This document shows, in pieces, positions 1 through 56,500 of a DNA stretch of 56,500 bases. Origin of the DNA: Clostridia bacterium. GTDB taxonomy: Bacteria; Bacillota; Clostridia; Christensenellales; Aristaeellaceae. The notes beneath the pieces are model-generated. The model ran no database searches. It was given only the letters and a program-made list of their open reading frames with translations, and was not told where the DNA came from. The DNA is taken from assembly GCA_017541205.1 (NCBI GenBank), contig JAFXZO010000103.1, positions 1 through 56,500 on the forward strand, in the 5' to 3' direction. Position 1 is the first letter of the stretch, and each line of letters opens with the position of its first letter. Both the position numbers and the translations under genes were made by a program.

Positions 1-558
1 ATCGAATGCAAGATCGTGGACCCGGAAACCGGCAAAGATCTGCCCGACAACGTGACCGGCGAGTTTGTCGCCCGAGGCTACAACATCATGAAGGGCTATT
101 ACAAAATGCCCCGCGCCACGCAGGAAGCCATCGACAAGGACGGCTGGCTCCATACCGGCGACCTAGCCTGCCGGACGCCCGAAGGCAACTACCGCATCAC
201 GGGGCGCCTGAAGGACATGATCATCCGCGGCGGCGAAAACATCTACCCCAAAGAGATCGAGGAATTCATCTATACCCATCCCAAGGTTTCCGACGTACAG
301 GTGATCGGCGTGCCGGATGAGCAGTACGGCGAAGAAATCATGGCCGTGGTGATCCTCAAAGAAGGACAAACCATGACCGAGGACGAATTAAAACAATTTG
401 TACGCGACCACATGGCCCGGCACAAGACCCCGCGCTATGTGCAGTTCGTGGATGCTTTCCCCACCAACGCGGCGGGCAAGATCCTGAAATACAAGATGCG
501 CGAAAACGCGGTGGAGCTCTTGAAGCTGCAAAAGGCAAACAGCATCGAGACAGCGTAA
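1..558 (+). CDS. AMP-forming acyl-CoA synthetase, C-terminal part (5' truncated by window)
   Basis: The frame is open from base 1 and gives the last 185 residues of an adenylate-forming enzyme that activates a carboxylic acid with ATP and then makes the CoA thioester. Visible motifs are TGDLA (A7-like), [16 protein letters not shown] (A8 hinge that swings the C-terminal domain), and [12 protein letters not shown], whose lysine is the adenylation lysine of the family. The C-terminal domain looks complete and ends at TAA. The hinge and C-terminal sequence resemble fatty-acyl-CoA ligases most, but the substrate pocket lies outside the window, so the substrate cannot be named. Confidence 0.93.
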
Positions 559-601
559 GCGCATGAAAAATCGAAACAAAGGAGGATGGAGGTATGCCAG
601 C

Positions 602-1576
602 ATGAAACGATTCCTGACGATCCTGGCGGTTCTTCTTGTGCTGCTGCAGGGCGCTGCCGCCGCAAACGCGGAAGCTGCTCTTGCCCTTTCGCCGCAGACG
701 ACAAAGCTGACCGCCCACTTTGCCACCGTGGAGGAAGGGCGGCAGCTCATGCGCGGGCGCACCCTGTTCCACGCGCAGATCTCGGAAAGCACGCTGGATT
801 TCTTTCTGCAAAGAAAGGGCGGAACGCTGGAGGATTATATCGAGTATTCGGCGAAACAGGTGATGGCGTTTACGCCCGAGGAGGAACAGCGGGTGAATGA
901 TACGCTGGCCTGGCTGCAGGACCAGTTGGAAAAGCATGGGCTGCAGCTTCCCGATCCGGGAGAGATCACCTTTGTCAAATCGACCTGCCAGGAAGTGCTC
1001 GGCGCCGCGGGGTATACCAGCGGGGGCACGATTTTCCTGGGCTGGTTTACGTACACGCCGGAATACTATACCGATGCGATGTTCCGGGAGCTTGTCGTCC
1101 ATGAATTGTCCCACTGCCTGTCGCGCTTATACCCGGAGTATCAGCAGGCGCTGTATTCCCTGATCCATTTCACTTTGTTGGATCATGATATCGAGGTGCC
1201 GCAGGAAATCCTGGATCAGATCATCGCGAATCCGGATGTGGAGCATCACAACAGCTACGCCACATTCACCATCGGCGGCGAAAAGAAGGACTGCTATCTT
1301 GTGTTCCTGACGGACAGCGTTTTTACAAAACCCGGCGATACTTTCTTCGAGGGCATGTATTCCGGCGTCGTCCCGCTGGACGGCTCCAGGGTGTACCGGG
1401 TCGAGGAAGTGGACGATTTCTGGGATGTCGTCGGCCGGAACACAGATTATGTGGAGGATCCGGAGGAACTGATGGCGACGTGCCTCGCCTTCGCCATCAC
1501 GCGTCTGGACGACGGATACGAAAGCTTTGCGAACCCTGAAATACTTGAAGGAATCATTGATTATCTGAGAAAATAA
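602..1576 (+). CDS. Secreted putative zinc metallopeptidase (HExxH)
   Basis: A 324-residue protein with a signal peptide (residues about 1-24, cleavage near ANA-EA). I chose the ATG at 602 because two GGAGG motifs (581-585 and 588-592) precede it at good spacing and the signal peptide then starts directly; an in-frame ATG at 563 has no such site. HELSH at residues 167-171 is a zinc-binding HExxH helix, and an E-L-M-A segment near residue 289 could give a third, gluzincin-type ligand. I do not recognise the rest. It lies 43 bases after the acyl-CoA synthetase on the same strand. Function beyond a probable extracellular peptidase is not claimed; it could be an inactive relative. Confidence 0.8.
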   Translation: MKRFLTILAVLLVLLQGAAAANAEAALALSPQTTKLTAHFATVEEGRQLMRGRTLFHAQISESTLDFFLQRKGGTLEDYIEYSAKQVMAFTPEEEQRVNDTLAWLQDQLEKHGLQLPDPGEITFVKSTCQEVLGAAGYTSGGTIFLGWFTYTPEYYTDAMFRELVVHELSHCLSRLYPEYQQALYSLIHFTLLDHDIEVPQEILDQIIANPDVEHHNSYATFTIGGEKKDCYLVFLTDSVFTKPGDTFFEGMYSGVVPLDGSRVYRVEEVDDFWDVVGRNTDYVEDPEELMATCLAFAITRLDDGYESFANPEILEGIIDYLRK

Positions 1577-1668
1577 CAAACCCGATTCTTTTTCTCAAAG
1601 GACGTCCCGACGTCCATAACACCTGGATCGCAAAGGCTGTATACTATTTCAGAAAGGAAGCATGAACC

Positions 1669-2730
1669 ATGGAAATCAAAATGAACCTGACCGCCGCCCC
1701 CAAGGCCAAGCCCGACTGGAACAAGCTTGGCTTTGGCAAAATCTTCACGGATCACATGTTCGTGATGGACTGGAACAGCGAAAAGGGCTGGTACAACGCG
1801 CGGATCGAGCCCTTCGGCAATCTGAGCCTGCACCCCGCCGCCACGGTCTTCCATTACGGCGCGGAAATCTTCGAGGGCCTGAAGGCTTACCGCCGCCCGG
1901 ACGGGGAAGTGCAATTGTTCCGCCCCTGGGAGAACATCAAGCGCCTGAACCGCTCCGCCGAGCGCCTTTCCCTGCCCCAGGTGGACGAAGCATTCACCCT
2001 GGACGCCCTCAAAAAGTTTGTGGCCCTGGAAAAGGACTGGGTGCCCTCCCTGCCCGGCACCAGCCTGTACCTGCGCCCCTTCCTGTTCGGCGATGACGAA
2101 ACGCTGGGCGTGCACACCATCCATAACGCCAAGTTCCTCATCATCGCTTCCCCCGTGGGCGCGTACTACGCCGAGGGCCTGAATCCCGTCAAAATCATGA
2201 TCGAAACCGAAGACGTGCGCGCCGTCCGCGGCGGCACGGGCTATACCAAGTGCGGCGGCAACTACGCGGCCTCCATGCGCGCGGGCGATAAAGCGGCCGC
2301 GGAAGGCTATTCCCAGGTGCTGTGGCTGGATGGCGTGGAGCGCAAGTATATTGAAGAGGTCGGCGCGATGAACGTCATGTTCCTCATCAATGACACCGTG
2401 GTTACCCCCAAGCTCACCGGCTCCATCCTGCCCGGCATCACCCGCATGAGCTGCATTGAGCTGCTCCGCGAAATGGGCTGGAAGGTGGAAGAGCGCCTGC
2501 TGTCCGTGGACGAATTGGAAAAGGCCATGCAGGACGGCACGCTCAAGGAAGCCTGGGGCTGCGGCACGGCGGCGGTCATCTCCCCCATCGGCGAGCTGCG
2601 CATCAACGGCGTTTCCTTCCAGGTGGCGGACGGCGGCATCGGCAAGCTGTCCCAGAAGCTCTATGATACCCTCACCTCCATCCAGTGGGGCATCGCGCCC
2701 GACACCCACGAATGGACCTGCAAGGTGTGA
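1669..2730 (+). CDS. ilvE: Branched-chain amino acid aminotransferase
   Basis: A 353-residue class IV PLP aminotransferase that interconverts valine, leucine and isoleucine with their 2-oxo acids using glutamate/2-oxoglutarate. The length and the N-terminal FGKIFTDHMF segment fit the large bacterial/eukaryotic BCAT type. The PLP lysine is K194 in YTKCGGNYAAS; HYGAEIFEGLKAYR is the conserved N-terminal substrate segment. A GAAAGGAAG ribosome site lies 9 bases before the ATG. A -10-like TATACT (1640-1645) sits upstream without a clear -35. No T-box leader is visible in the 92-base upstream gap. The gene stands alone and is closed by a strong terminator. Confidence 0.96.
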   Translation: MEIKMNLTAAPKAKPDWNKLGFGKIFTDHMFVMDWNSEKGWYNARIEPFGNLSLHPAATVFHYGAEIFEGLKAYRRPDGEVQLFRPWENIKRLNRSAERLSLPQVDEAFTLDALKKFVALEKDWVPSLPGTSLYLRPFLFGDDETLGVHTIHNAKFLIIASPVGAYYAEGLNPVKIMIETEDVRAVRGGTGYTKCGGNYAASMRAGDKAAAEGYSQVLWLDGVERKYIEEVGAMNVMFLINDTVVTPKLTGSILPGITRMSCIELLREMGWKVEERLLSVDELEKAMQDGTLKEAWGCGTAAVISPIGELRINGVSFQVADGGIGKLSQKLYDTLTSIQWGIAPDTHEWTCKV

Positions 2731-2749
2731 TCCGATCCAAAAAGGCTTT

Positions 2750-2788
2750 CGCCCATTTCCCGCATTCGATGGGAAATGGGCGATTTTT
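2750..2788 (+). terminator. Rho-independent terminator after ilvE
   Basis: A perfect 12-bp stem (2750-2761 with 2771-2782), 9-base loop, then T5 at 2784-2788. On the opposite strand the stem is followed within a few bases by T5 (A5 at 2739-2743), so it may also end the convergent phage transcript. Confidence 0.9.
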
Positions 2789-2792
2789 CTGT

Positions 2793-2984
2793 TTATCTGC
2801 TGTCTGCCCAGCCTTCGCCGAAGATGTAGGCCACGATGGACGCGCCCATCATGACCAGCGCTCCGATCTGCTCCGCTTCCGTGCCGTCCCTGCCGAGGAA
2901 CACCAGCAGCCCCGTCAGAAAACCCACGACCGCGGCCCAGAATTTGCGGGATGTCAATTTCCTGATCCAGTCTTCTTTCGTCAT
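2793..2984 (-). CDS. Phage holin
   Basis: A 63-residue protein with an N-terminal charged segment (MTKEDWIRKLTSRKF), one membrane helix at about 16-30, a short acidic loop (GRDGTEAEQ) and a second helix at about 40-56. Size, two-helix layout and place as the last gene after the endolysin fit small class II type holins of Bacillota phages, which open the membrane to release or activate the lysin. AAGGAAG precedes the ATG. Confidence 0.85.
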   Translation of the reverse strand: MTKEDWIRKLTSRKFWAAVVGFLTGLLVFLGRDGTEAEQIGALVMMGASIVAYIFGEGWADSR

Positions 2985-3008
2985 TTCATGCTTCCTTTCG
3001 TCCTGTCC

Positions 3009-3437
3009 TCACCGCTCGATCAGATAGTTGTTGATTCCGTCCTGGGCGGCCTTCAGTTTATCGATGCTGTTGCCGTTGATTTCGTGGGACAGGAGGGCCA
3101 GCACGCCCCGGCACTGCGCCTTCTGCCCGTCCTCCCAGGTGTTCAGGCGGTTGGTCAGCAGCAGCAGCTTTTTCGTATGATCCTCGATCAGCGCTTTATC
3201 GTTGGAAAGCTTCCTGTCCATCTCGTTCAGGCGCGGCTCCATCTTTTCCAATACCTTCCGGCTGATTTCCTCCGCTATTTCCGGCCCCCTCTGCCTTATC
3301 AGGCTGCGCTGATGCTGGCGGCGGAATACGTCGATCACCTTATCGCCGGCTACGATCAGCGCGCCAAGCCCCGCCAGCACGATCAGGAACGTCCAGATCA
3401 TATCCGGCGTGATCCCCTCCAGCGTATGCATCTTCAT
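3009..3437 (-). CDS. Phage lysis-cassette membrane protein with coiled coil
   Basis: A 142-residue protein starting MKMHTLEG; the ATG at 3437 has GGAGG before it and overlaps the endolysin stop by 4 bases (ATGA), so the two are probably translationally coupled. One membrane helix spans about residues 14-31, followed by a charged helical region (about 35-105) likely to form a coiled coil and a conserved tail with LLSHEINGNSIDKLKAA. Proteins of this type sit between lysin and holin in many Bacillota phages, but their exact role (holin partner, XhlA-like, or anchoring) is not known. An upstream open extension to 3878 is an overlap with the lysin frame and was not used. Confidence 0.75.
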   Translation of the reverse strand: MKMHTLEGITPDMIWTFLIVLAGLGALIVAGDKVIDVFRRQHQRSLIRQRGPEIAEEISRKVLEKMEPRLNEMDRKLSNDKALIEDHTKKLLLLTNRLNTWEDGQKAQCRGVLALLSHEINGNSIDKLKAAQDGINNYLIER

Positions 3438-4300
3438 CTCCCCTCCAGCATCCCTTGGATCGTTTCCGCCGCGTTTTTCATGGAAGCGCAGGCGTATTCG
3501 AGCATGAACCGGTTCACCGGAATGGTATCGCCGGCGGCGGTCTTCCTGCCGGTGTCCGGGCTCGGCGTTTGCTCCATTGCCGGCTCCGGCACATCCTCGT
3601 GCGTTCCGTACCCGTCCAGCGGCACCAGGAATTCGCTCATCATATACCCGATGATCCCGGTATATTCCACCTTGTCCCAGCCGTTGATACTGTCGTCCAG
3701 CACGGCGACCACCATATTGACCGGCGCCTTGCAGATTTCGTCCCTGTCCGTGTTCGGCTGCGGGCGGATGCGCACGGGCTGGCCGTTCGCGGCATACACG
3801 CGGGCATAGTATAAAACTTCGTCCTTCCCTTCCTGCCCGGGATAAGTGACGCCCTTCAGCTTCGCGTAATGGCTCCAATTCCCCAGGCTGTGATCCTCCT
3901 TGATCCCGCCCTCGACGCTGGTGCAGTGCATGATCGTGAACGGGTTGACGCTCATCACCACGCCCACGTGGTAAAAGTCCCGGCTGTCGCCGCTGTCCTT
4001 GTAGCTGTCCGGCAGGTCGTATCCGCTGTCATTCTTCTCCCGCACCTTGAACACGATGTCGCCCGGCTGCAATATGTTTTCCCCGGTGATCTTGTGCGGC
4101 CAGGGGTCTTGGATCGCGTTCCTTACGGCCCAGTTGCTTCCGTGCGTGCCCGTCCATTTTTCGCCCGCCAGGCGCAGCGCCCCGATGATGAGCCCGATGC
4201 AGTCGCACCCGCCGCCGCTTCCGTCCCCGCCCTTTTCATAGCGCGTCACGCGCGCCGCGTTTTTCTGTACGCATTCCAAGAATTTCTGAACAGAGATCAT
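3434..4300 (-). CDS. Endolysin: NlpC/P60 peptidase plus SH3-like wall-binding domain
   Basis: A 288-residue peptidoglycan hydrolase. The N-terminal catalytic domain carries CDCIGL with nucleophile C34 and YHVGVVMS with histidine H111, the NlpC/P60-fold pair; this family cuts stem-peptide bonds. Residues about 165-235 (YYARVYAANGQPVRIRPQP onward to GYMMSEFLVPL) form a bacterial SH3-type domain. The last 50 residues are a linker and a helix. No signal peptide, so release would need the adjacent holin. GGAG precedes the ATG. Confidence 0.85.
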   Translation of the reverse strand: MISVQKFLECVQKNAARVTRYEKGGDGSGGGCDCIGLIIGALRLAGEKWTGTHGSNWAVRNAIQDPWPHKITGENILQPGDIVFKVREKNDSGYDLPDSYKDSGDSRDFYHVGVVMSVNPFTIMHCTSVEGGIKEDHSLGNWSHYAKLKGVTYPGQEGKDEVLYYARVYAANGQPVRIRPQPNTDRDEICKAPVNMVVAVLDDSINGWDKVEYTGIIGYMMSEFLVPLDGYGTHEDVPEPAMEQTPSPDTGRKTAAGDTIPVNRFMLEYACASMKNAAETIQGMLEGR

Positions 4301-4328
4301 GTTGCCGCTCCTTTCGTTCTTTTCGTCC

Positions 4329-5237
4329 TCAATCGCACGTCACATAAAACGCTGCGAGCTGTTCTTCGGTCGCGTCGATAAATTTCGCGAAAGCGGCGTT
4401 TGCCGTGTCTGTAATGACCCACATGACCGTCATTGAATCGTACCCGGCCGGCACGGTGAATTCGTTGTCCGTCAGCGTCTCCAGCGGCCAACCGCTCGAT
4501 GTTGCTCCGCTCCAGGTTTCCGTCGGCTTTCGCGAGGCGATGTACTGCCCGCCGCAGAGCTCGGAGGGAACGTCCTTCTTATACCACAGGACGAAGCACC
4601 CGAACACCGTCGCGGCAAGCTGTTTGACGTGCACCTTCGTGCAATTCTTCGGCAGCGGGGTCGGCACGCACCAGCCGATTTGCGTATAGCTGCCCGGCCT
4701 CGATCCATCGGCTTTCAGGGTGGCGTCCGCGCTCGTGCCCGTCGTCATCGCATAGTCGATCAGAAGTTTTGTTTCCGTCGTGTCAAGGGTCAGCCCGGCC
4801 ATGACTTTTTCGTAATACGTCTTGCTTACATAGTACGAGGCGATCGTTGTAATATCGTTCGATGGGGACGACGGATATATCATGGTGTTGTTGTATTTGC
4901 CCAGCGCCGTCAGCGCAACGCCGCTGCACGTTACGCTGCATGTCGCGGAATACTGCCCGGATGTCAGCGTGATCGTGCACGTCCCGCACCCGACCACGGT
5001 CACCAGGCCGCTTTGCGATACTGTCGCCACGTTTGTATTGCTGGAGCTCCAGCTTGCCGCGTCCACGGTATCCAGCGGAAAGATCGAGGCCGTCAATTGA
5101 TGCGTGCTCCCGATCTGGCTGCTGGTGATCGTGCTGGCGCTCAGCTCCACAGACGTCGTGTGCACCCCGGAAAAAGTCACGGTGTCCAGCTTGTTTTCCG
5201 AAAAATTCGCGTTCTTGATGACCATTGCTTTGCTCAT
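4329..5237 (-). CDS. Phage virion protein with Ig-like (Big2) domain
   Basis: A 302-residue protein. Residues about 28-105 match the bacterial Ig-like group 2 pattern (VELSASTITSSQIGSTHQLT, SSSNTNVATVSQSGLVTV, GTCTITLTSG), a fold used as a decoration or carbohydrate-binding module on tails. The remainder has no motif I recognise. It follows the tail-fibre gene by one base and has GGAGG before its ATG, so it is likely part of, or a partner of, the receptor-binding apparatus. Confidence 0.65.
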   Translation of the reverse strand: MSKAMVIKNANFSENKLDTVTFSGVHTTSVELSASTITSSQIGSTHQLTASIFPLDTVDAASWSSSNTNVATVSQSGLVTVVGCGTCTITLTSGQYSATCSVTCSGVALTALGKYNNTMIYPSSPSNDITTIASYYVSKTYYEKVMAGLTLDTTETKLLIDYAMTTGTSADATLKADGSRPGSYTQIGWCVPTPLPKNCTKVHVKQLAATVFGCFVLWYKKDVPSELCGGQYIASRKPTETWSGATSSGWPLETLTDNEFTVPAGYDSMTVMWVITDTANAAFAKFIDATEEQLAAFYVTCD

Positions 5238-5238
5238 T

Positions 5239-7623
5239 TTATCGCCTCCAGTTCAATTCGATAAATCCGCGCGTTGCGGTCGTGTACGTGATCCTGCCGA
5301 TCGCTTCGGCGGCGTTGGCCGTGATCGCCAGGGCGCCGCTGCTCACCCCGACATAGTCCCCCAGCTGGTAGCTCGTAATGCCCACGCGTTCGCACGCCAC
5401 AAGCCCCGAGGTCTGCACGACGTATTCATCCTTGCCCGCGTCCGTATAGATCACCACGCCCCGCGCCATGTCGTACGTCTCCGCTTTCGCCCATCCGATG
5501 CCGCTGGACGGCCTGCTGAGCTTGACGGCGTCGCCGACGCTCAGGTTGGCCCCATGCTGCCGGTTGTCCGTCGTGTCCACCGTGTTATAGTAGATGAATT
5601 CCGGCACGTTATACAGCGCTCCCGCCCTGCCGCCATGCCCGTATATCTTCACGTGCGGCGCGCTGTACGAATCCGCCACCCAATTGCTCACCCCGAAGGA
5701 ATCGATGTGGCAGTTATCAAAATAGAATTCCGTTATATCGTCCGCGTTTTCGCTGTTCTCCAGATCGCCGATCGCTATGCTGCGCATGGAGCAGTTCACC
5801 ATGCGGATCCGCGGATGGTTCTTCATGTCCGTCTGCGTATGGATGCCCACCGCGCCGTTGAAATAACAGTTTTCAAACAGCATGTTCGTTCCGCCCCGGC
5901 TCATGCCCGCGCCCCAGGTTTCAGGATAGGTATAGGCCATCGCGCCGTACGCTTCAAAAATGCAGTTCCTGACGGTCCGCTCCGCCGGCTTCACGTCCGG
6001 GGAATGGAAATCGTCGTGGACCGTATAGCGCAGATTGGCCGCTTTGACGGTCAGGTTTTCAAGGCCGCAGCTCCCCTGCAGGTTCAGCGTGCTCACAAGA
6101 TTTCGGACGGTCTGGGAATACGTGTCGGTGCTCAGTTCCCCGCTTAGGATGATATCCGTATTGTTTCCGATCCCGACAAGCGTCATGCCGTTGTACAGCC
6201 GCGGCCCGACGAAGCCCGTCTGGGTATAGGCCGCCGCCTCGATTTCCGCCTGCGTGTAATCGTCCATCACGTCGTATGTCCCGGGGTAAATCTCGATCCT
6301 GTACGGGTGGATCACGTCGTCCGCTTTGGTGCCGATGGCGTCCAGCGCCGCCCGCAGCGTCGTATAATCGCCCGTGCCGTCCTTTTTGACCCGCACGACG
6401 GTCGGCCTGATCGGGATATCGCCCAGCAGGTATACTTCCAGCTTCATGCTGTCCCCGTTGGAAACGCCGGTCGCGCTCGCGCCGTAGCTGGCCGTGATTT
6501 CATCCGCGTCCTGCGTCAGCGTGTATGTCAGATAGGCGTTGTCCCCCCGTATGCCGTCGAATACGTCCGTGCCGTCCACGCTGTAGGTTACGACGCCGCC
6601 GTAATCCCACGGCTTCGCGCCGCGCTCCACGTGCAGCACGATCCTGTCCCCGGCCTTAAATCCGTGCTCCACCTTCATCTCCAGGGCCGCGCCCGCGTAG
6701 GTTTTCGCGTCCGATTGAAACAGGAGATAATCATAGCCCCGGAATTTCTTTGTTTCCATGCCGCCGCCCCGGAAACGCGCCAGCACGTTCCCGTAGCTGT
6801 CCGTGATGCCAAAGTCTGTCCCCGTTTCCTCGGTGTCCTGGATAAGCTTGTCCTGCTTTTCGGCAAGGCCGGCGTATACGCCCCCGCTTTTGACGGGATT
6901 GGCGCTCGATTCCGTCGGCGAATCATCAAAGGTCAGCGTGTCCTGCTTCCCGGCGAGGCTGGTGTAAATGCCGCCGCTTTTTACGGGATTGGCGCTCGAC
7001 GCCGTCGGCGCATCGTCAAAGGTCAGCATGTCCTGTATCCCCGCGAACGCGGCGGCCAGCGCGGAGCTGTCAAATTCCTTGGTTTTGATATGCCCGCCCT
7101 CAAACCGCGCCAGCACGTTCCCGTTCGCGTCCGCGATATCCAGGTCCGCGTCCGTTTCCGAGGAATCCATGAGCTTGGGGGCGCAGTTCATTTCTTTCTT
7201 CAGTCCGAATATTTCCCCCGCGACGCCGCCGGCCACTTCCTTGCAGTTCTTCCCGCTGCCGCTGAACGTCAGCGTTCCGCCGCTGGCGATGTTCGCCGTG
7301 GCCTCGTACAGTCCGCCGTCCGCCACAAAATACGAGCCTTCCTCATGGGCGGCCGCCGCGGAAGAGGAGGGCTCGTTCTGCGCGACCGCCGCCTGCAGGT
7401 CGGAATAATCGGCCGGGATCGTGCCCAGCACGCGCGTTCCTTCCGCCGATATCGCCGAAACGGCCGTGCTTTTTTCGTTTGCCGCCGCCGAAGCGATGCT
7501 CTCCAGCGCGTCCGTTTTCTTCGCCGTGATTTCCGCCATCACGCTGTCGATCGCGCTCCTGGTCTGCGTATCCTTCAGGTTGTATTGCGTGCTGTTGTAT
7601 GTCACTTTGGATATATCAGCCAT
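5239..7623 (-). CDS. Phage tail fibre/spike with pectin-lyase-like beta helix
   Basis: A 794-residue receptor-binding candidate. The N-terminal 110 residues contain a helical shaft. Two near-identical 30-residue repeats (LTFDD.P..SSANPVKSGG) lie around residues 198-258, and a second duplicated module (GNVLARF.GG..TK.F) occurs at about residues 167-190 and 274-296. From about residue 405 (TVVRVKKDGTGDYTTLRAALDAI) the sequence resembles pectinesterase-type right-handed beta helices, with NLTVKAAN, NCIFEAYG, NCYFNGAVG and NCSMRS rungs. That points to a spike that binds or cleaves surface polysaccharide. No chaperone-type C-terminal domain is evident. Confidence 0.8.
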   Translation of the reverse strand: MADISKVTYNSTQYNLKDTQTRSAIDSVMAEITAKKTDALESIASAAANEKSTAVSAISAEGTRVLGTIPADYSDLQAAVAQNEPSSSAAAAHEEGSYFVADGGLYEATANIASGGTLTFSGSGKNCKEVAGGVAGEIFGLKKEMNCAPKLMDSSETDADLDIADANGNVLARFEGGHIKTKEFDSSALAAAFAGIQDMLTFDDAPTASSANPVKSGGIYTSLAGKQDTLTFDDSPTESSANPVKSGGVYAGLAEKQDKLIQDTEETGTDFGITDSYGNVLARFRGGGMETKKFRGYDYLLFQSDAKTYAGAALEMKVEHGFKAGDRIVLHVERGAKPWDYGGVVTYSVDGTDVFDGIRGDNAYLTYTLTQDADEITASYGASATGVSNGDSMKLEVYLLGDIPIRPTVVRVKKDGTGDYTTLRAALDAIGTKADDVIHPYRIEIYPGTYDVMDDYTQAEIEAAAYTQTGFVGPRLYNGMTLVGIGNNTDIILSGELSTDTYSQTVRNLVSTLNLQGSCGLENLTVKAANLRYTVHDDFHSPDVKPAERTVRNCIFEAYGAMAYTYPETWGAGMSRGGTNMLFENCYFNGAVGIHTQTDMKNHPRIRMVNCSMRSIAIGDLENSENADDITEFYFDNCHIDSFGVSNWVADSYSAPHVKIYGHGGRAGALYNVPEFIYYNTVDTTDNRQHGANLSVGDAVKLSRPSSGIGWAKAETYDMARGVVIYTDAGKDEYVVQTSGLVACERVGITSYQLGDYVGVSSGALAITANAAEAIGRITYTTATRGFIELNWRR
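6849..7035 (-). repeat. Two 90-bp tandem repeats in the tail fibre gene
   Basis: The heptamer TGTCCTG recurs at 6849, 6939 and 7029, marking two consecutive 90-bp units that code for 30-residue NPVKSGG-type repeats. The units differ at scattered bases, so the duplication is not brand new. Confidence 0.8.
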
Positions 7624-7638
7624 ATTTCCCGCCCCTTC

Positions 7639-8529
7639 TTACGTCCTGTGGTTGCGGATAATCAGGATGCCGCTGCCGCCGGGCATGGCCGCCTTGCCTT
7701 CGTACAGGCCGCCGCCGCCCCCGCCGCCGGTGTTCGCCTGGCCGGCGGTCGCGTTCTGGCTCGTGCTCGCGCCGTATCCGCCGCCGCCGCTGCCGCCGCT
7801 CGTCCTCGTTGTTCCAAGGCTGTTTCCGCCGCCGCCGCCCCCCGCGTAGACCGTGCCGCCCGATTCTCCAAATTCCTTGGTCGTCGTGCCCTGCCCTTGG
7901 TATAAGCTATTATACGTCCCGCTCATGGTGCCGTCGCCGCCGTTTGTGCCGCCGTTTCCCGCGTTGTATGTGGCGTTCGTGTCGCCTGTTTGCTTTAGGG
8001 TCCCGCCGCCGCCGCCGCTTCCGCCGTTCGCTCCGGCCCAGTTGATCCCGCTGCTTTGTCCGCCCTCCGCCGAAATCAGATTGCCCATCGAGGTCGTTCC
8101 GCCGGCGCCCGGCCTGCCCGGCGATTGGTCTTCCCCGCCTGCCGCCGTTCCCGCCGCGCCGCCTTCGCCGATCGTCACCGCGTAGGTGCGCCCCGAAACG
8201 AGCACCACGCTGCTCACCGTCTGCGTGTATCCTCCGGCCCCGCCGCCGCCTGCGGCGGCAATTATGGTATCCTCGCCGTCGCTGTGCACGTATTTGCCGC
8301 GCGATCCGCCGCTGCCGCCGCCCACCGCGAACAGGTCCACCGTCTGATGGCCCATGAAGGTCAGGCTTCCGCTGGTCAGCAGCTTTAAGCGCCAGTCGCC
8401 GTTATCATCGTCGATCAGGATATAATCCCCGGTATAGGCAAAGTCCACCAGCACCACCGGATCCTCTTCCTCGCCCTGTTCGCCGCTGCTTAAATTCCCC
8501 CAGCCCGTGGGAAAAGCGTTGATGATCAT
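7639..8529 (-). CDS. Glycine-rich phage tail protein
   Basis: A 296-residue protein. After about 60 ordinary residues it is dominated by polyglycine stretches (GGGSGGS, AAGGGGAGG, GGGGGGNSLG, GGGGGGGLYEG). This composition is typical of distal tail-fibre or adhesin tips in which glycine-rich loops contact host receptors. It ends GILIIRNHRT, a conserved-looking close. It overlaps no neighbour and lies between the beta-helix fibre and a baseplate-like protein. Confidence 0.65.
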   Translation of the reverse strand: MIINAFPTGWGNLSSGEQGEEEDPVVLVDFAYTGDYILIDDDNGDWRLKLLTSGSLTFMGHQTVDLFAVGGGSGGSRGKYVHSDGEDTIIAAAGGGGAGGYTQTVSSVVLVSGRTYAVTIGEGGAAGTAAGGEDQSPGRPGAGGTTSMGNLISAEGGQSSGINWAGANGGSGGGGGTLKQTGDTNATYNAGNGGTNGGDGTMSGTYNSLYQGQGTTTKEFGESGGTVYAGGGGGGNSLGTTRTSGGSGGGGYGASTSQNATAGQANTGGGGGGGLYEGKAAMPGGSGILIIRNHRT

Positions 8530-8532
8530 CCG

Positions 8533-9471
8533 TTATTCCTCCAATGCAATGATGTTCACGTCTATGGCCACGCTGGGCTTTGTTCCCAGCGCGCGGAAGG
8601 TCACGCTTCCGTCCGATTGCGCCACACAGCTGATCTGCGCCTTGGCGATTTCGCGCGCGTCGTTGCCGCCCGTATCCTCGCCGACGCCCACGATCAATTG
8701 ATCGGCCGCATTGACGGCGGCGCACGCCTTGCTCGCCGTGTAGGGCGCCGCGGCGCCGATCCAGTCCGTGCTTTCGATGGTCAGGCTCGCGTGCTTTACC
8801 TTGCTCTTGCCCTGCGCCGTGGTCAGGGCCGTGTTCGCAAGCGCGGTCACTTGGGAAAGCGCCTCCTCCAGTTCCGTGCTCCAGCTGCCGCTTTCCATGG
8901 TGTCCATATAGGCATCCCATTCCTCCTCGGTGCCCTCGTAGCCGTTGAGCACGGCCAGCTCATACGCCCCCTCGCTGCCCAGCATCGCGCTGTTTATGTT
9001 CAGCGTTTCGTTTTCCACGCTGATATGCACGATCTTGCCGTAGGCCATCAGGATCTCCATCGCCTCCCGCGCCGCCTTCGCCGCGCTCTTCGCCTTTTCC
9101 GCCTCCGCGAGCGCTTCCATCAGCAGCGTTGGAAAGGTCCTTTCCACGGTCTCCGAGATCGGGGGCAAATCGCCCACGTCCATATAAAAGATTTCGCTGT
9201 TCCAGGCCACGGTGTTCGCTCCCAAAATCTCCACCCACGCCCGTATCCTGCCCGGGACCGCGGTCACGCTGGCCGGCAGCGTCGCAAGCCCTTCCTGGAT
9301 GTTCAATACCTCCGGCGAATTGTCCGGCAGCATCATGCACAGCTGCGCCGTCTGGCTGTCCGATACCTGCGGCAGCACAAAGCGCATCTTTTCCGCTTTC
9401 TGGTCCGTTTCCATCCCGACGCTCACCGCCCCCGGCGTGGGCGTCCGTCCGGAAAATCTCATGGTTATCAT
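8533..9471 (-). CDS. Phage baseplate/tail-fibre-attachment-like protein
   Basis: A 312-residue protein with strong AAGGAGG site. The first 130 residues (RFVLPQVSDSQTAQLCMMLP, GRIRAWVEILG) resemble N-terminal parts of BppU-type baseplate proteins; an alanine-rich helix follows (AEAEKAKSAAKAAREAMEIL), and GYEGTEEEWDAYMD matches the short G-x-x-GT-EEEW motif common in Bacillota tail fibres. The C-terminal 90 residues form a small separate domain. The likely role is linking fibre to tail; this is inferred from position and motif only. Confidence 0.55.
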   Translation of the reverse strand: MITMRFSGRTPTPGAVSVGMETDQKAEKMRFVLPQVSDSQTAQLCMMLPDNSPEVLNIQEGLATLPASVTAVPGRIRAWVEILGANTVAWNSEIFYMDVGDLPPISETVERTFPTLLMEALAEAEKAKSAAKAAREAMEILMAYGKIVHISVENETLNINSAMLGSEGAYELAVLNGYEGTEEEWDAYMDTMESGSWSTELEEALSQVTALANTALTTAQGKSKVKHASLTIESTDWIGAAAPYTASKACAAVNAADQLIVGVGEDTGGNDAREIAKAQISCVAQSDGSVTFRALGTKPSVAIDVNIIALEE

Positions 9472-9536
9472 GGTTTATCCTCCTTGCCTTTCTTCGCATT
9501 GGCCTCGCGTCGCAAGCCCGCAAGGGGTTTGCTCCT

Positions 9537-10106
9537 TTATGCGATGAAAAAGATATCGCATGGGTATCCGTTCTCGCCCTCGGCGCCTGTCCTCAGCCAG
9601 ATGATCCCGTGCCCGCTGGGCTTGCTGGGCCCCACAGCGATCTGATAGGCCGTGCTCTCGCCCGTGCCGCCCGCCAGCGTGATCGCCATTCCCGCCGCGC
9701 GTCCGCTTTCCAGCGTCAGCGTTTTTGCGCTCATGTCCCCGTCGCCTTTCAGCAGCAGCGCCGGGCTCTCCGCCGTCCCGCCCAGCTTCAGATAGCTGTT
9801 CCCGTCGCCCTTCACGCGGAAGGTCCCCGCGTCCTGCCGCATCCCGTCGTTGTCGATTCGCAGGTAATCCGTTTTGATGCGCGCCGCCGTCCTGCCCGCG
9901 CTCCCGCCGCTCGGCATCCCGCCCTGCATCTGCGCCTTCACCGCGCCGCTCAATTGCTCCGTCCCGATCGCCCCGGCCTCGATGTTCCCGCCGTCCAGGT
10001 GTTTGAGCGCGTACCGCATCTGCTCCTCCAGCTGGTATACGTACTCCATCACCTGCTGCACGTCCGTGATCTTTCCCCGCGTCTGGATGTCCCCCAGCAT
10101 CGCCAT
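9537..10106 (-). CDS. Phage tail-associated protein, function unknown
   Basis: A 189-residue protein with AAAAGGAGG before its ATG. Residues 1-40 are helical (VQQVMEYVYQLEEQMRYALKHL), followed by NIEAGAIGTEQLSG, a short motif often found near the start of tail-fibre shaft regions, and a beta-rich C-terminal half (RVKGDGNSYLKLGG). No enzyme motif seen. Position suggests a tail adaptor or fibre. Confidence 0.5.
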   Translation of the reverse strand: MAMLGDIQTRGKITDVQQVMEYVYQLEEQMRYALKHLDGGNIEAGAIGTEQLSGAVKAQMQGGMPSGGSAGRTAARIKTDYLRIDNDGMRQDAGTFRVKGDGNSYLKLGGTAESPALLLKGDGDMSAKTLTLESGRAAGMAITLAGGTGESTAYQIAVGPSKPSGHGIIWLRTGAEGENGYPCDIFFIA

Positions 10107-10154
10107 GCGCCCGTCCTCCTTTTCCTGGGTTTACGCTTCCATCACGTTTTTGTC

Positions 10155-11798
10155 TTACGCGGTACCGAATTGCTTCCGCTTTTGCCTGGTTTTGGGGTTC
10201 CCGTTGTTATACGGCGCCGTCCGGTATTCGTCGTTGATGTCCGTCCGCAGCGTCTTTTTTTCGCTGCTGGCAGGCAATTCCAGGGTGTGCCCGGCTTCGC
10301 TGTTCTTCTTCGTATTAGATCTGCCGGTGCTCTGGCCTGAGGATTTACCGCTCCCGCTCCCGCTCCCACTCTTTTGGTCCATCAGGCTCGCCAGGAATTT
10401 CTGCACTTCCAGATCGTAATTTTTCTGGTTCCAGTAGTTGTTCATTTCGCGGGTCGCTTCCGCGTCGTATACGTTCCAGTTGTAGTTGCGGTCGTTGTAG
10501 TAATCGCTCATGCTGTCGCGGTACTGCCCGTAATCGAAGGCCCGGTCGCTCTGCCAGTCGGAAACGGCGTCCCGGTACTGCCCGTAATTGAACGCCCGGT
10601 CCGCCTGGTAATCCGCCATCTGGTCCCGGTACTGGTTGTAGCCAAACGCCCGGTCCGCCTGCCAGTCCGCCATCTGGTCCCGGTACTGGCTGTAATTGAA
10701 TGCCCGTTCGTTCTCCCAGTCGGAAACGCTGTCCCGGTACTGCCCGTATTCAAACGCCCTGTCGTCCTTCCAGTCCGATACCGCGTCCCGGTACCGCCCG
10801 TATTCAAACGCCCGGTCCGCCTGCCAGTCCGCTACGCTGTCCCGGTACCTATTGTAGTCGCGGCTGTCCATGTCCATGGTCAAAGACATGTTGCTTCGCA
10901 TCTGGTCCCCTTCGTAGGAATAGCGGTCAAACGCGCGCTGCTCCAGCTCCGGGATCTTGTCGTTCAGCGCCTGCAAATACTGCTGATACGCCTGGTATCC
11001 CGCCGTCGTGCCCCAGCTGCTTCCATACCCGCCCGCCAGCGCCGCCGCCTGGCCCATCGTGTCCTGCATGGCCCGCTGCCCGTTCACCATGTATTGGTTC
11101 TTGTACTGCTGAAAAAGCGGGTCCTTGTTCACGTCGTATTGGAATTGCGGCCTGTTCATGATCTGGCTGTACAGCTCCGCGATCTGCCGGTCGTATTTCC
11201 CCTCGTACGCCCCCGGCCGGCTGCCCAGGATCCCGTTCAGGATGTTCTGCGCCTCCGTCACCGCCGCGCTCTGCCGGTATCCGTTCGGGTACATTTCGCT
11301 CCAGCTTTTCATTTTCTCCGGGCTCTGGTAGGATAGGCTGTTCTCCGGGCTTTGGTAGCTCAGTCCGCTTTCCCGCGCCTGGTATTCGCCCGGTTTGCCC
11401 GGGTATCCGTTCGGGTATTGCTCGCTGAAGCTTTTGGGCGCCGTGCTGTTGTCCAGCGCGTCCTTCACGTTCCCCTGCGCCGTGTCCTTCAGGCTCTTGG
11501 GCGTCCCGCTGTTCGTCAGGTTCTGGCTCGTGTTCGTCAGTCCCGTGTTGGTGATCTGCCCGTTTATGAATTGCCCCAGGTTCGGGCTGTTCGTTTTCGT
11601 GCTCGCCTTTTGCGCCAGGCTTTCATTCAGGGTGTTCGCCGCGTTCGCGTTCGCCAGCGCGGGCCATACGCCGGCCAATTGCTGCTGCGTCTGCGCCGAT
11701 TGCAGCGCCGCCTGCTGCATGGCCGCCTGCTGCGCGGTCCTGTTCTGGTTCGTCTGCTGCCCCAGGATCGTTTGTTTATACAGATCGTTCGCCGCCAA
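10155..11798 (-). CDS. Virion protein with 18-residue tandem repeats, candidate internal or ejection protein
   Basis: A 547-residue protein; no ATG is available near the start, so I place it at TTG 11798, after a purine-rich GGGGGCGGAAAG. Residues 1-120 are rich in Q, N, A and T. Two SYQSPE motifs occur near residue 150. From about 300 to 450 an 18-residue unit of the form DRAF.YGQYRD.VSDWQ. repeats at least seven times, then a helical stretch and a low-complexity GSGSGSGKSSGQSTGRS tail. The alternating aromatic and charged repeat suggests a long helical or coiled rod. In short-tailed phages such proteins may be ejected with DNA; no direct evidence here. Confidence 0.6.
   Translation of the reverse strand: MAANDLYKQTILGQQTNQNRTAQQAAMQQAALQSAQTQQQLAGVWPALANANAANTLNESLAQKASTKTNSPNLGQFINGQITNTGLTNTSQNLTNSGTPKSLKDTAQGNVKDALDNSTAPKSFSEQYPNGYPGKPGEYQARESGLSYQSPENSLSYQSPEKMKSWSEMYPNGYRQSAAVTEAQNILNGILGSRPGAYEGKYDRQIAELYSQIMNRPQFQYDVNKDPLFQQYKNQYMVNGQRAMQDTMGQAAALAGGYGSSWGTTAGYQAYQQYLQALNDKIPELEQRAFDRYSYEGDQMRSNMSLTMDMDSRDYNRYRDSVADWQADRAFEYGRYRDAVSDWKDDRAFEYGQYRDSVSDWENERAFNYSQYRDQMADWQADRAFGYNQYRDQMADYQADRAFNYGQYRDAVSDWQSDRAFDYGQYRDSMSDYYNDRNYNWNVYDAEATREMNNYWNQKNYDLEVQKFLASLMDQKSGSGSGSGKSSGQSTGRSNTKKNSEAGHTLELPASSEKKTLRTDINDEYRTAPYNNGNPKTRQKRKQFGTA
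10519..10842 (-). repeat. 54-bp (18-residue) tandem repeat block
   Basis: CGGTAC recurs at 10519, 10573, 10627, 10681, 10735, 10789 and 10843, an exact 54-bp period over six full units with degraded copies on both sides. The units differ mostly at third positions and at a few variable codons, so the protein repeat is under constraint. Confidence 0.9.
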
Positions 11799-11813
11799 GG
11801 TCTTTCCGCCCCC

Positions 11814-13601
11814 TTATCTTCCGTCGCTGCCCAGCGCCATTTCCCGCGCTATGCCGTACAGCCGCATCTCTCCGTGCCCCTCGAGCCTTATCTGCATATG
11901 CTCGCAGCGCCTGGGCACGATGGGCAAAAGGTAGGTTTTCACTTTGCCCTTGCCCTGGATCGTTCCTTTTCTTTGCCAGATCCCGTCCGAATCGTACTGG
12001 ATCGATACCTGGCAGTCCGCCGTTTCGCCCAATTGCATCCTCAGCACAAAGCGGCTCAGGTATTTGTGGTCCGGGTAATCATAGCCCATGATCCCGCTCT
12101 CCGCGTACCAGGTCACGTCCTCGGGCTCCTTTTCTCCTTCCGTCCCGTCCAGCGCGTAGAGCTCGCCGTTTGCACTCAGCATGTACATTTCGCCGCCAAG
12201 CTCCGCAAACGCGATGGCCCGCGCGTCGTCCTGCCTGTGCCAGGTCCCGCGCTCCGTGTTCATCACGTACAGGCTCCAGGTCCCTGTTTCTTCCTGCGCG
12301 CTCAGGTAATACAGCCCGCCCGCCTGGCCCGCCGCGCCCTTTTTCAGTTTCCCTTCGCCCAGCGCCTTGCTCACCGTCTGCGGCAGGCTCTCAAAGAGCT
12401 GCACCCCGTGCCGCCCCAGGTAGAACACCGCCCCGTTGTAGGCAAGCAGCGTCCCTTCGCTGCCCTCCTGCACCCCGTCGCAGAAGGTCGTCTGCATCTG
12501 GTAGCTGGCCGGATAATCCCCGAAGATGCGGTGCACGCAGTCCTCCTTGAAAAACCACGGGTTTCCCCTGTGCACCACCGCGCCCGTGAACGGCCCGTCC
12601 GTGCCCACGTTCACGTAATAGCTGTCCATGCTCGTGCCGGCGTACCGGCTCCAATTCTTAAAATCGCCCAGGCCGCACGCATATATCCGGTTCACGAATT
12701 CCCCGTTTTCCTCCCCGTACCGGCAGCCCCACAGGCGGTTGTTGTTCTCGATGATAAAGTCCAGCGCCGGGGCCGTCCTGTCCGCCCGCACCCGTCCCCC
12801 GCTCTGGGTATAATTCCCGTCGATGATCCCGATCACCACGATATAATCCCTGTCCACGGCCTGCACCAGCATCGTTTCGTTCAGGCCCTCCAATTGCTCT
12901 TTCAGTGCGTCGTTCTCCCCGGAATAGCTGATCCCGCTCAGCGTCACCCCGTCGCCCACGCTCAGCCCGTATCCGATCCCGGCCGCCGCGATCCTCACAT
13001 ACACGCTCGAAACGCCCACCCAGCTGTTCTGCTGGCCGCCCCATTGATAAAGCGCGTGGGGCGACGCGCCCGTGTTCAGCCAATAGTCGCCGTCGTCCGG
13101 GCTTTCGGGCGCTTCCGCGCTCTCGGTCATGTCCGTCCTCGGGTAGTCCACCCCGTCCATGTCGCACAGCGTATAGTGCACGGTTTCGCCCCTGGGCGTC
13201 TCGTACAGCCTTTCCAGGCTCCCCGAATCCATGGGGTCCACCGTGTTGTAATACTTTTTGTCCGGCCAGATCACGATGTAGCTGCCCATGGACGCCATGC
13301 GCTTGGGCAGCATGTTTTCCTCCAGCGAAAGGTCGTTGATTGCCGTCGGTTCCCCGCCGTAATACAGCGTGCTCCCGTCGATCCACGCCAGCTTCCCCAG
13401 CGCCATGAGCCCAAGCGGCTGCTCCAATTCCTTAACGACGCCGCGCTTTTTCCGGCTCGACAATAGCGGCCACGGCTCCCCCGTCATGTTCCCCATGGCG
13501 GAAAACGTCCCGTCGTACGCCCGGGGCCGCCTGTCCAGCCCGCTAAACTGCTCCGTCCATATCCGCTGCGTGTTCACGCTGTCCAAAGGTGGGTATAGCA
13601 T
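11814..13601 (-). CDS. Phage head-tail or tail structural protein (beta-rich, P22 gp10-like position)
   Basis: I start this 595-residue protein at ATG 13601 (MLYPPLDS), with AAAAGGAG 9 bases upstream, rather than the TTG at 13637. It is beta-rich with repeated short strands such as GKLAWIDGSTLYYGG, GLYYLSAQ, GEMYMLSANGELYALDG, which suggests a propeller-like fold. Its place directly after the small connector gene fits the hub or stabilisation protein that closes the portal in short-tailed phages. No sequence motif proves this. It is followed 15 bases later by the repeat protein. Confidence 0.6.
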   Translation of the reverse strand: MLYPPLDSVNTQRIWTEQFSGLDRRPRAYDGTFSAMGNMTGEPWPLLSSRKKRGVVKELEQPLGLMALGKLAWIDGSTLYYGGEPTAINDLSLEENMLPKRMASMGSYIVIWPDKKYYNTVDPMDSGSLERLYETPRGETVHYTLCDMDGVDYPRTDMTESAEAPESPDDGDYWLNTGASPHALYQWGGQQNSWVGVSSVYVRIAAAGIGYGLSVGDGVTLSGISYSGENDALKEQLEGLNETMLVQAVDRDYIVVIGIIDGNYTQSGGRVRADRTAPALDFIIENNNRLWGCRYGEENGEFVNRIYACGLGDFKNWSRYAGTSMDSYYVNVGTDGPFTGAVVHRGNPWFFKEDCVHRIFGDYPASYQMQTTFCDGVQEGSEGTLLAYNGAVFYLGRHGVQLFESLPQTVSKALGEGKLKKGAAGQAGGLYYLSAQEETGTWSLYVMNTERGTWHRQDDARAIAFAELGGEMYMLSANGELYALDGTEGEKEPEDVTWYAESGIMGYDYPDHKYLSRFVLRMQLGETADCQVSIQYDSDGIWQRKGTIQGKGKVKTYLLPIVPRRCEHMQIRLEGHGEMRLYGIAREMALGSDGR

Positions 13602-13633
13602 GCCCCTGTCTCCTTTTCGTTCCGTCCTGTCAT

Positions 13634-14014
13634 TCAAAACCTATGGTGCACACATCTGGGTCTCGGCCTATGGTTCCTGTGATACCAGCGCTTGTATTGC
13701 CCCAGCGCGTTCGCGTAGAGCTTCGCGCTGTTGTTGTATTTGTCATACTCCAGGTTGGCCAAATCAATGTGCATTTCCAAATAAAACCTGTACACCTCGT
13801 CGTACGGCGCGGGCGCAAGCAGCGCCGTGTCCCCGTCCGTTTCCTGGGTGTAGGGGACAAACGCTTCCGGCGTCCTTTCATCCGGCTCATGGATCTTAAG
13901 CACCTCTTCAAACAATCGCTGGTCCAGCCTGGCCAGCCATTCGATTTTCCTCTCCCGTTCGATCTGGTTGGGTTTTAATTCGTCCACCAGAAAAATCGCC
14001 TGCTCAATGGTCAT
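13634..14014 (-). CDS. Phage head-tail connector-like protein
   Basis: A 126-residue, all-helical-looking protein (PNQIERERKIEWLARLDQRL, EVYRFYLEMHIDLANLEYDKYNN). Small proteins with the P-N-x-I/Y-x-x-x-x-K-I-x-W-L pattern follow the capsid gene in many Bacillota phages and bind the portal as adaptors (gp6/gp15-like). GGGAGG precedes the ATG. It ends 33 bases inside the region before the next gene's chosen start. Confidence 0.65.
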   Translation of the reverse strand: MTIEQAIFLVDELKPNQIERERKIEWLARLDQRLFEEVLKIHEPDERTPEAFVPYTQETDGDTALLAPAPYDEVYRFYLEMHIDLANLEYDKYNNSAKLYANALGQYKRWYHRNHRPRPRCVHHRF

Positions 14015-14069
14015 TGCCGCCTCCCATCCCCCGGGCGGGGCTGATGCGCTCCGCCCGGGACTGCCCGGT

Positions 14070-14327
14070 TCAGATCGTCATGGCGTATTCGCGCGTTCCG
14101 GCGTCCTTTGCCGCCTCCTGCTCCATGATCTTCTGCCTGTCCAGCATTTCCATGATCACTTCCCACAGGGGCATGGGCACTTCCACCAGCTGTTCCTTGG
14201 GCACGAAATACGTTTTGTTGTTGACGCCGACCTCCAGGGTGTTCTGCTCGCTCCTGCTGCGCTTGGGAATGAACACCTTGCGCATATCCTGCCAGGGGTC
14301 GTAAGGCTTTGCCGTTTCATGCTTCAT
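14070..14327 (-). CDS. Small phage protein after capsid gene, unknown role
   Basis: An 85-residue protein with GGAGG site. It contains VGVNNKTYFVPKEQLVEVPMPLWEVI, split here as the core NNKTYFVPK and EVPMPLWEV, a pattern repeatedly found in short proteins just downstream of N4-gp56-type capsid genes. It may be a minor head protein or decoration; no enzyme motif is present. Confidence 0.6.
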   Translation of the reverse strand: MKHETAKPYDPWQDMRKVFIPKRSRSEQNTLEVGVNNKTYFVPKEQLVEVPMPLWEVIMEMLDRQKIMEQEAAKDAGTREYAMTI

Positions 14328-14363
14328 TTTCGCGTTCCTCCATTCTTTTTCGACGCGCTTTTG

Positions 14364-15671
14364 TCACTCGTCCGCGTCCTCGTCCTCCGTGGAATAGAAG
14401 CTGCCGCATTCCACGCGGAGCAGCCGCTCCTCGTAGAGCACGCCGCCGCCGGTTTCAAAATACACGCCGATGGTGCCGAACTGGTTGAGCGGGCCGCCCG
14501 CTTCCTCCGGCGTTTTCACGATCACTTCCAGGCTGCCGCCGTCCACGTCGATCACGCCGAACGCGTTCCTGCCAAGGAAAATGCAGCCGTATACCGCAAT
14601 GCCTTCCGCGCCGCCCTCGCCGGGATAGATCACCGTATTGTCGTCGCAGGTCACGCTTGCGTCTACGGTCAGCTGGCTGTCGGTATTGGCGGTCACCTTC
14701 ACCTTTTGGGAGCCGATCAGTACATACCGGCCCTTCAGCGCATTGCTGGCCACGGTGCCGCCGTCAAAGGGAATGGTCGTCGCGGCGCTAAGGCCCGCGG
14801 ACACCGCGTCGTGCGCGGGGGCGTTTACCGCCAGGTTGGTGGCGTCGCTGGCCAGGGGCTTGCCGCGGTACACCTTGGCGTTGTCGCTTTCGATGAAGCG
14901 CACGCCGTGGAGCTCGCCGATCTCGCCGTTGTAGATTTCCTCGGGATGCGCGTACTCATGGGCGTTGATCCACCCGTTTGTCTCCCTCAGATCGTACGTC
15001 ACGCTGGGATGCACGATGGCCACATATTTGCCGTTGATCTTGGGGGCCTTGTGCTTTTTGAGCCAGGTCACGGCCCGGTTCACCATGGTCGGGGTCAGCA
15101 CACAGCCGGAGGTCAATTGGCTGCGGCTGGTCACGGCGTCGCCGTTCGCCTTGTCGCAGTACATCACGTTGCTGCCGGACAAAGCCACGTTCCGGGCGAT
15201 CTTGTCCTGGGTGTTGCCGCCGGCCGCGCCCATTTCCTCCGCCGCGTCCTGCGCCACGGGGTCCACCGCGTGCCGCTGCAGTCTGCGGCCCAGGGGCGTG
15301 TAAGCGCCGTATTCATACACGGTGGCCTGCACGGCGCTGTAGCCGAATTTCTGCCCGTCCGGGATCACGCCCTCCTGGAGCCTCGGCACGTCGCCAAAGG
15401 TGTTGGCTTTGCGCATTTCAACGGTCATGCCGTGATGCTCGGGCAAGGGGATGTTCTTGGCGAACTGGGCAAAGATGTGGTTGCTGCGGGCGTTCTCCAG
15501 CGCCTCGGTGTTGTACCAGGCCTTGATCTGGGGCTCCATGGTATTGCTGCTGTCAAACGCTTCCGCGCTGCCTGTGTTCGCGTTGGTATAGTTGCCGGTA
15601 TTCGCCACGGGATAGCCGCCCTGCGCGCCGGCGTCGGGAGCCATCAGAATGCCATGCCATTCATTTTTCAT
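14364..15671 (-). CDS. Major capsid protein, N4-gp56 family
   Basis: A 435-residue HK97-fold shell protein. Family hallmarks include a short N-terminus without a long delta domain, TPLGRRLQRHAVDPVAQDAAEEM, a KYVAIVHPSVTYDLRE segment, and GELHGVRFIES near the axial domain. An insertion around residues 255-340 (Ala/Thr/Val-rich, KGRYVLIGSQKVKVTANTD) may be a surface domain. It directly follows the scaffold gene. AGGAG precedes ATG 15671. Confidence 0.88.
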   Translation of the reverse strand: MKNEWHGILMAPDAGAQGGYPVANTGNYTNANTGSAEAFDSSNTMEPQIKAWYNTEALENARSNHIFAQFAKNIPLPEHHGMTVEMRKANTFGDVPRLQEGVIPDGQKFGYSAVQATVYEYGAYTPLGRRLQRHAVDPVAQDAAEEMGAAGGNTQDKIARNVALSGSNVMYCDKANGDAVTSRSQLTSGCVLTPTMVNRAVTWLKKHKAPKINGKYVAIVHPSVTYDLRETNGWINAHEYAHPEEIYNGEIGELHGVRFIESDNAKVYRGKPLASDATNLAVNAPAHDAVSAGLSAATTIPFDGGTVASNALKGRYVLIGSQKVKVTANTDSQLTVDASVTCDDNTVIYPGEGGAEGIAVYGCIFLGRNAFGVIDVDGGSLEVIVKTPEEAGGPLNQFGTIGVYFETGGGVLYEERLLRVECGSFYSTEDEDADE

Positions 15672-15701
15672 GCTTTACTTCTCCTTTTTCAATGATCTTT
15701 G

Positions 15702-16511
15702 TCAGATGTTTTTCACAAAATCGATGGTCTCGCCATTGCGGATCCTGCGGCGGTATGCTTCCCGCGCCTGTTTATCCATGTTTTGGATGTCCAGGCTCAT
15801 CTCGGCTGTTCCCGGCTTTTCCATCCCGTTTTCCACGGGCCTGCTCGCGCCTGAACGCACGCTCGAGGCGATTCTTTCCCCCGCCTCCCAGGCCGCCAAA
15901 CGCATGCTCTGCAGGCGGATGGCGTCCCCATGCAGCGCGTAAAACGCGTCTCTCACCGTCATGCCGCTGCCCGGCGCCGTCATGCGTACGAACGCGGGGT
16001 TCCGCATTTCCCGGATCAGGTCAAAATCCGGAAAGGACCGTTTCAGCGCTTCCGCCTGCTGGGCCAGCCTCAGAAAATGCTGGCGAAGCGCCCATTCCCT
16101 GTAGGATTCGCTCTGGTTCGGCCGCGTCCGCGCGTCCTTGTCCGCGCTTGGGTCCTTTGTGCTGTTTCGGGCTTCTTCATTGCGCAGCCTTTCCAGGATC
16201 GCTTGAACGTCCATCGGCTCCAGGCCGTATTTTTTGCCCAGCGCGCTCGCCAGGGGCATCAGTTCCTCCGCCTGCTTCTTCCAATCCTGCTGGTTGCGGA
16301 ACCGCTGCTGGATGGCCGCCTGGATGCGCTGCCCCACGGCGTCCTCGTATTCCTTGCGCCATTCGCCTTCGATCATCTGGCGGAAAGTCGGTTTCTCTGT
16401 CCCTTCTGCGCGCGATTCTGTTTTTTCCCGGTTTAGGCTGTCCTCCCGTTCGGCCTTGCCGGCCATGGCCTTTTCGTCCTGCGCAAACCGCTGCATATCC
16501 AATTTTTCCAT
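15702..16511 (-). CDS. Phage capsid scaffold protein
   Basis: I chose ATG 16511 (MEKLDMQRFAQ) with AGGAGG before it, giving 269 residues; an earlier in-frame ATG at 16583 lacks a good site. The sequence is highly charged, helical and lacks cysteine: AEREDSLNREKTESR, EWRKEYEDAVGQRIQAAIQQRF, then a C-terminal helix MSLDIQNMDKQAREAYRRRI. Position between portal and capsid, composition and the basic C-terminal helix fit a scaffold that guides shell assembly and leaves before packaging. Confidence 0.75.
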   Translation of the reverse strand: MEKLDMQRFAQDEKAMAGKAEREDSLNREKTESRAEGTEKPTFRQMIEGEWRKEYEDAVGQRIQAAIQQRFRNQQDWKKQAEELMPLASALGKKYGLEPMDVQAILERLRNEEARNSTKDPSADKDARTRPNQSESYREWALRQHFLRLAQQAEALKRSFPDFDLIREMRNPAFVRMTAPGSGMTVRDAFYALHGDAIRLQSMRLAAWEAGERIASSVRSGASRPVENGMEKPGTAEMSLDIQNMDKQAREAYRRRIRNGETIDFVKNI

Positions 16512-16632
16512 CCTGTCTCCTCCTGGCCGTTCTTCGGCCGTTTTTTCTGCCCTTGGGTGGGCGATGCCTGAAAGAAAGCGCATTTTCCCCTGTTTGGAAG
16601 GCCCCCCAATCTTTCCCCTGCGCTTTCCGTCC

Positions 16633-18687
16633 TTATTCGGGCTGGCTCACGCTCCGCGCTCTTTCCCGAAAGCGCGCCATCTGCGGGGTTTCGGATACGT
16701 CCGAAAACCTCGCGATCCTGCGAAGGCTGATCGGGCCGCCCGGCGCCATGTCCCTCTCCGCCTGCGAAAGCACGGCCCGGGCCATCCTGTCCGCTGTGAC
16801 AGGCTCGTACCGGGATGCCAGCGCGATCGCCATCTTCTGCCACACCGCCGTCATCTTGGCCATCATGCCGTTCCTGCGCACCTTTTCCAGCAATTCCTCC
16901 TTGCGGTTAAAATCCATCATGGAAAGAAGCACAGCGCCCTGATCCGCCAGGTTCGGGTTGAATACCCCGGCGCTGAGCAGCTGCAGGGCCAGCTCGTTCT
17001 GCGCCATCTTGCTGTACGCGTTCTGCTTCTGCGCGCTCATCTGAATGTCGAATATGGGCTTGCGCCATCCCGTGCTCCAGCCGCCGATCGGCTGGTTTGG
17101 CCGTAACACCAGGCCGCTGTTGTCATAGCGCACGTATTCATATTCCGCATCCGCTCCCAAAATACGGAAGGTGCGCGGAGCGTCGTAAAACTGCCTTATG
17201 CGCTCGATCACCTTTTCCAGGATCCTGGAATACGCCCGGTACGTGCCCTTGTTGGCATCCCGGCTGGTGCGGCCCACCGCCTCCATCTGCGCCGCGATGC
17301 CGCTGGCCGCCGTCACGCCGCTGGCGATCCCGTTGCTCACGTCCTGGTTGCCGCAGGTCTGCTTCAGTTCTTCGATCTTATCGTTCAAATGCTGCACATA
17401 CATCTTGTCCAACGGGAAATACTGGATGGGCTTCATATCCACGTCTCCCAGGCCGCCTTCCACGTTCACCACCGGATTGCTGAAATCCATGAATTGGTCC
17501 AGGTTGATCGCCGAATCGTTTTTTCTGAAATACCTGGGGATCGCGCCGGCCCGCGCGTTCAGGCTGATAACGTGGTCCAGCAGGTCGATGTTTTCCTGCG
17601 TGCCTCTGCCCAGATCGATGTAGCCCCAGCCGGCGGGGCTCCCCTTCTGCGGAAACAGCGGGTCGAGCACGAACGGGTATTCCCCGTCCTCATACCATGC
17701 GCGGCCTTCCATGTTTGGGTCGTCCTCGCTGGCGTAGAGCACCTCCAGCCCGCAGTATTTGCAGTATTCCAGCGTTTGCCTTCCGCTGCGAAAGCTGTGG
17801 TAATACCAATCCACCACCAGCGCCTTGTCGCTTTTGCCCTGCAGATCCTCCGTCTGATACTGGGTCAGGGAAAAGTCCGTCTGCATGTTCACGCCGCGCA
17901 GCTGCGGGTACTGCTGCCGAAGGGCATCCTTGTCCTGGGCGGAGACCAGAAAGAGGTGCTTGCTTTTTTGAATGTCCTCGATCCCCGGCTCCCAGAACAG
18001 GTTCATCAGATCAATGCCGCAGATCGTCACGTCGCCCAGGCCGTTTAGCTTTTTGCTGTCCCAGTACACCGCGTAGGCCGCCGTGCCGTGCTTGTTCTTT
18101 TCCCAGGCCTGCTTTGCGTAGACCTCGTCGAATTTGTTCTGCTCCAATACCACCGGCAGGATGCTGGTCAGGCGCTTTGCCTCCCGCTCGTCGCTTCTTT
18201 CGCGCGGCAGGATCACCGGCTCCGGATACGCGTCCACCATGTCCGCGTGCTTGCCCATAATGACGTTCACCAGCCACTTGGTCGGCCGGATGGCCTCGTC
18301 CGTTCCGCCTGCCGCACGCATCCCGTCCCAGGCATGCCCGCGCCACCATTTTTCGTCCTCCTTCAGCCGCGCCTCCAGCCGCGCTTTTCCCGCCTTATAC
18401 TTTTTCAGGATCTTGTTGGCCTCCATCAGCCTCTCCCGCGTCATGCGCTTTGGCAGCGGTGCGGCCGGCGGCGGCATCCCGCCCATCTGTCCCGGCATCC
18501 CGCCCGGCTGCCCCATGGTCGCTGTCCCGCGCTCCGGCCTCATCATATCCGGCGGCGGCATGCCTGTCCCGCCCTTCAATGCCCGCGCCGCCGCGTAGGG
18601 CACGCCCTCCCGCTGCTCGGTGCCGTTCGTTTCCGCGCCCTTGCGAAAGCTCTTTTCCATATGCGCCATCGCTTCTTCACGATTCAT
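16633..18687 (-). CDS. Phage portal protein (P22-like)
   Basis: A 684-residue protein with GGGAGG site. After a Met/Pro/Gly-rich N-terminal linker (about 40-80) come typical portal segments: EKWWRGHAWDGM, KWLVNVIMGKHADMVDAYPEPVILPRE, KNKHGTAAYAVYWDSKK, GIDLMNLFWEPGIEDIQ, and the long stem/wing region ending with EAVGRTSRDANKGTYRAY. It would form the dodecameric ring that binds terminase and the connector. A CKYCGLEVLY motif (two cysteines) around residue 320 is unusual but also seen in portals of this type. Confidence 0.85.
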   Translation of the reverse strand: MNREEAMAHMEKSFRKGAETNGTEQREGVPYAAARALKGGTGMPPPDMMRPERGTATMGQPGGMPGQMGGMPPPAAPLPKRMTRERLMEANKILKKYKAGKARLEARLKEDEKWWRGHAWDGMRAAGGTDEAIRPTKWLVNVIMGKHADMVDAYPEPVILPRERSDEREAKRLTSILPVVLEQNKFDEVYAKQAWEKNKHGTAAYAVYWDSKKLNGLGDVTICGIDLMNLFWEPGIEDIQKSKHLFLVSAQDKDALRQQYPQLRGVNMQTDFSLTQYQTEDLQGKSDKALVVDWYYHSFRSGRQTLEYCKYCGLEVLYASEDDPNMEGRAWYEDGEYPFVLDPLFPQKGSPAGWGYIDLGRGTQENIDLLDHVISLNARAGAIPRYFRKNDSAINLDQFMDFSNPVVNVEGGLGDVDMKPIQYFPLDKMYVQHLNDKIEELKQTCGNQDVSNGIASGVTAASGIAAQMEAVGRTSRDANKGTYRAYSRILEKVIERIRQFYDAPRTFRILGADAEYEYVRYDNSGLVLRPNQPIGGWSTGWRKPIFDIQMSAQKQNAYSKMAQNELALQLLSAGVFNPNLADQGAVLLSMMDFNRKEELLEKVRRNGMMAKMTAVWQKMAIALASRYEPVTADRMARAVLSQAERDMAPGGPISLRRIARFSDVSETPQMARFRERARSVSQPE

Positions 18688-18754
18688 CTCTCATACCTCC
18701 CATTATTTTCTCCCTCTGTCATCCCTTCGGCTGCGCTCAGGGCCTCCCCCGTCC

Positions 18755-20167
18755 CTACCGTTTTCTTTTCCTGAATTGGTTCAGCGGGTCAAACATCGGC
18801 GCCGCTTCCGCCTTCGCCGCCCTGGGCTTGATCGGGTCCGTCATGCACAAGTACCGCCATTCGTCCGCCACGTGGTCCTCCATCTTGCTGTCCAGGTCCT
18901 CCGGGATGTGCTCGTCGTAGCACAGCATCGGGATCGTCCGGATAAACGCCTCGCAGGTTTTGAACACGTACATCATCGGGTATCCGTTTTCGTCGAAGGC
19001 CAGCCGGTAATGGCACTGCATCCAGCCGGGGATCCGCTCGTTGTTCCCCTTGTCGAAATAAACCCTGTGCTTTTGCGCCACGTCGTTGCGGCTGATCCCG
19101 TTTTCCTCCCCCGCCCAGATGCTCGGGTCCGCAACGCCCAATATTTTCTTGCCCGAAAGCCACGGGTGCTCCCGCTCCATCCGCGCGATCTCGGAAAATA
19201 TCTTGTCGTCCACCCATTTGACGCCCTCGTTGGGGATATCGCTCCCGTCCCGGTCCTTCCGGCAGCCGTAGAGCTCCAGAATCCGGTAGAACACCCCGTC
19301 AAAGTCCACCGCCCACCAGGCGCAGGAGAAGGGCTTCGCGTAGCCCCAGTCAAAGGAGCGGTAAATGCGCCAGCCGCGCGGCGGCTCGAAGGGCTCGATC
19401 ACGTGCGTCCATTTCTTGTCCAGGTAGTGTTCCGGATCGTCCCGGAATTCCTCAAAAAATTGCCCCTCGTATACGTCCCAGTTGCCGTACAGCCACGCGT
19501 CGCGCAGCTTGGGCGGCAGGGCCTTCAATTGCTCCAGGTAATCCGGCTGCTCCCGCATCAGCGCCTTGTTGTCCGTCACCAGCGCCTGGATGAACACGTA
19601 TTCCTCCGGGTTCTCCCCCTCGCGGAAGCGCCGCTCCTTCAGGCGCTTGATGTATTGGTGTCCCGGCCCGCCCGGGTTGCAGGTCATGTACAGGCGCTTT
19701 GGAAAGCTGTTCGTGCCGCGCACGCAGGCCGCGATGCTCTTTAGCTGGTATTCGGTCATGTTCGTGGCCTCGTCGATAAAGATCGCGTCATATTCATGGC
19801 CCTGGATGTTCTTCAGGTCGTCGTCCCTCGCGCAGTACATGAATTTGATCGTGCTCTCCGCCATGGCGCCCGCCGCCTTCGGGAACGTGAACCTGTGCTC
19901 CGTCCCGTTGTAGTGCGCGATCCCGTTCAGCAGGTTTTTGAGCGGGTTGATATGGTTTTCCAATAGCTCCGGATAGCTCCTGCGCATGATGAGCACCCGG
20001 ATGCCCGGGTATTTGAAGCACAGCAGCACCGCTTTCCATCGGACCGCCCAGCTTTTCCCGCCGCCCCTGGCCCCGCCGAATATCACGTATTTTTCCTTGG
20101 CATCCAAAAACTGTTTCTGCCGCTCGCTTGGCCGCTGCATTTTCAGCTTCCGCGTTTTTTTCTCCAT
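18755..20167 (-). CDS. terL: Terminase large subunit
   Basis: A 470-residue packaging motor. Walker A is GGARGGGKS at residues 31-39, Walker B IFIDE at 129-133, coupling motif CNPGGPGH near 178. The nuclease domain has SFDWGYAKPF (first metal aspartate) and GVADPSIWA (second). All key residues are present, so the enzyme looks active. It begins 6 bases after the small subunit stop. Confidence 0.93.
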   Translation of the reverse strand: MEKKTRKLKMQRPSERQKQFLDAKEKYVIFGGARGGGKSWAVRWKAVLLCFKYPGIRVLIMRRSYPELLENHINPLKNLLNGIAHYNGTEHRFTFPKAAGAMAESTIKFMYCARDDDLKNIQGHEYDAIFIDEATNMTEYQLKSIAACVRGTNSFPKRLYMTCNPGGPGHQYIKRLKERRFREGENPEEYVFIQALVTDNKALMREQPDYLEQLKALPPKLRDAWLYGNWDVYEGQFFEEFRDDPEHYLDKKWTHVIEPFEPPRGWRIYRSFDWGYAKPFSCAWWAVDFDGVFYRILELYGCRKDRDGSDIPNEGVKWVDDKIFSEIARMEREHPWLSGKKILGVADPSIWAGEENGISRNDVAQKHRVYFDKGNNERIPGWMQCHYRLAFDENGYPMMYVFKTCEAFIRTIPMLCYDEHIPEDLDSKMEDHVADEWRYLCMTDPIKPRAAKAEAAPMFDPLNQFRKRKR

Positions 20168-20173
20168 TCGGCC

Positions 20174-20584
20174 TTATTCTCCCAAGCGCTCCACTTCGTC
20201 CTCCATCACCACGTTCAGCCTGTCCGCTTCCTTTTTCTCCGTCCTTTCCTGGGAAAGCTTTTTCAGCATCAGCCGGGTCGCGGTCTGGCGGTTGATCGCC
20301 TCCACCATGCGGGAAATGTTTTCCGCCTTTTCCGTTTCTCCGTCCATCACCTTGACCGCCTGCGCCAATACGATTTCCACCTCGTTCGACGCTTCCATCA
20401 GCCTGGAAAGCTTTCCCTTGTTTTTTCCTGTTTCCGCGTCCCTCCTGTCCCGCCGCTTTTTCTGCCAGCCGTCCTGCTTGCTCCATTTCCTGACCGTTTC
20501 TTCCGGAACGGCGATTTCCTCGGCCAGCGCCTTAAGGGTCATGCTCCCGGCAATGTACTTTTTTCCCGCTTCCTGCCTGTCCAT
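20174..20584 (-). CDS. terS: Terminase small subunit
   Basis: A 136-residue protein. The N-terminal 45 residues (SMTLKALAEEIAVPEETVRKW, trimmed: LKALAEEIAVPEETVRKWS) form a helix-turn-helix typical of small subunits that recognise the packaging site; the rest is a charged coiled-coil oligomerisation region. GGAGG lies 9 bases before ATG 20584. Position directly upstream of terL supports the call. Confidence 0.82.
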   Translation of the reverse strand: MDRQEAGKKYIAGSMTLKALAEEIAVPEETVRKWSKQDGWQKKRRDRRDAETGKNKGKLSRLMEASNEVEIVLAQAVKVMDGETEKAENISRMVEAINRQTATRLMLKKLSQERTEKKEADRLNVVMEDEVERLGE

Positions 20585-20641
20585 CCGCTTTCACCTCCAG
20601 CGCCATCCTCCTTTCCCTTCGCGCCGGATGACAGCGCCTGC

Positions 20642-20857
20642 CTATTCCTCGTAGTTTTCCTGGATCGCACGGTACATTTCGCAATTCTCGTATTTGCCGC
20701 AGCAAAACACCTCGTATTGAATGTTTTTCGCCTTGGTGCTGTCAAAGTTCAGTTTGGCGCTGCTTTCCGGGATCACGCCTTCGCAGATCACGCTGTTTTT
20801 CGTATGCGCGAAAAAGAACGGGCATTTGGCGTCTCTGTCGTTCAGTTTCCCTTTCAT
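20642..20857 (-). CDS. Small cysteine-rich phage protein, probable zinc binder
   Basis: A 71-residue protein starting MKGKLNDRDAKCPFF. It has C-P-F-F-x(9)-C and FCCGKYENC, four to five conserved cysteines that could bind zinc. Short proteins with CPFF...ICEG...FCC...C lie just before terS in many gut Bacillota phages; no function is known to me. Start chosen at ATG 20857, which overlaps the stop of a 28-residue reading frame (ATGA), implying coupled translation. The open frame continues upstream to 21067 but that part looks non-coding. Confidence 0.7.
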   Translation of the reverse strand: MKGKLNDRDAKCPFFFAHTKNSVICEGVIPESSAKLNFDSTKAKNIQYEVFCCGKYENCEMYRAIQENYEE

Positions 20858-20940
20858 TTCATGTGCCTTTCCTGGGTTTTCTTTTCCCCCGCGTCCGCCG
20901 CGCTGCTTTTTTCTGTGCATATATATTGGTTGAAATGCAT
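20854..20940 (-). CDS. Putative 28-residue leader protein of the phage operon
   Basis: A small reading frame starting MHFNQYICTEKSS and ending ERHMK, with a strong GGAGGGG 8-9 bases before ATG 20940. Its TGA overlaps the ATG of the next gene (20854-20857, ATGA). It is the first frame after the predicted promoter and may serve to couple translation. Coding status is uncertain because it is short and I recognise no relative. Confidence 0.4.
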   Translation of the reverse strand: MHFNQYICTEKSSAADAGEKKTQERHMK

Positions 20941-20955
20941 CCCTTGCTCCCCTCC

Positions 20956-20998
20956 TTCGCTTGCATAGGCAAACATATGTTCTCTTTTTCGCTTGCAT
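20956..20998. repeat. 11-bp direct repeat flanking LexA-like box
   Basis: TTCGCTTGCAT occurs at 20956-20966 and 20988-20998, 32 bp apart (about three helical turns), with the LexA-like box between them and the second copy overlapping the -10 of the phage promoter. It may be another operator. Confidence 0.5.
20971..20982. promoter_or_regulatory. LexA-like (SOS) box 1
   Basis: AAACATATGTTC on +, i.e. GAACATATGTTT on -, matches the Bacillota LexA pattern GAAC-N4-GTTY. With the flanking bases it fits 12 of 14 positions of the B. subtilis consensus CGAACRNRYGTTYC. It lies about 8-20 bases after the predicted start of the phage transcript, a blocking position. Confidence 0.6.
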
Positions 20999-21025
20999 TA
21001 TATCCGCATCCGCCGCTTCCGTAAA
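20997..21025 (-). promoter_or_regulatory. Predicted sigma-A promoter of the phage late operon
   Basis: Reading the reverse strand: TTTACG (21025-21020), 17-bp spacer, perfect TATAAT (21002-20997). Start would fall near 20990, about 50 bases before the 28-residue frame. Confidence 0.55.
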
Positions 21026-21178
21026 GCCCCCTTTTCTTTTCCCTTCCATATTCTTCCTGAATCGCACATGATCCGCCGCTCAATGTGCAATTTCGTACGC
21101 TGCGTTTTTTGCCTCCTGAAAATCGCGCCGTTTCTTTTCGTTTTTTCCGCGCATCCGAAATAGTCCCCTCCAAAATCA

Positions 21179-21190
21179 GAACACGTGTTT
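21179..21190. promoter_or_regulatory. LexA-like (SOS) box 2
   Basis: GAACACGTGTTT, centred on a 10-bp palindrome (AACACGTGTT, 21180-21189). The 14-base context AGAACACGTGTTTC matches 13 of 14 positions of CGAACRNRYGTTYC. It is about 60 bases upstream of the Spo0A boxes and 155 upstream of the phage -35. Confidence 0.55.
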
Positions 21191-21252
21191 CTTTTTCATG
21201 GTTCCAATTTTGTGGAAATAAATCTCATTCCGTCGGCTGATTTCGTTTTTTC

Positions 21253-21279
21253 TGTCGAAAAAGTGCTGATTATGTCGAA
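21253..21279 (+). promoter_or_regulatory. Two Spo0A boxes (0A boxes) in direct repeat
   Basis: TGTCGAA at 21253-21259 and 21273-21279, each followed by AA, exactly 20 bp (two helical turns) apart and in the same orientation. Both match the 0A consensus TGNCGAA. They end 26 bases before the -35 of spo0A, an activator-type position, which implies autoregulation. Confidence 0.75.
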
Positions 21280-21304
21280 AACAATTCTTATAGTAATCTT
21301 TTAG

Positions 21305-21332
21305 TTGATATTTTTATTCTTTTCGTTATAAT
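21305..21332 (+). promoter_or_regulatory. spo0A promoter (sigma-A type)
   Basis: TTGATA (21305-21310), 16-bp AT-rich spacer, TATAAT (21327-21332). The start would fall near 21339, giving a leader of about 70 bases. Confidence 0.75.
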
Positions 21333-21411
21333 AGTTTTTGAACCAACACTTCCGCGGCAAGAATCCTGCGGAATGGTCACGGCTCAAAAACGAAAGGAAG
21401 CGGGTGGAACA

Positions 21412-22182
21412 GTGAGCAGCATTCGGATCATCCTCGTGGATGACAATGACGAGTTACGCGCCTATATGTCCCAATATTTTCAAAAGCAGCAGGATATCTC
21501 GGTTGTCGGCGAGGCGGCCAACGGCCTGGATGCGCTGAAGCTCATCAAGGAAAAGCAGGCGGATGTTCTGCTCCTGGATATCATCATGCCCTCCCTGGAC
21601 GGGTTCGGCGTGCTTGAACAATTGCAGCATCTTCCGCCGGAAAAGCGCCCCCACGTGATCGCGGTCACCGCCCTGGGCCGGGATGATTTCATCCGCCGCG
21701 CGGTGGATCTTGGCGTCATGTATTACATGATCAAGCCGGTGGATCTTCCGGTGCTCCTGGATCGGGTGCGGGAGGTGGTCCGCCAGCGTCCATCAAAGCC
21801 ATCGGAAGGCAGGTCTGTCAGCGCTCCGGGCCTGAATCTGGATGATCGTTTGTCCAATCTCTTCCTCGGCATGGGCATTCCCGCCCATATCAAAGGGTAT
21901 CAGTATCTGCGCGAAGCCATCAAGCTGGTCATTGCCACGCCGTCCATGATCGGCGGCATCACCAAGGAATTGTATCCCGCCATTGCTCACCGTTTCGGCA
22001 CCACCTCCAGCAAGGTCGAGCGCGCGATCCGCCATGCCATCGAGGTCGCCTGGAGCCGGGGCCGGGTGGACACGCTGGACAAAGCCTTTGGCTGCGAGGT
22101 CGCCCAACCGGAAGAAAAGCCCACCAACGGCGAGTTCATCGCCCTGATCGCCGATAAGCTCTCCATGGATCACACAGCCTGA
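21412..22182 (+). CDS. spo0A: Sporulation master regulator Spo0A
   Basis: A 256-residue response regulator. The receiver domain has D10/D11, phosphate acceptor D56 (LLLDIIMP) and a conserved lysine in YYMIKPVDL. The C-terminal DNA-binding domain carries the Spo0A-only signature: GIPAHIKGYQYLREAI, FGTTSSKVERAIRHAIEVAWSRG (split: TTSSKVERAIRHAIEV, AWSRG) and KPTNGEFIALIADKL. I start it at GTG 21412, which aligns with the usual start of the family; an in-frame ATG at 21373 would add 13 residues not seen in relatives. Spo0A-P drives entry into sporulation. The stop codon directly abuts an IS110-type element, and no terminator of its own is visible. Confidence 0.97.
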   Translation: MSSIRIILVDDNDELRAYMSQYFQKQQDISVVGEAANGLDALKLIKEKQADVLLLDIIMPSLDGFGVLEQLQHLPPEKRPHVIAVTALGRDDFIRRAVDLGVMYYMIKPVDLPVLLDRVREVVRQRPSKPSEGRSVSAPGLNLDDRLSNLFLGMGIPAHIKGYQYLREAIKLVIATPSMIGGITKELYPAIAHRFGTTSSKVERAIRHAIEVAWSRGRVDTLDKAFGCEVAQPEEKPTNGEFIALIADKLSMDHTA

Positions 22183-22283
22183 TACTAAATCCCATCTAGA
22201 AGGTCTTTACTGTGAAACCAAGAAACAAAACCTGTAAAAAAGCGCAGAAACCCCCTTTTGAATGAAAAGAAACCCGTTATAGA

Positions 22284-23531
22284 TCAGGCAGAAGCTTCCA
22301 CTGTGGCAACGGACACTTCGTAGCCCAAAGATTTCAGCTTTTTCAGCAGGCTTTCTGCTTTACGTTCCTTGTTGAATTGGTTATAGTAATTACTTCCGAG
22401 GTCTTTGAAAACTTCACCGGTAGAAAGGATGTGGTAAATCGCAATCAAGAGGGAATGAGCAACTGCCATATACGCCTTTTTCGCTCCACGATGAACGCAT
22501 ATGCGGGAAAACTGCGCGCTGAAAAAGGAATCCTTCACCTTTACTGCCGCGTGCGCACAAGTGACCAAGGTTGTACGCAGCACCTTGTTTCCTTTTGTGG
22601 TCTTACAAGATTTACGTTTCTTGGCGCTTTCATTATCTCCGGGACATACACCCGCCCATTTGGAGATATGTTTTTCTGTTGGGAAACGGCTCATATCCGT
22701 TCCAATCACGGAAATGATTGCCTGAGCGCTTGAAGCACCGATTCCGGGTATATCTTCAACTGCCTTGCAAGCGGCCTTTTCATCCGGCTTCATGGAACTG
22801 TCAATTTCATCATCGAGATTCCGAATGTGCTGATTCAGTTCGTCCAGATGTGCAAGCAGTTCCTTCATCATACGCCTTTGAACCGGAGAAAGAATGCCGT
22901 TCAGATCGTCCAATATCTGTTCCCGCGTTCCTTTCAGATTATGAGCGATTTCTTTCTTGGCATACATTTCATCGTATACCTTTTCGTCTATCTTTTCTCC
23001 TTCGACGATCTTTGCAAGGATATTCCGGGCGCTCTTTCCGTCGATTTCCGAAACCGTCCCGGAAAGCTTGATATTTCCCCCTTCAAGCATCTTCTGCAAT
23101 CGGTTCAGTTCTCGCCCTTTATCTTCCACAAGGCTTTTCCTGTACCGTACCAATTCCCGCAGTTCCCGCTGATCCCGCTTGGGAATGTAACTTGCTTTCA
23201 GCAACCCATGCTGAAGCAAGTCTGCGATCCATTCCGCATCCTTCACGTCTGTCTTCCGTCCAGGAACTGCTTTCATGTGCTGCGCGTTCACAACAATCGC
23301 TTTCATGTCCATCGCTTCCAGCACATTGTACAGTGGCTTCCAGTACGACCCCGTACTCTCCATGGCTACCATTTGACATCCGCCTTTTTGAAGCCATTCT
23401 CCACATTCCAACAGTTCCCGCGTCGTTGTTCCGAACTCCCTGATCTCTGTCTTTCTGCCACTCCGAAGACATACCACCAGTATCTTCTTGTGTACGTCCA
23501 CACCACCGCATATGCCGTATAAGACTTCCAT
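22284..23531 (-). CDS. IS110-family transposase (DEDD plus serine recombinase)
   Basis: A 415-residue protein. The N-terminal RuvC-like domain has GGVDVHKK (first Asp, D12), AMESTGSYW (Glu) and KTDVKDAEWIADLL (Asp pair). A coiled-coil linker spans about 130-250. The C-terminal IS116/IS110/IS902 domain has VEDIPGIGASSAQAI and the NESAKKRKSCKTTKGNKVLR region with the candidate catalytic serine. All catalytic residues look present and the frame is intact, so the element may be active. Members of this family are guided by a bridge RNA encoded in the element's non-coding end. Confidence 0.95.
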   Translation of the reverse strand: MEVLYGICGGVDVHKKILVVCLRSGRKTEIREFGTTTRELLECGEWLQKGGCQMVAMESTGSYWKPLYNVLEAMDMKAIVVNAQHMKAVPGRKTDVKDAEWIADLLQHGLLKASYIPKRDQRELRELVRYRKSLVEDKGRELNRLQKMLEGGNIKLSGTVSEIDGKSARNILAKIVEGEKIDEKVYDEMYAKKEIAHNLKGTREQILDDLNGILSPVQRRMMKELLAHLDELNQHIRNLDDEIDSSMKPDEKAACKAVEDIPGIGASSAQAIISVIGTDMSRFPTEKHISKWAGVCPGDNESAKKRKSCKTTKGNKVLRTTLVTCAHAAVKVKDSFFSAQFSRICVHRGAKKAYMAVAHSLLIAIYHILSTGEVFKDLGSNYYNQFNKERKAESLLKKLKSLGYEVSVATVEASA

Positions 23532-23777
23532 TATCTTTTCCTCCTCGTCTTTTATACGGCACGGCTCCCTCTTACAGTCATTTTACTGTGCGTCCTTTTG
23601 ACCCTTCCGGCTCCTGGACAATCCGTGGTGCAACAAGGGAACCTCGTTTGTCAATTTAGCATTCGGGCTTTTCTCCCAAATCCTTTTTCGACCTTTGCCG
23701 TCCTTCTATTCTATCACTCCTCTCTCTTTCTCGCTACCATTGGTTTCATTTATCGTGGTGCCCTTTGGGGCATGGAC
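23532..23777 (-). ncRNA. Candidate bridge RNA region of the IS110 element
   Basis: The 246 bases upstream of the recombinase start hold no reading frame of note. In IS621 and other IS110-subgroup elements the 5' non-coding end encodes an RNA with target-binding and donor-binding loops. That is the only basis for this call; I could not fold or align the segment, and RNA ends are unknown. Confidence 0.5.
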
Positions 23778-23791
23778 ATTTAGTATGAAAT

Positions 23792-23815
23792 AAAAAAGCA
23801 GCCTTCATCGGCCGC
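23792..23815 (-). terminator. Second terminator downstream of the 80-residue gene
   Basis: On the reverse strand a GCGGCC/GGCTGC stem (one G-U pair) with loop GATGAA is followed by T6. It is in tandem with the stronger hairpin at 23819-23860. Confidence 0.6.
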
Positions 23816-23818
23816 ACC

Positions 23819-23860
23819 AAAAAACGGTTCAAAGAAACGAAAACGCTTCTTTGAACCGTT
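23819..23860 (-). terminator. Rho-independent terminator of the 80-residue gene
   Basis: Perfect 14-bp inverted repeat (23823-23836 with 23847-23860) with a 10-base loop; on the reverse strand it is followed by a T6 run. It lies 20 bases after the stop of the 80-residue gene. Confidence 0.88.
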
Positions 23861-23880
23861 GCTGATTCTTGATTGATGGA

Positions 23881-24123
23881 TTATTTCCCGAACAGGCTCT
23901 TAAGCTTGGCCAGCAGGCCGCCCGCGTTCTTCGCCACGTCCGTCAGGTTCAGCTTGCCCTGCACCGCCTTGATAACGGCCTGCAAAATGTCTTTGTCCAG
24001 CTTGATGCCCAGCAAGTCGGAAACCACCTTTGCGGGGTTCTTTTTGAATTGCTCGATCAGGTTGTTATTGCCCGTCAGCTTGCTCACGATCTGCTCAACA
24101 TACTTGGCAATGTTTTCGCTCAT
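23881..24123 (-). CDS. Small conserved protein of unknown function
   Basis: An 80-residue helical protein: VEQIVSKLTGNNNLIEQFKKNP, AKVVSDLLGIKLDKDILQAV, then KLNLTDVAKNAGG and a basic C-terminus KLKSLFGK. The F-K-K-N-P...LGI-x-L-D pattern resembles short Clostridia proteins of unknown role and, distantly, the leader part of NHLP/Nif11-type RiPP precursors. There is no modification enzyme or transporter nearby and only one G-G pair, so I do not call it a peptide precursor. It is monocistronic, with its own promoter and two terminators. GGAGG-like site before the ATG. Confidence 0.75.
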   Translation of the reverse strand: MSENIAKYVEQIVSKLTGNNNLIEQFKKNPAKVVSDLLGIKLDKDILQAVIKAVQGKLNLTDVAKNAGGLLAKLKSLFGK

Positions 24124-24167
24124 GCCCGTTTCCTCCTTTTATTGGGTTTCCCCTCTTTCCTGCCCAT

Positions 24168-24197
24168 ATTCTACCACTTTTTCCCCGTGCTTTTCAA
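24168..24197 (-). promoter_or_regulatory. Promoter of the 80-residue gene
   Basis: Reverse strand: TTGAAA (24197-24192), 18-bp spacer, TAGAAT (24173-24168). Confidence 0.55.
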
Positions 24198-24298
24198 TGA
24201 TTTTTTTCATCTTTTTATACTTTTTTCCGCTTCTGCCAGGCATATGCCGCCTTTTGTTCCTTCTTTACAATTTTACACTTTTCTCTCCCTTCCTCACA

Positions 24299-24327
24299 TT
24301 GACAATCCTCCCACTTTGGATTATCAT
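24299..24327 (+). promoter_or_regulatory. Strong sigma-A promoter of the B-domain protein gene
   Basis: TTGACA (24299-24304), 17-bp spacer, TATCAT (24322-24327); start near 24334 gives an 83-base leader. Confidence 0.75.
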
Positions 24328-24337
24328 GGAATAGAAT

Positions 24338-24381
24338 CAGGCGGAGTGTCGCCTGCAAGGGGGAACGCCTTATTTTTCCCC
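24338..24381 (+). promoter_or_regulatory. Two hairpins in the leader of the B-domain protein mRNA
   Basis: CAGGCG/CGCCTG (24338-24343, 24350-24355) with a 6-base loop, then GGGGAA/TTCCCC (24360-24365, 24376-24381). They lie between the promoter and the ribosome site. I do not recognise a known riboswitch; they may protect the 5' end. Confidence 0.45.
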
Positions 24382-24416
24382 GATTTCAAAAGATCATGGA
24401 TGTGGAGGCTCTGTTT

Positions 24417-27400
24417 ATGCGCGTTGGGCAAAAGCTGTGGGCTGTGCTGATTCTTGTTTCCTGCTTTATGATGCTGTGTGCCGTGCAGGGCGCCTTGGCG
24501 GAAAACGGCCAGGTTTACGGCGTCGTCTGGGTCGAAAAGACGTCGGATGGCTTGTATGGAAACGGTGAATCGGGCTATGAAAACGCGAAAATCACCCTGG
24601 AGCGTCTGGATGAAAACGGGCAGCCCCAGGTCGCCATCAACACCACCTCGTCCCGCACCGGTGAGTTTGCCTTTCCCTCGCTTCCCGACGGGCAGTACCG
24701 CCTCCGGATCGAGGTCCCCTCAGATTATCGTTTCGCCCTCCACGGCCTGGACAGCGCGGCCCTTCCCGCCCAAGGCAACGTCAGCTATACCCCCTACTTC
24801 CAGGTGAACGCGGGCGATGTGCTGCATAAAAACATCGGCCTCCTTAAGACCTACGCTTCCGTCACGCTCGTCGCGTTTGAGGATTCCAACGAGAACGGCG
24901 GCCGCATGCAGGCGGAGCCCGCCGTGCGCGGTGTTTCCACCGAGCTGCTCTATGACTGGGACGGCCAAACCTACGTGATCGCTTCCGCCGTCACGGACCG
25001 CGACGGCGAAGCCCTGATCCGCGATCTGTCCCCGGGCAGCTATCGTCTGCGCGTCTATCTTCCCGAAAACAGCACGCCCGGCCCCATGGGCCAAAAGATG
25101 AACACCTTCTACAACTGCTTCGTTTCCGAAACAGAAACGACCGCCGTTACCCCGTATTTTTCCATCGCCACCAAGGAATCCGTGGGCATTGGCCTCGGTC
25201 TGGTCCGGTCCGGCGCGCTCACCGGCAAGATCTGGTACGACGCGAATTTCAACGGCCTGTGGGACGCGGATGAAAGCGGCCTGCCCGAAGCGGCCGTCAC
25301 CCTCCGCTCCTCCGGCATGAGCGAGGGCCGAACGGCCAACGCGGATGAGAGCGGCGTGTATACCTTCAAGGGCTTACAGCCCGGCGAATACACCCTCACC
25401 TTTACCCTGCCCCAGGGCATGATCTTCACCTATCCCGGCGTTTCCATGATCAGCGATATTGCCAGTGAAAGCAGCCTGCGCATCTCCATCCAGGTGGATG
25501 TGACCGCCACCATGGGCACGGTCGGCGCGATGCCCGCCGCCGGGGCCACGGTTTTCCTCTATCAGGATGAAAACCTGAACGGCGCGTATGACGAAGGGGA
25601 AAGCCCTCTGGCCGGCGCTTCCGTTTCCGCTTCCCAGAACAGCGTCGTCGTGGAAAACGCCGTTTCCGGCGAGGACGGCCTTGCCGTCTTTGACGGGCTT
25701 CGCGGCGGCGAAACCCTCCTGACCGCCGAGCTTCCCTTCGGCTATATCTTCTATGCCGGCGGAGACGGCCTCTTCCAGACTCCCGACGCGCAGGATATCG
25801 CCGAAGCCACCGTGGTGCTGGACGGCACCCAGCCCGACGCGCGCTTTTCTTCCGGCGTCACGGTTCCCGCGTCGATCGACGGCATTTTCTTTGAGGATAC
25901 CGCCAGCGTCGGCGTCTATCAGGAGGGCGGCGTCCTGCTCTCCGGCTTCGTCGTCCAGGCCGTTGATGAAAACGGCAGCGTCGCTCGTGAAACCGTCACC
26001 GATGCCAACGGCGCGTATTCCCTTTCTCCGCTGAGTCCCGGCACGTACGCCGTCCGTTTCCTGCTGGATGATGTCTATGTCGCTTCTCCCCAAATCAACG
26101 ATGAAAGCGCTTATGGCAACCGCATCCGCGTGCAGAACCCGGAATACGGCGAGACGGAACGCATTGCCCTCGCTCCCGGCCAGCGTGTGTCCAATGTGAA
26201 CGGCGGCGCGTTCAAGGCCGGCACCGTGGAAGGCCAGGTGCTGATCGATCCTTCCTACGAAACCGATCTCGTGGGCTTGAGCGGCGTCAAAGTGCTGCTG
26301 CTCAACGAAAGCGGCGTTCCCTATTCCAGCTATGCCTACGGCATCACCGATGAAAACGGTGATTTTCTGATCAAAGGCGTCCTGCCCGGCACCTATACCC
26401 TGGCTTATATGCTGCCGGACCGCGGCGTGTTCACCGATCCCTCCGTCACGGAAAAGAAATGGATCAGCGAAGCCTTCTCCACGGAAAGCGGCTCTGAAAT
26501 CCATATGCCCGTGCTCTACGGCGTTTATACCTCCACCCTGTCCGGTACGATCCTGCATGATAACGTGGAGGACGCCGCTTCCTTTTCCGCCTTCGTCACC
26601 CTGATTGCGCATTCCAGCAACCAGGTCTTCCAGGTGCATGCCCAGCCGGACGGCCGCTACGCCTTCACCGGCCTTTCTCCCGATACCTACACCCTGCAGG
26701 TCACCCTGCCGGAGAACCTTGTCTTTGGCCAATTGGAAGGCGCGCCGGTCCAGGCCGTCGGCTCCAACAAAGCCACCGCGGAGATCACCTTCCGGATGGG
26801 CGACACGTGGGAAAACGCCGATATTCTGGCCTCCCTCCCCATTTCCATTTCCGGGCGGGTATTCAACGATGATAACCTGACCGGCGAAATGGAGGAGGAC
26901 GAGTATGGCGCGGAAGGCCGCGTCCTCTCCGCGTACCTGAACGGCCAGGAAATGGCCCGCGCGGAATCCGACGCCCAGGGTCTCTTCTCCTTTGACCGCC
27001 TGATCCCCGGCTCTTACGAAGTGCGCATTGAAATGGAAGAGGCGGAACGCCTCGTCCAATATCCCGATCAAGCGCCGGTCGATGGGTATGTTTCCCTGCC
27101 CGTTTCCATGCTGCAGGACGGCTCCATCAGCATCGCCCTCATGCGCTATGCCTCCATTTCCGGCGCGGTCTGGAGCCTCGATGGCACAGTGTCCGGCGTC
27201 CAGGGTATCCCGGTCACCCTGCTGAACGACGACGGGGCCGCGCTGGAAACCGTGCTCACCGACGAAGCGGGCGAATATGTGTTCAGCGGCCTGCTGCCGG
27301 GCGGCTATGTGCTCAGCGCCGTCCTGCCCGACGGCTATCTCTTTGCCAGGCCGCAGGATACCGCGTCCCGCCAAAGCTATATCCAGGGCCTGCCGGACGG

Positions 27401-27893
27401 AACGCCCAGCGCCGTCTCCTTTTACCTCATCATGGGCGACGATATGTCCGGCATGGATATTGGCATGGGCGCCATGGGCACGATCGGGGACCGCGCATGG
27501 CTCGATGAAAACGGAAACGGCCTCCAGGACATCGGGGAGCCCGGCCTGCCCGGCGTGGAGATCCAGCTCTATCAGCACGGCGAGCTGATCGCCAGCGCCA
27601 CCACCGACGTATACGGCCGCTATGCCATTTCCGAAATCTACCCCGGCGAATATGAAATGCGCTGCATCATCCCTGCCGAGGTCAAGGCCACCGTGCACGA
27701 TCCTTCCTTCCCCTTGGTCAACAGCGTCCTTACCGATGAGGCCGATAAGATCCCCTTTGGCTCCGTCATCGTGCCCAGCGGCGGCCAAAACCTGCATTGC
27801 GATGTGGGCTTCCAGCTGCGAAAGAAGGGCGTTTATCCCGCTGTGATGGATACCATTCCGCTCAAGGACTGGCGTCCCTATTCCGAACGCTGA
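24417..27893 (+). CDS. Large secreted protein of about ten SdrD-B/Cna-B-like domains
   Basis: A 1158-residue protein. ATG 24417 is chosen because GGAGG (24404-24408) lies 8 bases before it; an upstream ATG at 24396 has none. The signal peptide is about residues 1-29 (cleavage after ALA). The rest is about ten repeats of roughly 100-115 residues, each opening with a strand such as GKIWYDANFNG or GDRAWLDENGNG, then D.G.Y.F..L.PG.Y.L....P, the pattern of SdrD B and Cna-B domains; acidic D-x-N-x-D-G loops could bind calcium. There is no LPxTG, membrane anchor, SLH or choline-binding part at the C-terminus (ends WRPYSER). It is probably an extracellular stalk or matrix protein; the way it is held at the cell is not evident. 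Confidence 0.85.
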   Translation: MRVGQKLWAVLILVSCFMMLCAVQGALAENGQVYGVVWVEKTSDGLYGNGESGYENAKITLERLDENGQPQVAINTTSSRTGEFAFPSLPDGQYRLRIEVPSDYRFALHGLDSAALPAQGNVSYTPYFQVNAGDVLHKNIGLLKTYASVTLVAFEDSNENGGRMQAEPAVRGVSTELLYDWDGQTYVIASAVTDRDGEALIRDLSPGSYRLRVYLPENSTPGPMGQKMNTFYNCFVSETETTAVTPYFSIATKESVGIGLGLVRSGALTGKIWYDANFNGLWDADESGLPEAAVTLRSSGMSEGRTANADESGVYTFKGLQPGEYTLTFTLPQGMIFTYPGVSMISDIASESSLRISIQVDVTATMGTVGAMPAAGATVFLYQDENLNGAYDEGESPLAGASVSASQNSVVVENAVSGEDGLAVFDGLRGGETLLTAELPFGYIFYAGGDGLFQTPDAQDIAEATVVLDGTQPDARFSSGVTVPASIDGIFFEDTASVGVYQEGGVLLSGFVVQAVDENGSVARETVTDANGAYSLSPLSPGTYAVRFLLDDVYVASPQINDESAYGNRIRVQNPEYGETERIALAPGQRVSNVNGGAFKAGTVEGQVLIDPSYETDLVGLSGVKVLLLNESGVPYSSYAYGITDENGDFLIKGVLPGTYTLAYMLPDRGVFTDPSVTEKKWISEAFSTESGSEIHMPVLYGVYTSTLSGTILHDNVEDAASFSAFVTLIAHSSNQVFQVHAQPDGRYAFTGLSPDTYTLQVTLPENLVFGQLEGAPVQAVGSNKATAEITFRMGDTWENADILASLPISISGRVFNDDNLTGEMEEDEYGAEGRVLSAYLNGQEMARAESDAQGLFSFDRLIPGSYEVRIEMEEAERLVQYPDQAPVDGYVSLPVSMLQDGSISIALMRYASISGAVWSLDGTVSGVQGIPVTLLNDDGAALETVLTDEAGEYVFSGLLPGGYVLSAVLPDGYLFARPQDTASRQSYIQGLPDGTPSAVSFYLIMGDDMSGMDIGMGAMGTIGDRAWLDENGNGLQDIGEPGLPGVEIQLYQHGELIASATTDVYGRYAISEIYPGEYEMRCIIPAEVKATVHDPSFPLVNSVLTDEADKIPFGSVIVPSGGQNLHCDVGFQLRKKGVYPAVMDTIPLKDWRPYSER

Positions 27894-27914
27894 TTTCATG
27901 AGGAGCTGTTCCCC

Positions 27915-28331
27915 ATGCGCTTTCTTTCCGGCAAACTGCCCTCTTTCCTGAAAGCTGCGCGCCGTATTCCCACGGCGCGTTTCTTTTTCTTTTCCTGTTT
28001 TTTCCTCTGCGCGGGCTTATTTCTTTTTCAGGGTGCCGAATACTGCCTGTCTCTCCGCCGCGAGGCCGTTTCTGTTTCCGCCCAGCCCGCCGATGTCCGG
28101 CGTTTATCCCCGGCGGACAGCGCGGACGAACAAAGAATCGATATCAACAGCGCTTCGCTCGATGATCTCACCCGCGTTTCCGGTATCGGCCCGGTCATCG
28201 CCCGGAATATCCTTTCCTACCGGGATTCGCTCGGCGGCTTTCATTTCCTGGAAGAAGTATTGGACGTTTCCGGGGTCGGCCGGAAACGCTTTGAAGCCCT
28301 GCGGGAGCTGTTTTATTGCCCCGCTCCATGA
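27915..28331 (+). CDS. comEA: ComEA-like DNA-binding protein (helix-hairpin-helix)
   Basis: A 138-residue protein with one membrane segment at about residues 21-40 and an external C-terminal domain with two helix-hairpin-helix motifs: INSASLDDLTRVSGIGPVIA and LEEVLDVSGVGRKRFEAL. It lacks the SLBB domain that many ComEA proteins have. In competent bacteria ComEA binds incoming double-stranded DNA at the membrane. It is 22 bases after the B-domain gene and 17 before comFC. Confidence 0.85.
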   Translation: MRFLSGKLPSFLKAARRIPTARFFFFSCFFLCAGLFLFQGAEYCLSLRREAVSVSAQPADVRRLSPADSADEQRIDINSASLDDLTRVSGIGPVIARNILSYRDSLGGFHFLEEVLDVSGVGRKRFEALRELFYCPAP

Positions 28332-28347
28332 AAGGAGGCGCTTTCCC

Positions 28348-29094
28348 ATGGCGCTGAGGCGCTTCAAGGACGCCGCCCGCCGCGTGTATCAGCGCGGGCT
28401 TGATCTTCTGTATCCCCGCGGCGCGTGCTGCCTGATCTGCGGGCATCCCCGCCTGGCCAGCGCGCAGGACTGCTTGTGCGAGGCGTGCAGGGAAGCGCTC
28501 AAAGCGTATCGGGTGCCGCCCCAGGCGTGCGAGCGCTGCCTGTCCCCCGTCGAGAAAGGCAAGCCCTGCGCCTTTTGCCGCTCCGAGGCCATGCGCTCCA
28601 TCGAGCGGGTCTTTTCTCCCTATGTCTACGGCAGCCCGGTGCGCAGCCTGATTCACGCGTTCAAGTTCACTGCCTGCGGCGAAGCCCTGCCCCTCCTGGT
28701 TTCCCCGATGCTGGACAGCCTTAAGATCAGGGATTTCGACTGCGTCACCCCCGTCCCCCTGCATCCCAAAAGGCTCAGGCAGCGCGGCTTTAACCAGGCC
28801 CTGCTTCTGGGCCAGTCCCTGTCCAAAGAAACGGGGATTCCGCTTGCGCCGCTTCTTCTCCGCACGCGCTATCGCCGCCCCCAGAGCCGCACGCCCCTGC
28901 GCAGCCGCGCCCGCAATGTGCAGGACGCGTTTTCCTGTCCTTCGTCCGCCAAGGGTCTGCGCGTCCTGCTGCTTGACGATGTCCGCACCTCCGGCGCTAC
29001 CGCCGGAGCCTGTGCCAAGGCGCTCATGGCCGCCGGCGCGCAAAGCGTTTCCCTTCTTACCTGCTCCGTCGTATATCGCCGCCCCGCTCGCTGA
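28348..29094 (+). CDS. comFC: ComF family protein (phosphoribosyltransferase-like)
   Basis: A 248-residue protein; ATG 28348 with AGGAGG 9 bases upstream. The N-terminus has paired cysteines for zinc (CCLICGH, CLCEAC, CERC, CAFC). The C-terminal phosphoribosyltransferase-like fold carries the PRPP loop LLLDDVRTSGAT. ComFC is needed for natural transformation in several bacteria, in a step after uptake that is not fully understood. It follows comEA in what is probably one operon. Confidence 0.92.
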   Translation: MALRRFKDAARRVYQRGLDLLYPRGACCLICGHPRLASAQDCLCEACREALKAYRVPPQACERCLSPVEKGKPCAFCRSEAMRSIERVFSPYVYGSPVRSLIHAFKFTACGEALPLLVSPMLDSLKIRDFDCVTPVPLHPKRLRQRGFNQALLLGQSLSKETGIPLAPLLLRTRYRRPQSRTPLRSRARNVQDAFSCPSSAKGLRVLLLDDVRTSGATAGACAKALMAAGAQSVSLLTCSVVYRRPAR

Positions 29095-29162
29095 CAGGAT
29101 CGGGAGTAACTAAATCTCCGGGAAGAAAACCGAAATTTTTCTCACAAAATAAAAAATCCCCT

Positions 29163-29187
29163 TGCGTAAGGTATTGCTTGTTACGCA
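29163..29187. promoter_or_regulatory. Dyad operator upstream of merR
   Basis: TGCGTAA (29163-29169) and TTACGCA (29181-29187) form a perfect 7-bp inverted repeat with an 11-base centre. It overlaps the predicted -35, so it is a likely autoregulation site. Confidence 0.6.
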
Positions 29188-29204
29188 GCGTCATGTTGTA
29201 AAAT
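29174..29204 (+). promoter_or_regulatory. merR promoter with 19-bp spacer
   Basis: TTGCTT (29174-29179), 19-bp spacer, TAAAAT (29199-29204). A 19-bp spacer is the mark of promoters that MerR-family proteins switch by DNA distortion. Confidence 0.55.
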
Positions 29205-29227
29205 CCGCGGCGTAAGGAGGTAAAGCT

Positions 29228-29953
29228 ATGTCAAAATTCACGACGGGGGAGCTTGCGAAGCTCTGCGGCGTCACGGTCCGGACCGTCCAGTATTATGATA
29301 CCAGAGGCATCCTGGTTCCCAGCGAGCTTTCCGAAGGCGGGCGGCGGCTCTATTCGGAAGAGGATCTGAAGCGCATGAAGATCATCTGCTTCCTGCGGGA
29401 GCTGGATCTTCCCATCGACGCGATCGCGCAGCTCCTGAAGGAAGAGCAGCCGGAAAAGGTGATCTCTCTGCTGATTGAGCAGCAGGAAACCGTTCTGACG
29501 GATGAAATTGCGAAGAAACAGGAGAAGCTGGAAAAGCTCCGGGAACTGAAAAACGGGCTGAAAAACCGGGCGTCGTTCTCTCTCGAATCCATCGGTGACA
29601 TAGCCGTGATTATGGAAGGCAAGAAAAAACTCAAAAAAATGCGCTGGACGATGCTCCTGACCGGGATCCCGATCACGGCGCTGCAATGGTTTTCCATCAT
29701 TTTCTGGATCGTCAAGGGCATCTGGTGACCGTTCGTCGTCTGGGCGCTGGTGGCTGCTTCCTGGGGGATCCTGGTCAGCCGGTACTACTTCAAACATGTA
29801 AAATACATCTGTCCGGAATGCCACGAGGTGTTCAAACCGACGCTCAAAGAAGCCTTTTGGGCGAATCATACGCCTTCCGCCCGCAAGCTGACCTGCACCG
29901 CGTGCGGGCACAAGGGCTTCTGCGTTGAAATTTGGGGAGGCGACGAAAAATGA
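29228..29953 (+). pseudogene. MerR-family regulator with membrane and zinc-ribbon tail, interrupted by an in-frame TGA
   Basis: Residues 1-70 are a MerR winged helix (FTTGELAKLCGVTVRTVQYYD), then a coiled coil (about 85-125) and a membrane helix starting near 140. TGA at 29726-29728 stops the frame after 166 codons (GIW-stop). The same frame continues without shift: PFVVWALVAASWGILVSRYYF (second membrane helix) and a zinc ribbon, CPEC...CTACGHKGFC, ending at 29953. Full-length relatives, as I recall them, have a second tryptophan where the TGA lies, so one G-to-A change (TGG to TGA) explains it. The result is a 166-residue truncated regulator or, less likely, a 241-residue read-through product. 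The stop overlaps the next gene's ATG (ATGA). Confidence 0.75.
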
Positions 29954-30768
29954 CGGAATTTGAAAATATTGAAATCGGCAAAAGCAGCATCCCTTCGCTC
30001 GCGATCACGGTCGTTCTGATGATTGCGATCCCCGTTCTCTTCTTCCTCTGTTGGAGGCTGAAGCACAAAGAGCGGACGAAAATCAGCTGGCTCATTGCCG
30101 GCGCCGTCGGGTTCCTTGTATCCGCCCGGGTGCTGGAGCTGGGCGTCCACTACCTGTGCATCGTGGCGGACAACCCCGTTTCCAGGTTCATCAACGGGAG
30201 TACGGCGGCTTTCGTGCTTTACGGAACCGTGATGGCCGGCGTTTTCGAGGAATGCGGCAGGCATATCGTTCTCAAATACATCATGAAAAAGGGCCGCACC
30301 CGGGAAAACGCGGTGCTGTACGGCATCGGCCACGGCGGGATCGAGATATTGGCGATCCTTCTTCCGTCCATGATTTTGTATCTTGTCATTGCGATCCTGT
30401 TCTCCCAAGGCAATGTCGAAGACGCGCTGAACCAGCTGAAAATCACGGAGGCGACCGCCGCCTCCGCGCTCCCGTCCGTTCAGGCCGCCGCCGCGTTTGA
30501 TTACGCCCTGATGGCGATGAACGTCGTTGAGCGGCTGCTGGCGATGCTGCTGCATATCGGGCTGACGGTCATTGTGTTTTACGGCGTAATCAACACAAAA
30601 AAGGGCTTCCTGCCGCTGGCCATTCTGCTGCATATGGCGATGGACGCGTTCCCTGCATTGTATCAGAGAGGCGCGGTCCCGCTGTGGTCGATCGAGGTCT
30701 GGGCCGCTTTGTGGACTGCCGTCGTTGTTTTCATTGCGGTCAGGCTGTACAAGAAAATGAAGGGATAG
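29950..30768 (+). CDS. YhfC-family intramembrane metalloprotease
   Basis: A 272-residue membrane protein with about seven helices. EECGRHIVLK near residue 100 and YGIGHGGIE near 125 hold the conserved glutamates and histidine of the YhfC group, related to CAAX-protease-type enzymes. GGGGAGG 10 bases before ATG 29950 gives it its own ribosome site, although the ATG also overlaps the stop of the interrupted merR gene. The pair is a common regulator-plus-membrane-protein unit; substrate unknown. Confidence 0.8.
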   Translation: MTEFENIEIGKSSIPSLAITVVLMIAIPVLFFLCWRLKHKERTKISWLIAGAVGFLVSARVLELGVHYLCIVADNPVSRFINGSTAAFVLYGTVMAGVFEECGRHIVLKYIMKKGRTRENAVLYGIGHGGIEILAILLPSMILYLVIAILFSQGNVEDALNQLKITEATAASALPSVQAAAAFDYALMAMNVVERLLAMLLHIGLTVIVFYGVINTKKGFLPLAILLHMAMDAFPALYQRGAVPLWSIEVWAALWTAVVVFIAVRLYKKMKG

Positions 30769-30920
30769 ATCGGCCCGGCCGAGGAACGATAACCGTCGGT
30801 AAACCCTAAAAAGAAATAAAAAGCTTGAGGTTCCCTGCCATTTAGGATGCAGCCGGTTTTGATTGTGTTTTTTCCGGCGCTGCGCTTGGCGGGGAACCCA
30901 TTTTGTCATTCGCTTATCTC

Positions 30921-30949
30921 TTGCCTTTCCGCGGTTTTTTGATTATAAT
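30921..30949 (+). promoter_or_regulatory. Promoter of the MBL-comEC-holA-rsmG operon
   Basis: TTGCCT (30921-30926), 17-bp spacer, TATAAT (30944-30949); start near 30956. Confidence 0.7.
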
Positions 30950-30983
30950 ATGCAGGAATGGATCATTCCCGAAAGGAAACGGT

Positions 30984-31784
30984 ATGCGATTTACATTTTG
31001 CCCGCTTTTCAGCGGGAGCAGCGGAAACGCGCTTTTCATCGGCGCGGGAAACACCCGGATCCTCATTGACGCCGGCATGCCCGGCCGGTCGATCGAAAAC
31101 GCCCTGCGCCAGATCGACGTTCTGCCCGAAACCCTCAACGGCATCGCCGTCACCCACGAGCATTCCGATCATGTCAAGGGCGTCGGCATCCTCAGCCGCA
31201 AATACCATATCCCCGTTTACGCCAACGAGCGCACCTGGAACGCCATGGCCCGCTCGATCGGCGAGGTGCACCCCGGCAACCGCCGCATTTTTGAGGATGA
31301 CACAGATTTTTATATCGGCGATCTGGCGCTTCTTCCCTTCCCCATCCCGCACGACGCGGCGGACCCGGTCGCTTTCCGCGTCTGGTACGCTTCCCGCAGC
31401 GTCGCGTCGGCCACGGATATGGGCTTTGCCAGGAAAAGCGTGCTGAAGGCCCTCGCGGGGGTGGATGTGCTGCTCCTTGAAAGCAATCATGATCCGGATC
31501 TCCTCCGTCTCAATCCCCATTATTCCCTGTATCTCAAGCAGCGCATCCTGGGCAATCACGGCCATCTGTCCAATCAGGCCAGCGCCGAAGCCCTTTTGCA
31601 GCTCATGGATTCCGGGGTGCGGCACGTGATGCTGGGCCACCTGAGCGGCGAAAACAACACGCCCGAGCTCGCCCTGCAAACCCACGAAGAAATCCTGCGC
31701 CGCCAGGGCCTTGTCCTTGGCAGGGACGTTGATCTCGGCATCGCCTGGCGCGATCGGGTGAGCCGGAAATTTGAAATCGAATAA
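30984..31784 (+). CDS. MBL-fold metallohydrolase (YycJ/WalJ type)
   Basis: A 266-residue metallo-beta-lactamase-fold protein: THEHSDHVKG is the HxHxDH metal motif (about residues 53-62), with further ligands in SATDMGF and LGHLSGENN. Sequence layout (FSGSSGNALFIGAGNTRILID at the start) is that of YycJ/WalJ proteins, thought to act on nucleic acids or in wall/DNA-repair control. AAGGAAA precedes ATG 30984. Upstream in-frame ATGs are not preceded by a ribosome site. Confidence 0.88.
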   Translation: MRFTFCPLFSGSSGNALFIGAGNTRILIDAGMPGRSIENALRQIDVLPETLNGIAVTHEHSDHVKGVGILSRKYHIPVYANERTWNAMARSIGEVHPGNRRIFEDDTDFYIGDLALLPFPIPHDAADPVAFRVWYASRSVASATDMGFARKSVLKALAGVDVLLLESNHDPDLLRLNPHYSLYLKQRILGNHGHLSNQASAEALLQLMDSGVRHVMLGHLSGENNTPELALQTHEEILRRQGLVLGRDVDLGIAWRDRVSRKFEIE

Positions 31785-31797
31785 GGAGGTCTCCCTC

Positions 31798-32505
31798 ATG
31801 AACCTGCGCGTGATCGGCTGCCATGGCCGCTATCCCATTGCCGGAGGCTGCTCCATCGGCTATGTCGTGGAGCATGAAGGCAAATCCCTGCTCATGGACT
31901 GCGGTTCCGGCGTCCTGGGCGCGCTTCTCAAGCTCTGCGATCCGTCTTCGCTGGAGGCTGTCCTTTTGTCCCATCTGCATTTTGACCATGCAAGCGATCT
32001 GCTCGTCCTGCGCTATTATCTGGAATATGTGAAGAAAACCCTCCCCCTTTATCTTCCCCCGGAGGATCATTCGCCCTTCCGCTCCCTCCTTGAATCCCCT
32101 GCCTTTGATCTTCGGCCTTTTCCCGAAAAGCTGAGCCTCATGGGCCTCTCCGTCACCACCCTGCCGGTGATCCATCCCGTGCCCACCCGCGCCATCCGTT
32201 TGACCGACGGGCAAAAGACCCTCGTCTATACCGGCGATACCAACGACTGCCCGGCGCTCCCCGCTTTTTCCCGCGATGCCGATGTGCTCCTGGCTGACGC
32301 CGCTTTTCTCTCTGGCGAATGGTCGGAAAAATTGCCGCACATGAGCGCCGCCGGGGCCGCCTCCCTCGCCGTGCAGGCCGGGGCGAAGCGCCTGTACCTT
32401 ACCCATCTTCCCGCCGATCATGCCCCCGAGACCCTGGAAAAGGAAGCCCGGGCCATCTTCCCCGACGCCCGGGCCGCTTATCCCGGCATGGTGATCGCGC
32501 TGTGA
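31798..32505 (+). CDS. MBL-fold hydrolase, RNase Z-like
   Basis: A 235-residue protein with SHLHFDHASDL (metal motif), VYTGDTNDC, LLADAAF and LYLTHLPADH. It resembles short ribonuclease Z-like or cyclic-nucleotide-phosphodiesterase-like MBL proteins (compact, no exosite arm). GGAGG precedes the ATG, 14 bases after the previous gene. Its stop overlaps the comEC GTG start. Substrate not determinable. Confidence 0.82.
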   Translation: MNLRVIGCHGRYPIAGGCSIGYVVEHEGKSLLMDCGSGVLGALLKLCDPSSLEAVLLSHLHFDHASDLLVLRYYLEYVKKTLPLYLPPEDHSPFRSLLESPAFDLRPFPEKLSLMGLSVTTLPVIHPVPTRAIRLTDGQKTLVYTGDTNDCPALPAFSRDADVLLADAAFLSGEWSEKLPHMSAAGAASLAVQAGAKRLYLTHLPADHAPETLEKEARAIFPDARAAYPGMVIAL

Positions 32506-34820
32506 AGGCGCGCCCGTTTCATCGCCAGCGCCCGCTGACCGTCCTCGCGGCAGCCTATGGCCTGGGCGTTTGGGCGGGCGTTTCTTTTGCTTGGCGTCCG
32601 CTGCTTCCGCTCGCGGGCCTGATGCTTTCCGCGCTGATGGTTCTGCTTTTCTTCCGTCAGAAAAAGTCCCGCCTTCCCGGCTTCCTGATCGCCGCCCTTT
32701 TCATCGGCATGCTCCTTGGCGGTGTTTCCGCGCATCCCGCCCTGCCCGGCGAAGGCCGATTCCATGTCACCGGCGTATTGAGCGCCGACGCCGTTTTGCG
32801 TCCGGACGGCAAAGCGGCGGGGTATCTGGAACGGGTGCGGCTGTCCTCCGATTCCGGCGAAACCGCCGTTTCCAAGCTGTACTGGACGTATTATCCCGAC
32901 GCGGACGAGCCTTTCCTGCCCAAGGAAGGTGATCTCGTTTCCTTTGAAGGCCGCGTTTATCATCCCAAAGGCCAGGAAAACCCTTACGGCTTCGACTTCC
33001 GGATGTACCTGCTTCAAAAGGGAGTTCCGGCTGCTGTATCCGGCGCGTCGGACGCCCGGCGCCTTAGCCATCCCGGCCGCGGCCTGCGTTCCGTGCTCTA
33101 TCGCCTCCGCCAGGCCCTCGCCGAAAAAACGAACCGGATCTTTGGCGAAGACGGCGCCCTGCCGCAGGCGCTTTTGCTCGGCGAGCGCGAAAGCCTGCCC
33201 GAAGAAACCGTCAAAGGCTTCCGGGATGCCGGCGCCGCGCATGTGCTCGCTGTGTCCGGCCTTCATGTCGGCTTGCTGGCCGCCGTCCTCATGATCGCGC
33301 TTCGCCGGTTCCTATCCCCCAAGGCGCGGTTTTGGGTCCTGTTTGGCTTCCTGCTTTGCTACTGCGCGCTGCTTGGCTTTCCCGCCCCGGTCACCCGCGC
33401 GTCCATCCTGCTGTTGATCGCCTCCTTCCGGCGCGTGGTTCGCCGCGCGGCGGATCCCCTTTCGGCTCTCAGCGCCGCCTTTCTGCTGATCCTGCTCGTT
33501 TGGCCTCTCGATCTGTTTTCCGTCAGCTTCCAGCTGTCCTTCTGCGCTGTCCTTGGCATCGTGATCCTGGGGCCGGAGGTGAAACGCCGCCTGTCCTTCG
33601 TTGCTTCTTCGTCCGTGCGGGACAGCGTCAGCACGACCGTTTCCGCCACGGCGGGCGTCGTCCTTCCTTCAATCCAGGTCTTCCATCGCTTTTCCTGGGT
33701 CGGCCTCATCATCAATCCGCTCCTTTGCGCGGTATTCGGCGTTCTTTTGCCCGTCTATGGGCTCATCCTGGTCCTTGGCTGCATCTCCCTGCCCCTGGGG
33801 CAATTCTTCGCCCAGTGGATCAATCCGGTCACCCGGGGTGTGATCGCATGCATCTCGTTTTTGGGCAATCTTCCCTTCGCGTCCGTCCGCGTGCCTTCCC
33901 TGCCCTGGTACGCGGCGGCGGCCTGGGCCGTCCTGTGCGTGCTCGCCACCCGCTATGTCCTTCTGCGCGGCAAAACGAAGGCCGTGCTTTCGCTGGCGCT
34001 TGCGCTCGCATCCGCCGCCATTTGGCATTTTTCCCGCTGTACGGATGTGCAGTATATCCAGTTTTCCATGGGCCAGGCGGACTGCGCCATGATCCTGGAC
34101 GGCGCGGAAACCGTTCTCATCGACGCGGGCGAATACGGCGGCGATCCGGCCGATTATCTTCTCTCCACCGCCCGCCGCGCGGATCACCTCATCTTAACCC
34201 ACCTGCATAAGGATCACTGCCTGGGGGTCTATCAATTGCTGGAGGAAGAGATCCCGATCGGCGAAGTCATTCTGCCGGAGGGCGCGGAGGAACAGCGGGC
34301 CGATGAATCCTGCCTTCAGTTGATGGCGGAGCTTCGTGCGCGCGGCATCCCCATCCGTACGTTTTCGGCAGGCGACGCGCTGTTCCTTTCCCGCGTGAGC
34401 CTCTATGCCGTATGGCCGCTTCCGGGCACGGTCCGTCCCGGCCGGGACGCCAACCGCTATTGTCTCTGCCTCTTATGCGATCTGGACGGCTTCACCCTCT
34501 TTTCCGCCAGCGATCTTCCAAGCGACTATGAGCTCTATGCCGCCAGAAACGCGGATATCCTGAAGGTCGCCCACCACGGCAGCAAGTCCAGCACGGGCGA
34601 TGCGTTCCTCTCCGCCGTTTCTCCGAATTTTGCCCTGATTACCTCCAGTGGCAATTCCGCCGCCCTGCCGCATCCGGATACCCTTTCCCGCCTCGCGCAA
34701 AAGCATATCCCCGTCTGCCAAACCGGCCTCTCCGGCGCGCTCACCATCACTGTCCGGGATGGTCATGCCTCTCTCACGCCCTTCTTTGGGGAAATAAAGG
34801 TGCAGCATGAATCACAATGA
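32502..34820 (+). CDS. comEC: DNA uptake channel ComEC/Rec2
   Basis: A 772-residue membrane protein. I start it at GTG 32502, which overlaps the previous stop (GTGA); the open frame further upstream runs inside the MBL gene. The N-terminus has two or three membrane helices and an OB-like external domain (about 100-200), then the competence core (ALLLGERESLPEETVKGFRDAG, HVLAVSGLHVGLLAAV) with about eight helices, and a C-terminal MBL domain with THLHKDHCLGV and VAHHGSKSST. It carries single-stranded DNA across the membrane in natural transformation. It overlaps holA by 14 bases. Confidence 0.93.
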   Translation: MKARPFHRQRPLTVLAAAYGLGVWAGVSFAWRPLLPLAGLMLSALMVLLFFRQKKSRLPGFLIAALFIGMLLGGVSAHPALPGEGRFHVTGVLSADAVLRPDGKAAGYLERVRLSSDSGETAVSKLYWTYYPDADEPFLPKEGDLVSFEGRVYHPKGQENPYGFDFRMYLLQKGVPAAVSGASDARRLSHPGRGLRSVLYRLRQALAEKTNRIFGEDGALPQALLLGERESLPEETVKGFRDAGAAHVLAVSGLHVGLLAAVLMIALRRFLSPKARFWVLFGFLLCYCALLGFPAPVTRASILLLIASFRRVVRRAADPLSALSAAFLLILLVWPLDLFSVSFQLSFCAVLGIVILGPEVKRRLSFVASSSVRDSVSTTVSATAGVVLPSIQVFHRFSWVGLIINPLLCAVFGVLLPVYGLILVLGCISLPLGQFFAQWINPVTRGVIACISFLGNLPFASVRVPSLPWYAAAAWAVLCVLATRYVLLRGKTKAVLSLALALASAAIWHFSRCTDVQYIQFSMGQADCAMILDGAETVLIDAGEYGGDPADYLLSTARRADHLILTHLHKDHCLGVYQLLEEEIPIGEVILPEGAEEQRADESCLQLMAELRARGIPIRTFSAGDALFLSRVSLYAVWPLPGTVRPGRDANRYCLCLLCDLDGFTLFSASDLPSDYELYAARNADILKVAHHGSKSSTGDAFLSAVSPNFALITSSGNSAALPHPDTLSRLAQKHIPVCQTGLSGALTITVRDGHASLTPFFGEIKVQHESQ

Positions 34821-35844
34821 ATTTTTCTCATCGTTAAAAAGCGGTCAGCTCCATCCCTGTTATCTTTTTGAGGGCGAGGAGGAGTTCACCAAGGCCTCGG
34901 CCCTCAAAGCCATCCGGGAACACGTCGCGTCCGGCGATTTTGCCGCCATGAACGATACCCGCCTCGTCGATCCCGCGCCTGACGCGCTCATCGCCGCCGC
35001 GGAAACCCTGCCCTTTCTTTCCGATCGGCGGTTCATCGAGGTGCGGGACAGCGCCATGCTCCTTTCCGGCAAGGCCAAAGAGTATGATGAAGATATCGCC
35101 GTCCGCCGCCTGGACGAATATCTGGATCATTTGCCCGATACATCGGTGATCGTGTTTTACGTGCGCGGCAAGGCGGATGCCCGAAAAAAGCTGTATCAGT
35201 GCCTCAAAAAGAAAGCGCAGCTCGTTTCTTTCCAGCCGCTCGCCGATCAGGAGCTGACCCGCTGGATCGCCGCGACGCTGAAAAAGCAGGGCAAAAAAAT
35301 AAGCGCTTCCGCCTGTCAGCAGCTTTGGTTCACCGTCGGCAAGGATATGACGCTGCTCTATCAGGAAATCGGCAAGCTGACCGCATACGCCGGCGACGCG
35401 GACACCGTCACCGAACGGGACATCGCGGCGATCTGCGTCCAATCGACGGAATACAAGGTCTTCGATATGCTGGATATCCTGCTTTCCGGCCAGGGCGGCA
35501 AGGCCATGCGCATGCAGGAAGCTCTCCTGCGCGACGGCGAAGAACGCCTCATGATCCTTTCCCTCCTTGGCAGGCAGTGCCGCCAGATGTGCTATGCAAA
35601 GGCCCTGGCCGCGGACGGCGCGCAGCCCTATGAAATCGCGAACAAAACCGGCGCGCCCTCTTTCGCCGTGCAAAAGCTCCTGAATGCCGCCCGCGCCTAT
35701 TCCCTGTCCCAGCTCAAGCAGATCGCGCAGCTTTGTCTGGATACCGAATACCTCGTCAAAAGCGGCCAATTGAACGAAGCGGGCTCCCTGGAAGCAGTCA
35801 CGCTTCAGATCCTTTCCATGCGGGAGGCAAACCGATATGGCTGA
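34807..35844 (+). CDS. holA: DNA polymerase III delta subunit
   Basis: A 345-residue clamp-loader subunit that opens the beta sliding clamp. LHPCYLFEGEEEF (start of the AAA-like fold without a functional Walker A), LPFLSDRRFIEVRD, VSFQPLADQELTRWI and the C-terminal collar helices (LLGRQCRQM, LKQIAQLCLDTEYLVKSG) fit HolA. The gene overlaps comEC at its start and rsmG at its end; comEC-holA linkage is common in Bacillota. Confidence 0.93.
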   Translation: MNHNEFFSSLKSGQLHPCYLFEGEEEFTKASALKAIREHVASGDFAAMNDTRLVDPAPDALIAAAETLPFLSDRRFIEVRDSAMLLSGKAKEYDEDIAVRRLDEYLDHLPDTSVIVFYVRGKADARKKLYQCLKKKAQLVSFQPLADQELTRWIAATLKKQGKKISASACQQLWFTVGKDMTLLYQEIGKLTAYAGDADTVTERDIAAICVQSTEYKVFDMLDILLSGQGGKAMRMQEALLRDGEERLMILSLLGRQCRQMCYAKALAADGAQPYEIANKTGAPSFAVQKLLNAARAYSLSQLKQIAQLCLDTEYLVKSGQLNEAGSLEAVTLQILSMREANRYG

Positions 35845-36556
35845 TATCCTTTCTTTGCTCGAAAGCGCGGGCATCTCCGTTTCGCCCGCGTCCCTCCTGC
35901 AATTGGACGCGTATCTGTCCATGCTGCGGGATTGGAATCAGCGCATGGATCTGACCAGCGTGCCCGACGCGGAAATGGCCGAGCGCCATTTTCTGGATTC
36001 CCTTCTGCCGCTTGCCCGGACGCCGTTTTTCACGCCTTGCGCGCGTCTGATCGACGTGGGCACCGGCGCGGGCTTTCCGGGCCTGCCTATCGCGATCGTC
36101 CGGCCCGATCTGACGGTTGTGCTGCTCGAGGCGCAATCCAAGCGCTGCCAATTTTTGCAAGCCGTGATCGAGGCCCTGCGCATCCCAAACGCCCAGGTCT
36201 GTCCCTCCCGCGCTGAAATCGCGGGCAGGGAGGAGGCCCATCGCGAGCAGTACGATCTTGCCGTCGCCCGCGCCGTCGCGCCGCTGAACGTGCTTGCGGA
36301 ATATCTGCTCCCCTTCGTCCGCGTCGGCGGCCGCGCCCTGTGCTGGAAAGGCCCCGCAGCTTCGGAGGAAAGGCTGGACGGCCAGGCCGCCGCGAATCGC
36401 CTCGGCGGGCAATTGGAGGACGCGCTTCCCATGGACGCGGGCGCGACCGGCCGCGTCGTGATCCCCCTGCGGAAAAATGAAAAAACCCTTCCCCAGTTTC
36501 CGCGCAAAAACGGCATTCCCGTCAAGCGCCCCTTAAAATGCGACAGGACTCCTTGA
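35837..36556 (+). CDS. rsmG: 16S rRNA (guanine527-N7) methyltransferase
   Basis: A 239-residue SAM-dependent methyltransferase. MDLTSVPDAEMAERHFLDSL is the family's N-terminal signature, and IDVGTGAGFPGLPIAI is the SAM loop; VARAVAPLNVLAEYLLP is the conserved third segment. It modifies G527 in 16S rRNA. It overlaps holA by 8 bases and is the last gene of the operon. Confidence 0.95.
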   Translation: MADILSLLESAGISVSPASLLQLDAYLSMLRDWNQRMDLTSVPDAEMAERHFLDSLLPLARTPFFTPCARLIDVGTGAGFPGLPIAIVRPDLTVVLLEAQSKRCQFLQAVIEALRIPNAQVCPSRAEIAGREEAHREQYDLAVARAVAPLNVLAEYLLPFVRVGGRALCWKGPAASEERLDGQAAANRLGGQLEDALPMDAGATGRVVIPLRKNEKTLPQFPRKNGIPVKRPLKCDRTP

Positions 36557-36599
36557 AACTTCGCGCGTTTTCCTGTCCTTTCCCGTCGAACGCTTCCCG

Positions 36600-36634
36600 C
36601 CGCCGTCAAGGCATGGCCGGCAGGAGGTTTTTTT
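36600..36634 (+). terminator. Probable terminator after rsmG
   Basis: CCGCCG (36600-36605) pairs with CGGC-A-GG (36618-36624, one bulge), followed three bases later by T7 (36628-36634). Confidence 0.45.
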
Positions 36635-36657
36635 GTTTTGCAGAATGTTCCGTATGA

Positions 36658-36720
36658 GAGCGCGGCGGGCTTTTGGAAAACCTTTTGGGGGAAAAGGCTG
36701 GCCAAAAGCCTTCCGCGCTC
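36658..36720 (+). repeat. 63-base nested hairpin in the noc leader
   Basis: Three stacked perfect stems: 36658-36665 with 36713-36720 (8 bp), 36668-36676 with 36702-36710 (9 bp), 36681-36686 with 36692-36697 (6 bp). It ends 10 bases before the noc ribosome site (AAGGAGG, 36730-36736). No T run follows, so it is not a terminator. Confidence 0.8.
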
Positions 36721-36745
36721 GTTTTCGTGAAGGAGGCTGCTTCCC

Positions 36746-37555
36746 ATGAGCGTTTTGTACGAAGGCCAGTCCAATGCCTGCCGCCAGGCCTGCGCCCTGC
36801 CCATTGACAGGATATACCCCAATCCCCGCCAGCCCAGGAAGGGGTTTGACGAGCTCAAGCTCATGGAGCTTGCCTCCTCCATCCGCCAGCATGGGCTGCT
36901 CCAGCCCATCACCGTCCGGGCGGCGGGCGGCGGATATGAAATCGTGATGGGCGAACGCCGGTATCGGGCCTGCATGCTGCTGGGCTTTTCCCAGATCGAC
37001 GCCTTTATTCTTTCCGCAAGCGAGGGGGAAAGCGGCCTGCTCGCCCTGATCGAAAACCTGCAGCGCGAAGATCTGCACTATTTTGAGGAAGCCGAGGCCT
37101 ATGCGTCCATTCTGTCCCAGGGCGTCACCCAGGAAGCCCTGGCCCGCCGCCTGGGCAAAAGCGCTTCCGGCATCGCCAATAAGCTGCGTCTGATGAAGCT
37201 CTCCCCGGAGCTGAGGCAGTTTCTTCGGGAGGAAGGCTTATCCGAACGCCACGCCCGCGCGCTTCTGCCGCTTACGGACGCGGCGGCGCGCCTGCGCATC
37301 GCCCGCCAGGCCGCCCAGCAGCATCTGACCGTCCGGGAAACCGAAGCCCTCGTCCTCAAAGCGCAGCAGCGTCTTCCCACGTCGCCGCCCAAGCGCAAGG
37401 TCATCTCCCTCGTGCGCGATTCCCGCCTCTACATCAACGCCATTAAAAGCATCTGCAAGCAAATGCAGGATACGGGCCTCGACGCCCGCGTGGATACCGA
37501 TGATAACGAATTATGGACAGAAATCCGCATCCGAATTCAGAAAACCTTTCGATAA
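36746..37555 (+). CDS. noc: ParB/Noc-type chromosome partition or nucleoid occlusion protein
   Basis: A 269-residue ParB-fold CTPase. PNPRQPRKGFD and GERRYRA (69-75) are the CTP-binding boxes, ENLQREDLHYFEEAEAY is the third, and VTQEALARRLGKSASGIANKLR, shown here as QEALARRLGKSASGIANK, is the DNA-binding helix-turn-helix; a C-terminal dimer domain follows. Position right after rsmG favours Noc over Spo0J, but no parA follows and no parS or Noc site was noticed, so the choice is not certain. Confidence 0.85.
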   Translation: MSVLYEGQSNACRQACALPIDRIYPNPRQPRKGFDELKLMELASSIRQHGLLQPITVRAAGGGYEIVMGERRYRACMLLGFSQIDAFILSASEGESGLLALIENLQREDLHYFEEAEAYASILSQGVTQEALARRLGKSASGIANKLRLMKLSPELRQFLREEGLSERHARALLPLTDAAARLRIARQAAQQHLTVRETEALVLKAQQRLPTSPPKRKVISLVRDSRLYINAIKSICKQMQDTGLDARVDTDDNELWTEIRIRIQKTFR

Positions 37556-37603
37556 TTGTTAAAAGGTTCATGTCCTATTCACAATTTATTCATAACCTTT
37601 CTT

Positions 37604-37609
37604 TATAAT
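37604..37609 (+). promoter_or_regulatory. -10 element before candidate small RNA
   Basis: TATAAT, followed by a start region near 37614-37616. No good -35 at 17 bp; TTCACA lies at 37578-37583 with a long 20-bp spacer. Confidence 0.45.
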
Positions 37610-37613
37610 ATAA

Positions 37614-37688
37614 GCATGGACAGCAGATAGAGTCCACTACTCCTTTCAAAAAGGCGACCTGGTGGAGCAACAGGCCGCCTTTTTCATG
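37614..37688 (+). ncRNA. Candidate small RNA of about 75 nt
   Basis: Between noc and the convergent transporter operon. It begins just after TATAAT, has a 5-bp hairpin TGGAC/GTCCA (37617-37621, 37632-37636) and ends at a strong terminator hairpin (37648-37684). The only ATG inside (37616) reaches a stop after four codons. I know no matching RNA family. Confidence 0.4.
37648..37684. terminator. Bidirectional terminator between noc side and sugar ABC operon
   Basis: AAAAAGGCG-A-CCTG (37648-37661) pairs with CAGG-C-CGCCTTTTT (37671-37684), one mismatch, 9-base loop. T5 follows the stem on both strands, so it can end transcripts from both sides. Confidence 0.85.
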
Positions 37689-37737
37689 TCTTTCTTTTTT
37701 GATTCTTCCGGCTTTGGTTTTTCAATACCCGATCACA

Positions 37738-39291
37738 TCATCCCTTCACGCCGCCCGATGTCAGCCCCGCCACCAGATGCTTTTCAATGAACAGGAACAG
37801 GATCACCACCGGGATGGTGGCCAGCAGGGCGGAAGCGAACAGATAATGCCATTCGATCATATTGAATGATGAAAACTGGGTAATGCCCACCGTGATCGGC
37901 CGTTTGCCTGGCGTCGAAATGAGCACGGTGGAAATCGTGTATTCATTCCAGGAATTGATGAACACAAAAATCAGGGTGGTCACGATGCCGGGGGCTGCCA
38001 TAGGCAAAAGCACCCTTATCAGCGACCCCACGATCGAACAGCCGTCGATGCAGGCCGCCTGCTCCATTTCGGAGGAAATCGAAACGAACGTGCCCCGCAG
38101 CAGCCAGATCGCGAACGCCTGGTTGAACGCCGCGTTGATCAGCATCAGGCCCACCACGGAATCGTTCAGGTTCAGGCCGATCATCAGCCGGGAAATGCCA
38201 ACCAGCAGCACGACCGGCGCAAACATCTGGCTCATGATGACGAACCCCAGGAAGGCCTTTTTCCCCCGGAATTTCATGCGCGCCATGGCGTACGCCGCCG
38301 GTATGCCGCACAGCAGGCTGATGAGGGTCGCCCCGGCGGACAGGATCAGGCTGTTGCCCAGGTATTTGAGCACGTTCCTGCGCACGATATCCCCGTAATT
38401 GCTCCACATCCATTGAACGGGCAGCATGTTGAGGAAATACATATCGTTGGTCTCGGCCGCGGAACGCAGGCCTGTGATAAACATCACATAATACGGGTAC
38501 AGGATCAGCACGCACAGCGAGATCACGAACGCGTATAGCGCCCCGCGGCCCAAGGCTTCGCTCAGCTTCGCGTTCAGGCTGACGACCGCGCCGCAGATGA
38601 GCATAAAGCCCGGGATCAGCAGCGCCCACAGCCACGCCGTGCAGGAAAAGTCCATGCTCCCCAACAGCTGCCTGATCTTGTCGCCGCCCTTGCCGCCGTA
38701 AAGCAGGCCGTCCGCTCCTTGCAGCTCCCTGGTGATGTCCGCTTCCCGGGCGCCGGAAAGCACGGTGCCGATCGTCCGGGTAAAGAACCGCGTGATCGTC
38801 ATCGAAAACACCGGTACGAGCAGCAGCGCCAGGATCCCCGCCGCCACCGCGATTCCGTGGAGCCTGACGCCCTTTGTAAACGCCAGCGCCGCCGAAACGC
38901 ACGCAAGGATCAGCAGGAGCAGCAGCAGCTTTCCCGCGGGCACGCCGCTTTGGATCAGCTGCCAGCCGCTGAAATGCCCCTTGGTGGAGGCGGTGAACGT
39001 TATCATGCTGGATTGCGTGCCGTCGCTCTTGTCGCGAAGCGTTACGTCCTCTTTCAGCTGCACATCGCCAAATTCTTCGTAATCCTTGATCGCTTCTTCC
39101 ACTTCGGCTTTCACCGCGGTATACTTTTCATCCCCCTTGAACGTATTGGGGGATTTTTTCGTATACACGGCGGTGGCCGCTTCAAAGACCGGCAGGCAAA
39201 GGAGGATCACGGTCATCGCCAGCGCGCAAAGCGAAAGGATCCGGCCCGTCCGCTTGTTTTTTTCCAATCTGTCCGGCGAAAGCATCTTCAT
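37738..39291 (-). CDS. Sugar ABC transporter permease, MalG type, with long N-terminal extension
   Basis: A 517-residue permease; ATG 39291 overlaps the stop of the MalF-like gene (ATGA). The last 275 residues are an ordinary MalG permease with six helices and the EAA loop EQAACIDGCSIVGSLIRVLLP, read as E-Q-A-A-x-x-D-G-x(9)-L-P, that docks an ATPase. The first about 240 residues are additional: helices at about 14-34, 134-150, 157-177 and an external charged region (about 40-125). No ATPase gene is in this operon, so a shared MsmK-like ATPase elsewhere is implied. Confidence 0.85.
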   Translation of the reverse strand: MKMLSPDRLEKNKRTGRILSLCALAMTVILLCLPVFEAATAVYTKKSPNTFKGDEKYTAVKAEVEEAIKDYEEFGDVQLKEDVTLRDKSDGTQSSMITFTASTKGHFSGWQLIQSGVPAGKLLLLLLILACVSAALAFTKGVRLHGIAVAAGILALLLVPVFSMTITRFFTRTIGTVLSGAREADITRELQGADGLLYGGKGGDKIRQLLGSMDFSCTAWLWALLIPGFMLICGAVVSLNAKLSEALGRGALYAFVISLCVLILYPYYVMFITGLRSAAETNDMYFLNMLPVQWMWSNYGDIVRRNVLKYLGNSLILSAGATLISLLCGIPAAYAMARMKFRGKKAFLGFVIMSQMFAPVVLLVGISRLMIGLNLNDSVVGLMLINAAFNQAFAIWLLRGTFVSISSEMEQAACIDGCSIVGSLIRVLLPMAAPGIVTTLIFVFINSWNEYTISTVLISTPGKRPITVGITQFSSFNMIEWHYLFASALLATIPVVILFLFIEKHLVAGLTSGGVKG

Positions 39292-40175
39292 AGGTCTTCC
39301 TCCTTCCGCATGGACAGCATCATGTATGCCCCGGCCGCGATGCATAGGATCACGAACCCGATCACCGACATGGCGGTGGCGGGCCCCTTTTGCTGGTCAT
39401 AGAACGCGCGCATATACAGCAGCGTCACCATCGTATCCGTTTTATTGGCCGGCGCGCCTTTGGTGATGGTATACACGATGGGGAAAGAATTGAAAACATA
39501 AATGATATTCAAAACGGTGCTGACCGTCAGGGACGGGCGGACCAGCGGCAGCGTAATATGCCTCAGCTTTTTCCAGAAGCCCGCGCCGTCCACCGTCGCG
39601 GCCTCGTAATACGCCGCGTCGATGGACTGCAGGCCCGAAAGCACGCAGAACGTCACGAACGGAATGGTCACGAAAATGCCGATCCCGCATTCCCAGGCAA
39701 ATTCGATCTGATAGGTCAGGCGCCAGTTGACGGCGGTTTTGATGATGCCAAGGTTCAACAGCACGTTGTTCAGATTGCCGTATTCATATTTGATGATATA
39801 ATTCCAAACGCTCGCCTGGATCACCAGGGAGGTTGCCCACGGAAAAATCACGATCGAGCGGACGATCTTCCGCCCGAAAAATTCCGTATTCAGCGCCATG
39901 GCCACGATGAAGCCCAGCACCGTCGAAAGGCCCACCACGCTGACGACCCAGATCGCCGTATTGCCCATCACCGTGCCAAAAGCCTTGTCCTGCACCGCGG
40001 CCACAAAATTATCCAGCCCCGTAAAGCCTCCGACCACGCCCGCGCGGCTGATCTCGCTGAACGCCAACCGGAATACGATTAAAATGGGAAACACCACAAA
40101 AACCGACATCAGCACGATGCTCGGCAGCAGCCATAGATACGGGATCCATTTTTTCCGCACCAGGATGGTGTTCAT
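39288..40175 (-). CDS. Sugar ABC transporter permease, MalF type
   Basis: A 295-residue permease with six helices and EAA loop YYEAATVDGAGFWKKLRHI. ATG 40175 (MNTILVRKKW) has AGGGAG 10 bases before it; the open frame extends upstream to 40277 without a site. It partners with the MalG-type protein to import a carbohydrate in an ATP-driven way; sugar not determinable. Confidence 0.9.
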   Translation of the reverse strand: MNTILVRKKWIPYLWLLPSIVLMSVFVVFPILIVFRLAFSEISRAGVVGGFTGLDNFVAAVQDKAFGTVMGNTAIWVVSVVGLSTVLGFIVAMALNTEFFGRKIVRSIVIFPWATSLVIQASVWNYIIKYEYGNLNNVLLNLGIIKTAVNWRLTYQIEFAWECGIGIFVTIPFVTFCVLSGLQSIDAAYYEAATVDGAGFWKKLRHITLPLVRPSLTVSTVLNIIYVFNSFPIVYTITKGAPANKTDTMVTLLYMRAFYDQQKGPATAMSVIGFVILCIAAGAYMMLSMRKEEDL

Positions 40176-40248
40176 GGAAAGAACTCCCTTCGATTTATAC
40201 GAATGCTCGGCCAAAGAACATTGCGTACGAATTTCATCAGAAAGAAAG

Positions 40249-40272
40249 CGGGGCCGGTTTGACCCGGCCCCG
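40249..40272 (-). promoter_or_regulatory. GC-rich hairpin between binding-protein and permease genes
   Basis: Perfect 9-bp stem CGGGGCCGG/CCGGCCCCG with 6-base loop, 13 bases after the binding-protein stop. On the reverse strand it is followed by a broken T tract (CTTTCTTTCTG). It probably limits permease expression and stabilises the binding-protein mRNA. Confidence 0.7.
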
Positions 40273-40285
40273 TCCAAGCGTTTGA

Positions 40286-41554
40286 TTATTTGACCAGGGT
40301 CGCCTGCAGCTCATCCAGCAGCGTCTTCACATCGCCGCCGGTCAGCGCGTTCTGTTCCACGTTGATAACGCCCATCTTGATGGCGTCCCAGTTGTCCAGG
40401 GAGGTGGGATAGAACTGGCAGCTGTCCAGAACCTTCAGCCAGGCTTCAAAGGAGGGGTTCGCTTCCACCAGCGCGGCAACGGAGGAGTTGACGGCGGGCA
40501 GGAAGCCTTCCATGGAGACCCAGCCGACATAGTTTTCGGGCGCATAGAAGAAGGTCAGGAATTTGCCGATCGCTTCCTTGCGGGCGGCGTCTTCTTCGGC
40601 GGACAGGCTGTCGTCCTTGAACGCCATCACGCGGTCCATAACGCCGGTAGCGCCGGGGTTCGCGCCTTCGTTCACGGGCAGGGCGGCGGTGGCGAAGTTG
40701 ATGCCTTCATAGCCCTTCTGCGCCAGGTAGTCAGGCAGCTGGTTCGGCGCGATCACCATGGCCAGCTTGCCCGCGCCGAACATATCCTGCAGGTCATAGC
40801 GGGTCTGGGTGGCGGGGTTGGGGTTGGTGTAGCCCTTGTTGTAGAGGCCGATCGCAAATTCGATGGCTTCCACGTTCTTTTCGCTGTTCACGGCGATGTT
40901 GCCGTCGGCGTCCACGAAGCCGCCGTCGTTGTTCCATACATAGTAGGAGAACGCGGCCTGGCCTTCGTCCGTGGTCATATCAATGCCCCAGGGATACACT
41001 TCGCCGCCGTAGAAATCGATGATCGCCTGGCAGGCGTCTTCGAGCTCCGCCCAGGTGGCGGGCACTTTTTCCACGCCCGCTTCTTTGAGCAGGTCGATGT
41101 TGTAATACAGCGCGCGGGCGGAAGCCAGATCCGGCACGGCCCAAACGGTATCGTCGATCACGGACTGGGCGATGAAGGAGGGGAAGAAATCATTGAACAG
41201 TTCTTCCGAGCAATATTCCTTCACGGGCAGCAGCAGGCCTTCCGCGGCGTAGTTGGCGAACACGTCGATGTTGAGAATGTCGGGCGCCTTGTTGTTGGAA
41301 ATGCGGGTGGACACTTCGGTGTACACGTCGTTCCAGCTCACCACGTCCAGATTCAGCTTGATGCCGGGGTTTTCCGCTTCAAATTTGGCCACGAAGTTGG
41401 TGCCGTCCATCCCCGTGCCCAGGAACCAATCTTCCGTCTTGGGGCCATACTGGCAAATGATGACGTCCAGGGTGATGGTGTCTTCCGCGCTCACAAACGC
41501 CGCGCAGGACAGCGCCATCATCACAACCAGCAGCATAGCAACGATTTTCCTCAT
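40286..41554 (-). CDS. Extracellular sugar-binding protein (ABC family 1)
   Basis: A 422-residue binding protein. ATG 41554 has GGAGG 8 bases upstream. Residues about 1-24 form a signal peptide ending AAFVSA-ED, a signal peptidase I site; ALSC is a poor lipobox, so it may not be a lipoprotein. The mature part has family 1 features such as FAKFEAENPGIKLNLDVVSW and DEGQAAFSYYVWNNDGGF. It is first in the operon and delivers sugar to the two permeases. Confidence 0.9.
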   Translation of the reverse strand: MRKIVAMLLVVMMALSCAAFVSAEDTITLDVIICQYGPKTEDWFLGTGMDGTNFVAKFEAENPGIKLNLDVVSWNDVYTEVSTRISNNKAPDILNIDVFANYAAEGLLLPVKEYCSEELFNDFFPSFIAQSVIDDTVWAVPDLASARALYYNIDLLKEAGVEKVPATWAELEDACQAIIDFYGGEVYPWGIDMTTDEGQAAFSYYVWNNDGGFVDADGNIAVNSEKNVEAIEFAIGLYNKGYTNPNPATQTRYDLQDMFGAGKLAMVIAPNQLPDYLAQKGYEGINFATAALPVNEGANPGATGVMDRVMAFKDDSLSAEEDAARKEAIGKFLTFFYAPENYVGWVSMEGFLPAVNSSVAALVEANPSFEAWLKVLDSCQFYPTSLDNWDAIKMGVINVEQNALTGGDVKTLLDELQATLVK

Positions 41555-41580
41555 GGTATTCCCTCCATTTATATTTTTTT

Positions 41581-41603
41581 CGCCGCTCATCCGCGGCGAT
41601 GAG
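41581..41603 (-). promoter_or_regulatory. Dyad/hairpin in the leader of the sugar-binding-protein mRNA
   Basis: Two competing inverted repeats overlap here: CGCCGC/GCGGCG (41581-41586, 41593-41598) and CTCATC/GATGAG (41586-41591, 41598-41603). It could be a LacI-type operator or a leader hairpin. Confidence 0.4.
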
Positions 41604-41672
41604 GAGCATAGTCAGCGCCCGGGCCCAACGCGCTTCCAATACAAAAACGTTTTCCTTTTTCCTATCAGGTAT

Positions 41673-41701
41673 AGTCTACCGCTTTCCCCTGCGCTTGTCA
41701 A
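41673..41701 (-). promoter_or_regulatory. Promoter of the sugar ABC operon
   Basis: Reverse strand: TTGACA (41701-41696), 17-bp spacer, TAGACT (41678-41673); leader of about 110 bases. Confidence 0.7.
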
Positions 41702-41735
41702 GGAAAAAAACCTCCCAGTTCCGGCTGGATCCGGA

Positions 41736-42404
41736 TCATCCGTTTTCTTCTCCCGGCCATAACAGCACGGCCAGGACGATGTACCGAAAGAAGCCCGCGA
41801 TTTCCGGCCCCATGCTCAACCAATCGAGCGGAGACAGCAATTCTTCCGCCAGGGAAAGCAGCGCCGTCAACACGGTCAAATACGCCGCGGGCTTTCGCCA
41901 GTCCCGTTCCTCGCGTTTGCGTTCCATCACGTCTGCGCCTTGCTTGAGCGCCAGGCGCAGAAAAATGTAAAATACGCCTGTCACGCCCGTGAGCGCCGTG
42001 GAAAGAAGCATCCTGAGCGGATCGCCCGCATAGTCCCGCGTCCACTCCTCCAGCATGCCTTCGGGCAAGCTGTTTTTGGCAGATGCGGCCGCGATCATCA
42101 GCACCGTCAGCCCGAAAAAAACCGTCAGCATCACGACTGCCATCCCCATGCTGTAAACGGACAGATGCCGCATGGTCCTGCTTTCCTTTTTTAGGTACAG
42201 CCGCACGGTCTCCGCCGTCACGAACCCTTCGATCATCGTATACACGAGAAAGGAAAGGGGAGGAGCGCCCGAGATCGCCCGCACGCCGAACGCCGCGGCG
42301 AATTGGCAGACCGTCAGCGCGACGAACAGCAGCATCCGTTTGCTGCCCAGCCGTTCCCTGACCGCCTGCGCTCCCACCGCGCGCATGCCCGATTTCTTCG
42401 TCAT
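41736..42404 (-). CDS. Membrane protein of unknown function
   Basis: A 222-residue protein with about five helices (near 25-40, 47-60, 83-105, 130-150, 170-215) and basic loops. I recognise no family. It starts 16 bases after galT, so is probably co-transcribed with it. GGAGAC precedes the ATG. Confidence 0.65.
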   Translation of the reverse strand: MTKKSGMRAVGAQAVRERLGSKRMLLFVALTVCQFAAAFGVRAISGAPPLSFLVYTMIEGFVTAETVRLYLKKESRTMRHLSVYSMGMAVVMLTVFFGLTVLMIAAASAKNSLPEGMLEEWTRDYAGDPLRMLLSTALTGVTGVFYIFLRLALKQGADVMERKREERDWRKPAAYLTVLTALLSLAEELLSPLDWLSMGPEIAGFFRYIVLAVLLWPGEENG

Positions 42405-42420
42405 TTTCTGTCTCCGTCCG

Positions 42421-43884
42421 TCAGAATACCGTATCCAGGAAGCGTTTGAGGGCCGCCTGGCCTTCCTCGTCCTGTTTATACACCCCCGCGTCGCACAGCA
42501 CCTGGTAGCACGCTTCGGCCACGGCGGCGTGCAGCGCTTCTTCCGCCTGCGCCTGCGTCATGGCGCGGCCCCGTTTTCGCGCGATTTCCTGCGCCCACGC
42601 GGTGTGGCTGCTCCCCTTTGGGATTTCGCCCGTCCCCATCAGATAAGGCTCCAGCTCACTGAGCTCCGTTTTCAGGCGGCCCGGCAGGATGAACAGGCCC
42701 ATCACCTCGATCAGGCCGATGTTTTCTTTTTTGATATGATGCAGCGGCGCGTGCGGGTGAAAAATGCCCAGGGGATGTTCCTCGCTGGTGCGGTTGTTCC
42801 GCAGCACGATATGCATCTGATATCGCCCGTCGGAAAGCTTTCGCACCGTCGGCGTCACCGTGTTGTGCGGCGCGTCGGTCTTCGCCAGGATCCCCTGCTT
42901 CTCATCGCTGTACTGCCGCCAGGCTTCCATGACGCGCATGGCAATGTCCTTGAGCTGCTCCTGCTCTTTGCCGATAAACCTTAAGCATGTCATCGGCCAA
43001 TCCACCACCCCGGCCTCCACCGGGCAGTCGAACCGCCATTTTACAGGGGCCTTGTCCATGGGGAATACATGCCCACCGCCCTGGTAATGGTCGTGGGCGA
43101 GGATCGAGCCGCCGACGATCGGCAGATCGGCGTTCGCGCCGAGGAAGTAATGCGGGAACCTGTCCACGAACGCAAACAGCCGGTCAAAGCTTTTCCTGGT
43201 CAGCTTCATGGGCCGGTGCACGCTGTCCAGCACGATGCAGTGCTCATTGTAATAGAGGTACGGCGAATATTGGAAATACCATTCCTCGCCCGCCAGATTC
43301 AGCGGCACCATCCGGTGATTTTGCCGGGCCGGATACCCCGCGCGGCCGGCGTAGCCCGGGTTTTCCTTGCACAGCATGCACAGGGGGTAGCCCGTCTTGG
43401 GCGCGCTCCTTGCCGCGGCAATGTCCCGCGGGTCTTTTTCCGGCTTGCTCAAATTGATCGTGATTTCCAGTTCGCCCGCGGGCGACGAGGCGGTATAGCG
43501 CATATTCTGCGCGATGCGCTTGACCCGGATGTAATCCACATCCCGACACAGGTGATAGAACCAATCGGTGGCCGCCTTCGAGCCTGATTGCTCCATGATG
43601 CTGTAAAACGTCTTTCTGATGATCGCGGGGTGCGGCGTAAACGCGCCTGCCAGCCGTGCGATCAGGCGGTCCTTTTCATCGTTGGTGTCCGGGATCACCC
43701 CCCGGCGCGCCGCCCAATCGGAAAGCTCCGCCAGGCAGTCCGGGATATCGCCGCCCTTTAGCTCGCCCTCCGCCGGCGCGTCCTGTCTGAGCGCGTCCAG
43801 CAGCAGGTTTTCCGTATACGCCCGGTCCTCGGGCATTGTCAGTTGTTTTTCTTCCAGCAAATTCAGCAGCCGATCCAGCAGCAT
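42421..43884 (-). CDS. galT: UDP-glucose-hexose-1-phosphate uridylyltransferase, class II GalT
   Basis: A 487-residue enzyme of the Bacillota-type GalT: PLCMLCKENPGYAGR, NHRMVPL, YYNEHCIVLDSVHRPMK (split: YNEHCIVLD, HRPMK) and GGSILAHDHYQGGGH, where the histidines near the end are the active-site ones. It moves UMP between glucose-1-phosphate and galactose-1-phosphate in the Leloir pathway. galK and galE are not in the window. It starts 6 bases after the TraB gene. Confidence 0.93.
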   Translation of the reverse strand: MLLDRLLNLLEEKQLTMPEDRAYTENLLLDALRQDAPAEGELKGGDIPDCLAELSDWAARRGVIPDTNDEKDRLIARLAGAFTPHPAIIRKTFYSIMEQSGSKAATDWFYHLCRDVDYIRVKRIAQNMRYTASSPAGELEITINLSKPEKDPRDIAAARSAPKTGYPLCMLCKENPGYAGRAGYPARQNHRMVPLNLAGEEWYFQYSPYLYYNEHCIVLDSVHRPMKLTRKSFDRLFAFVDRFPHYFLGANADLPIVGGSILAHDHYQGGGHVFPMDKAPVKWRFDCPVEAGVVDWPMTCLRFIGKEQEQLKDIAMRVMEAWRQYSDEKQGILAKTDAPHNTVTPTVRKLSDGRYQMHIVLRNNRTSEEHPLGIFHPHAPLHHIKKENIGLIEVMGLFILPGRLKTELSELEPYLMGTGEIPKGSSHTAWAQEIARKRGRAMTQAQAEEALHAAVAEACYQVLCDAGVYKQDEEGQAALKRFLDTVF

Positions 43885-43890
43885 CCCGCA

Positions 43891-44787
43891 TTACCTCCCA
43901 ATTTCTTCCACCGTGTATCCCGCGCGCGCCAGCCGCGCCGCCAGGCCGTCCTGCCCCACGATATGGAACGCGCCGATGGCGATCATGGCCACCGTGCCGT
44001 TCCGCAGATATTCCTTCGCCTGTTCCTCAAAGCCTTCGTTGCGGGAATAGATCAGCGTATCGTTGTATTCGTCGTATGCCCCTTCGTCCCCGCCCGCTGC
44101 TTCCCCCATGCTGAGCATTGCTTCCATCAGCTTCTGATCGCCCGCCTGCCAGATACGCGCCAGCCACTGCACGGACTCCGCCGCGGACGCCGGATCGGAG
44201 AGGATTTCCCGGATCTGCCCGTCCAGCACTTCGTCCGGCAGCGCAAGCAGCGTCTCCATCTGCGCTTCCAGGCTTTCCGTCTCTTCGATCTTTTTATTGG
44301 CCTTCTTTGCCTTGGCGAGCAATTGCATATCCACGCCCCAATCGCTGCTCAGCCCCGCCAGGCTGTAGGCATATTCCTCCGCCAGCGAATACCAGGCGAC
44401 CGGACGCATGCGCTTGAGCAGGACCTCCGGGTATCCGAGCTTTTCGATGCCCAGCTGATAGGTTTCTGCCGAAAGATGGTTCGCGGCATCGTCGTTCAGG
44501 CCGTATACCAGGGAAACGGAGTATTTGATGAGCTCCACAAAATTGCCCGTCACGTTCTGAATGTCCACCTCCACCGCCAGCACGTCCGCCTCCTCAAAGG
44601 CTTTTTCCACCGCGTCGCTCCAGGGGTACATATCCTCCCTGCCGACGTGAATGGTGCCCAGCAGATAGATCCTGTGCCCCTCCGCGTCGGTCACCCGGTA
44701 GATAAGCGGCGTGCTTTCCGCGCATGCGGGGCAGCATGCCGAAAGCAGCATGATCGCAAGCAGGGCCGCGGTCCAGATCCTTTTCAT
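43891..44787 (-). CDS. TraB/GumN-family secreted protein
   Basis: A 298-residue protein starting MKRIWTAA (ATG 44787, GGAGAG before it; a TTG at 44808 is less likely). Signal peptide about 1-23 with LLSACCPACA, where LLSAC is a plausible lipobox. YLLGTIHVGREDMYPW and the C-terminal VAMIAIGAFHIVGQDGL are the two GxxH halves of the TraB/GumN (TIKI-like) fold, a putative metalloprotease family. Substrate unknown. Confidence 0.85.
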   Translation of the reverse strand: MKRIWTAALLAIMLLSACCPACAESTPLIYRVTDAEGHRIYLLGTIHVGREDMYPWSDAVEKAFEEADVLAVEVDIQNVTGNFVELIKYSVSLVYGLNDDAANHLSAETYQLGIEKLGYPEVLLKRMRPVAWYSLAEEYAYSLAGLSSDWGVDMQLLAKAKKANKKIEETESLEAQMETLLALPDEVLDGQIREILSDPASAAESVQWLARIWQAGDQKLMEAMLSMGEAAGGDEGAYDEYNDTLIYSRNEGFEEQAKEYLRNGTVAMIAIGAFHIVGQDGLAARLARAGYTVEEIGR

Positions 44788-44813
44788 TTCGTCTCTCTCC
44801 TTATTCAAAACAG

Positions 44814-45677
44814 TCAGTCGTCCAGGCCCAGCGCCCGGGCCGTTTCCCCCGGCACTTCATTTCTTCTGCATTTCAGGCAAAGGATTCCGAGCGCGAGCAC
44901 GAACGGGATCAGCCTGAACGCCTCCTGCGGCGCCGCAGGCCAGTATTCCACGGCCATCAGCGCTCCCGTCTGCAAAGCTGCCATCATCAGCGCGTACAGT
45001 AGGATACGCCACGGCTTCCCCTGCCCGCAGATCATCGCGGCCGCCGCCAGGAACCCCATGCCGCCCACGCCCTGCTTGAGTGTCCATCCGCCGCCCAGGG
45101 CAATGAGCGCGGCCACCCCGGCTGCGCCTCCCAGAAATCCGCCCAGCAGCGCGCCGCGCCATCGGGTCCATTGGATGCGCACGCCCGCGTTTTCCGCCGC
45201 GTTCCTCTCCTCGCCGCACAGCCGCAGCCTGAGCCCGAACCTCGTATGGTACATGAGCAGCCACGTCAGCGGCGCGGCCGCCAGCGCGAGCGGCAGGAAC
45301 ACCGAAACCGCTTCCCCGTTCAGCGTCCATTCAAACGTTTTTCTGTTGTAGCTGACGCCGCCCAGGAGCCGCGCCAGGATCATGGCCAGCGCCGCCGCCA
45401 GGAAGGTCAGCGCGATCCCGCCGATCACCGGATCGCCCTTCAGGTGGATCTGAAGCAGCGCAAGCAGCGCGGAAAACACCATGCCCGCCGCGCCCGCGAT
45501 CAACAGCGCCGCCCACCAGGAAATGCCGGAAGAAACGAGGCCCGCCAGGCCGCCGAGCAGCATGATCCCTTCCAGCGCGAAGCCCGCCGCCAGGCCGCCG
45601 CGGGCAAAGAACGCGGCCCCCAGCGAAGAAAGCAGCAGCGCGAAAACGCACAAAACAAAGGTTCCGCCAAGGGTCAT
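44814..45677 (-). CDS. NupQ-like ABC permease, second (degenerate) cassette
   Basis: A 287-residue permease; ATG 45677 overlaps the stop of the previous permease (ATGA). About eight helices. LEGIMLLGGLAG, IGGIALTFLAAALA and YHTRFGLRLRLCGEERNAAENAG match the second permease of BMP/nucleoside transporters. It is shorter than the 343-residue copy at 48309-49340. Substrate unknown. Confidence 0.85.
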   Translation of the reverse strand: MTLGGTFVLCVFALLLSSLGAAFFARGGLAAGFALEGIMLLGGLAGLVSSGISWWAALLIAGAAGMVFSALLALLQIHLKGDPVIGGIALTFLAAALAMILARLLGGVSYNRKTFEWTLNGEAVSVFLPLALAAAPLTWLLMYHTRFGLRLRLCGEERNAAENAGVRIQWTRWRGALLGGFLGGAAGVAALIALGGGWTLKQGVGGMGFLAAAAMICGQGKPWRILLYALMMAALQTGALMAVEYWPAAPQEAFRLIPFVLALGILCLKCRRNEVPGETARALGLDD

Positions 45678-46702
45678 ACGCTTCTTCCCCCTTTGTCTTT
45701 TTTCGCGTGCGTCAGCATGCCCGCCGCGCTCAGATACAGGATCTGCGCGACGATCCATTCGCCCACTTCCGGTGAAAACACCGCCGTGTCCAGGCTGTTC
45801 GCCCCGTTCGCCAAGTGCGCTGTCAGCCCGGCGGCCAAAACCGTGCCGATGGGATTCCCGTTGGCCAGCATGCCCGCCGCAAGGCCCTGCGCGCCCAGGC
45901 CGGACAGGGCCAGCTTGATCCCCGGCGCTTGTGTCAAAAGCCCCTGGCAATAGCCCAATCCGCCCGCGATCCCGGAAAGCGCCGCTGAAATCGTCAGCGT
46001 CAGCACCGTGATTTTTCCGGTATCCATGCCCGCGTAACGCGCGATGCGCTCGCTTTCGCCCCGGGTGCCGTGCGCCCAGCCGGCGGCGGTCAGCGCCATC
46101 CCCAGCCACAAAAGCAGCGCGGCAGCGGCAGGCAGCAGCGCCGCGGGCAGCTCGATGCCGGGAAAATCTGCTTTTGAGGCCGAAAAGCACTGCATCGCCG
46201 CGCCGACGGCATAAATGCCGATCCAGGCCATCATCGCCGTGGACAATCCCTCATGCACCCGGAAGCGATTTTTCATCCACCCCGCCACAGCGCCCATCCA
46301 GCAGCCTGCGGCAGCGGAAACCAGCAGGCACGCATACCAGGGCAGCGCAAAAAACGTAAAGCACGCCGCGCAGGCCGCGGCGCCCAGCGCGTACTGCCCC
46401 GCGCCGCCCAACTGGTACAGCCCGGCGCGCCAGGAAAACGCGACGCCGATCGCAAGCAGCGCAGCCGGCGCCGCCTTCGCCGCTTCCGTCAAAAAGCCGC
46501 TTGATCCGCCGCGCAGCATCGGCATGAGTCCGCCTTCAAACGCCGCCGTTAAGGCCGGTACGATGCCTGAAGCCTGCCCCTCCGCCGGATGGAAATATGC
46601 GATCAGCGTCATTTCCACGTAGCCCAGCGCTAAACCGAGCGCAAGGCGGAGGATGGCGGAGAGCAGCGCGCGAAGAAAGCGCTGGAAGCGTTTACTCCTC
46701 AT
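45674..46702 (-). CDS. NupP-like ABC permease, second (degenerate) cassette
   Basis: A 342-residue permease with GLYQLGGAGQYALGA, RFRVHEGLSTAMMAWI and ERIARYAGMDTGK, the pattern of the first permease of nucleoside transporters (compare NIGAPGQYLAGT and NINEVLACIMTNWI in the intact copy). In the intact copy NEVLACIM is the conserved helix; here HEGLSTAMM, so this is diverged. GGAGGAGGA site; overlaps the ATPase gene by 11 bases. Confidence 0.85.
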   Translation of the reverse strand: MRSKRFQRFLRALLSAILRLALGLALGYVEMTLIAYFHPAEGQASGIVPALTAAFEGGLMPMLRGGSSGFLTEAAKAAPAALLAIGVAFSWRAGLYQLGGAGQYALGAAACAACFTFFALPWYACLLVSAAAGCWMGAVAGWMKNRFRVHEGLSTAMMAWIGIYAVGAAMQCFSASKADFPGIELPAALLPAAAALLLWLGMALTAAGWAHGTRGESERIARYAGMDTGKITVLTLTISAALSGIAGGLGYCQGLLTQAPGIKLALSGLGAQGLAAGMLANGNPIGTVLAAGLTAHLANGANSLDTAVFSPEVGEWIVAQILYLSAAGMLTHAKKDKGGRSV

Positions 46703-48221
46703 CGTATTCCTCCTCCCCGCCCTGCCGCCGTCCCTGGGACGCGTACATGCCGATCTCCTGCGCCGTGGTCAAATGCGGGTCAAATACTCCGACGATCTCG
46801 CCCCGATGCATCACCAGCAGCCGGTCCGCCAGCGCGAGCGCTTCCTCGATATCTTCCGTCAGCAGCAGCACGGCCTGCCGTCCGCTGCGCACCGAAAGCA
46901 GCATGCTCCAGATCCGCCGCTTTTCCCACGCGTTCATGTCCCTGACCGGGTTGAGGGCGATCAGCACATCCGGATTCCGGCTGATTTCCCTTGCCAGAGC
47001 AGCCTTTTGCTTTTCTTCCGTTTTCAGCTCTTCCGTCGCGGCGTTCAGGCTTTCCCCGAGGCCCGTGTTCATTTTTTCCAGGATGATCGCCGCGCCGCGC
47101 CGGATATAGGAAAACCGGAGCATTCCGCCCTCCTGCACCGTCGTGTCGCGGTATGAGCGCAGCGCCATATTGCCCGCCAGCGTCGTATCCTCGGACAGGC
47201 CGTACTGCATTTGGGCTCCGGGCGCAAAGCCGATCCCCGCCTGGATCCTCTCCCGGGCAGTCGCGCGGGTCAAATCCCCGCCCTTCAGGCGCACCCTGCC
47301 TTCCTCGCAGGGGATCAACCCGGCCAGGGCAAACGCCAGCGCGCTTTTGCCGCTTCCCTTCAGCCCGCAGATCACCGTGATTTCGCCCGAGCGTGCCTCA
47401 AACGACACGCGGCTGATCGGGCCCATCCCGCTTTGCGGCGCTTTCGCTTTCAGGTCGCGCACCTCCAGCACCACGCTGCCCGGGGCGATTTCCCTTTTTT
47501 CTGTTTTGGCAGGCTTCGGCCCGCCGTACATGCTTTCTTCCAGCCCTTTGATCCCCTTTTCCTTGGGGTTCGCCACATCCTTGCACGTGCCGCGCCTGAG
47601 CACCGCGCATTGATCCGCCAGCATCGCGATTTCGGGAAAGCGCGTAAACAAAAGGATCGTTCTGCCCTGCTTCGCGATCTGCCGCCAGGTTTTTTCCATG
47701 CTTTTCATTTCCAGCGGCGTCAGGCTGAACGACGGCTCCTCGATCAGGATCACGTCCGCCTGGCCCAGGATCTCCCGCAGCATTTCCCCGCGGAACCGCT
47801 CCCCAAGCGTCATTTCCTTCGCGGGCACGTCCATTTCCACGTCGAGCGCATATTCTTCGCACGCTTTTTCCGCTTTTTCCCGCACGCGTCTTTTGCTTCC
47901 GCCCATGCCGGGCAGCAGCGTCAGATGCTCCAATACCGTGTGTTCATCCGCCAAATCGCCTTCGCGCGCGATCCATCCAAGCCCGGCCCTTCTTGCCGCG
48001 GAGGGATGGCGCACGCGCACTTCCCCGCCGTTCAGGTATACCGCGCCCTGCTCCATGGGGAGTCGCCCGATCAGCGCGTTAAACAAAGCGGAGCCGCCGC
48101 CGTCCGCGTCGCCCAGCACAGCGAACAATTCGCCTTTAGCCGCCCGCAGCGTCAGGTTCTGCGCCGCGCCGTTTCTGTCCGCCGCGCTCAGATGTTCGAT
48201 TTCCAGGGCGAATTCGCTCAC
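46692..48221 (-). CDS. NupO-like double ABC ATPase with altered nucleotide sites
   Basis: A 509-residue protein, GTG start, GGAGG 11 bases upstream. It aligns end to end with the intact NupO-like ATPase at 50593-52146. In the first domain Walker A is GDADGGGSA (lysine lost), the signature is MTLGERFR, the aspartate of Walker B is glutamate (VILIEEP), and the switch histidine is arginine (LLFTRF). In the second domain Walker A is GLKGSGKSA, with lysine, where the intact copy has GIDGNGQTE; its signature is ELKTEEKQK rather than MSGGNQQK. The frame is intact, so it is not simply decaying. No binding protein accompanies this cassette. Confidence 0.85.
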   Translation of the reverse strand: MSEFALEIEHLSAADRNGAAQNLTLRAAKGELFAVLGDADGGGSALFNALIGRLPMEQGAVYLNGGEVRVRHPSAARRAGLGWIAREGDLADEHTVLEHLTLLPGMGGSKRRVREKAEKACEEYALDVEMDVPAKEMTLGERFRGEMLREILGQADVILIEEPSFSLTPLEMKSMEKTWRQIAKQGRTILLFTRFPEIAMLADQCAVLRRGTCKDVANPKEKGIKGLEESMYGGPKPAKTEKREIAPGSVVLEVRDLKAKAPQSGMGPISRVSFEARSGEITVICGLKGSGKSALAFALAGLIPCEEGRVRLKGGDLTRATARERIQAGIGFAPGAQMQYGLSEDTTLAGNMALRSYRDTTVQEGGMLRFSYIRRGAAIILEKMNTGLGESLNAATEELKTEEKQKAALAREISRNPDVLIALNPVRDMNAWEKRRIWSMLLSVRSGRQAVLLLTEDIEEALALADRLLVMHRGEIVGVFDPHLTTAQEIGMYASQGRRQGGEEEYDEE

Positions 48222-48253
48222 GGTTTTCAGTCCTCCGTTTTGAAAATGAAGTC

Positions 48254-48292
48254 AAAAAAGCGCGGGGCCGGGGAACAAGTCCAGCCCCGCGC
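48254..48292 (-). terminator. Terminator after nupQ, before the degenerate cassette
   Basis: Perfect 9-bp GC stem (48260-48268 with 48284-48292), 15-base loop, followed on the reverse strand by T6 (48259-48254). The next gene starts about 33 bases on and has no visible promoter of its own. Confidence 0.85.
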
Positions 48293-48308
48293 GATGTTCA
48301 GCCGGGGA

Positions 48309-49340
48309 TCAGCGTTTGCCGGGATCGTAGGGGATGCCCTCGGCCTTGGGCGCGCGCGAGCTCTTGGATGTGAACGCCAGCACCACCAGGGTGATCACAT
48401 AGGGCATCATGCGGTAGATGTTGGTGTTGATGTTCAGGTTCTTGAGCAGATACACGCCGTCGCCGTTTATGTCCAGCGTGGAATACGATGCGGCGATGCA
48501 TTTGAACAGTCCGAACAGCATGGCCGCGCCGCAGATGTTCCCCGGCTTCCAGTTGCCGAAGATCATAACGGCCAGCGCCAGGAAGCCGAAGCCCGCCACG
48601 TCGCCGTTGGCCGAACAGTTGGCCGTCGTCAGCACGTACACGAAGCCGCCCATGCCGGCCAGAGCGCCGGAAAGCACGGTGCCCGCGTAGCGCATCCCGA
48701 TCACGTTGATGCCCAGGGAGGCGGACGCCTGCGGATTTTCACCGCAGGAGCGAAGCCGCATGCCGAACCTCGTCTTGTAAAGAATGATGGACATCACGAT
48801 GAACACCAGGATGCAGATGTACGTCGCCACGTACACCTTGTCCACGAACGTTGAGCCCAGGAAGTTCATTTCCTCCTTGCGTCCGTAGCCGAACATGGAT
48901 TTTTTCAGCATGAACCAGCTGGCCGCGTCGTCCTTGTACATATTCAGGGTGTTCTGGTTGGCGAGGATACGGATGAAGAACAGCACCACCGCCGGCGCCA
49001 GCAGGTTTAGCGCCGTGCCGCCGATGGTCTGGTCGGCTTTCAGGTTGATGGCGGCGAACGCCAGGAGCAGGCTGAAAACCGCGCCCATCATGGCCGCAAA
49101 CAGCATCGCCAGGGCGCAAAAGCCCTGCAGCGTTAGATAGTTCTTCGCGTCATACGCCGCCTGGAACCAGCCCCATTCCTGCACCGTGCGCACGAACAGC
49201 ACGCCCATGAACGCGCCGAAGATCATGATGCCCTCCAGCGCCAGGTTGATGATACCGCTGCGCTCGGCGTATACGCCTGCCAGGGCCACCACCATCAGCG
49301 GAACCGCGTAAATCAAAGTTTGACGAATCAGAAACGGCAT
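48309..49340 (-). CDS. nupQ: Nucleoside ABC permease, NupQ/YufQ type
   Basis: A 343-residue permease with about nine helices: YAERSGIINLALEGIMIFGAF (core GIINLALEGIM), DQTIGGTALNLLAP, KTRFGMRLRSCGENPQASASLG and GFGFLALAVMIFGNW. These are typical of the second permease of BMP-type guanosine/nucleoside importers. Last gene of the intact operon, starts at the stop of nupP. Confidence 0.9.
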   Translation of the reverse strand: MPFLIRQTLIYAVPLMVVALAGVYAERSGIINLALEGIMIFGAFMGVLFVRTVQEWGWFQAAYDAKNYLTLQGFCALAMLFAAMMGAVFSLLLAFAAINLKADQTIGGTALNLLAPAVVLFFIRILANQNTLNMYKDDAASWFMLKKSMFGYGRKEEMNFLGSTFVDKVYVATYICILVFIVMSIILYKTRFGMRLRSCGENPQASASLGINVIGMRYAGTVLSGALAGMGGFVYVLTTANCSANGDVAGFGFLALAVMIFGNWKPGNICGAAMLFGLFKCIAASYSTLDINGDGVYLLKNLNINTNIYRMMPYVITLVVLAFTSKSSRAPKAEGIPYDPGKR

Positions 49341-50596
49341 TATTTCTCCACCGCCTTTCCCTTGCGCAGCTTGCCGATCCAGGTCTTGATCACCAGCATG
49401 AACGCCGACAGATACACGATCACGGCGATGATCACGTTGGTGATGTATTCGTTGTAGGCCGTCAGTTCCGTCAGCTTCTGCCCGCAGATCTGCAGCATGG
49501 ACATGAAGGTGGCCGAGAAGATCACGCCCACCGGGTTGTTGATGGCAAGCAAGGCCACGGGGATGCCGTTAAAGCCTTCTGCCGGCAGGGATTGATAGGT
49601 ATTCCAGAAAAATTCCGTATTGCCGGAGAGGTAGTAGAGCGCGCCGCCCGCCGCGGAGAGAGCGCCCGCCAGGGCCATGGTCAGCACGATGTTCCGCTTG
49701 TCGCGGATACCGGCGTAGCGCGCGGCGTACCGGTTCGCGCCGCAGGCCTTGAGCTGATAGCCCAGCGTCGTCTTGGACAGCAGGATATAGATCACCACCG
49801 CGATCACGATCGCGACCAGGATGCCCGCGTTTACCTGACTGCCGGTAAACAGGGAATCCAGCCCCAGCTTCGCCGTCGCGACGCCGCCGCGGGTGGAGAG
49901 CACCTGCGCGCCCTCGGGAATATTCGTGCCCGCCACGGTGCGCACGCCGTCCACGATCACGTCGTTGATGACGGTAGAGGTCTTATAGATATAGCCGCTC
50001 TTGGTGCCTTCCAGCACGTTTTTCAGCGAGCTTGAATCAAAGATCCATGTGACCGCGTTCGCCGCGATCCAGTTGGTCATGATGCAGGCGAGCACTTCGT
50101 TGATGTTCAGATAGGCTTTCAGCATCCCGGGGATGGAGCCCCACAGCGCGCCCGCCATCATGCCGGTCAGCAAAGCCATGATCCAGACCAGCCATGCGGG
50201 CACGGCGCTCGTGGGCACGGACAGCGCCACGAACAGGCTGGCCGCGGTGCCCGCCAGGTACTGCCCCGGCGCGCCGATATTGAACAGGCCCGCCTTGTTG
50301 CCAAGGGCAACGGAAAGGCCGGTCATGATGAGCGGCACGGCGCGGAACAGCATGTTGCCAAAGGATGCGGGGTTGAATCCAAAGGAAAGGTTGCCCACGG
50401 TGTCGCGTCCGGTCGCAAACAGGCCGCCCACCACCAGCCGGATGCCTTCCCATGCGCCGCTGATGCCCAGGGAGGGGTTCGTCAGGCCCACGATCAGAAT
50501 GACCACGCTGCCCGCCAGCATACCGATCAGGATAGCGACCAGTGACGCCAGCACGGACCGCGTGCCGGCCTTGTCCAAAAACGACTCTTTCTTCAT
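49340..50596 (-). CDS. nupP: Nucleoside ABC permease, NupP/YufP type
   Basis: A 418-residue permease. NKAGLFNIGAPGQYLAGT, AYLNINEVLACIMTNWI and KACGANRYAARYAGI are family marks. A loop of about 80 residues (about 205-260) is an external insertion as in other NupP proteins. It overlaps nupO by 4 bases (ATGA). Confidence 0.9.
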   Translation of the reverse strand: MKKESFLDKAGTRSVLASLVAILIGMLAGSVVILIVGLTNPSLGISGAWEGIRLVVGGLFATGRDTVGNLSFGFNPASFGNMLFRAVPLIMTGLSVALGNKAGLFNIGAPGQYLAGTAASLFVALSVPTSAVPAWLVWIMALLTGMMAGALWGSIPGMLKAYLNINEVLACIMTNWIAANAVTWIFDSSSLKNVLEGTKSGYIYKTSTVINDVIVDGVRTVAGTNIPEGAQVLSTRGGVATAKLGLDSLFTGSQVNAGILVAIVIAVVIYILLSKTTLGYQLKACGANRYAARYAGIRDKRNIVLTMALAGALSAAGGALYYLSGNTEFFWNTYQSLPAEGFNGIPVALLAINNPVGVIFSATFMSMLQICGQKLTELTAYNEYITNVIIAVIVYLSAFMLVIKTWIGKLRKGKAVEK

Positions 50597-52146
50597 GCCA
50601 GCGCCTCCTTTTTCGGCTGCTGCCGCTTGGCGCCCGCCATGTAAAGGCCCAGTTCCTCCACCGTGGTCTTCTTGGGATCCAGTTCGCCCACGATTTCGCC
50701 TTCATACATGACCAGGATGCGGTCGGACAGGTTCATCACTTCGTCCAGCTCCAGCGATACCAGCAGCACCGCCTTGCCCGCGTCGCGCTGCGCCACGATT
50801 TGCTTGTGGATATTTTCGATCGCGCCCACGTCCAGGCCGCGCGTCGGCTGCACAGCCAGCATCAGCGGCAGGTCGCGGTCGATTTCGCGGGCGACGATGG
50901 CCTTCTGCTGGTTGCCGCCGGACATGGAACGCGTTACCGTGATCGGCCCCTGGCCGGAACGCACGTCGTATTCTTCGATCAGGCGCTCGGCATATTTGCG
51001 CACCGCGCCGAAGCGGATGAAGCCCAAATGCTGGAAGCGCGGCTCCTCAAAGGATTGAAGCACCATGTTCTGCTCCAGCGTATAGTCCAGCACCAGGCCG
51101 TGCTTGTGCCGGTCCTCGGGAATATGGCTGATGCCCGCCTCGCTGCGCTTGCGGATCGGCGCGTGCGTAATGTCCACGCCGTTAATCTCGATCTTGCCGC
51201 CGGTACATTTTTCCAGGCCGGAAATGCCGAATACCAATTCGGTTTGGCCGTTGCCGTCGATGCCGGCGATGCAGACGATTTCTCCCTTGCGCACCTCGAA
51301 GGAAACGCCCTTCACCGCGTCATGCTTATACAGCCTGGACGCAACGTGCAGATCCGTCACCTTGAGCACCGTTTCCTTGGGCTGGGCCGGGCTCTTGTCC
51401 ACCACCAGCTGCACGTCGTGCCCGACCATCATGCGGCTCAGCTCCACCGTGGTGGTTTCCCCGGTGTTCACGGTGCCGATGTAGCGGCCTTTGCGCAGCA
51501 CGCTTACGCGATCCGAAACCTCCATGATTTCGTTCAGCTTGTGCGAAATAAACAGGATGGACTTTCCTTCCTTCGCCAGGCCCTTCATGATCTGCATCAG
51601 TTCCGTGATTTCCTGGGGGGTCAGCACGGCGGTGGGCTCGTCAAATATCAGCACCTCGTTATCGCGGTACAGCATTTTCAGGATCTCCACGCGCTGCTGC
51701 ATACCCACGGTAATATCTTCCACTTTGGCGTCCAGGTCCACGGCCAGGCCGTAACGTTTGGACAGCGCTTCTGCTTTTTTTCGGGCCTCCTTGCGCTGAA
51801 CAAAGCCCAATTTGGTATCCTCCGCGCCCAGGATGATGTTGTCCAGCACGGTAAATACCTCGATCAGCTTAAAGTGCTGGTGCACCATGCCGATGTGCAG
51901 GGCGGTCGCGTCATTGGGGTTGTTGATCTTAACGGGCTTCCCATCTTTGCGGATCTCGCCTTTTTCCGGCTGATACAAGCCGAACAGGACGCTCATCAGC
52001 GTTGATTTCCCCGCGCCGTTTTCCCCCAGCAGCGCGTGGATCTCGCCCCTGCGCAGCTGCAGCGTGATATCGTCGTTGGCTTTGATGCCCGGGAATTCCT
52101 TGGTGATATGCAGCATTTCGATCACATAATCGTTTTCGTGATCCAT
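50593..52146 (-). CDS. nupO: Nucleoside ABC transporter ATPase, NupO/YufO type (two domains)
   Basis: A 517-residue protein with two ATPase domains. First: Walker [11 protein letters not shown]-loop [10 protein letters not shown], signature ITVGMQQR, Walker B LIFDEPT, switch FISHKL. Second: GIDGNGQTE (no lysine, normal for this family), signature [18 protein letters not shown]. One functional ATP site is thus made by the first-domain Walker A and the second-domain signature. It powers import with NupP and NupQ. Confidence 0.93.
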
Positions 52147-52179
52147 GTGCTATCCCCTCCCCTTTCTCGTTCGTTTGGG

Positions 52180-52246
52180 CCCGGCAGCGCTGGAAGAACG
52201 GAGCCGCGCTGCCGGGTAACATGAAAACAGGAAGGGCCTCAGCCCT
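52180..52246 (-). promoter_or_regulatory. Hairpins between the binding-protein gene and nupO
   Basis: An 11-bp perfect stem (52180-52190 with 52206-52216) and, nearer the binding-protein stop, a 5-bp stem AGGGC/GCCCT (52233-52237, 52242-52246) followed on the reverse strand by TCCTGTTTTC. They probably act as a partial terminator and mRNA stabiliser, giving more binding protein than transporter. Confidence 0.65.
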
Positions 52247-52267
52247 CCCTGCAAAAGTCTGCAGTGA

Positions 52268-53368
52268 TTACTGGATGTAATCCACGGTCACGTTGCTCCA
52301 GGGGCCCTTGGCGTTGGGGTCGTTTTCCGCGGCGGCGTCGTCGATCACGATTTCGCCGGCCACGATCGCGGCCTTCATCGCTTCGTAGTCTTCCACGGAG
52401 AAGCCTTCCAGGCTCCAGGTTTCCACGGGCAGGCCCACAGCGTTCTCAGCCGCGCCCAGGGATACCGCGCCGCCTTCCCAGGTGCCGTCGAAAACCTTGG
52501 CCAGCATCTGATAGGTGCCTTCGGTGATGCCCTTGAGGGCGGAGGTGATCACGGTGTCGGATTCGTAGCTCTGGTCCACGTCCACGCCGATAACCGCGCC
52601 GTCATTGGCGGAAGCGGCGGCGGTGATGGAGGAGAAGATGGAGCCGCCGCAGGAGAAGACGACTTCGGTGCCGGTCTCATACCAGCCGGAAATCAGCGTC
52701 TGCAGTTCGGCGGAGGGAGAGAAGGAAGCGCCGTAAGCCCAGGTGAACTTGATTTCAACCTGAATGCCAAGCTTCGCGGCCGCGTCGTTCGCGCCCTGGA
52801 TGTAGCCGTAGCCGTAGCGCATGCAGGCAGGGTTGGTGCCGCCGCCGCCGCCGGAGAAGCCCAGCTTGGTGTAGCCGTCCATAACGGCCGCATAGCCGGC
52901 CAGATAGCCGCACTGTTCTTCCTTGAACGCAACGCCGATCACGTTATCCAGGCCCAGGGCCCAGCCGTCGATGAAGATGAACTTCACGTCGGTGAATTCC
53001 TTGGCGGCCTTTTCCAGCGCGGTGCCCTGCATGAAGCCGGCGCACACGATCACCTTGGCGCCCGCTTCCGCGGCGGCCTTCATGGCGTCGTAGCGGTCGT
53101 CGTCGGTGGCCTGATCGCCATTGGCGGGCTGATAGTATTTATAGGTCAGACCGTTTTCGTAGGCATAGGTCTTGGCGCCGTTCCAGGTACCTTCGTTGAA
53201 GGACTTATCCTTCAATTGGCCAACGTCGGTAACGAAGGCGACAACATAGGTGCCATCCGCAGACGCGACGGTATCTTCGATGTCAGCGGCATTCACGGCT
53301 TCCGCCAGGGCGCTCACGGCGCTCAGGCACAGAGCCAGGGTCAGGAAAAGAGCAAGAAACTTTTTCAT
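52268..53368 (-). CDS. bmpA: BMP-family nucleoside-binding protein
   Basis: A 366-residue periplasmic-type binding protein. Signal peptide MKKFLALFLTLALCLSAVSALA with signal peptidase I-like ends (ALA or VNA) and no lipobox around its cysteine. VTDVGQLKDKSFNEGTWNGA is the BMP/PnrA signature; DGWALGLDNVIGVAFKEEQCGYLAGYAA, cited here as NVIGVAFKEEQCGYLAG, and VIGVDVDQ are further family segments. It binds a nucleoside (guanosine or inosine in relatives) and starts the operon. GGAGG 8 bases before ATG. Confidence 0.92.
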   Translation of the reverse strand: MKKFLALFLTLALCLSAVSALAEAVNAADIEDTVASADGTYVVAFVTDVGQLKDKSFNEGTWNGAKTYAYENGLTYKYYQPANGDQATDDDRYDAMKAAAEAGAKVIVCAGFMQGTALEKAAKEFTDVKFIFIDGWALGLDNVIGVAFKEEQCGYLAGYAAVMDGYTKLGFSGGGGGTNPACMRYGYGYIQGANDAAAKLGIQVEIKFTWAYGASFSPSAELQTLISGWYETGTEVVFSCGGSIFSSITAAASANDGAVIGVDVDQSYESDTVITSALKGITEGTYQMLAKVFDGTWEGGAVSLGAAENAVGLPVETWSLEGFSVEDYEAMKAAIVAGEIVIDDAAAENDPNAKGPWSNVTVDYIQ

Positions 53369-53395
53369 GAATCGTGCCTCCCAATATTAATTTGA

Positions 53396-53410
53396 TAACG
53401 TGGATCGTTA
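53396..53410. promoter_or_regulatory. Operator-like dyad at the bmpA transcription start
   Basis: TAACG-TGGAT-CGTTA, 5-bp arms, overlapping the predicted +1 of the bmp operon. It does not match the PurR box. Confidence 0.45.
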
Positions 53411-53418
53411 CCGGATAA

Positions 53419-53447
53419 ATTATATCAGATAATACACACAGATGCAA
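53419..53447 (-). promoter_or_regulatory. Promoter of the bmp-nupOPQ operon
   Basis: Reverse strand: TTGCAT (53447-53442), 17-bp spacer, TATAAT (53424-53419). Confidence 0.7.
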
Positions 53448-53463
53448 TGAAAATGGAAAATTC

Positions 53464-53478
53464 TCTTAAAATTTAAGA
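53464..53478. promoter_or_regulatory. 15-bp AT palindrome upstream of the bmp promoter
   Basis: TCTTAAA-A-TTTAAGA, a perfect odd palindrome 17 bases upstream of the -35. It is a possible operator; it is also in the 3' region of the preceding gene. Confidence 0.4.
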
Positions 53479-53527
53479 TTTTCGTAAACTCTCCCCGCAA
53501 GGCGCCGTTTTTCTTCGTCCTCCCTTG

Positions 53528-54061
53528 TTATTCCTGTTCTTTCGCCCGCCGGAGCGCCATGTAATCCTTCACCCTTTTCTGCGAAATCACCCGATAGGCG
53601 GGCTGATAGATTCGGCTGTACATTTCGGAGTGGTGCATGGGCGGGCAGGTTTTGGGATACCTCGCCAAAAACAGGTCCAGCAGCACCGGCTCAAACGGCG
53701 TTTCGTCCGCGTCGGCCAATTCCTGCAATACGCGCACGCCCAGCCAGAACCGTTTTTTATCGCCCGTCACGCCCTTCGCCGTTTCGCTCAGCAGGCGGCT
53801 TACGTCCGCAGCCGTAATGCCCCGGGATAAGCACGCCCGCAGGTTCAGCCGGCACAGCCCGTTCCCGATCGGCTCGTACAGCGCTTCCTTCGCGTCCGCA
53901 GAAAGGTTTGCCATTTCTTCTTCCAGCATTTTCAGGCTTTTCGCCTCGTCCCTGATCAGATGCCCCGGCCCAAATTCGTTTTGATAGATCAGCTTCACCG
54001 CGTCCTGGGCCTCCATCCGGGGATAGCGTTCAAAATGCGTCAGCAGGATATCCGCGGTCAC
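53528..54061 (-). CDS. Conserved protein of unknown function
   Basis: A 177-residue, probably cytoplasmic, helical protein. Conserved-looking parts are AVKLIYQNEFGPGHLI, GNGLCRLNLR, KKRFWLGVRVLQEL and the end MHHSEMYSRIYQPAYRVI. Proteins with the HHSExYrxxYxPhYRV end are widespread in Bacillota without assigned role. Its ATG overlaps the truA stop (ATGA), so it is co-translated with truA. Confidence 0.75.
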   Translation of the reverse strand: MTADILLTHFERYPRMEAQDAVKLIYQNEFGPGHLIRDEAKSLKMLEEEMANLSADAKEALYEPIGNGLCRLNLRACLSRGITAADVSRLLSETAKGVTGDKKRFWLGVRVLQELADADETPFEPVLLDLFLARYPKTCPPMHHSEMYSRIYQPAYRVISQKRVKDYMALRRAKEQE

Positions 54062-54825
54062 GTTCCTTTCGCCTCCTTTTCAAAATCGTATTCCACCCGC
54101 GTCAGCTCCAGCCCGCACGCCGGGGCCGTCACGCCAAGGTCCAGCCGGTCTTTGCTTTCGATCGCGCGGGCGATGCAGCCCTCGTCCAGCTTGCCGTGCC
54201 CCACGTCGATCAGCGTGCCCGCGATGATCCGGACCATATTGTAGAGAAAGCCGTTCCCGTGTACCCGCAGCGCGACCTCCTGCCCCTGCTTTTCCACGGA
54301 AAAAAGGTCGATCGTGCGCACGGTGGTTTTCGCCTGCCCGCCCGCCGCGGCAAACGCCGCAAAATCATGCGTGCCGAGCAGGGCCGCGCCGCACCTTTGC
54401 ATGGCCTCCGCGTCCAGCTCCACCGGCACGTGCGCCGTGCAGCTGCGGAAAATGGTGCTGGCGTGCGGCGCGTTATGGATGCGGTAGGTGTACAGTTTGC
54501 CCGCCGCCTGGAACCGGGCGTGGAAATCGTGCGGCACCTGCGTTGCCGCCGTCACCCGGATATCCGCCGGCAAATACCGGTTCAGCACAAACGGGTATTT
54601 TTCCGGCGGGATCGAGGAGCGCGCGTCAAAATGCGCCCGCTGCCCCAGCGCGTGCACCCCCGCGTCCGTCCGGCTCGCGCCCGTAACGCGCGTAAAGCAG
54701 CCCAGCGTTTTTTGCAGCGCTTTTTCGATCTCCTCCTGAATGCTGGGCCCGTTCTCCTGAAACTGCCAGCCCACGTAGGCCGTTCCGTCATAGCTGACGG
54801 TCAGCAAGATCCGCTTCTGTTCCAT
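54058..54825 (-). CDS. truA: tRNA pseudouridine(38-40) synthase
   Basis: A 255-residue enzyme. GASRTDAGVHALGQ holds the catalytic aspartate D54; HDFHARFQAAGKLYTYRI and GNGFLYNMVRIIAGTLIDVG (shown as GFLYNMVRIIAGTL) are family motifs. It makes pseudouridine in the anticodon arm of tRNAs. GGAGG precedes ATG 54825. Confidence 0.95.
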   Translation of the reverse strand: MEQKRILLTVSYDGTAYVGWQFQENGPSIQEEIEKALQKTLGCFTRVTGASRTDAGVHALGQRAHFDARSSIPPEKYPFVLNRYLPADIRVTAATQVPHDFHARFQAAGKLYTYRIHNAPHASTIFRSCTAHVPVELDAEAMQRCGAALLGTHDFAAFAAAGGQAKTTVRTIDLFSVEKQGQEVALRVHGNGFLYNMVRIIAGTLIDVGHGKLDEGCIARAIESKDRLDLGVTAPACGLELTRVEYDFEKEAKGT

Positions 54826-54889
54826 GATCGTTCCTCCTTCTTTATCATACCCGTTTCAGCAGGAATAATCAAGAGGGATCAGCCGCGTG

Positions 54890-54920
54890 AAAAAAGCCCG
54901 GCAGGGCTTTCCCGCCGGGC
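54890..54920 (-). terminator. Terminator after pyrH
   Basis: Reverse strand: GCCCGGC-GGG-AAAG-CCC-T-GCCGGGC (7 bp plus 3 bp, one bulge) followed by T6. It separates pyrH from truA. Confidence 0.88.
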
Positions 54921-54938
54921 ATAAGCTGCTGTTTCAGA

Positions 54939-55652
54939 TCATTCCTCCGGCCGCAGCACGGTTCCCATGTCGTCCCCGTCCAGCACGCTGAGGATGCTTT
55001 CCGGTTCAAACAGCCCAAACACCCGGACCACGGGCACCTTGTTTTCCGCGCACAGGGCAAACGCCGCCGCGTCCATCACCTTGAGCCGCATTTCCTGCGC
55101 TTTTTCATACGTGATTTCACGGATCAGCGTCGCGTCCGGATTCTTTTTCGGGTCGTCTGTATACACGCCGTCAATGTTTTTCGCCAGCAGGATGGCGTCC
55201 GCCCCGACCTCCACTGCGCGCAGCACCACCGCGGTATCCGTGGAAAAGAAGGGGTTGCCGCTGCCCGCGGCAAACAGGGTCACGCTGCCCTTTTTCATGT
55301 ATTTTCTGGCCTTCTCGGCATTGAACACCTCGCACACCCGGGGCATTTCGATCGCGCTCATCACCACGGCCCTTCCGCCCTGGCGCTGGATGGCGTCGCG
55401 CATGCACAGGCAGTTGATCACCGTGCCCAGCATGCCCATCTGGTCCGCGGTCACGCGGTCCATATTTCCGCCGCTGCGGCCGCGCCAGATATTCCCCGCG
55501 CCGATCACCACGCCCAGCTGCACGCCTCGGTCAACAATGTCCACCAGCACCCTGGCCACGTGATCGATGATCTCATGGTCAAACAGCTTGCCGTTTTCGC
55601 CCAGCATTTCGCCGCTCAGCTTCAGCAGCACGCGTTTATATTCCTGGTTCAT
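54939..55652 (-). CDS. pyrH: UMP kinase
   Basis: A 237-residue amino-acid-kinase-fold enzyme that phosphorylates UMP. VLLKLSGEMLG, GAGNIWRG, DQMGMLGTVINC and NIDGVYTDDPKK are hallmarks. ATG 55652 has AGGAGG before it; an upstream in-frame start to 55673 has no site. rpsB-tsf-pyrH is the classic order. Confidence 0.96.
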   Translation of the reverse strand: MNQEYKRVLLKLSGEMLGENGKLFDHEIIDHVARVLVDIVDRGVQLGVVIGAGNIWRGRSGGNMDRVTADQMGMLGTVINCLCMRDAIQRQGGRAVVMSAIEMPRVCEVFNAEKARKYMKKGSVTLFAAGSGNPFFSTDTAVVLRAVEVGADAILLAKNIDGVYTDDPKKNPDATLIREITYEKAQEMRLKVMDAAAFALCAENKVPVVRVFGLFEPESILSVLDGDDMGTVLRPEE

Positions 55653-55673
55653 TTTTTCTCCTCCTGCTTCCAT

Positions 55674-55706
55674 AAAAAAGGGGGCGGCCGACGCCGTCCC
55701 TCTTTT
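55674..55706 (-). terminator. Hairpin terminator/attenuator after tsf
   Basis: Reverse strand: imperfect stem AAAAGAGGGACGGC/GGCCGCCCCC with GTCG loop, followed by CTTTTTT (A6 at 55674-55679). It lies between tsf and the pyrH ribosome site and likely lowers pyrH transcription. Confidence 0.65.
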
Positions 55707-55716
55707 GGATCGTTTC

Positions 55717-56370
55717 TTACTTCTTGGTCATCTGGGCGATTTCTTCCGCCAGGTTGCTTTCTTTCTTTTCGATGCCTTCGCCGCGCTCATAGCGGGTGAA
55801 GCGGCGGATGGAAATCTTTTCGCCGGAAGCCAGGGTGGCTTCGTTCACGCGGGTCGCGATGGTGATGTCAGGATTCTTGACGAAAGCCTGTTCCATCAGG
55901 CAGTTTTCTTTGTAATACTTTTCGATGCGGCCTTCCACCATGCGGTCCACGATCTTTTCGGGCTTGCCTTCGTTCAGGGCCTGGGCGCGCAGGATCTCCT
56001 TTTCCTTGTCCAGGGCTTCCTGGGGCACGTCTTCCTTGTTGATGTACAGGGGATTGGAAGCGGCGATCTGCAGGGCGATATCATGGCACAGTTCCTTGAA
56101 AGCGTCGGTCTTGGCAACGAAGTCGGTTTCGCAGTTGACTTCCACCAGCACGCCGATCTTGCCGCCCATGTGGATATAGCTTTCCACGGCGCCTTCGGCG
56201 GCCACGCGGCCGGCCTTCTTGGCGGCGGCGGCCAGGCCCTTTTCACGCAGATAGGCAACGGCCTCGTCCATATCGCCGTTCTTTTCAACAAGCGCCTTTT
56301 TGCAGTCCATCATACCGGCCTGGGTGCGCTCGCGCAGTTCCTTTACCATTGCAGCAGTAATTTCAGCCAT
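55717..56370 (-). CDS. tsf: Elongation factor Ts
   Basis: A 217-residue nucleotide exchange factor for EF-Tu. [22 protein letters not shown] is the N-terminal signature (core [15 protein letters not shown]), and [13 protein letters not shown] contains the TDFVAR-like exchange motif. It is shorter than the E. coli protein, as in many Bacillota. AAGGAGGT precedes the ATG. Confidence 0.97.
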
Positions 56371-56418
56371 GGGAATGACCTCCTTATCGAATCTGTCGGA
56401 ATAATATTGGAAGGAGAA

Positions 56419-56500
56419 TTATTCGGCGGCTTCGGCGGTTTCTTCCGCTTCGGGCTCGCTCTGTTCGCCCTGCTTGCCTTCCAGAGTGCTGTCGTTCAGC
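56419..56500 (-). CDS. rpsB: 30S ribosomal protein S2, C-terminal end (truncated by window)
   Basis: The last 26 codons of a reverse-strand gene ending TAA: LNDSTLEGKQGEQSEPEAEE then TAEAAE. The acidic tail and place directly upstream of tsf identify it as rpsB; the body is outside the window. Confidence 0.85.
   Translation of the reverse strand, partial: LNDSTLEGKQGEQSEPEAEETAEAAE

Follow-up and report, generated by a model that had tools for sequence, protein, structure and literature searches.

The 18-kb run of phage genes beside spo0A in this Clostridia contig is likely to be a domesticated element resembling a gene transfer agent (GTA), derived, as judged from its sequence, from a late operon of a P22-like podovirus (short-tailed phage). 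The bacterium probably uses the locus as a DNA-packaging machine, since genes for phage multiplication are missing, the element seems to pass down together with the host species and an apparent DNA-damage switch stands at its start. If this reading is true, the element is a concrete candidate for GTA-like activity among relatives in the rumen and gut; with contiguous and dispersed forms in a single genus, side by side with living phage relatives, the order of domestication steps and the change of control become testable. The window, i.e., the whole stretch of 56,500 nt that was analysed, is an entire contig of a MAG that has 121 contigs and is 84.9% complete.

The operon runs on the minus strand from 20857 to 2793, with frames that are open and nearly contiguous, in the order leader gene, terS, terL, P22-type portal, scaffold, capsid, connector, tail genes, lysin and putative holin (Table 1). 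The earlier note had described an intact late operon with the active-site residues of TerL kept, and both statements are borne out: GGARGGGKS, D132-E133, D273 and D347 are invariant across a ten-sequence alignment. We take GGARGGGKS to be the Walker A motif, and D273 and D347 to form the nuclease site. The start of TerS is helix-turn-helix (HTH)-like, both by eye and in its matches to DNA-binding PHROGs. The leader protein gave no match in Pfam and NCBIfam profile scans; its gene is present in 12 of 13 elements of the genus, the exception (G017) being cut by a contig end, and also in four phage loci, two of which are one phage. Sequence searches of the PDB returned no match for the capsid and g11814 and one weak match for the portal. 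In the passages considered here, PMC9662315 defines GTAs by six features, one of which, particle proteins derived from tailed phages, is seen in the PHROG or Pfam matches of TerS, TerL, portal and capsid.

Table 1 Features of the operon and its borders in the window. Genes were called with our own codon-score caller.
Feature	Position	Strand	Basis or remark
Second SOS-type box, GAACACGTGTTT	21179..21190	+	before spo0A; outside the operon
Operon promoter, TTTACG-N17-TATAAT	20997..21025	-	10/12 consensus positions
LexA/SOS-type box, GAACATATGTTT	20971..20982	-	pattern match; 14 nt after the -10 box
Leader gene, 71-aa Cys-rich protein	20642..20857	-	alternative start 20920
Small terminase TerS	20174..20584	-	PF10668, phrog_1206
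Large terminase TerL	18755..20167	-	PF03237/PF04466, phrog_979
P22-type portal protein	16633..18687	-	PF16510, phrog_156
Scaffold-position protein	15702..16583	-	phrog_13908 (no function annotated); between portal and capsid
Major capsid protein	14364..15671	-	phrog_1357 (major head protein), PF13252
g14070, small conserved head-region protein	14070..14327	-	homologue in 13/13 elements
Connector-like protein	13634..14014	-	phrog_12105 (no function annotated)
g11814, virion/tail-hub protein	11814..13637	-	phrog_511 internal virion protein
g10155, virion protein	10155..11798	-	homology
g9537, tail-region protein	9537..10106	-	homology
g8533, tail/fibre protein	8533..9471	-	homology
Glycine-rich tail protein	7639..8529	-	PF21722
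Putative tail fibre, 794 aa	5239..7623	-	open frame, no profile match
Big_2 Ig-domain virion protein	4329..5237	-	PF02368, phrog_215
Putative endolysin, SH3-like region	3434..4300	-	PF08239 below cut-off
Membrane-anchored protein, probably lysis-associated	3009..3437	-	read by eye; no Pfam match
Putative holin, 63 aa	2793..2984	-	two hydrophobic stretches by eye; no Pfam match
Stem-loop terminator between operon and convergent ilvE	2749..2783	.	14-pair stem, T run on + strand

Fibre genes vary between elements, and among the loci compared the 794-aa putative fibre found a short match in G006 only. Further up the tail region, g10155 encodes 547 aa in the window versus 191-258 aa in six elements of the split type described below, and g8533 shows homology to the first part of the solitary fibre gene that lies at a third locus in split genomes. 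Homologues of the putative endolysin occupy the same position in G006, G017, G024 and G026, with further ones in G011 and in eight genomes outside the clade of carriers. The seven split-type genomes yielded no lysin homologue beyond SH3-type matches; in one of them, G007, an unrelated NlpC/P60 gene adjoins the fibre gene.

The site that precedes the leader gene is the best minus-strand promoter site within 2600-21500. The operon starts slightly further out than the earlier note had placed it, with its promoter at 21025-20997 and the box at 20971-20982. This box has the form GAAC-N4-GTTY and stands at a promoter, as expected for a member of an SOS regulon, and it looks like a candidate control site for LexA. 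In the same genome, boxes of this class also precede recA and a gene for an IMS-family (Y-family) polymerase. In the 200 nt that precede the leader gene, a strict SOS box was found in all five contiguous-type genomes with upstream DNA, in none of the seven split-type genomes and in none of four phage loci (three distinct phages). The background of strict boxes is 19 in 1.05 Mb, the elements' own boxes counted in, and genome-wide the SOS pattern lies little above the reversed control (10 and 10 versus 8 and 7). Control by Spo0A was also considered, two TGTCGAA sites being present on the spo0A side at a distance of some 400 nt from the leader gene; it was rejected, as G007 is the only other element to have such a site no more than 450 nt from that gene. 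At the opposite end of the operon, the stem-loop terminator would presumably also serve transcription arriving from the other side.

No integrase, repressor or replication gene, as a temperate prophage would carry within the element, was found by Pfam or NCBIfam scans among the called ORFs of the contig outside the operon (all were scanned except a small one at 29750-29953), and the flanks have no exact repeat of at least 11 bases in common that could represent att sites, in agreement with the earlier note on both points. The window contains no tRNA, the contig carries an IS110 transposase, and a PF03354 profile search of the element's own genome gave no match. The neighbour on the leader side is indeed spo0A (TIGR02875), and the junction between the two, with both SOS-type boxes, recurs in G024, which is another species. 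The ilvE junction was seen in none of the other genomes compared; the order ilvE-module-spo0A, whose conservation had been suggested as a check, is not kept as a whole, but on the spo0A side only and in G024 only. An assembly chimera that joined a phage contig to spo0A and ilvE might be imagined in a MAG of so many contigs, yet it is highly improbable in view of the recurrent junction and of a GC content of 0.607 in the operon beside 0.579 and 0.594 on the flanks.

Homologues of the capsid and of g11814 occur in the same 13 of the 29 genomes of the genus, and close matches to TerL in 12. All 13 carriers fall within one host clade of 14, of which G003 is the member that lacks the module. The contiguous type comprises the window (G000), G006, G011, G024, G026 and G017, the promoter of the last lying outside its contig. 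In seven sister genomes the architecture is split, with module genes spread over separate host loci and, in five of the seven, the fibre gene at a third locus. Full endogenisation, a further GTA feature and often one that involves multiple loci, is seen in the lack of integrase and replication genes among the called ORFs of the contig, and it takes the form of separate loci in these seven and of one locus in the window. Split-type promoters read TTGACA-N17-TATA(A/C)T (the -10 box of G021 is TATACT) and are followed directly by a GTTTN-N5-YAAAC palindrome in 7/7 cases; over seven genomes GTTTR-N5-YAAAC showed no enrichment over the reversed control, and no regulator was found for it. The neighbours on the leader side differ by lineage, being spo0A, an MtaB-like gene, STAS-like genes or a dipeptidase block (names assigned by eye). 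Frames are open throughout, save for an apparent frameshift in terL of the G011 assembly.

The tree of six module proteins has 9 of 10 splits in common with the host tree, while 20,000 label shuffles gave at most 4, and under the AU test the module alignment is compatible with the host topology (p 0.44). In four sister pairs, median dS of module and host genes, the latter being reciprocal best matches within the fetched loci, was 0.207/0.298, 0.511/0.424, 0.216/0.174 and 0.671/0.644. Median dN/dS was 0.08-0.19 for the module and 0.10-0.14 for host genes, with no significant difference, so that the selection check proposed in the earlier note found the module to be like host genes in 4/4 pairs tested; the window's own element has no close relative and lies outside these pairs. 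The pair G026/G011, whose terL values the G011 frameshift inflates, is not in this set. For the trees, the G024 capsid ORF, extended by the gene caller into g14070 to a length of 549 aa, was trimmed to its first 435 residues and g14070 of G024 was left out; terL of G011 was used as called, and genes cut by contig ends (capsid and portal of G011, portal of G017) as they stood. Single-gene FastTree trees conflict with the host tree in places: the capsid tree places G005 with G024, next to v022/G017, and in the g11814 tree the window pairs with the phage v022. Mostly vertical inheritance, another of the GTA features, is supported by the common splits, the AU result and similar dS and weakened by the nesting of v022 and v025 among the elements. 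The remaining three features of the definition concern the particle: it would package mostly random host DNA, have a head too small for the whole element (which spans 18 kb here) and deliver DNA to other cells.

Restriction to one clade, congruent trees, host-like dS and dN/dS, the SOS-type box and dispersal all favour the domesticated, host-regulated particle of short-tailed type that the earlier note had offered as one of two possibilities. Against it count the phages nested among the elements, the HTH-like start of TerS, the lysin result in the split types, the absence of the module from G003, the narrow margin of the SOS pattern over its reversed control and an unlinked integrase gene. The other possibility, a defective or split prophage, would make the operon a decaying residue of late genes whose early partners are deleted or lie elsewhere in the genome; we consider this unlikely. 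The element does group with the phage v022, an unlinked phage-type integrase gene lies on another contig (L311) of its genome, and missing genes could fall into the unassembled part. However, all but one of the 14 species in a single clade have the module, with open frames (apart from G011 terL) and host-like dN/dS in sister pairs, the flanks have no exact repeat of at least 11 bases in common and the spo0A junction recurs in the G024 assembly. Furthermore, the one early-gene marker of related phages that was searched turned up, among the 29 genomes, in G014 alone, the bearer of a true prophage; the other 28, the window's own included, gave no match.

When four phage loci were added to the tree, v022 and the window's element formed a pair (support 100), and v025, a phage-like contig, joined the G006 group (support 99). 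Because these two nest among them, the elements do not separate cleanly from phages as a clade of their own, and exchange with phages or repeated domestication is therefore possible. The loci v022 and v023 (L022 and L023) belong to the same phage, with 10,029 of 10,044 overlapping bases identical. The fuller contig of this temperate phage, L023 (IMGVR_UViG_3300031760_000251), and the prophage of G014, whose contigs C30 and C47 probably form one prophage, judging by capsid pieces at both contig ends, have leader, terS, terL and portal homologous to the window (TerL identity 83% and 76%, respectively), and head and tail genes are homologous in L022 and G014:C47. Unlike the window, L023 and the G014 prophage carry a serine recombinase, L023 has an HTH repressor-like gene and G014:C47 encodes a 3398-aa virion protein. 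Both also have other genes between leader and terS, in gaps of 5167 and 3683 nt. In 12 elements and L021 this gap measures 16-92 nt, in the four close phage loci 3.7-6.9 kb, but its shortness was dropped as a mark of domestication, being found in more distant phage loci too (e.g., L032). Absence of the giant virion protein may or may not be such a mark, as most phage loci compared are truncated.

Repeated domestication would mean that host-specific temperate phages belonging to one family co-diverged with their hosts and lost their early genes independently in several lineages. Such a course overlaps in function with the explanation we prefer and differs from it in history. Besides the nested phages, the different leader-side neighbours and a cluster of the same kind in two Oscillospiraceae MAGs speak for it; the agreement of host and element topologies at 9/10 splits, the spo0A junction common to G000 and G024, and a layout of promoter plus SOS box that is common to about three lineages and absent before the leader gene of close phages speak against it, and on balance we find it rather doubtful.

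We propose the following course for a GTA-like element of this kind. The host lineage would have kept the late operon and lost the genes for integration, repression and replication. Upon DNA damage, RecA would trigger cleavage of LexA and the operon would be switched on, particles would assemble, TerL would fill their heads with pieces of host DNA, and the lysin and holin would release them. A particle that packages host DNA without delivering it, used for killing or lysis, would likewise be a domesticated element, different in the purpose of the particle. The comparison here, drawn from description, is with PBSX of Bacillus subtilis, also a domesticated phage particle in a Gram-positive host, which the passages covered in PMC12946183 present as tailocin-like and not injecting DNA. 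SOS-type control and variable fibre genes would fit a phage-derived bacteriocin as well. Nevertheless, terminase, portal and capsid, which pure killing would hardly need, are conserved like host genes, and the contig encodes ComEC, so that a route for DNA uptake may exist; we thus hold a killing particle to be a minor possibility.

The closest known system, likened by its published description, is FpGTA of Faecalibacterium, presented in January 2026 as the first podovirus-like GTA (PMC12946183, in the passages covered, as for all that follows on FpGTA). Like the element described here, FpGTA is podovirus-like, has terS, terL, portal, scaffold and capsid in one operon and resides in a Gram-positive gut anaerobe, and its fibre and lysis genes make up a second locus that some strains have. 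The present element differs in its hosts, in being contiguous over 18 kb in some species and spread over at least three loci in others, in the SOS-type box at the contiguous-type promoter and in the HTH-like start of TerS, FpGTA TerS being described as having no obvious DNA-binding domain. The same passages report GTA-like packaging in Christensenellaceae and name no operon for it there. One member of the genus studied here is labelled Christensenellaceae, and no record named Faecalibacterium was among the best 80 of 154 relatives in one contig scan. The particles of alphaproteobacterial GTAs, RcGTA among them, are of siphovirus type, and their hosts are unrelated to those studied here. As far as the passages considered describe them, RcGTA and other alphaproteobacterial GTAs resemble our element in host-controlled late phage genes, dispersed loci and vertical inheritance (PMC9662315), and LexA is reported to act via CckA in such systems (PMC9638019), while here the box stands at the operon promoter itself.

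The genus may further preserve successive steps of domestication, a reading to which we give about equal weight for and against: a contiguous, LexA-wired operon, and a subclade in which the genes occupy at least three loci and the SOS box has been replaced by the split-type promoter and palindrome, so that damage control would have been exchanged for another regulator. The site beside spo0A may be the ancestral one, because, of four split-type genomes with a visible spo0A locus, three retain an SOS-boxed start divergent from spo0A, and because a host block common to G004 and G010, placed at the end of locus B in one genome and of locus A in the other, looks left over from a single row.

The phage-like late operon of the window is probably a gene-transfer-agent-like domesticated podovirus, a reading that rests, at the level of sequence, on gene content, open frames, host-like evolution in sister elements and a box at the promoter. 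The main inference of the earlier note, a domesticated particle under host regulation, is supported. The window, 56,500 bases long, is one entire contig from a metagenome-assembled genome of 3.0 Mb that is 84.9% complete, and the genes of the operon follow one another nearly without a gap and with unbroken frames, as had been described. The identities of the flanking spo0A and ilvE were confirmed, and the module does adjoin spo0A. The module holds no gene for an integrase, a phage repressor or phage replication, as the note had claimed, and none was found outside the operon among the called ORFs of the contig, all except one small one of which were scanned against Pfam or NCBIfam; its flanks have no exact repeat of at least 11 bases in common, which agrees with the reported lack of att repeats. 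The note's alternative, a split prophage with its early genes elsewhere, is not supported; a tyrosine-type phage integrase gene is present in the same genome (G000) on another contig, C60, unlinked to the operon.

Features of the operon and its surroundings in the window
Feature	Position	Strand	Remark
Late operon	20857-2793	minus	18 open genes, almost uninterrupted row
Leader protein		minus	71 aa, Cys-rich; first gene of operon
TerS, TerL, P22-type portal, scaffold-position protein, capsid		minus	in this order after leader
Small head-region protein, connector-like protein, phrog_511 virion protein		minus	after capsid
Several tail and fibre proteins		minus	after phrog_511 virion protein
Putative lysin, membrane-anchored protein, putative holin		minus	operon end
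Terminator, 14-pair	2749-2783		between operon and convergent ilvE
Operon promoter, TTTACG-N17-TATAAT	21025-20997	minus	divergent from spo0A
Strict SOS-type box upstream of spo0A	21179-21190		
IS110-family transposase	22284-23531		immediately past spo0A
SdrD_B/SpaA-type surface protein, 1165 aa	24396-27893		adjoining spo0A; at most 57% identity to genus homologues

Among the 29 genomes of the genus, the window's own included, a close TerL occurs in 12, and the capsid and g11814 (operon genes are named by window coordinate) in an identical set of 13, the additional genome being G017, whose contig starts within the portal gene. In a host tree of IlvE, Spo0A and the 1165-aa surface protein, with gaps where genes are missing, all 13 carriers belong to a single 14-member clade with a local support of 0.996, and there is no carrier among the 15 genomes outside it; the sole clade member without the element, G003, is an 85% complete genome. 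Lysin homologues also occur in eight genomes outside the clade, where they presumably belong to other phages. Built by maximum likelihood on 13 taxa each, the tree of six module proteins and that of three host proteins have nine of ten splits in common, the sole disagreement being a weak node (G004/G021), and 20,000 shuffles of the tip labels yielded at most four; the host topology was not rejected by the module alignment (AU p 0.44). Substitution rates were compared in four species pairs, three with the genes over separate host loci (split-type) and one with a one-row operon (contiguous-type, G006/G026), the window's own element having no close enough relative, with 14–33 host genes per pair taken as reciprocal best hits within the retrieved stretches. 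Median dS of module and host was close in these pairs (0.207 versus 0.298, 0.511 versus 0.424, 0.216 versus 0.174 and 0.671 versus 0.644; rank tests p 0.13–0.57), and median dN/dS, a check the earlier note had proposed, was 0.08–0.19 for the module genes of these sister pairs and 0.10–0.14 for host genes.

The genes form a single row in the window and G017, and within reach of contig ends also in G006, G011, G024 and G026; the row terminates with the lysin in all of these except G011, whose closest lysin homologue sits on a different contig. Portal and scaffold genes are non-adjacent in the seven split-type genomes (G004, G005, G007, G010, G014, G020 and G021). Their locus A, lead-terS-terL-portal, adjoins on its leader side a common host block, dipeptidase to RlmH-like gene (names by eye), in five of the seven (G007, G010, G014, G020 and G021), with about four additional genes in between in G021, and the host genes on its portal side mostly differ between genomes, being common to G004 and G021. 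Locus B, scaffold-capsid-g14070-connector-g11814-g10155-g9537, is unbroken in G004, G007, G014 and G020; its connector part in G021 lies behind ABC-transporter genes (by eye) with the capsid part on a different contig, and G005 and G010 have these two parts on different contigs, close to or at the contig ends. Because the four host genes past locus B in G004 are those past the locus A portal in G010 (77–94% identity), these two loci look as if they were remnants of one row. A lone gene for a 707–805-aa fibre protein, its start homologous to window 8533-9471, makes up a third locus in five of the seven (G004, G007, G014, G020 and G021), with a weaker match in G028, outside the clade; it adjoins a pth-mfd-like host block (by eye) in G007, G014 and G021 and is followed by an NlpC/P60 gene in G007 only. 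Separately, a 49–88-aa ORF stands divergent from spo0A in G004, G007, G014 and G021 (L258, L176, L257 and L177), in the position held by the operon in the window and G024, and is preceded by an SOS-type box in G004, G014 and G021. Two contigs of G024, C102 and C111, have an exact 55-base end in common inside spo0A, past which C111 carries ParA-like, sortase-like and 2805-aa protein genes (names by eye).

A strict SOS box, GAACRNRYGTTY, lies within 200 nt upstream of the leader gene in all five contiguous-type genomes with upstream DNA (G000, G006, G011, G024 and G026; that of G017 was not seen), which represent about three lineages, since G006, G011 and G026 are closely related. Within the same distance it is found in none of the seven split-type genomes and none of four phage loci (three distinct phages); a viral fragment, L021, has a looser box, GAACACAAGTTC. 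In a wider set a box stands near the leader gene in four of 73 leader-bearing loci, all four being contiguous-type elements of the genus. Across 1.05 Mb of retrieved sequence there are 19 boxes, counting those of the elements themselves, which gives a background of about 0.004 per 200 nt. Genome-wide the pattern occurs 10 and 10 times on the two strands versus 8 and 7 for the reversed control, a small excess, so that most of these boxes are due to chance. Boxes 109 nt upstream of recA and 41 nt upstream of an IMS-family polymerase gene suggest that the GAACRNRYGTTY-type box is the LexA box of the genus. All seven split-type promoters instead read TTGACA-N17-TATAAT (TATACT in G021), directly followed by GTTTN-N5-YAAAC. 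In 13 of the 19 genomes examined, a strict SOS-type box also lies 193–361 nt upstream of the predicted start of spo0A, which suggests that DNA damage may be linked to sporulation control, and the same SOS-type box, GAACATATGTTT, is found 258 nt upstream of the C60 integrase gene (L310 and L311).

Adding phage loci to the tree places v022 as sister to the element of the window, with support 100, and the phage-like contig v025 with the G006 group, with support 99, both on long branches, which implies either exchange of late genes between phages and elements or domestication more than once. For the window's element the leader gene argues for exchange, as its protein is nearer to that of G024 (65% identity) than to that of v022 (46%). 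The loci v022 and L023 are one phage; L023 carries genes for a serine recombinase and an HTH repressor-like protein, and its leader and terS are separated by 5 kb of other genes. Adjacency of leader and terS was rejected as a mark peculiar to the elements, being also present outside them. Beside its split element G014 harbours related prophage sequence, with a serine recombinase and early genes on C30 (L171) and a 3398-aa virion protein on C47 (L246).

We tentatively propose that RecA-stimulated cleavage of LexA would switch the operon on, that short-tailed particles would then assemble and be loaded with host DNA by the terminase, since no phage genome for packaging was found, and that lysin and holin would release them. 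ComEC, encoded on the same contig, is a possible route of DNA uptake, and its proximity to the operon may reflect ordinary host gene order. Gene transfer agents are defined by six features in PMC9662315, of which three were found here by sequence tests, the other three being a matter for experiments. The closest published system found, FpGTA of Faecalibacterium, compared by its description only (excerpts of PMC12946183), is podovirus-like and has terS-terL-portal-scaffold-capsid in one operon and its fibre and lysis genes in a second. In RcGTA the effect of LexA is reported to run via CckA (PMC9638019, in extract). Excerpts of the gene transfer agent literature on LexA/SOS box or Christensenell- yielded no account of the present element, and titles and abstract starts in a broader search no report of such an element. 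A same-order cluster (leader, terS, terL, portal ... g11814) occurs in metagenome-assembled genomes of an Oscillospiraceae member (L380) and of Candidatus Limivicinus faecipullorum (L403), adjoining an HTH gene in divergent orientation and host genes that by eye are thrB/thrC-like; with 78–95% identity between the module proteins and 85–91% between three host genes, it is a candidate second domesticated element.
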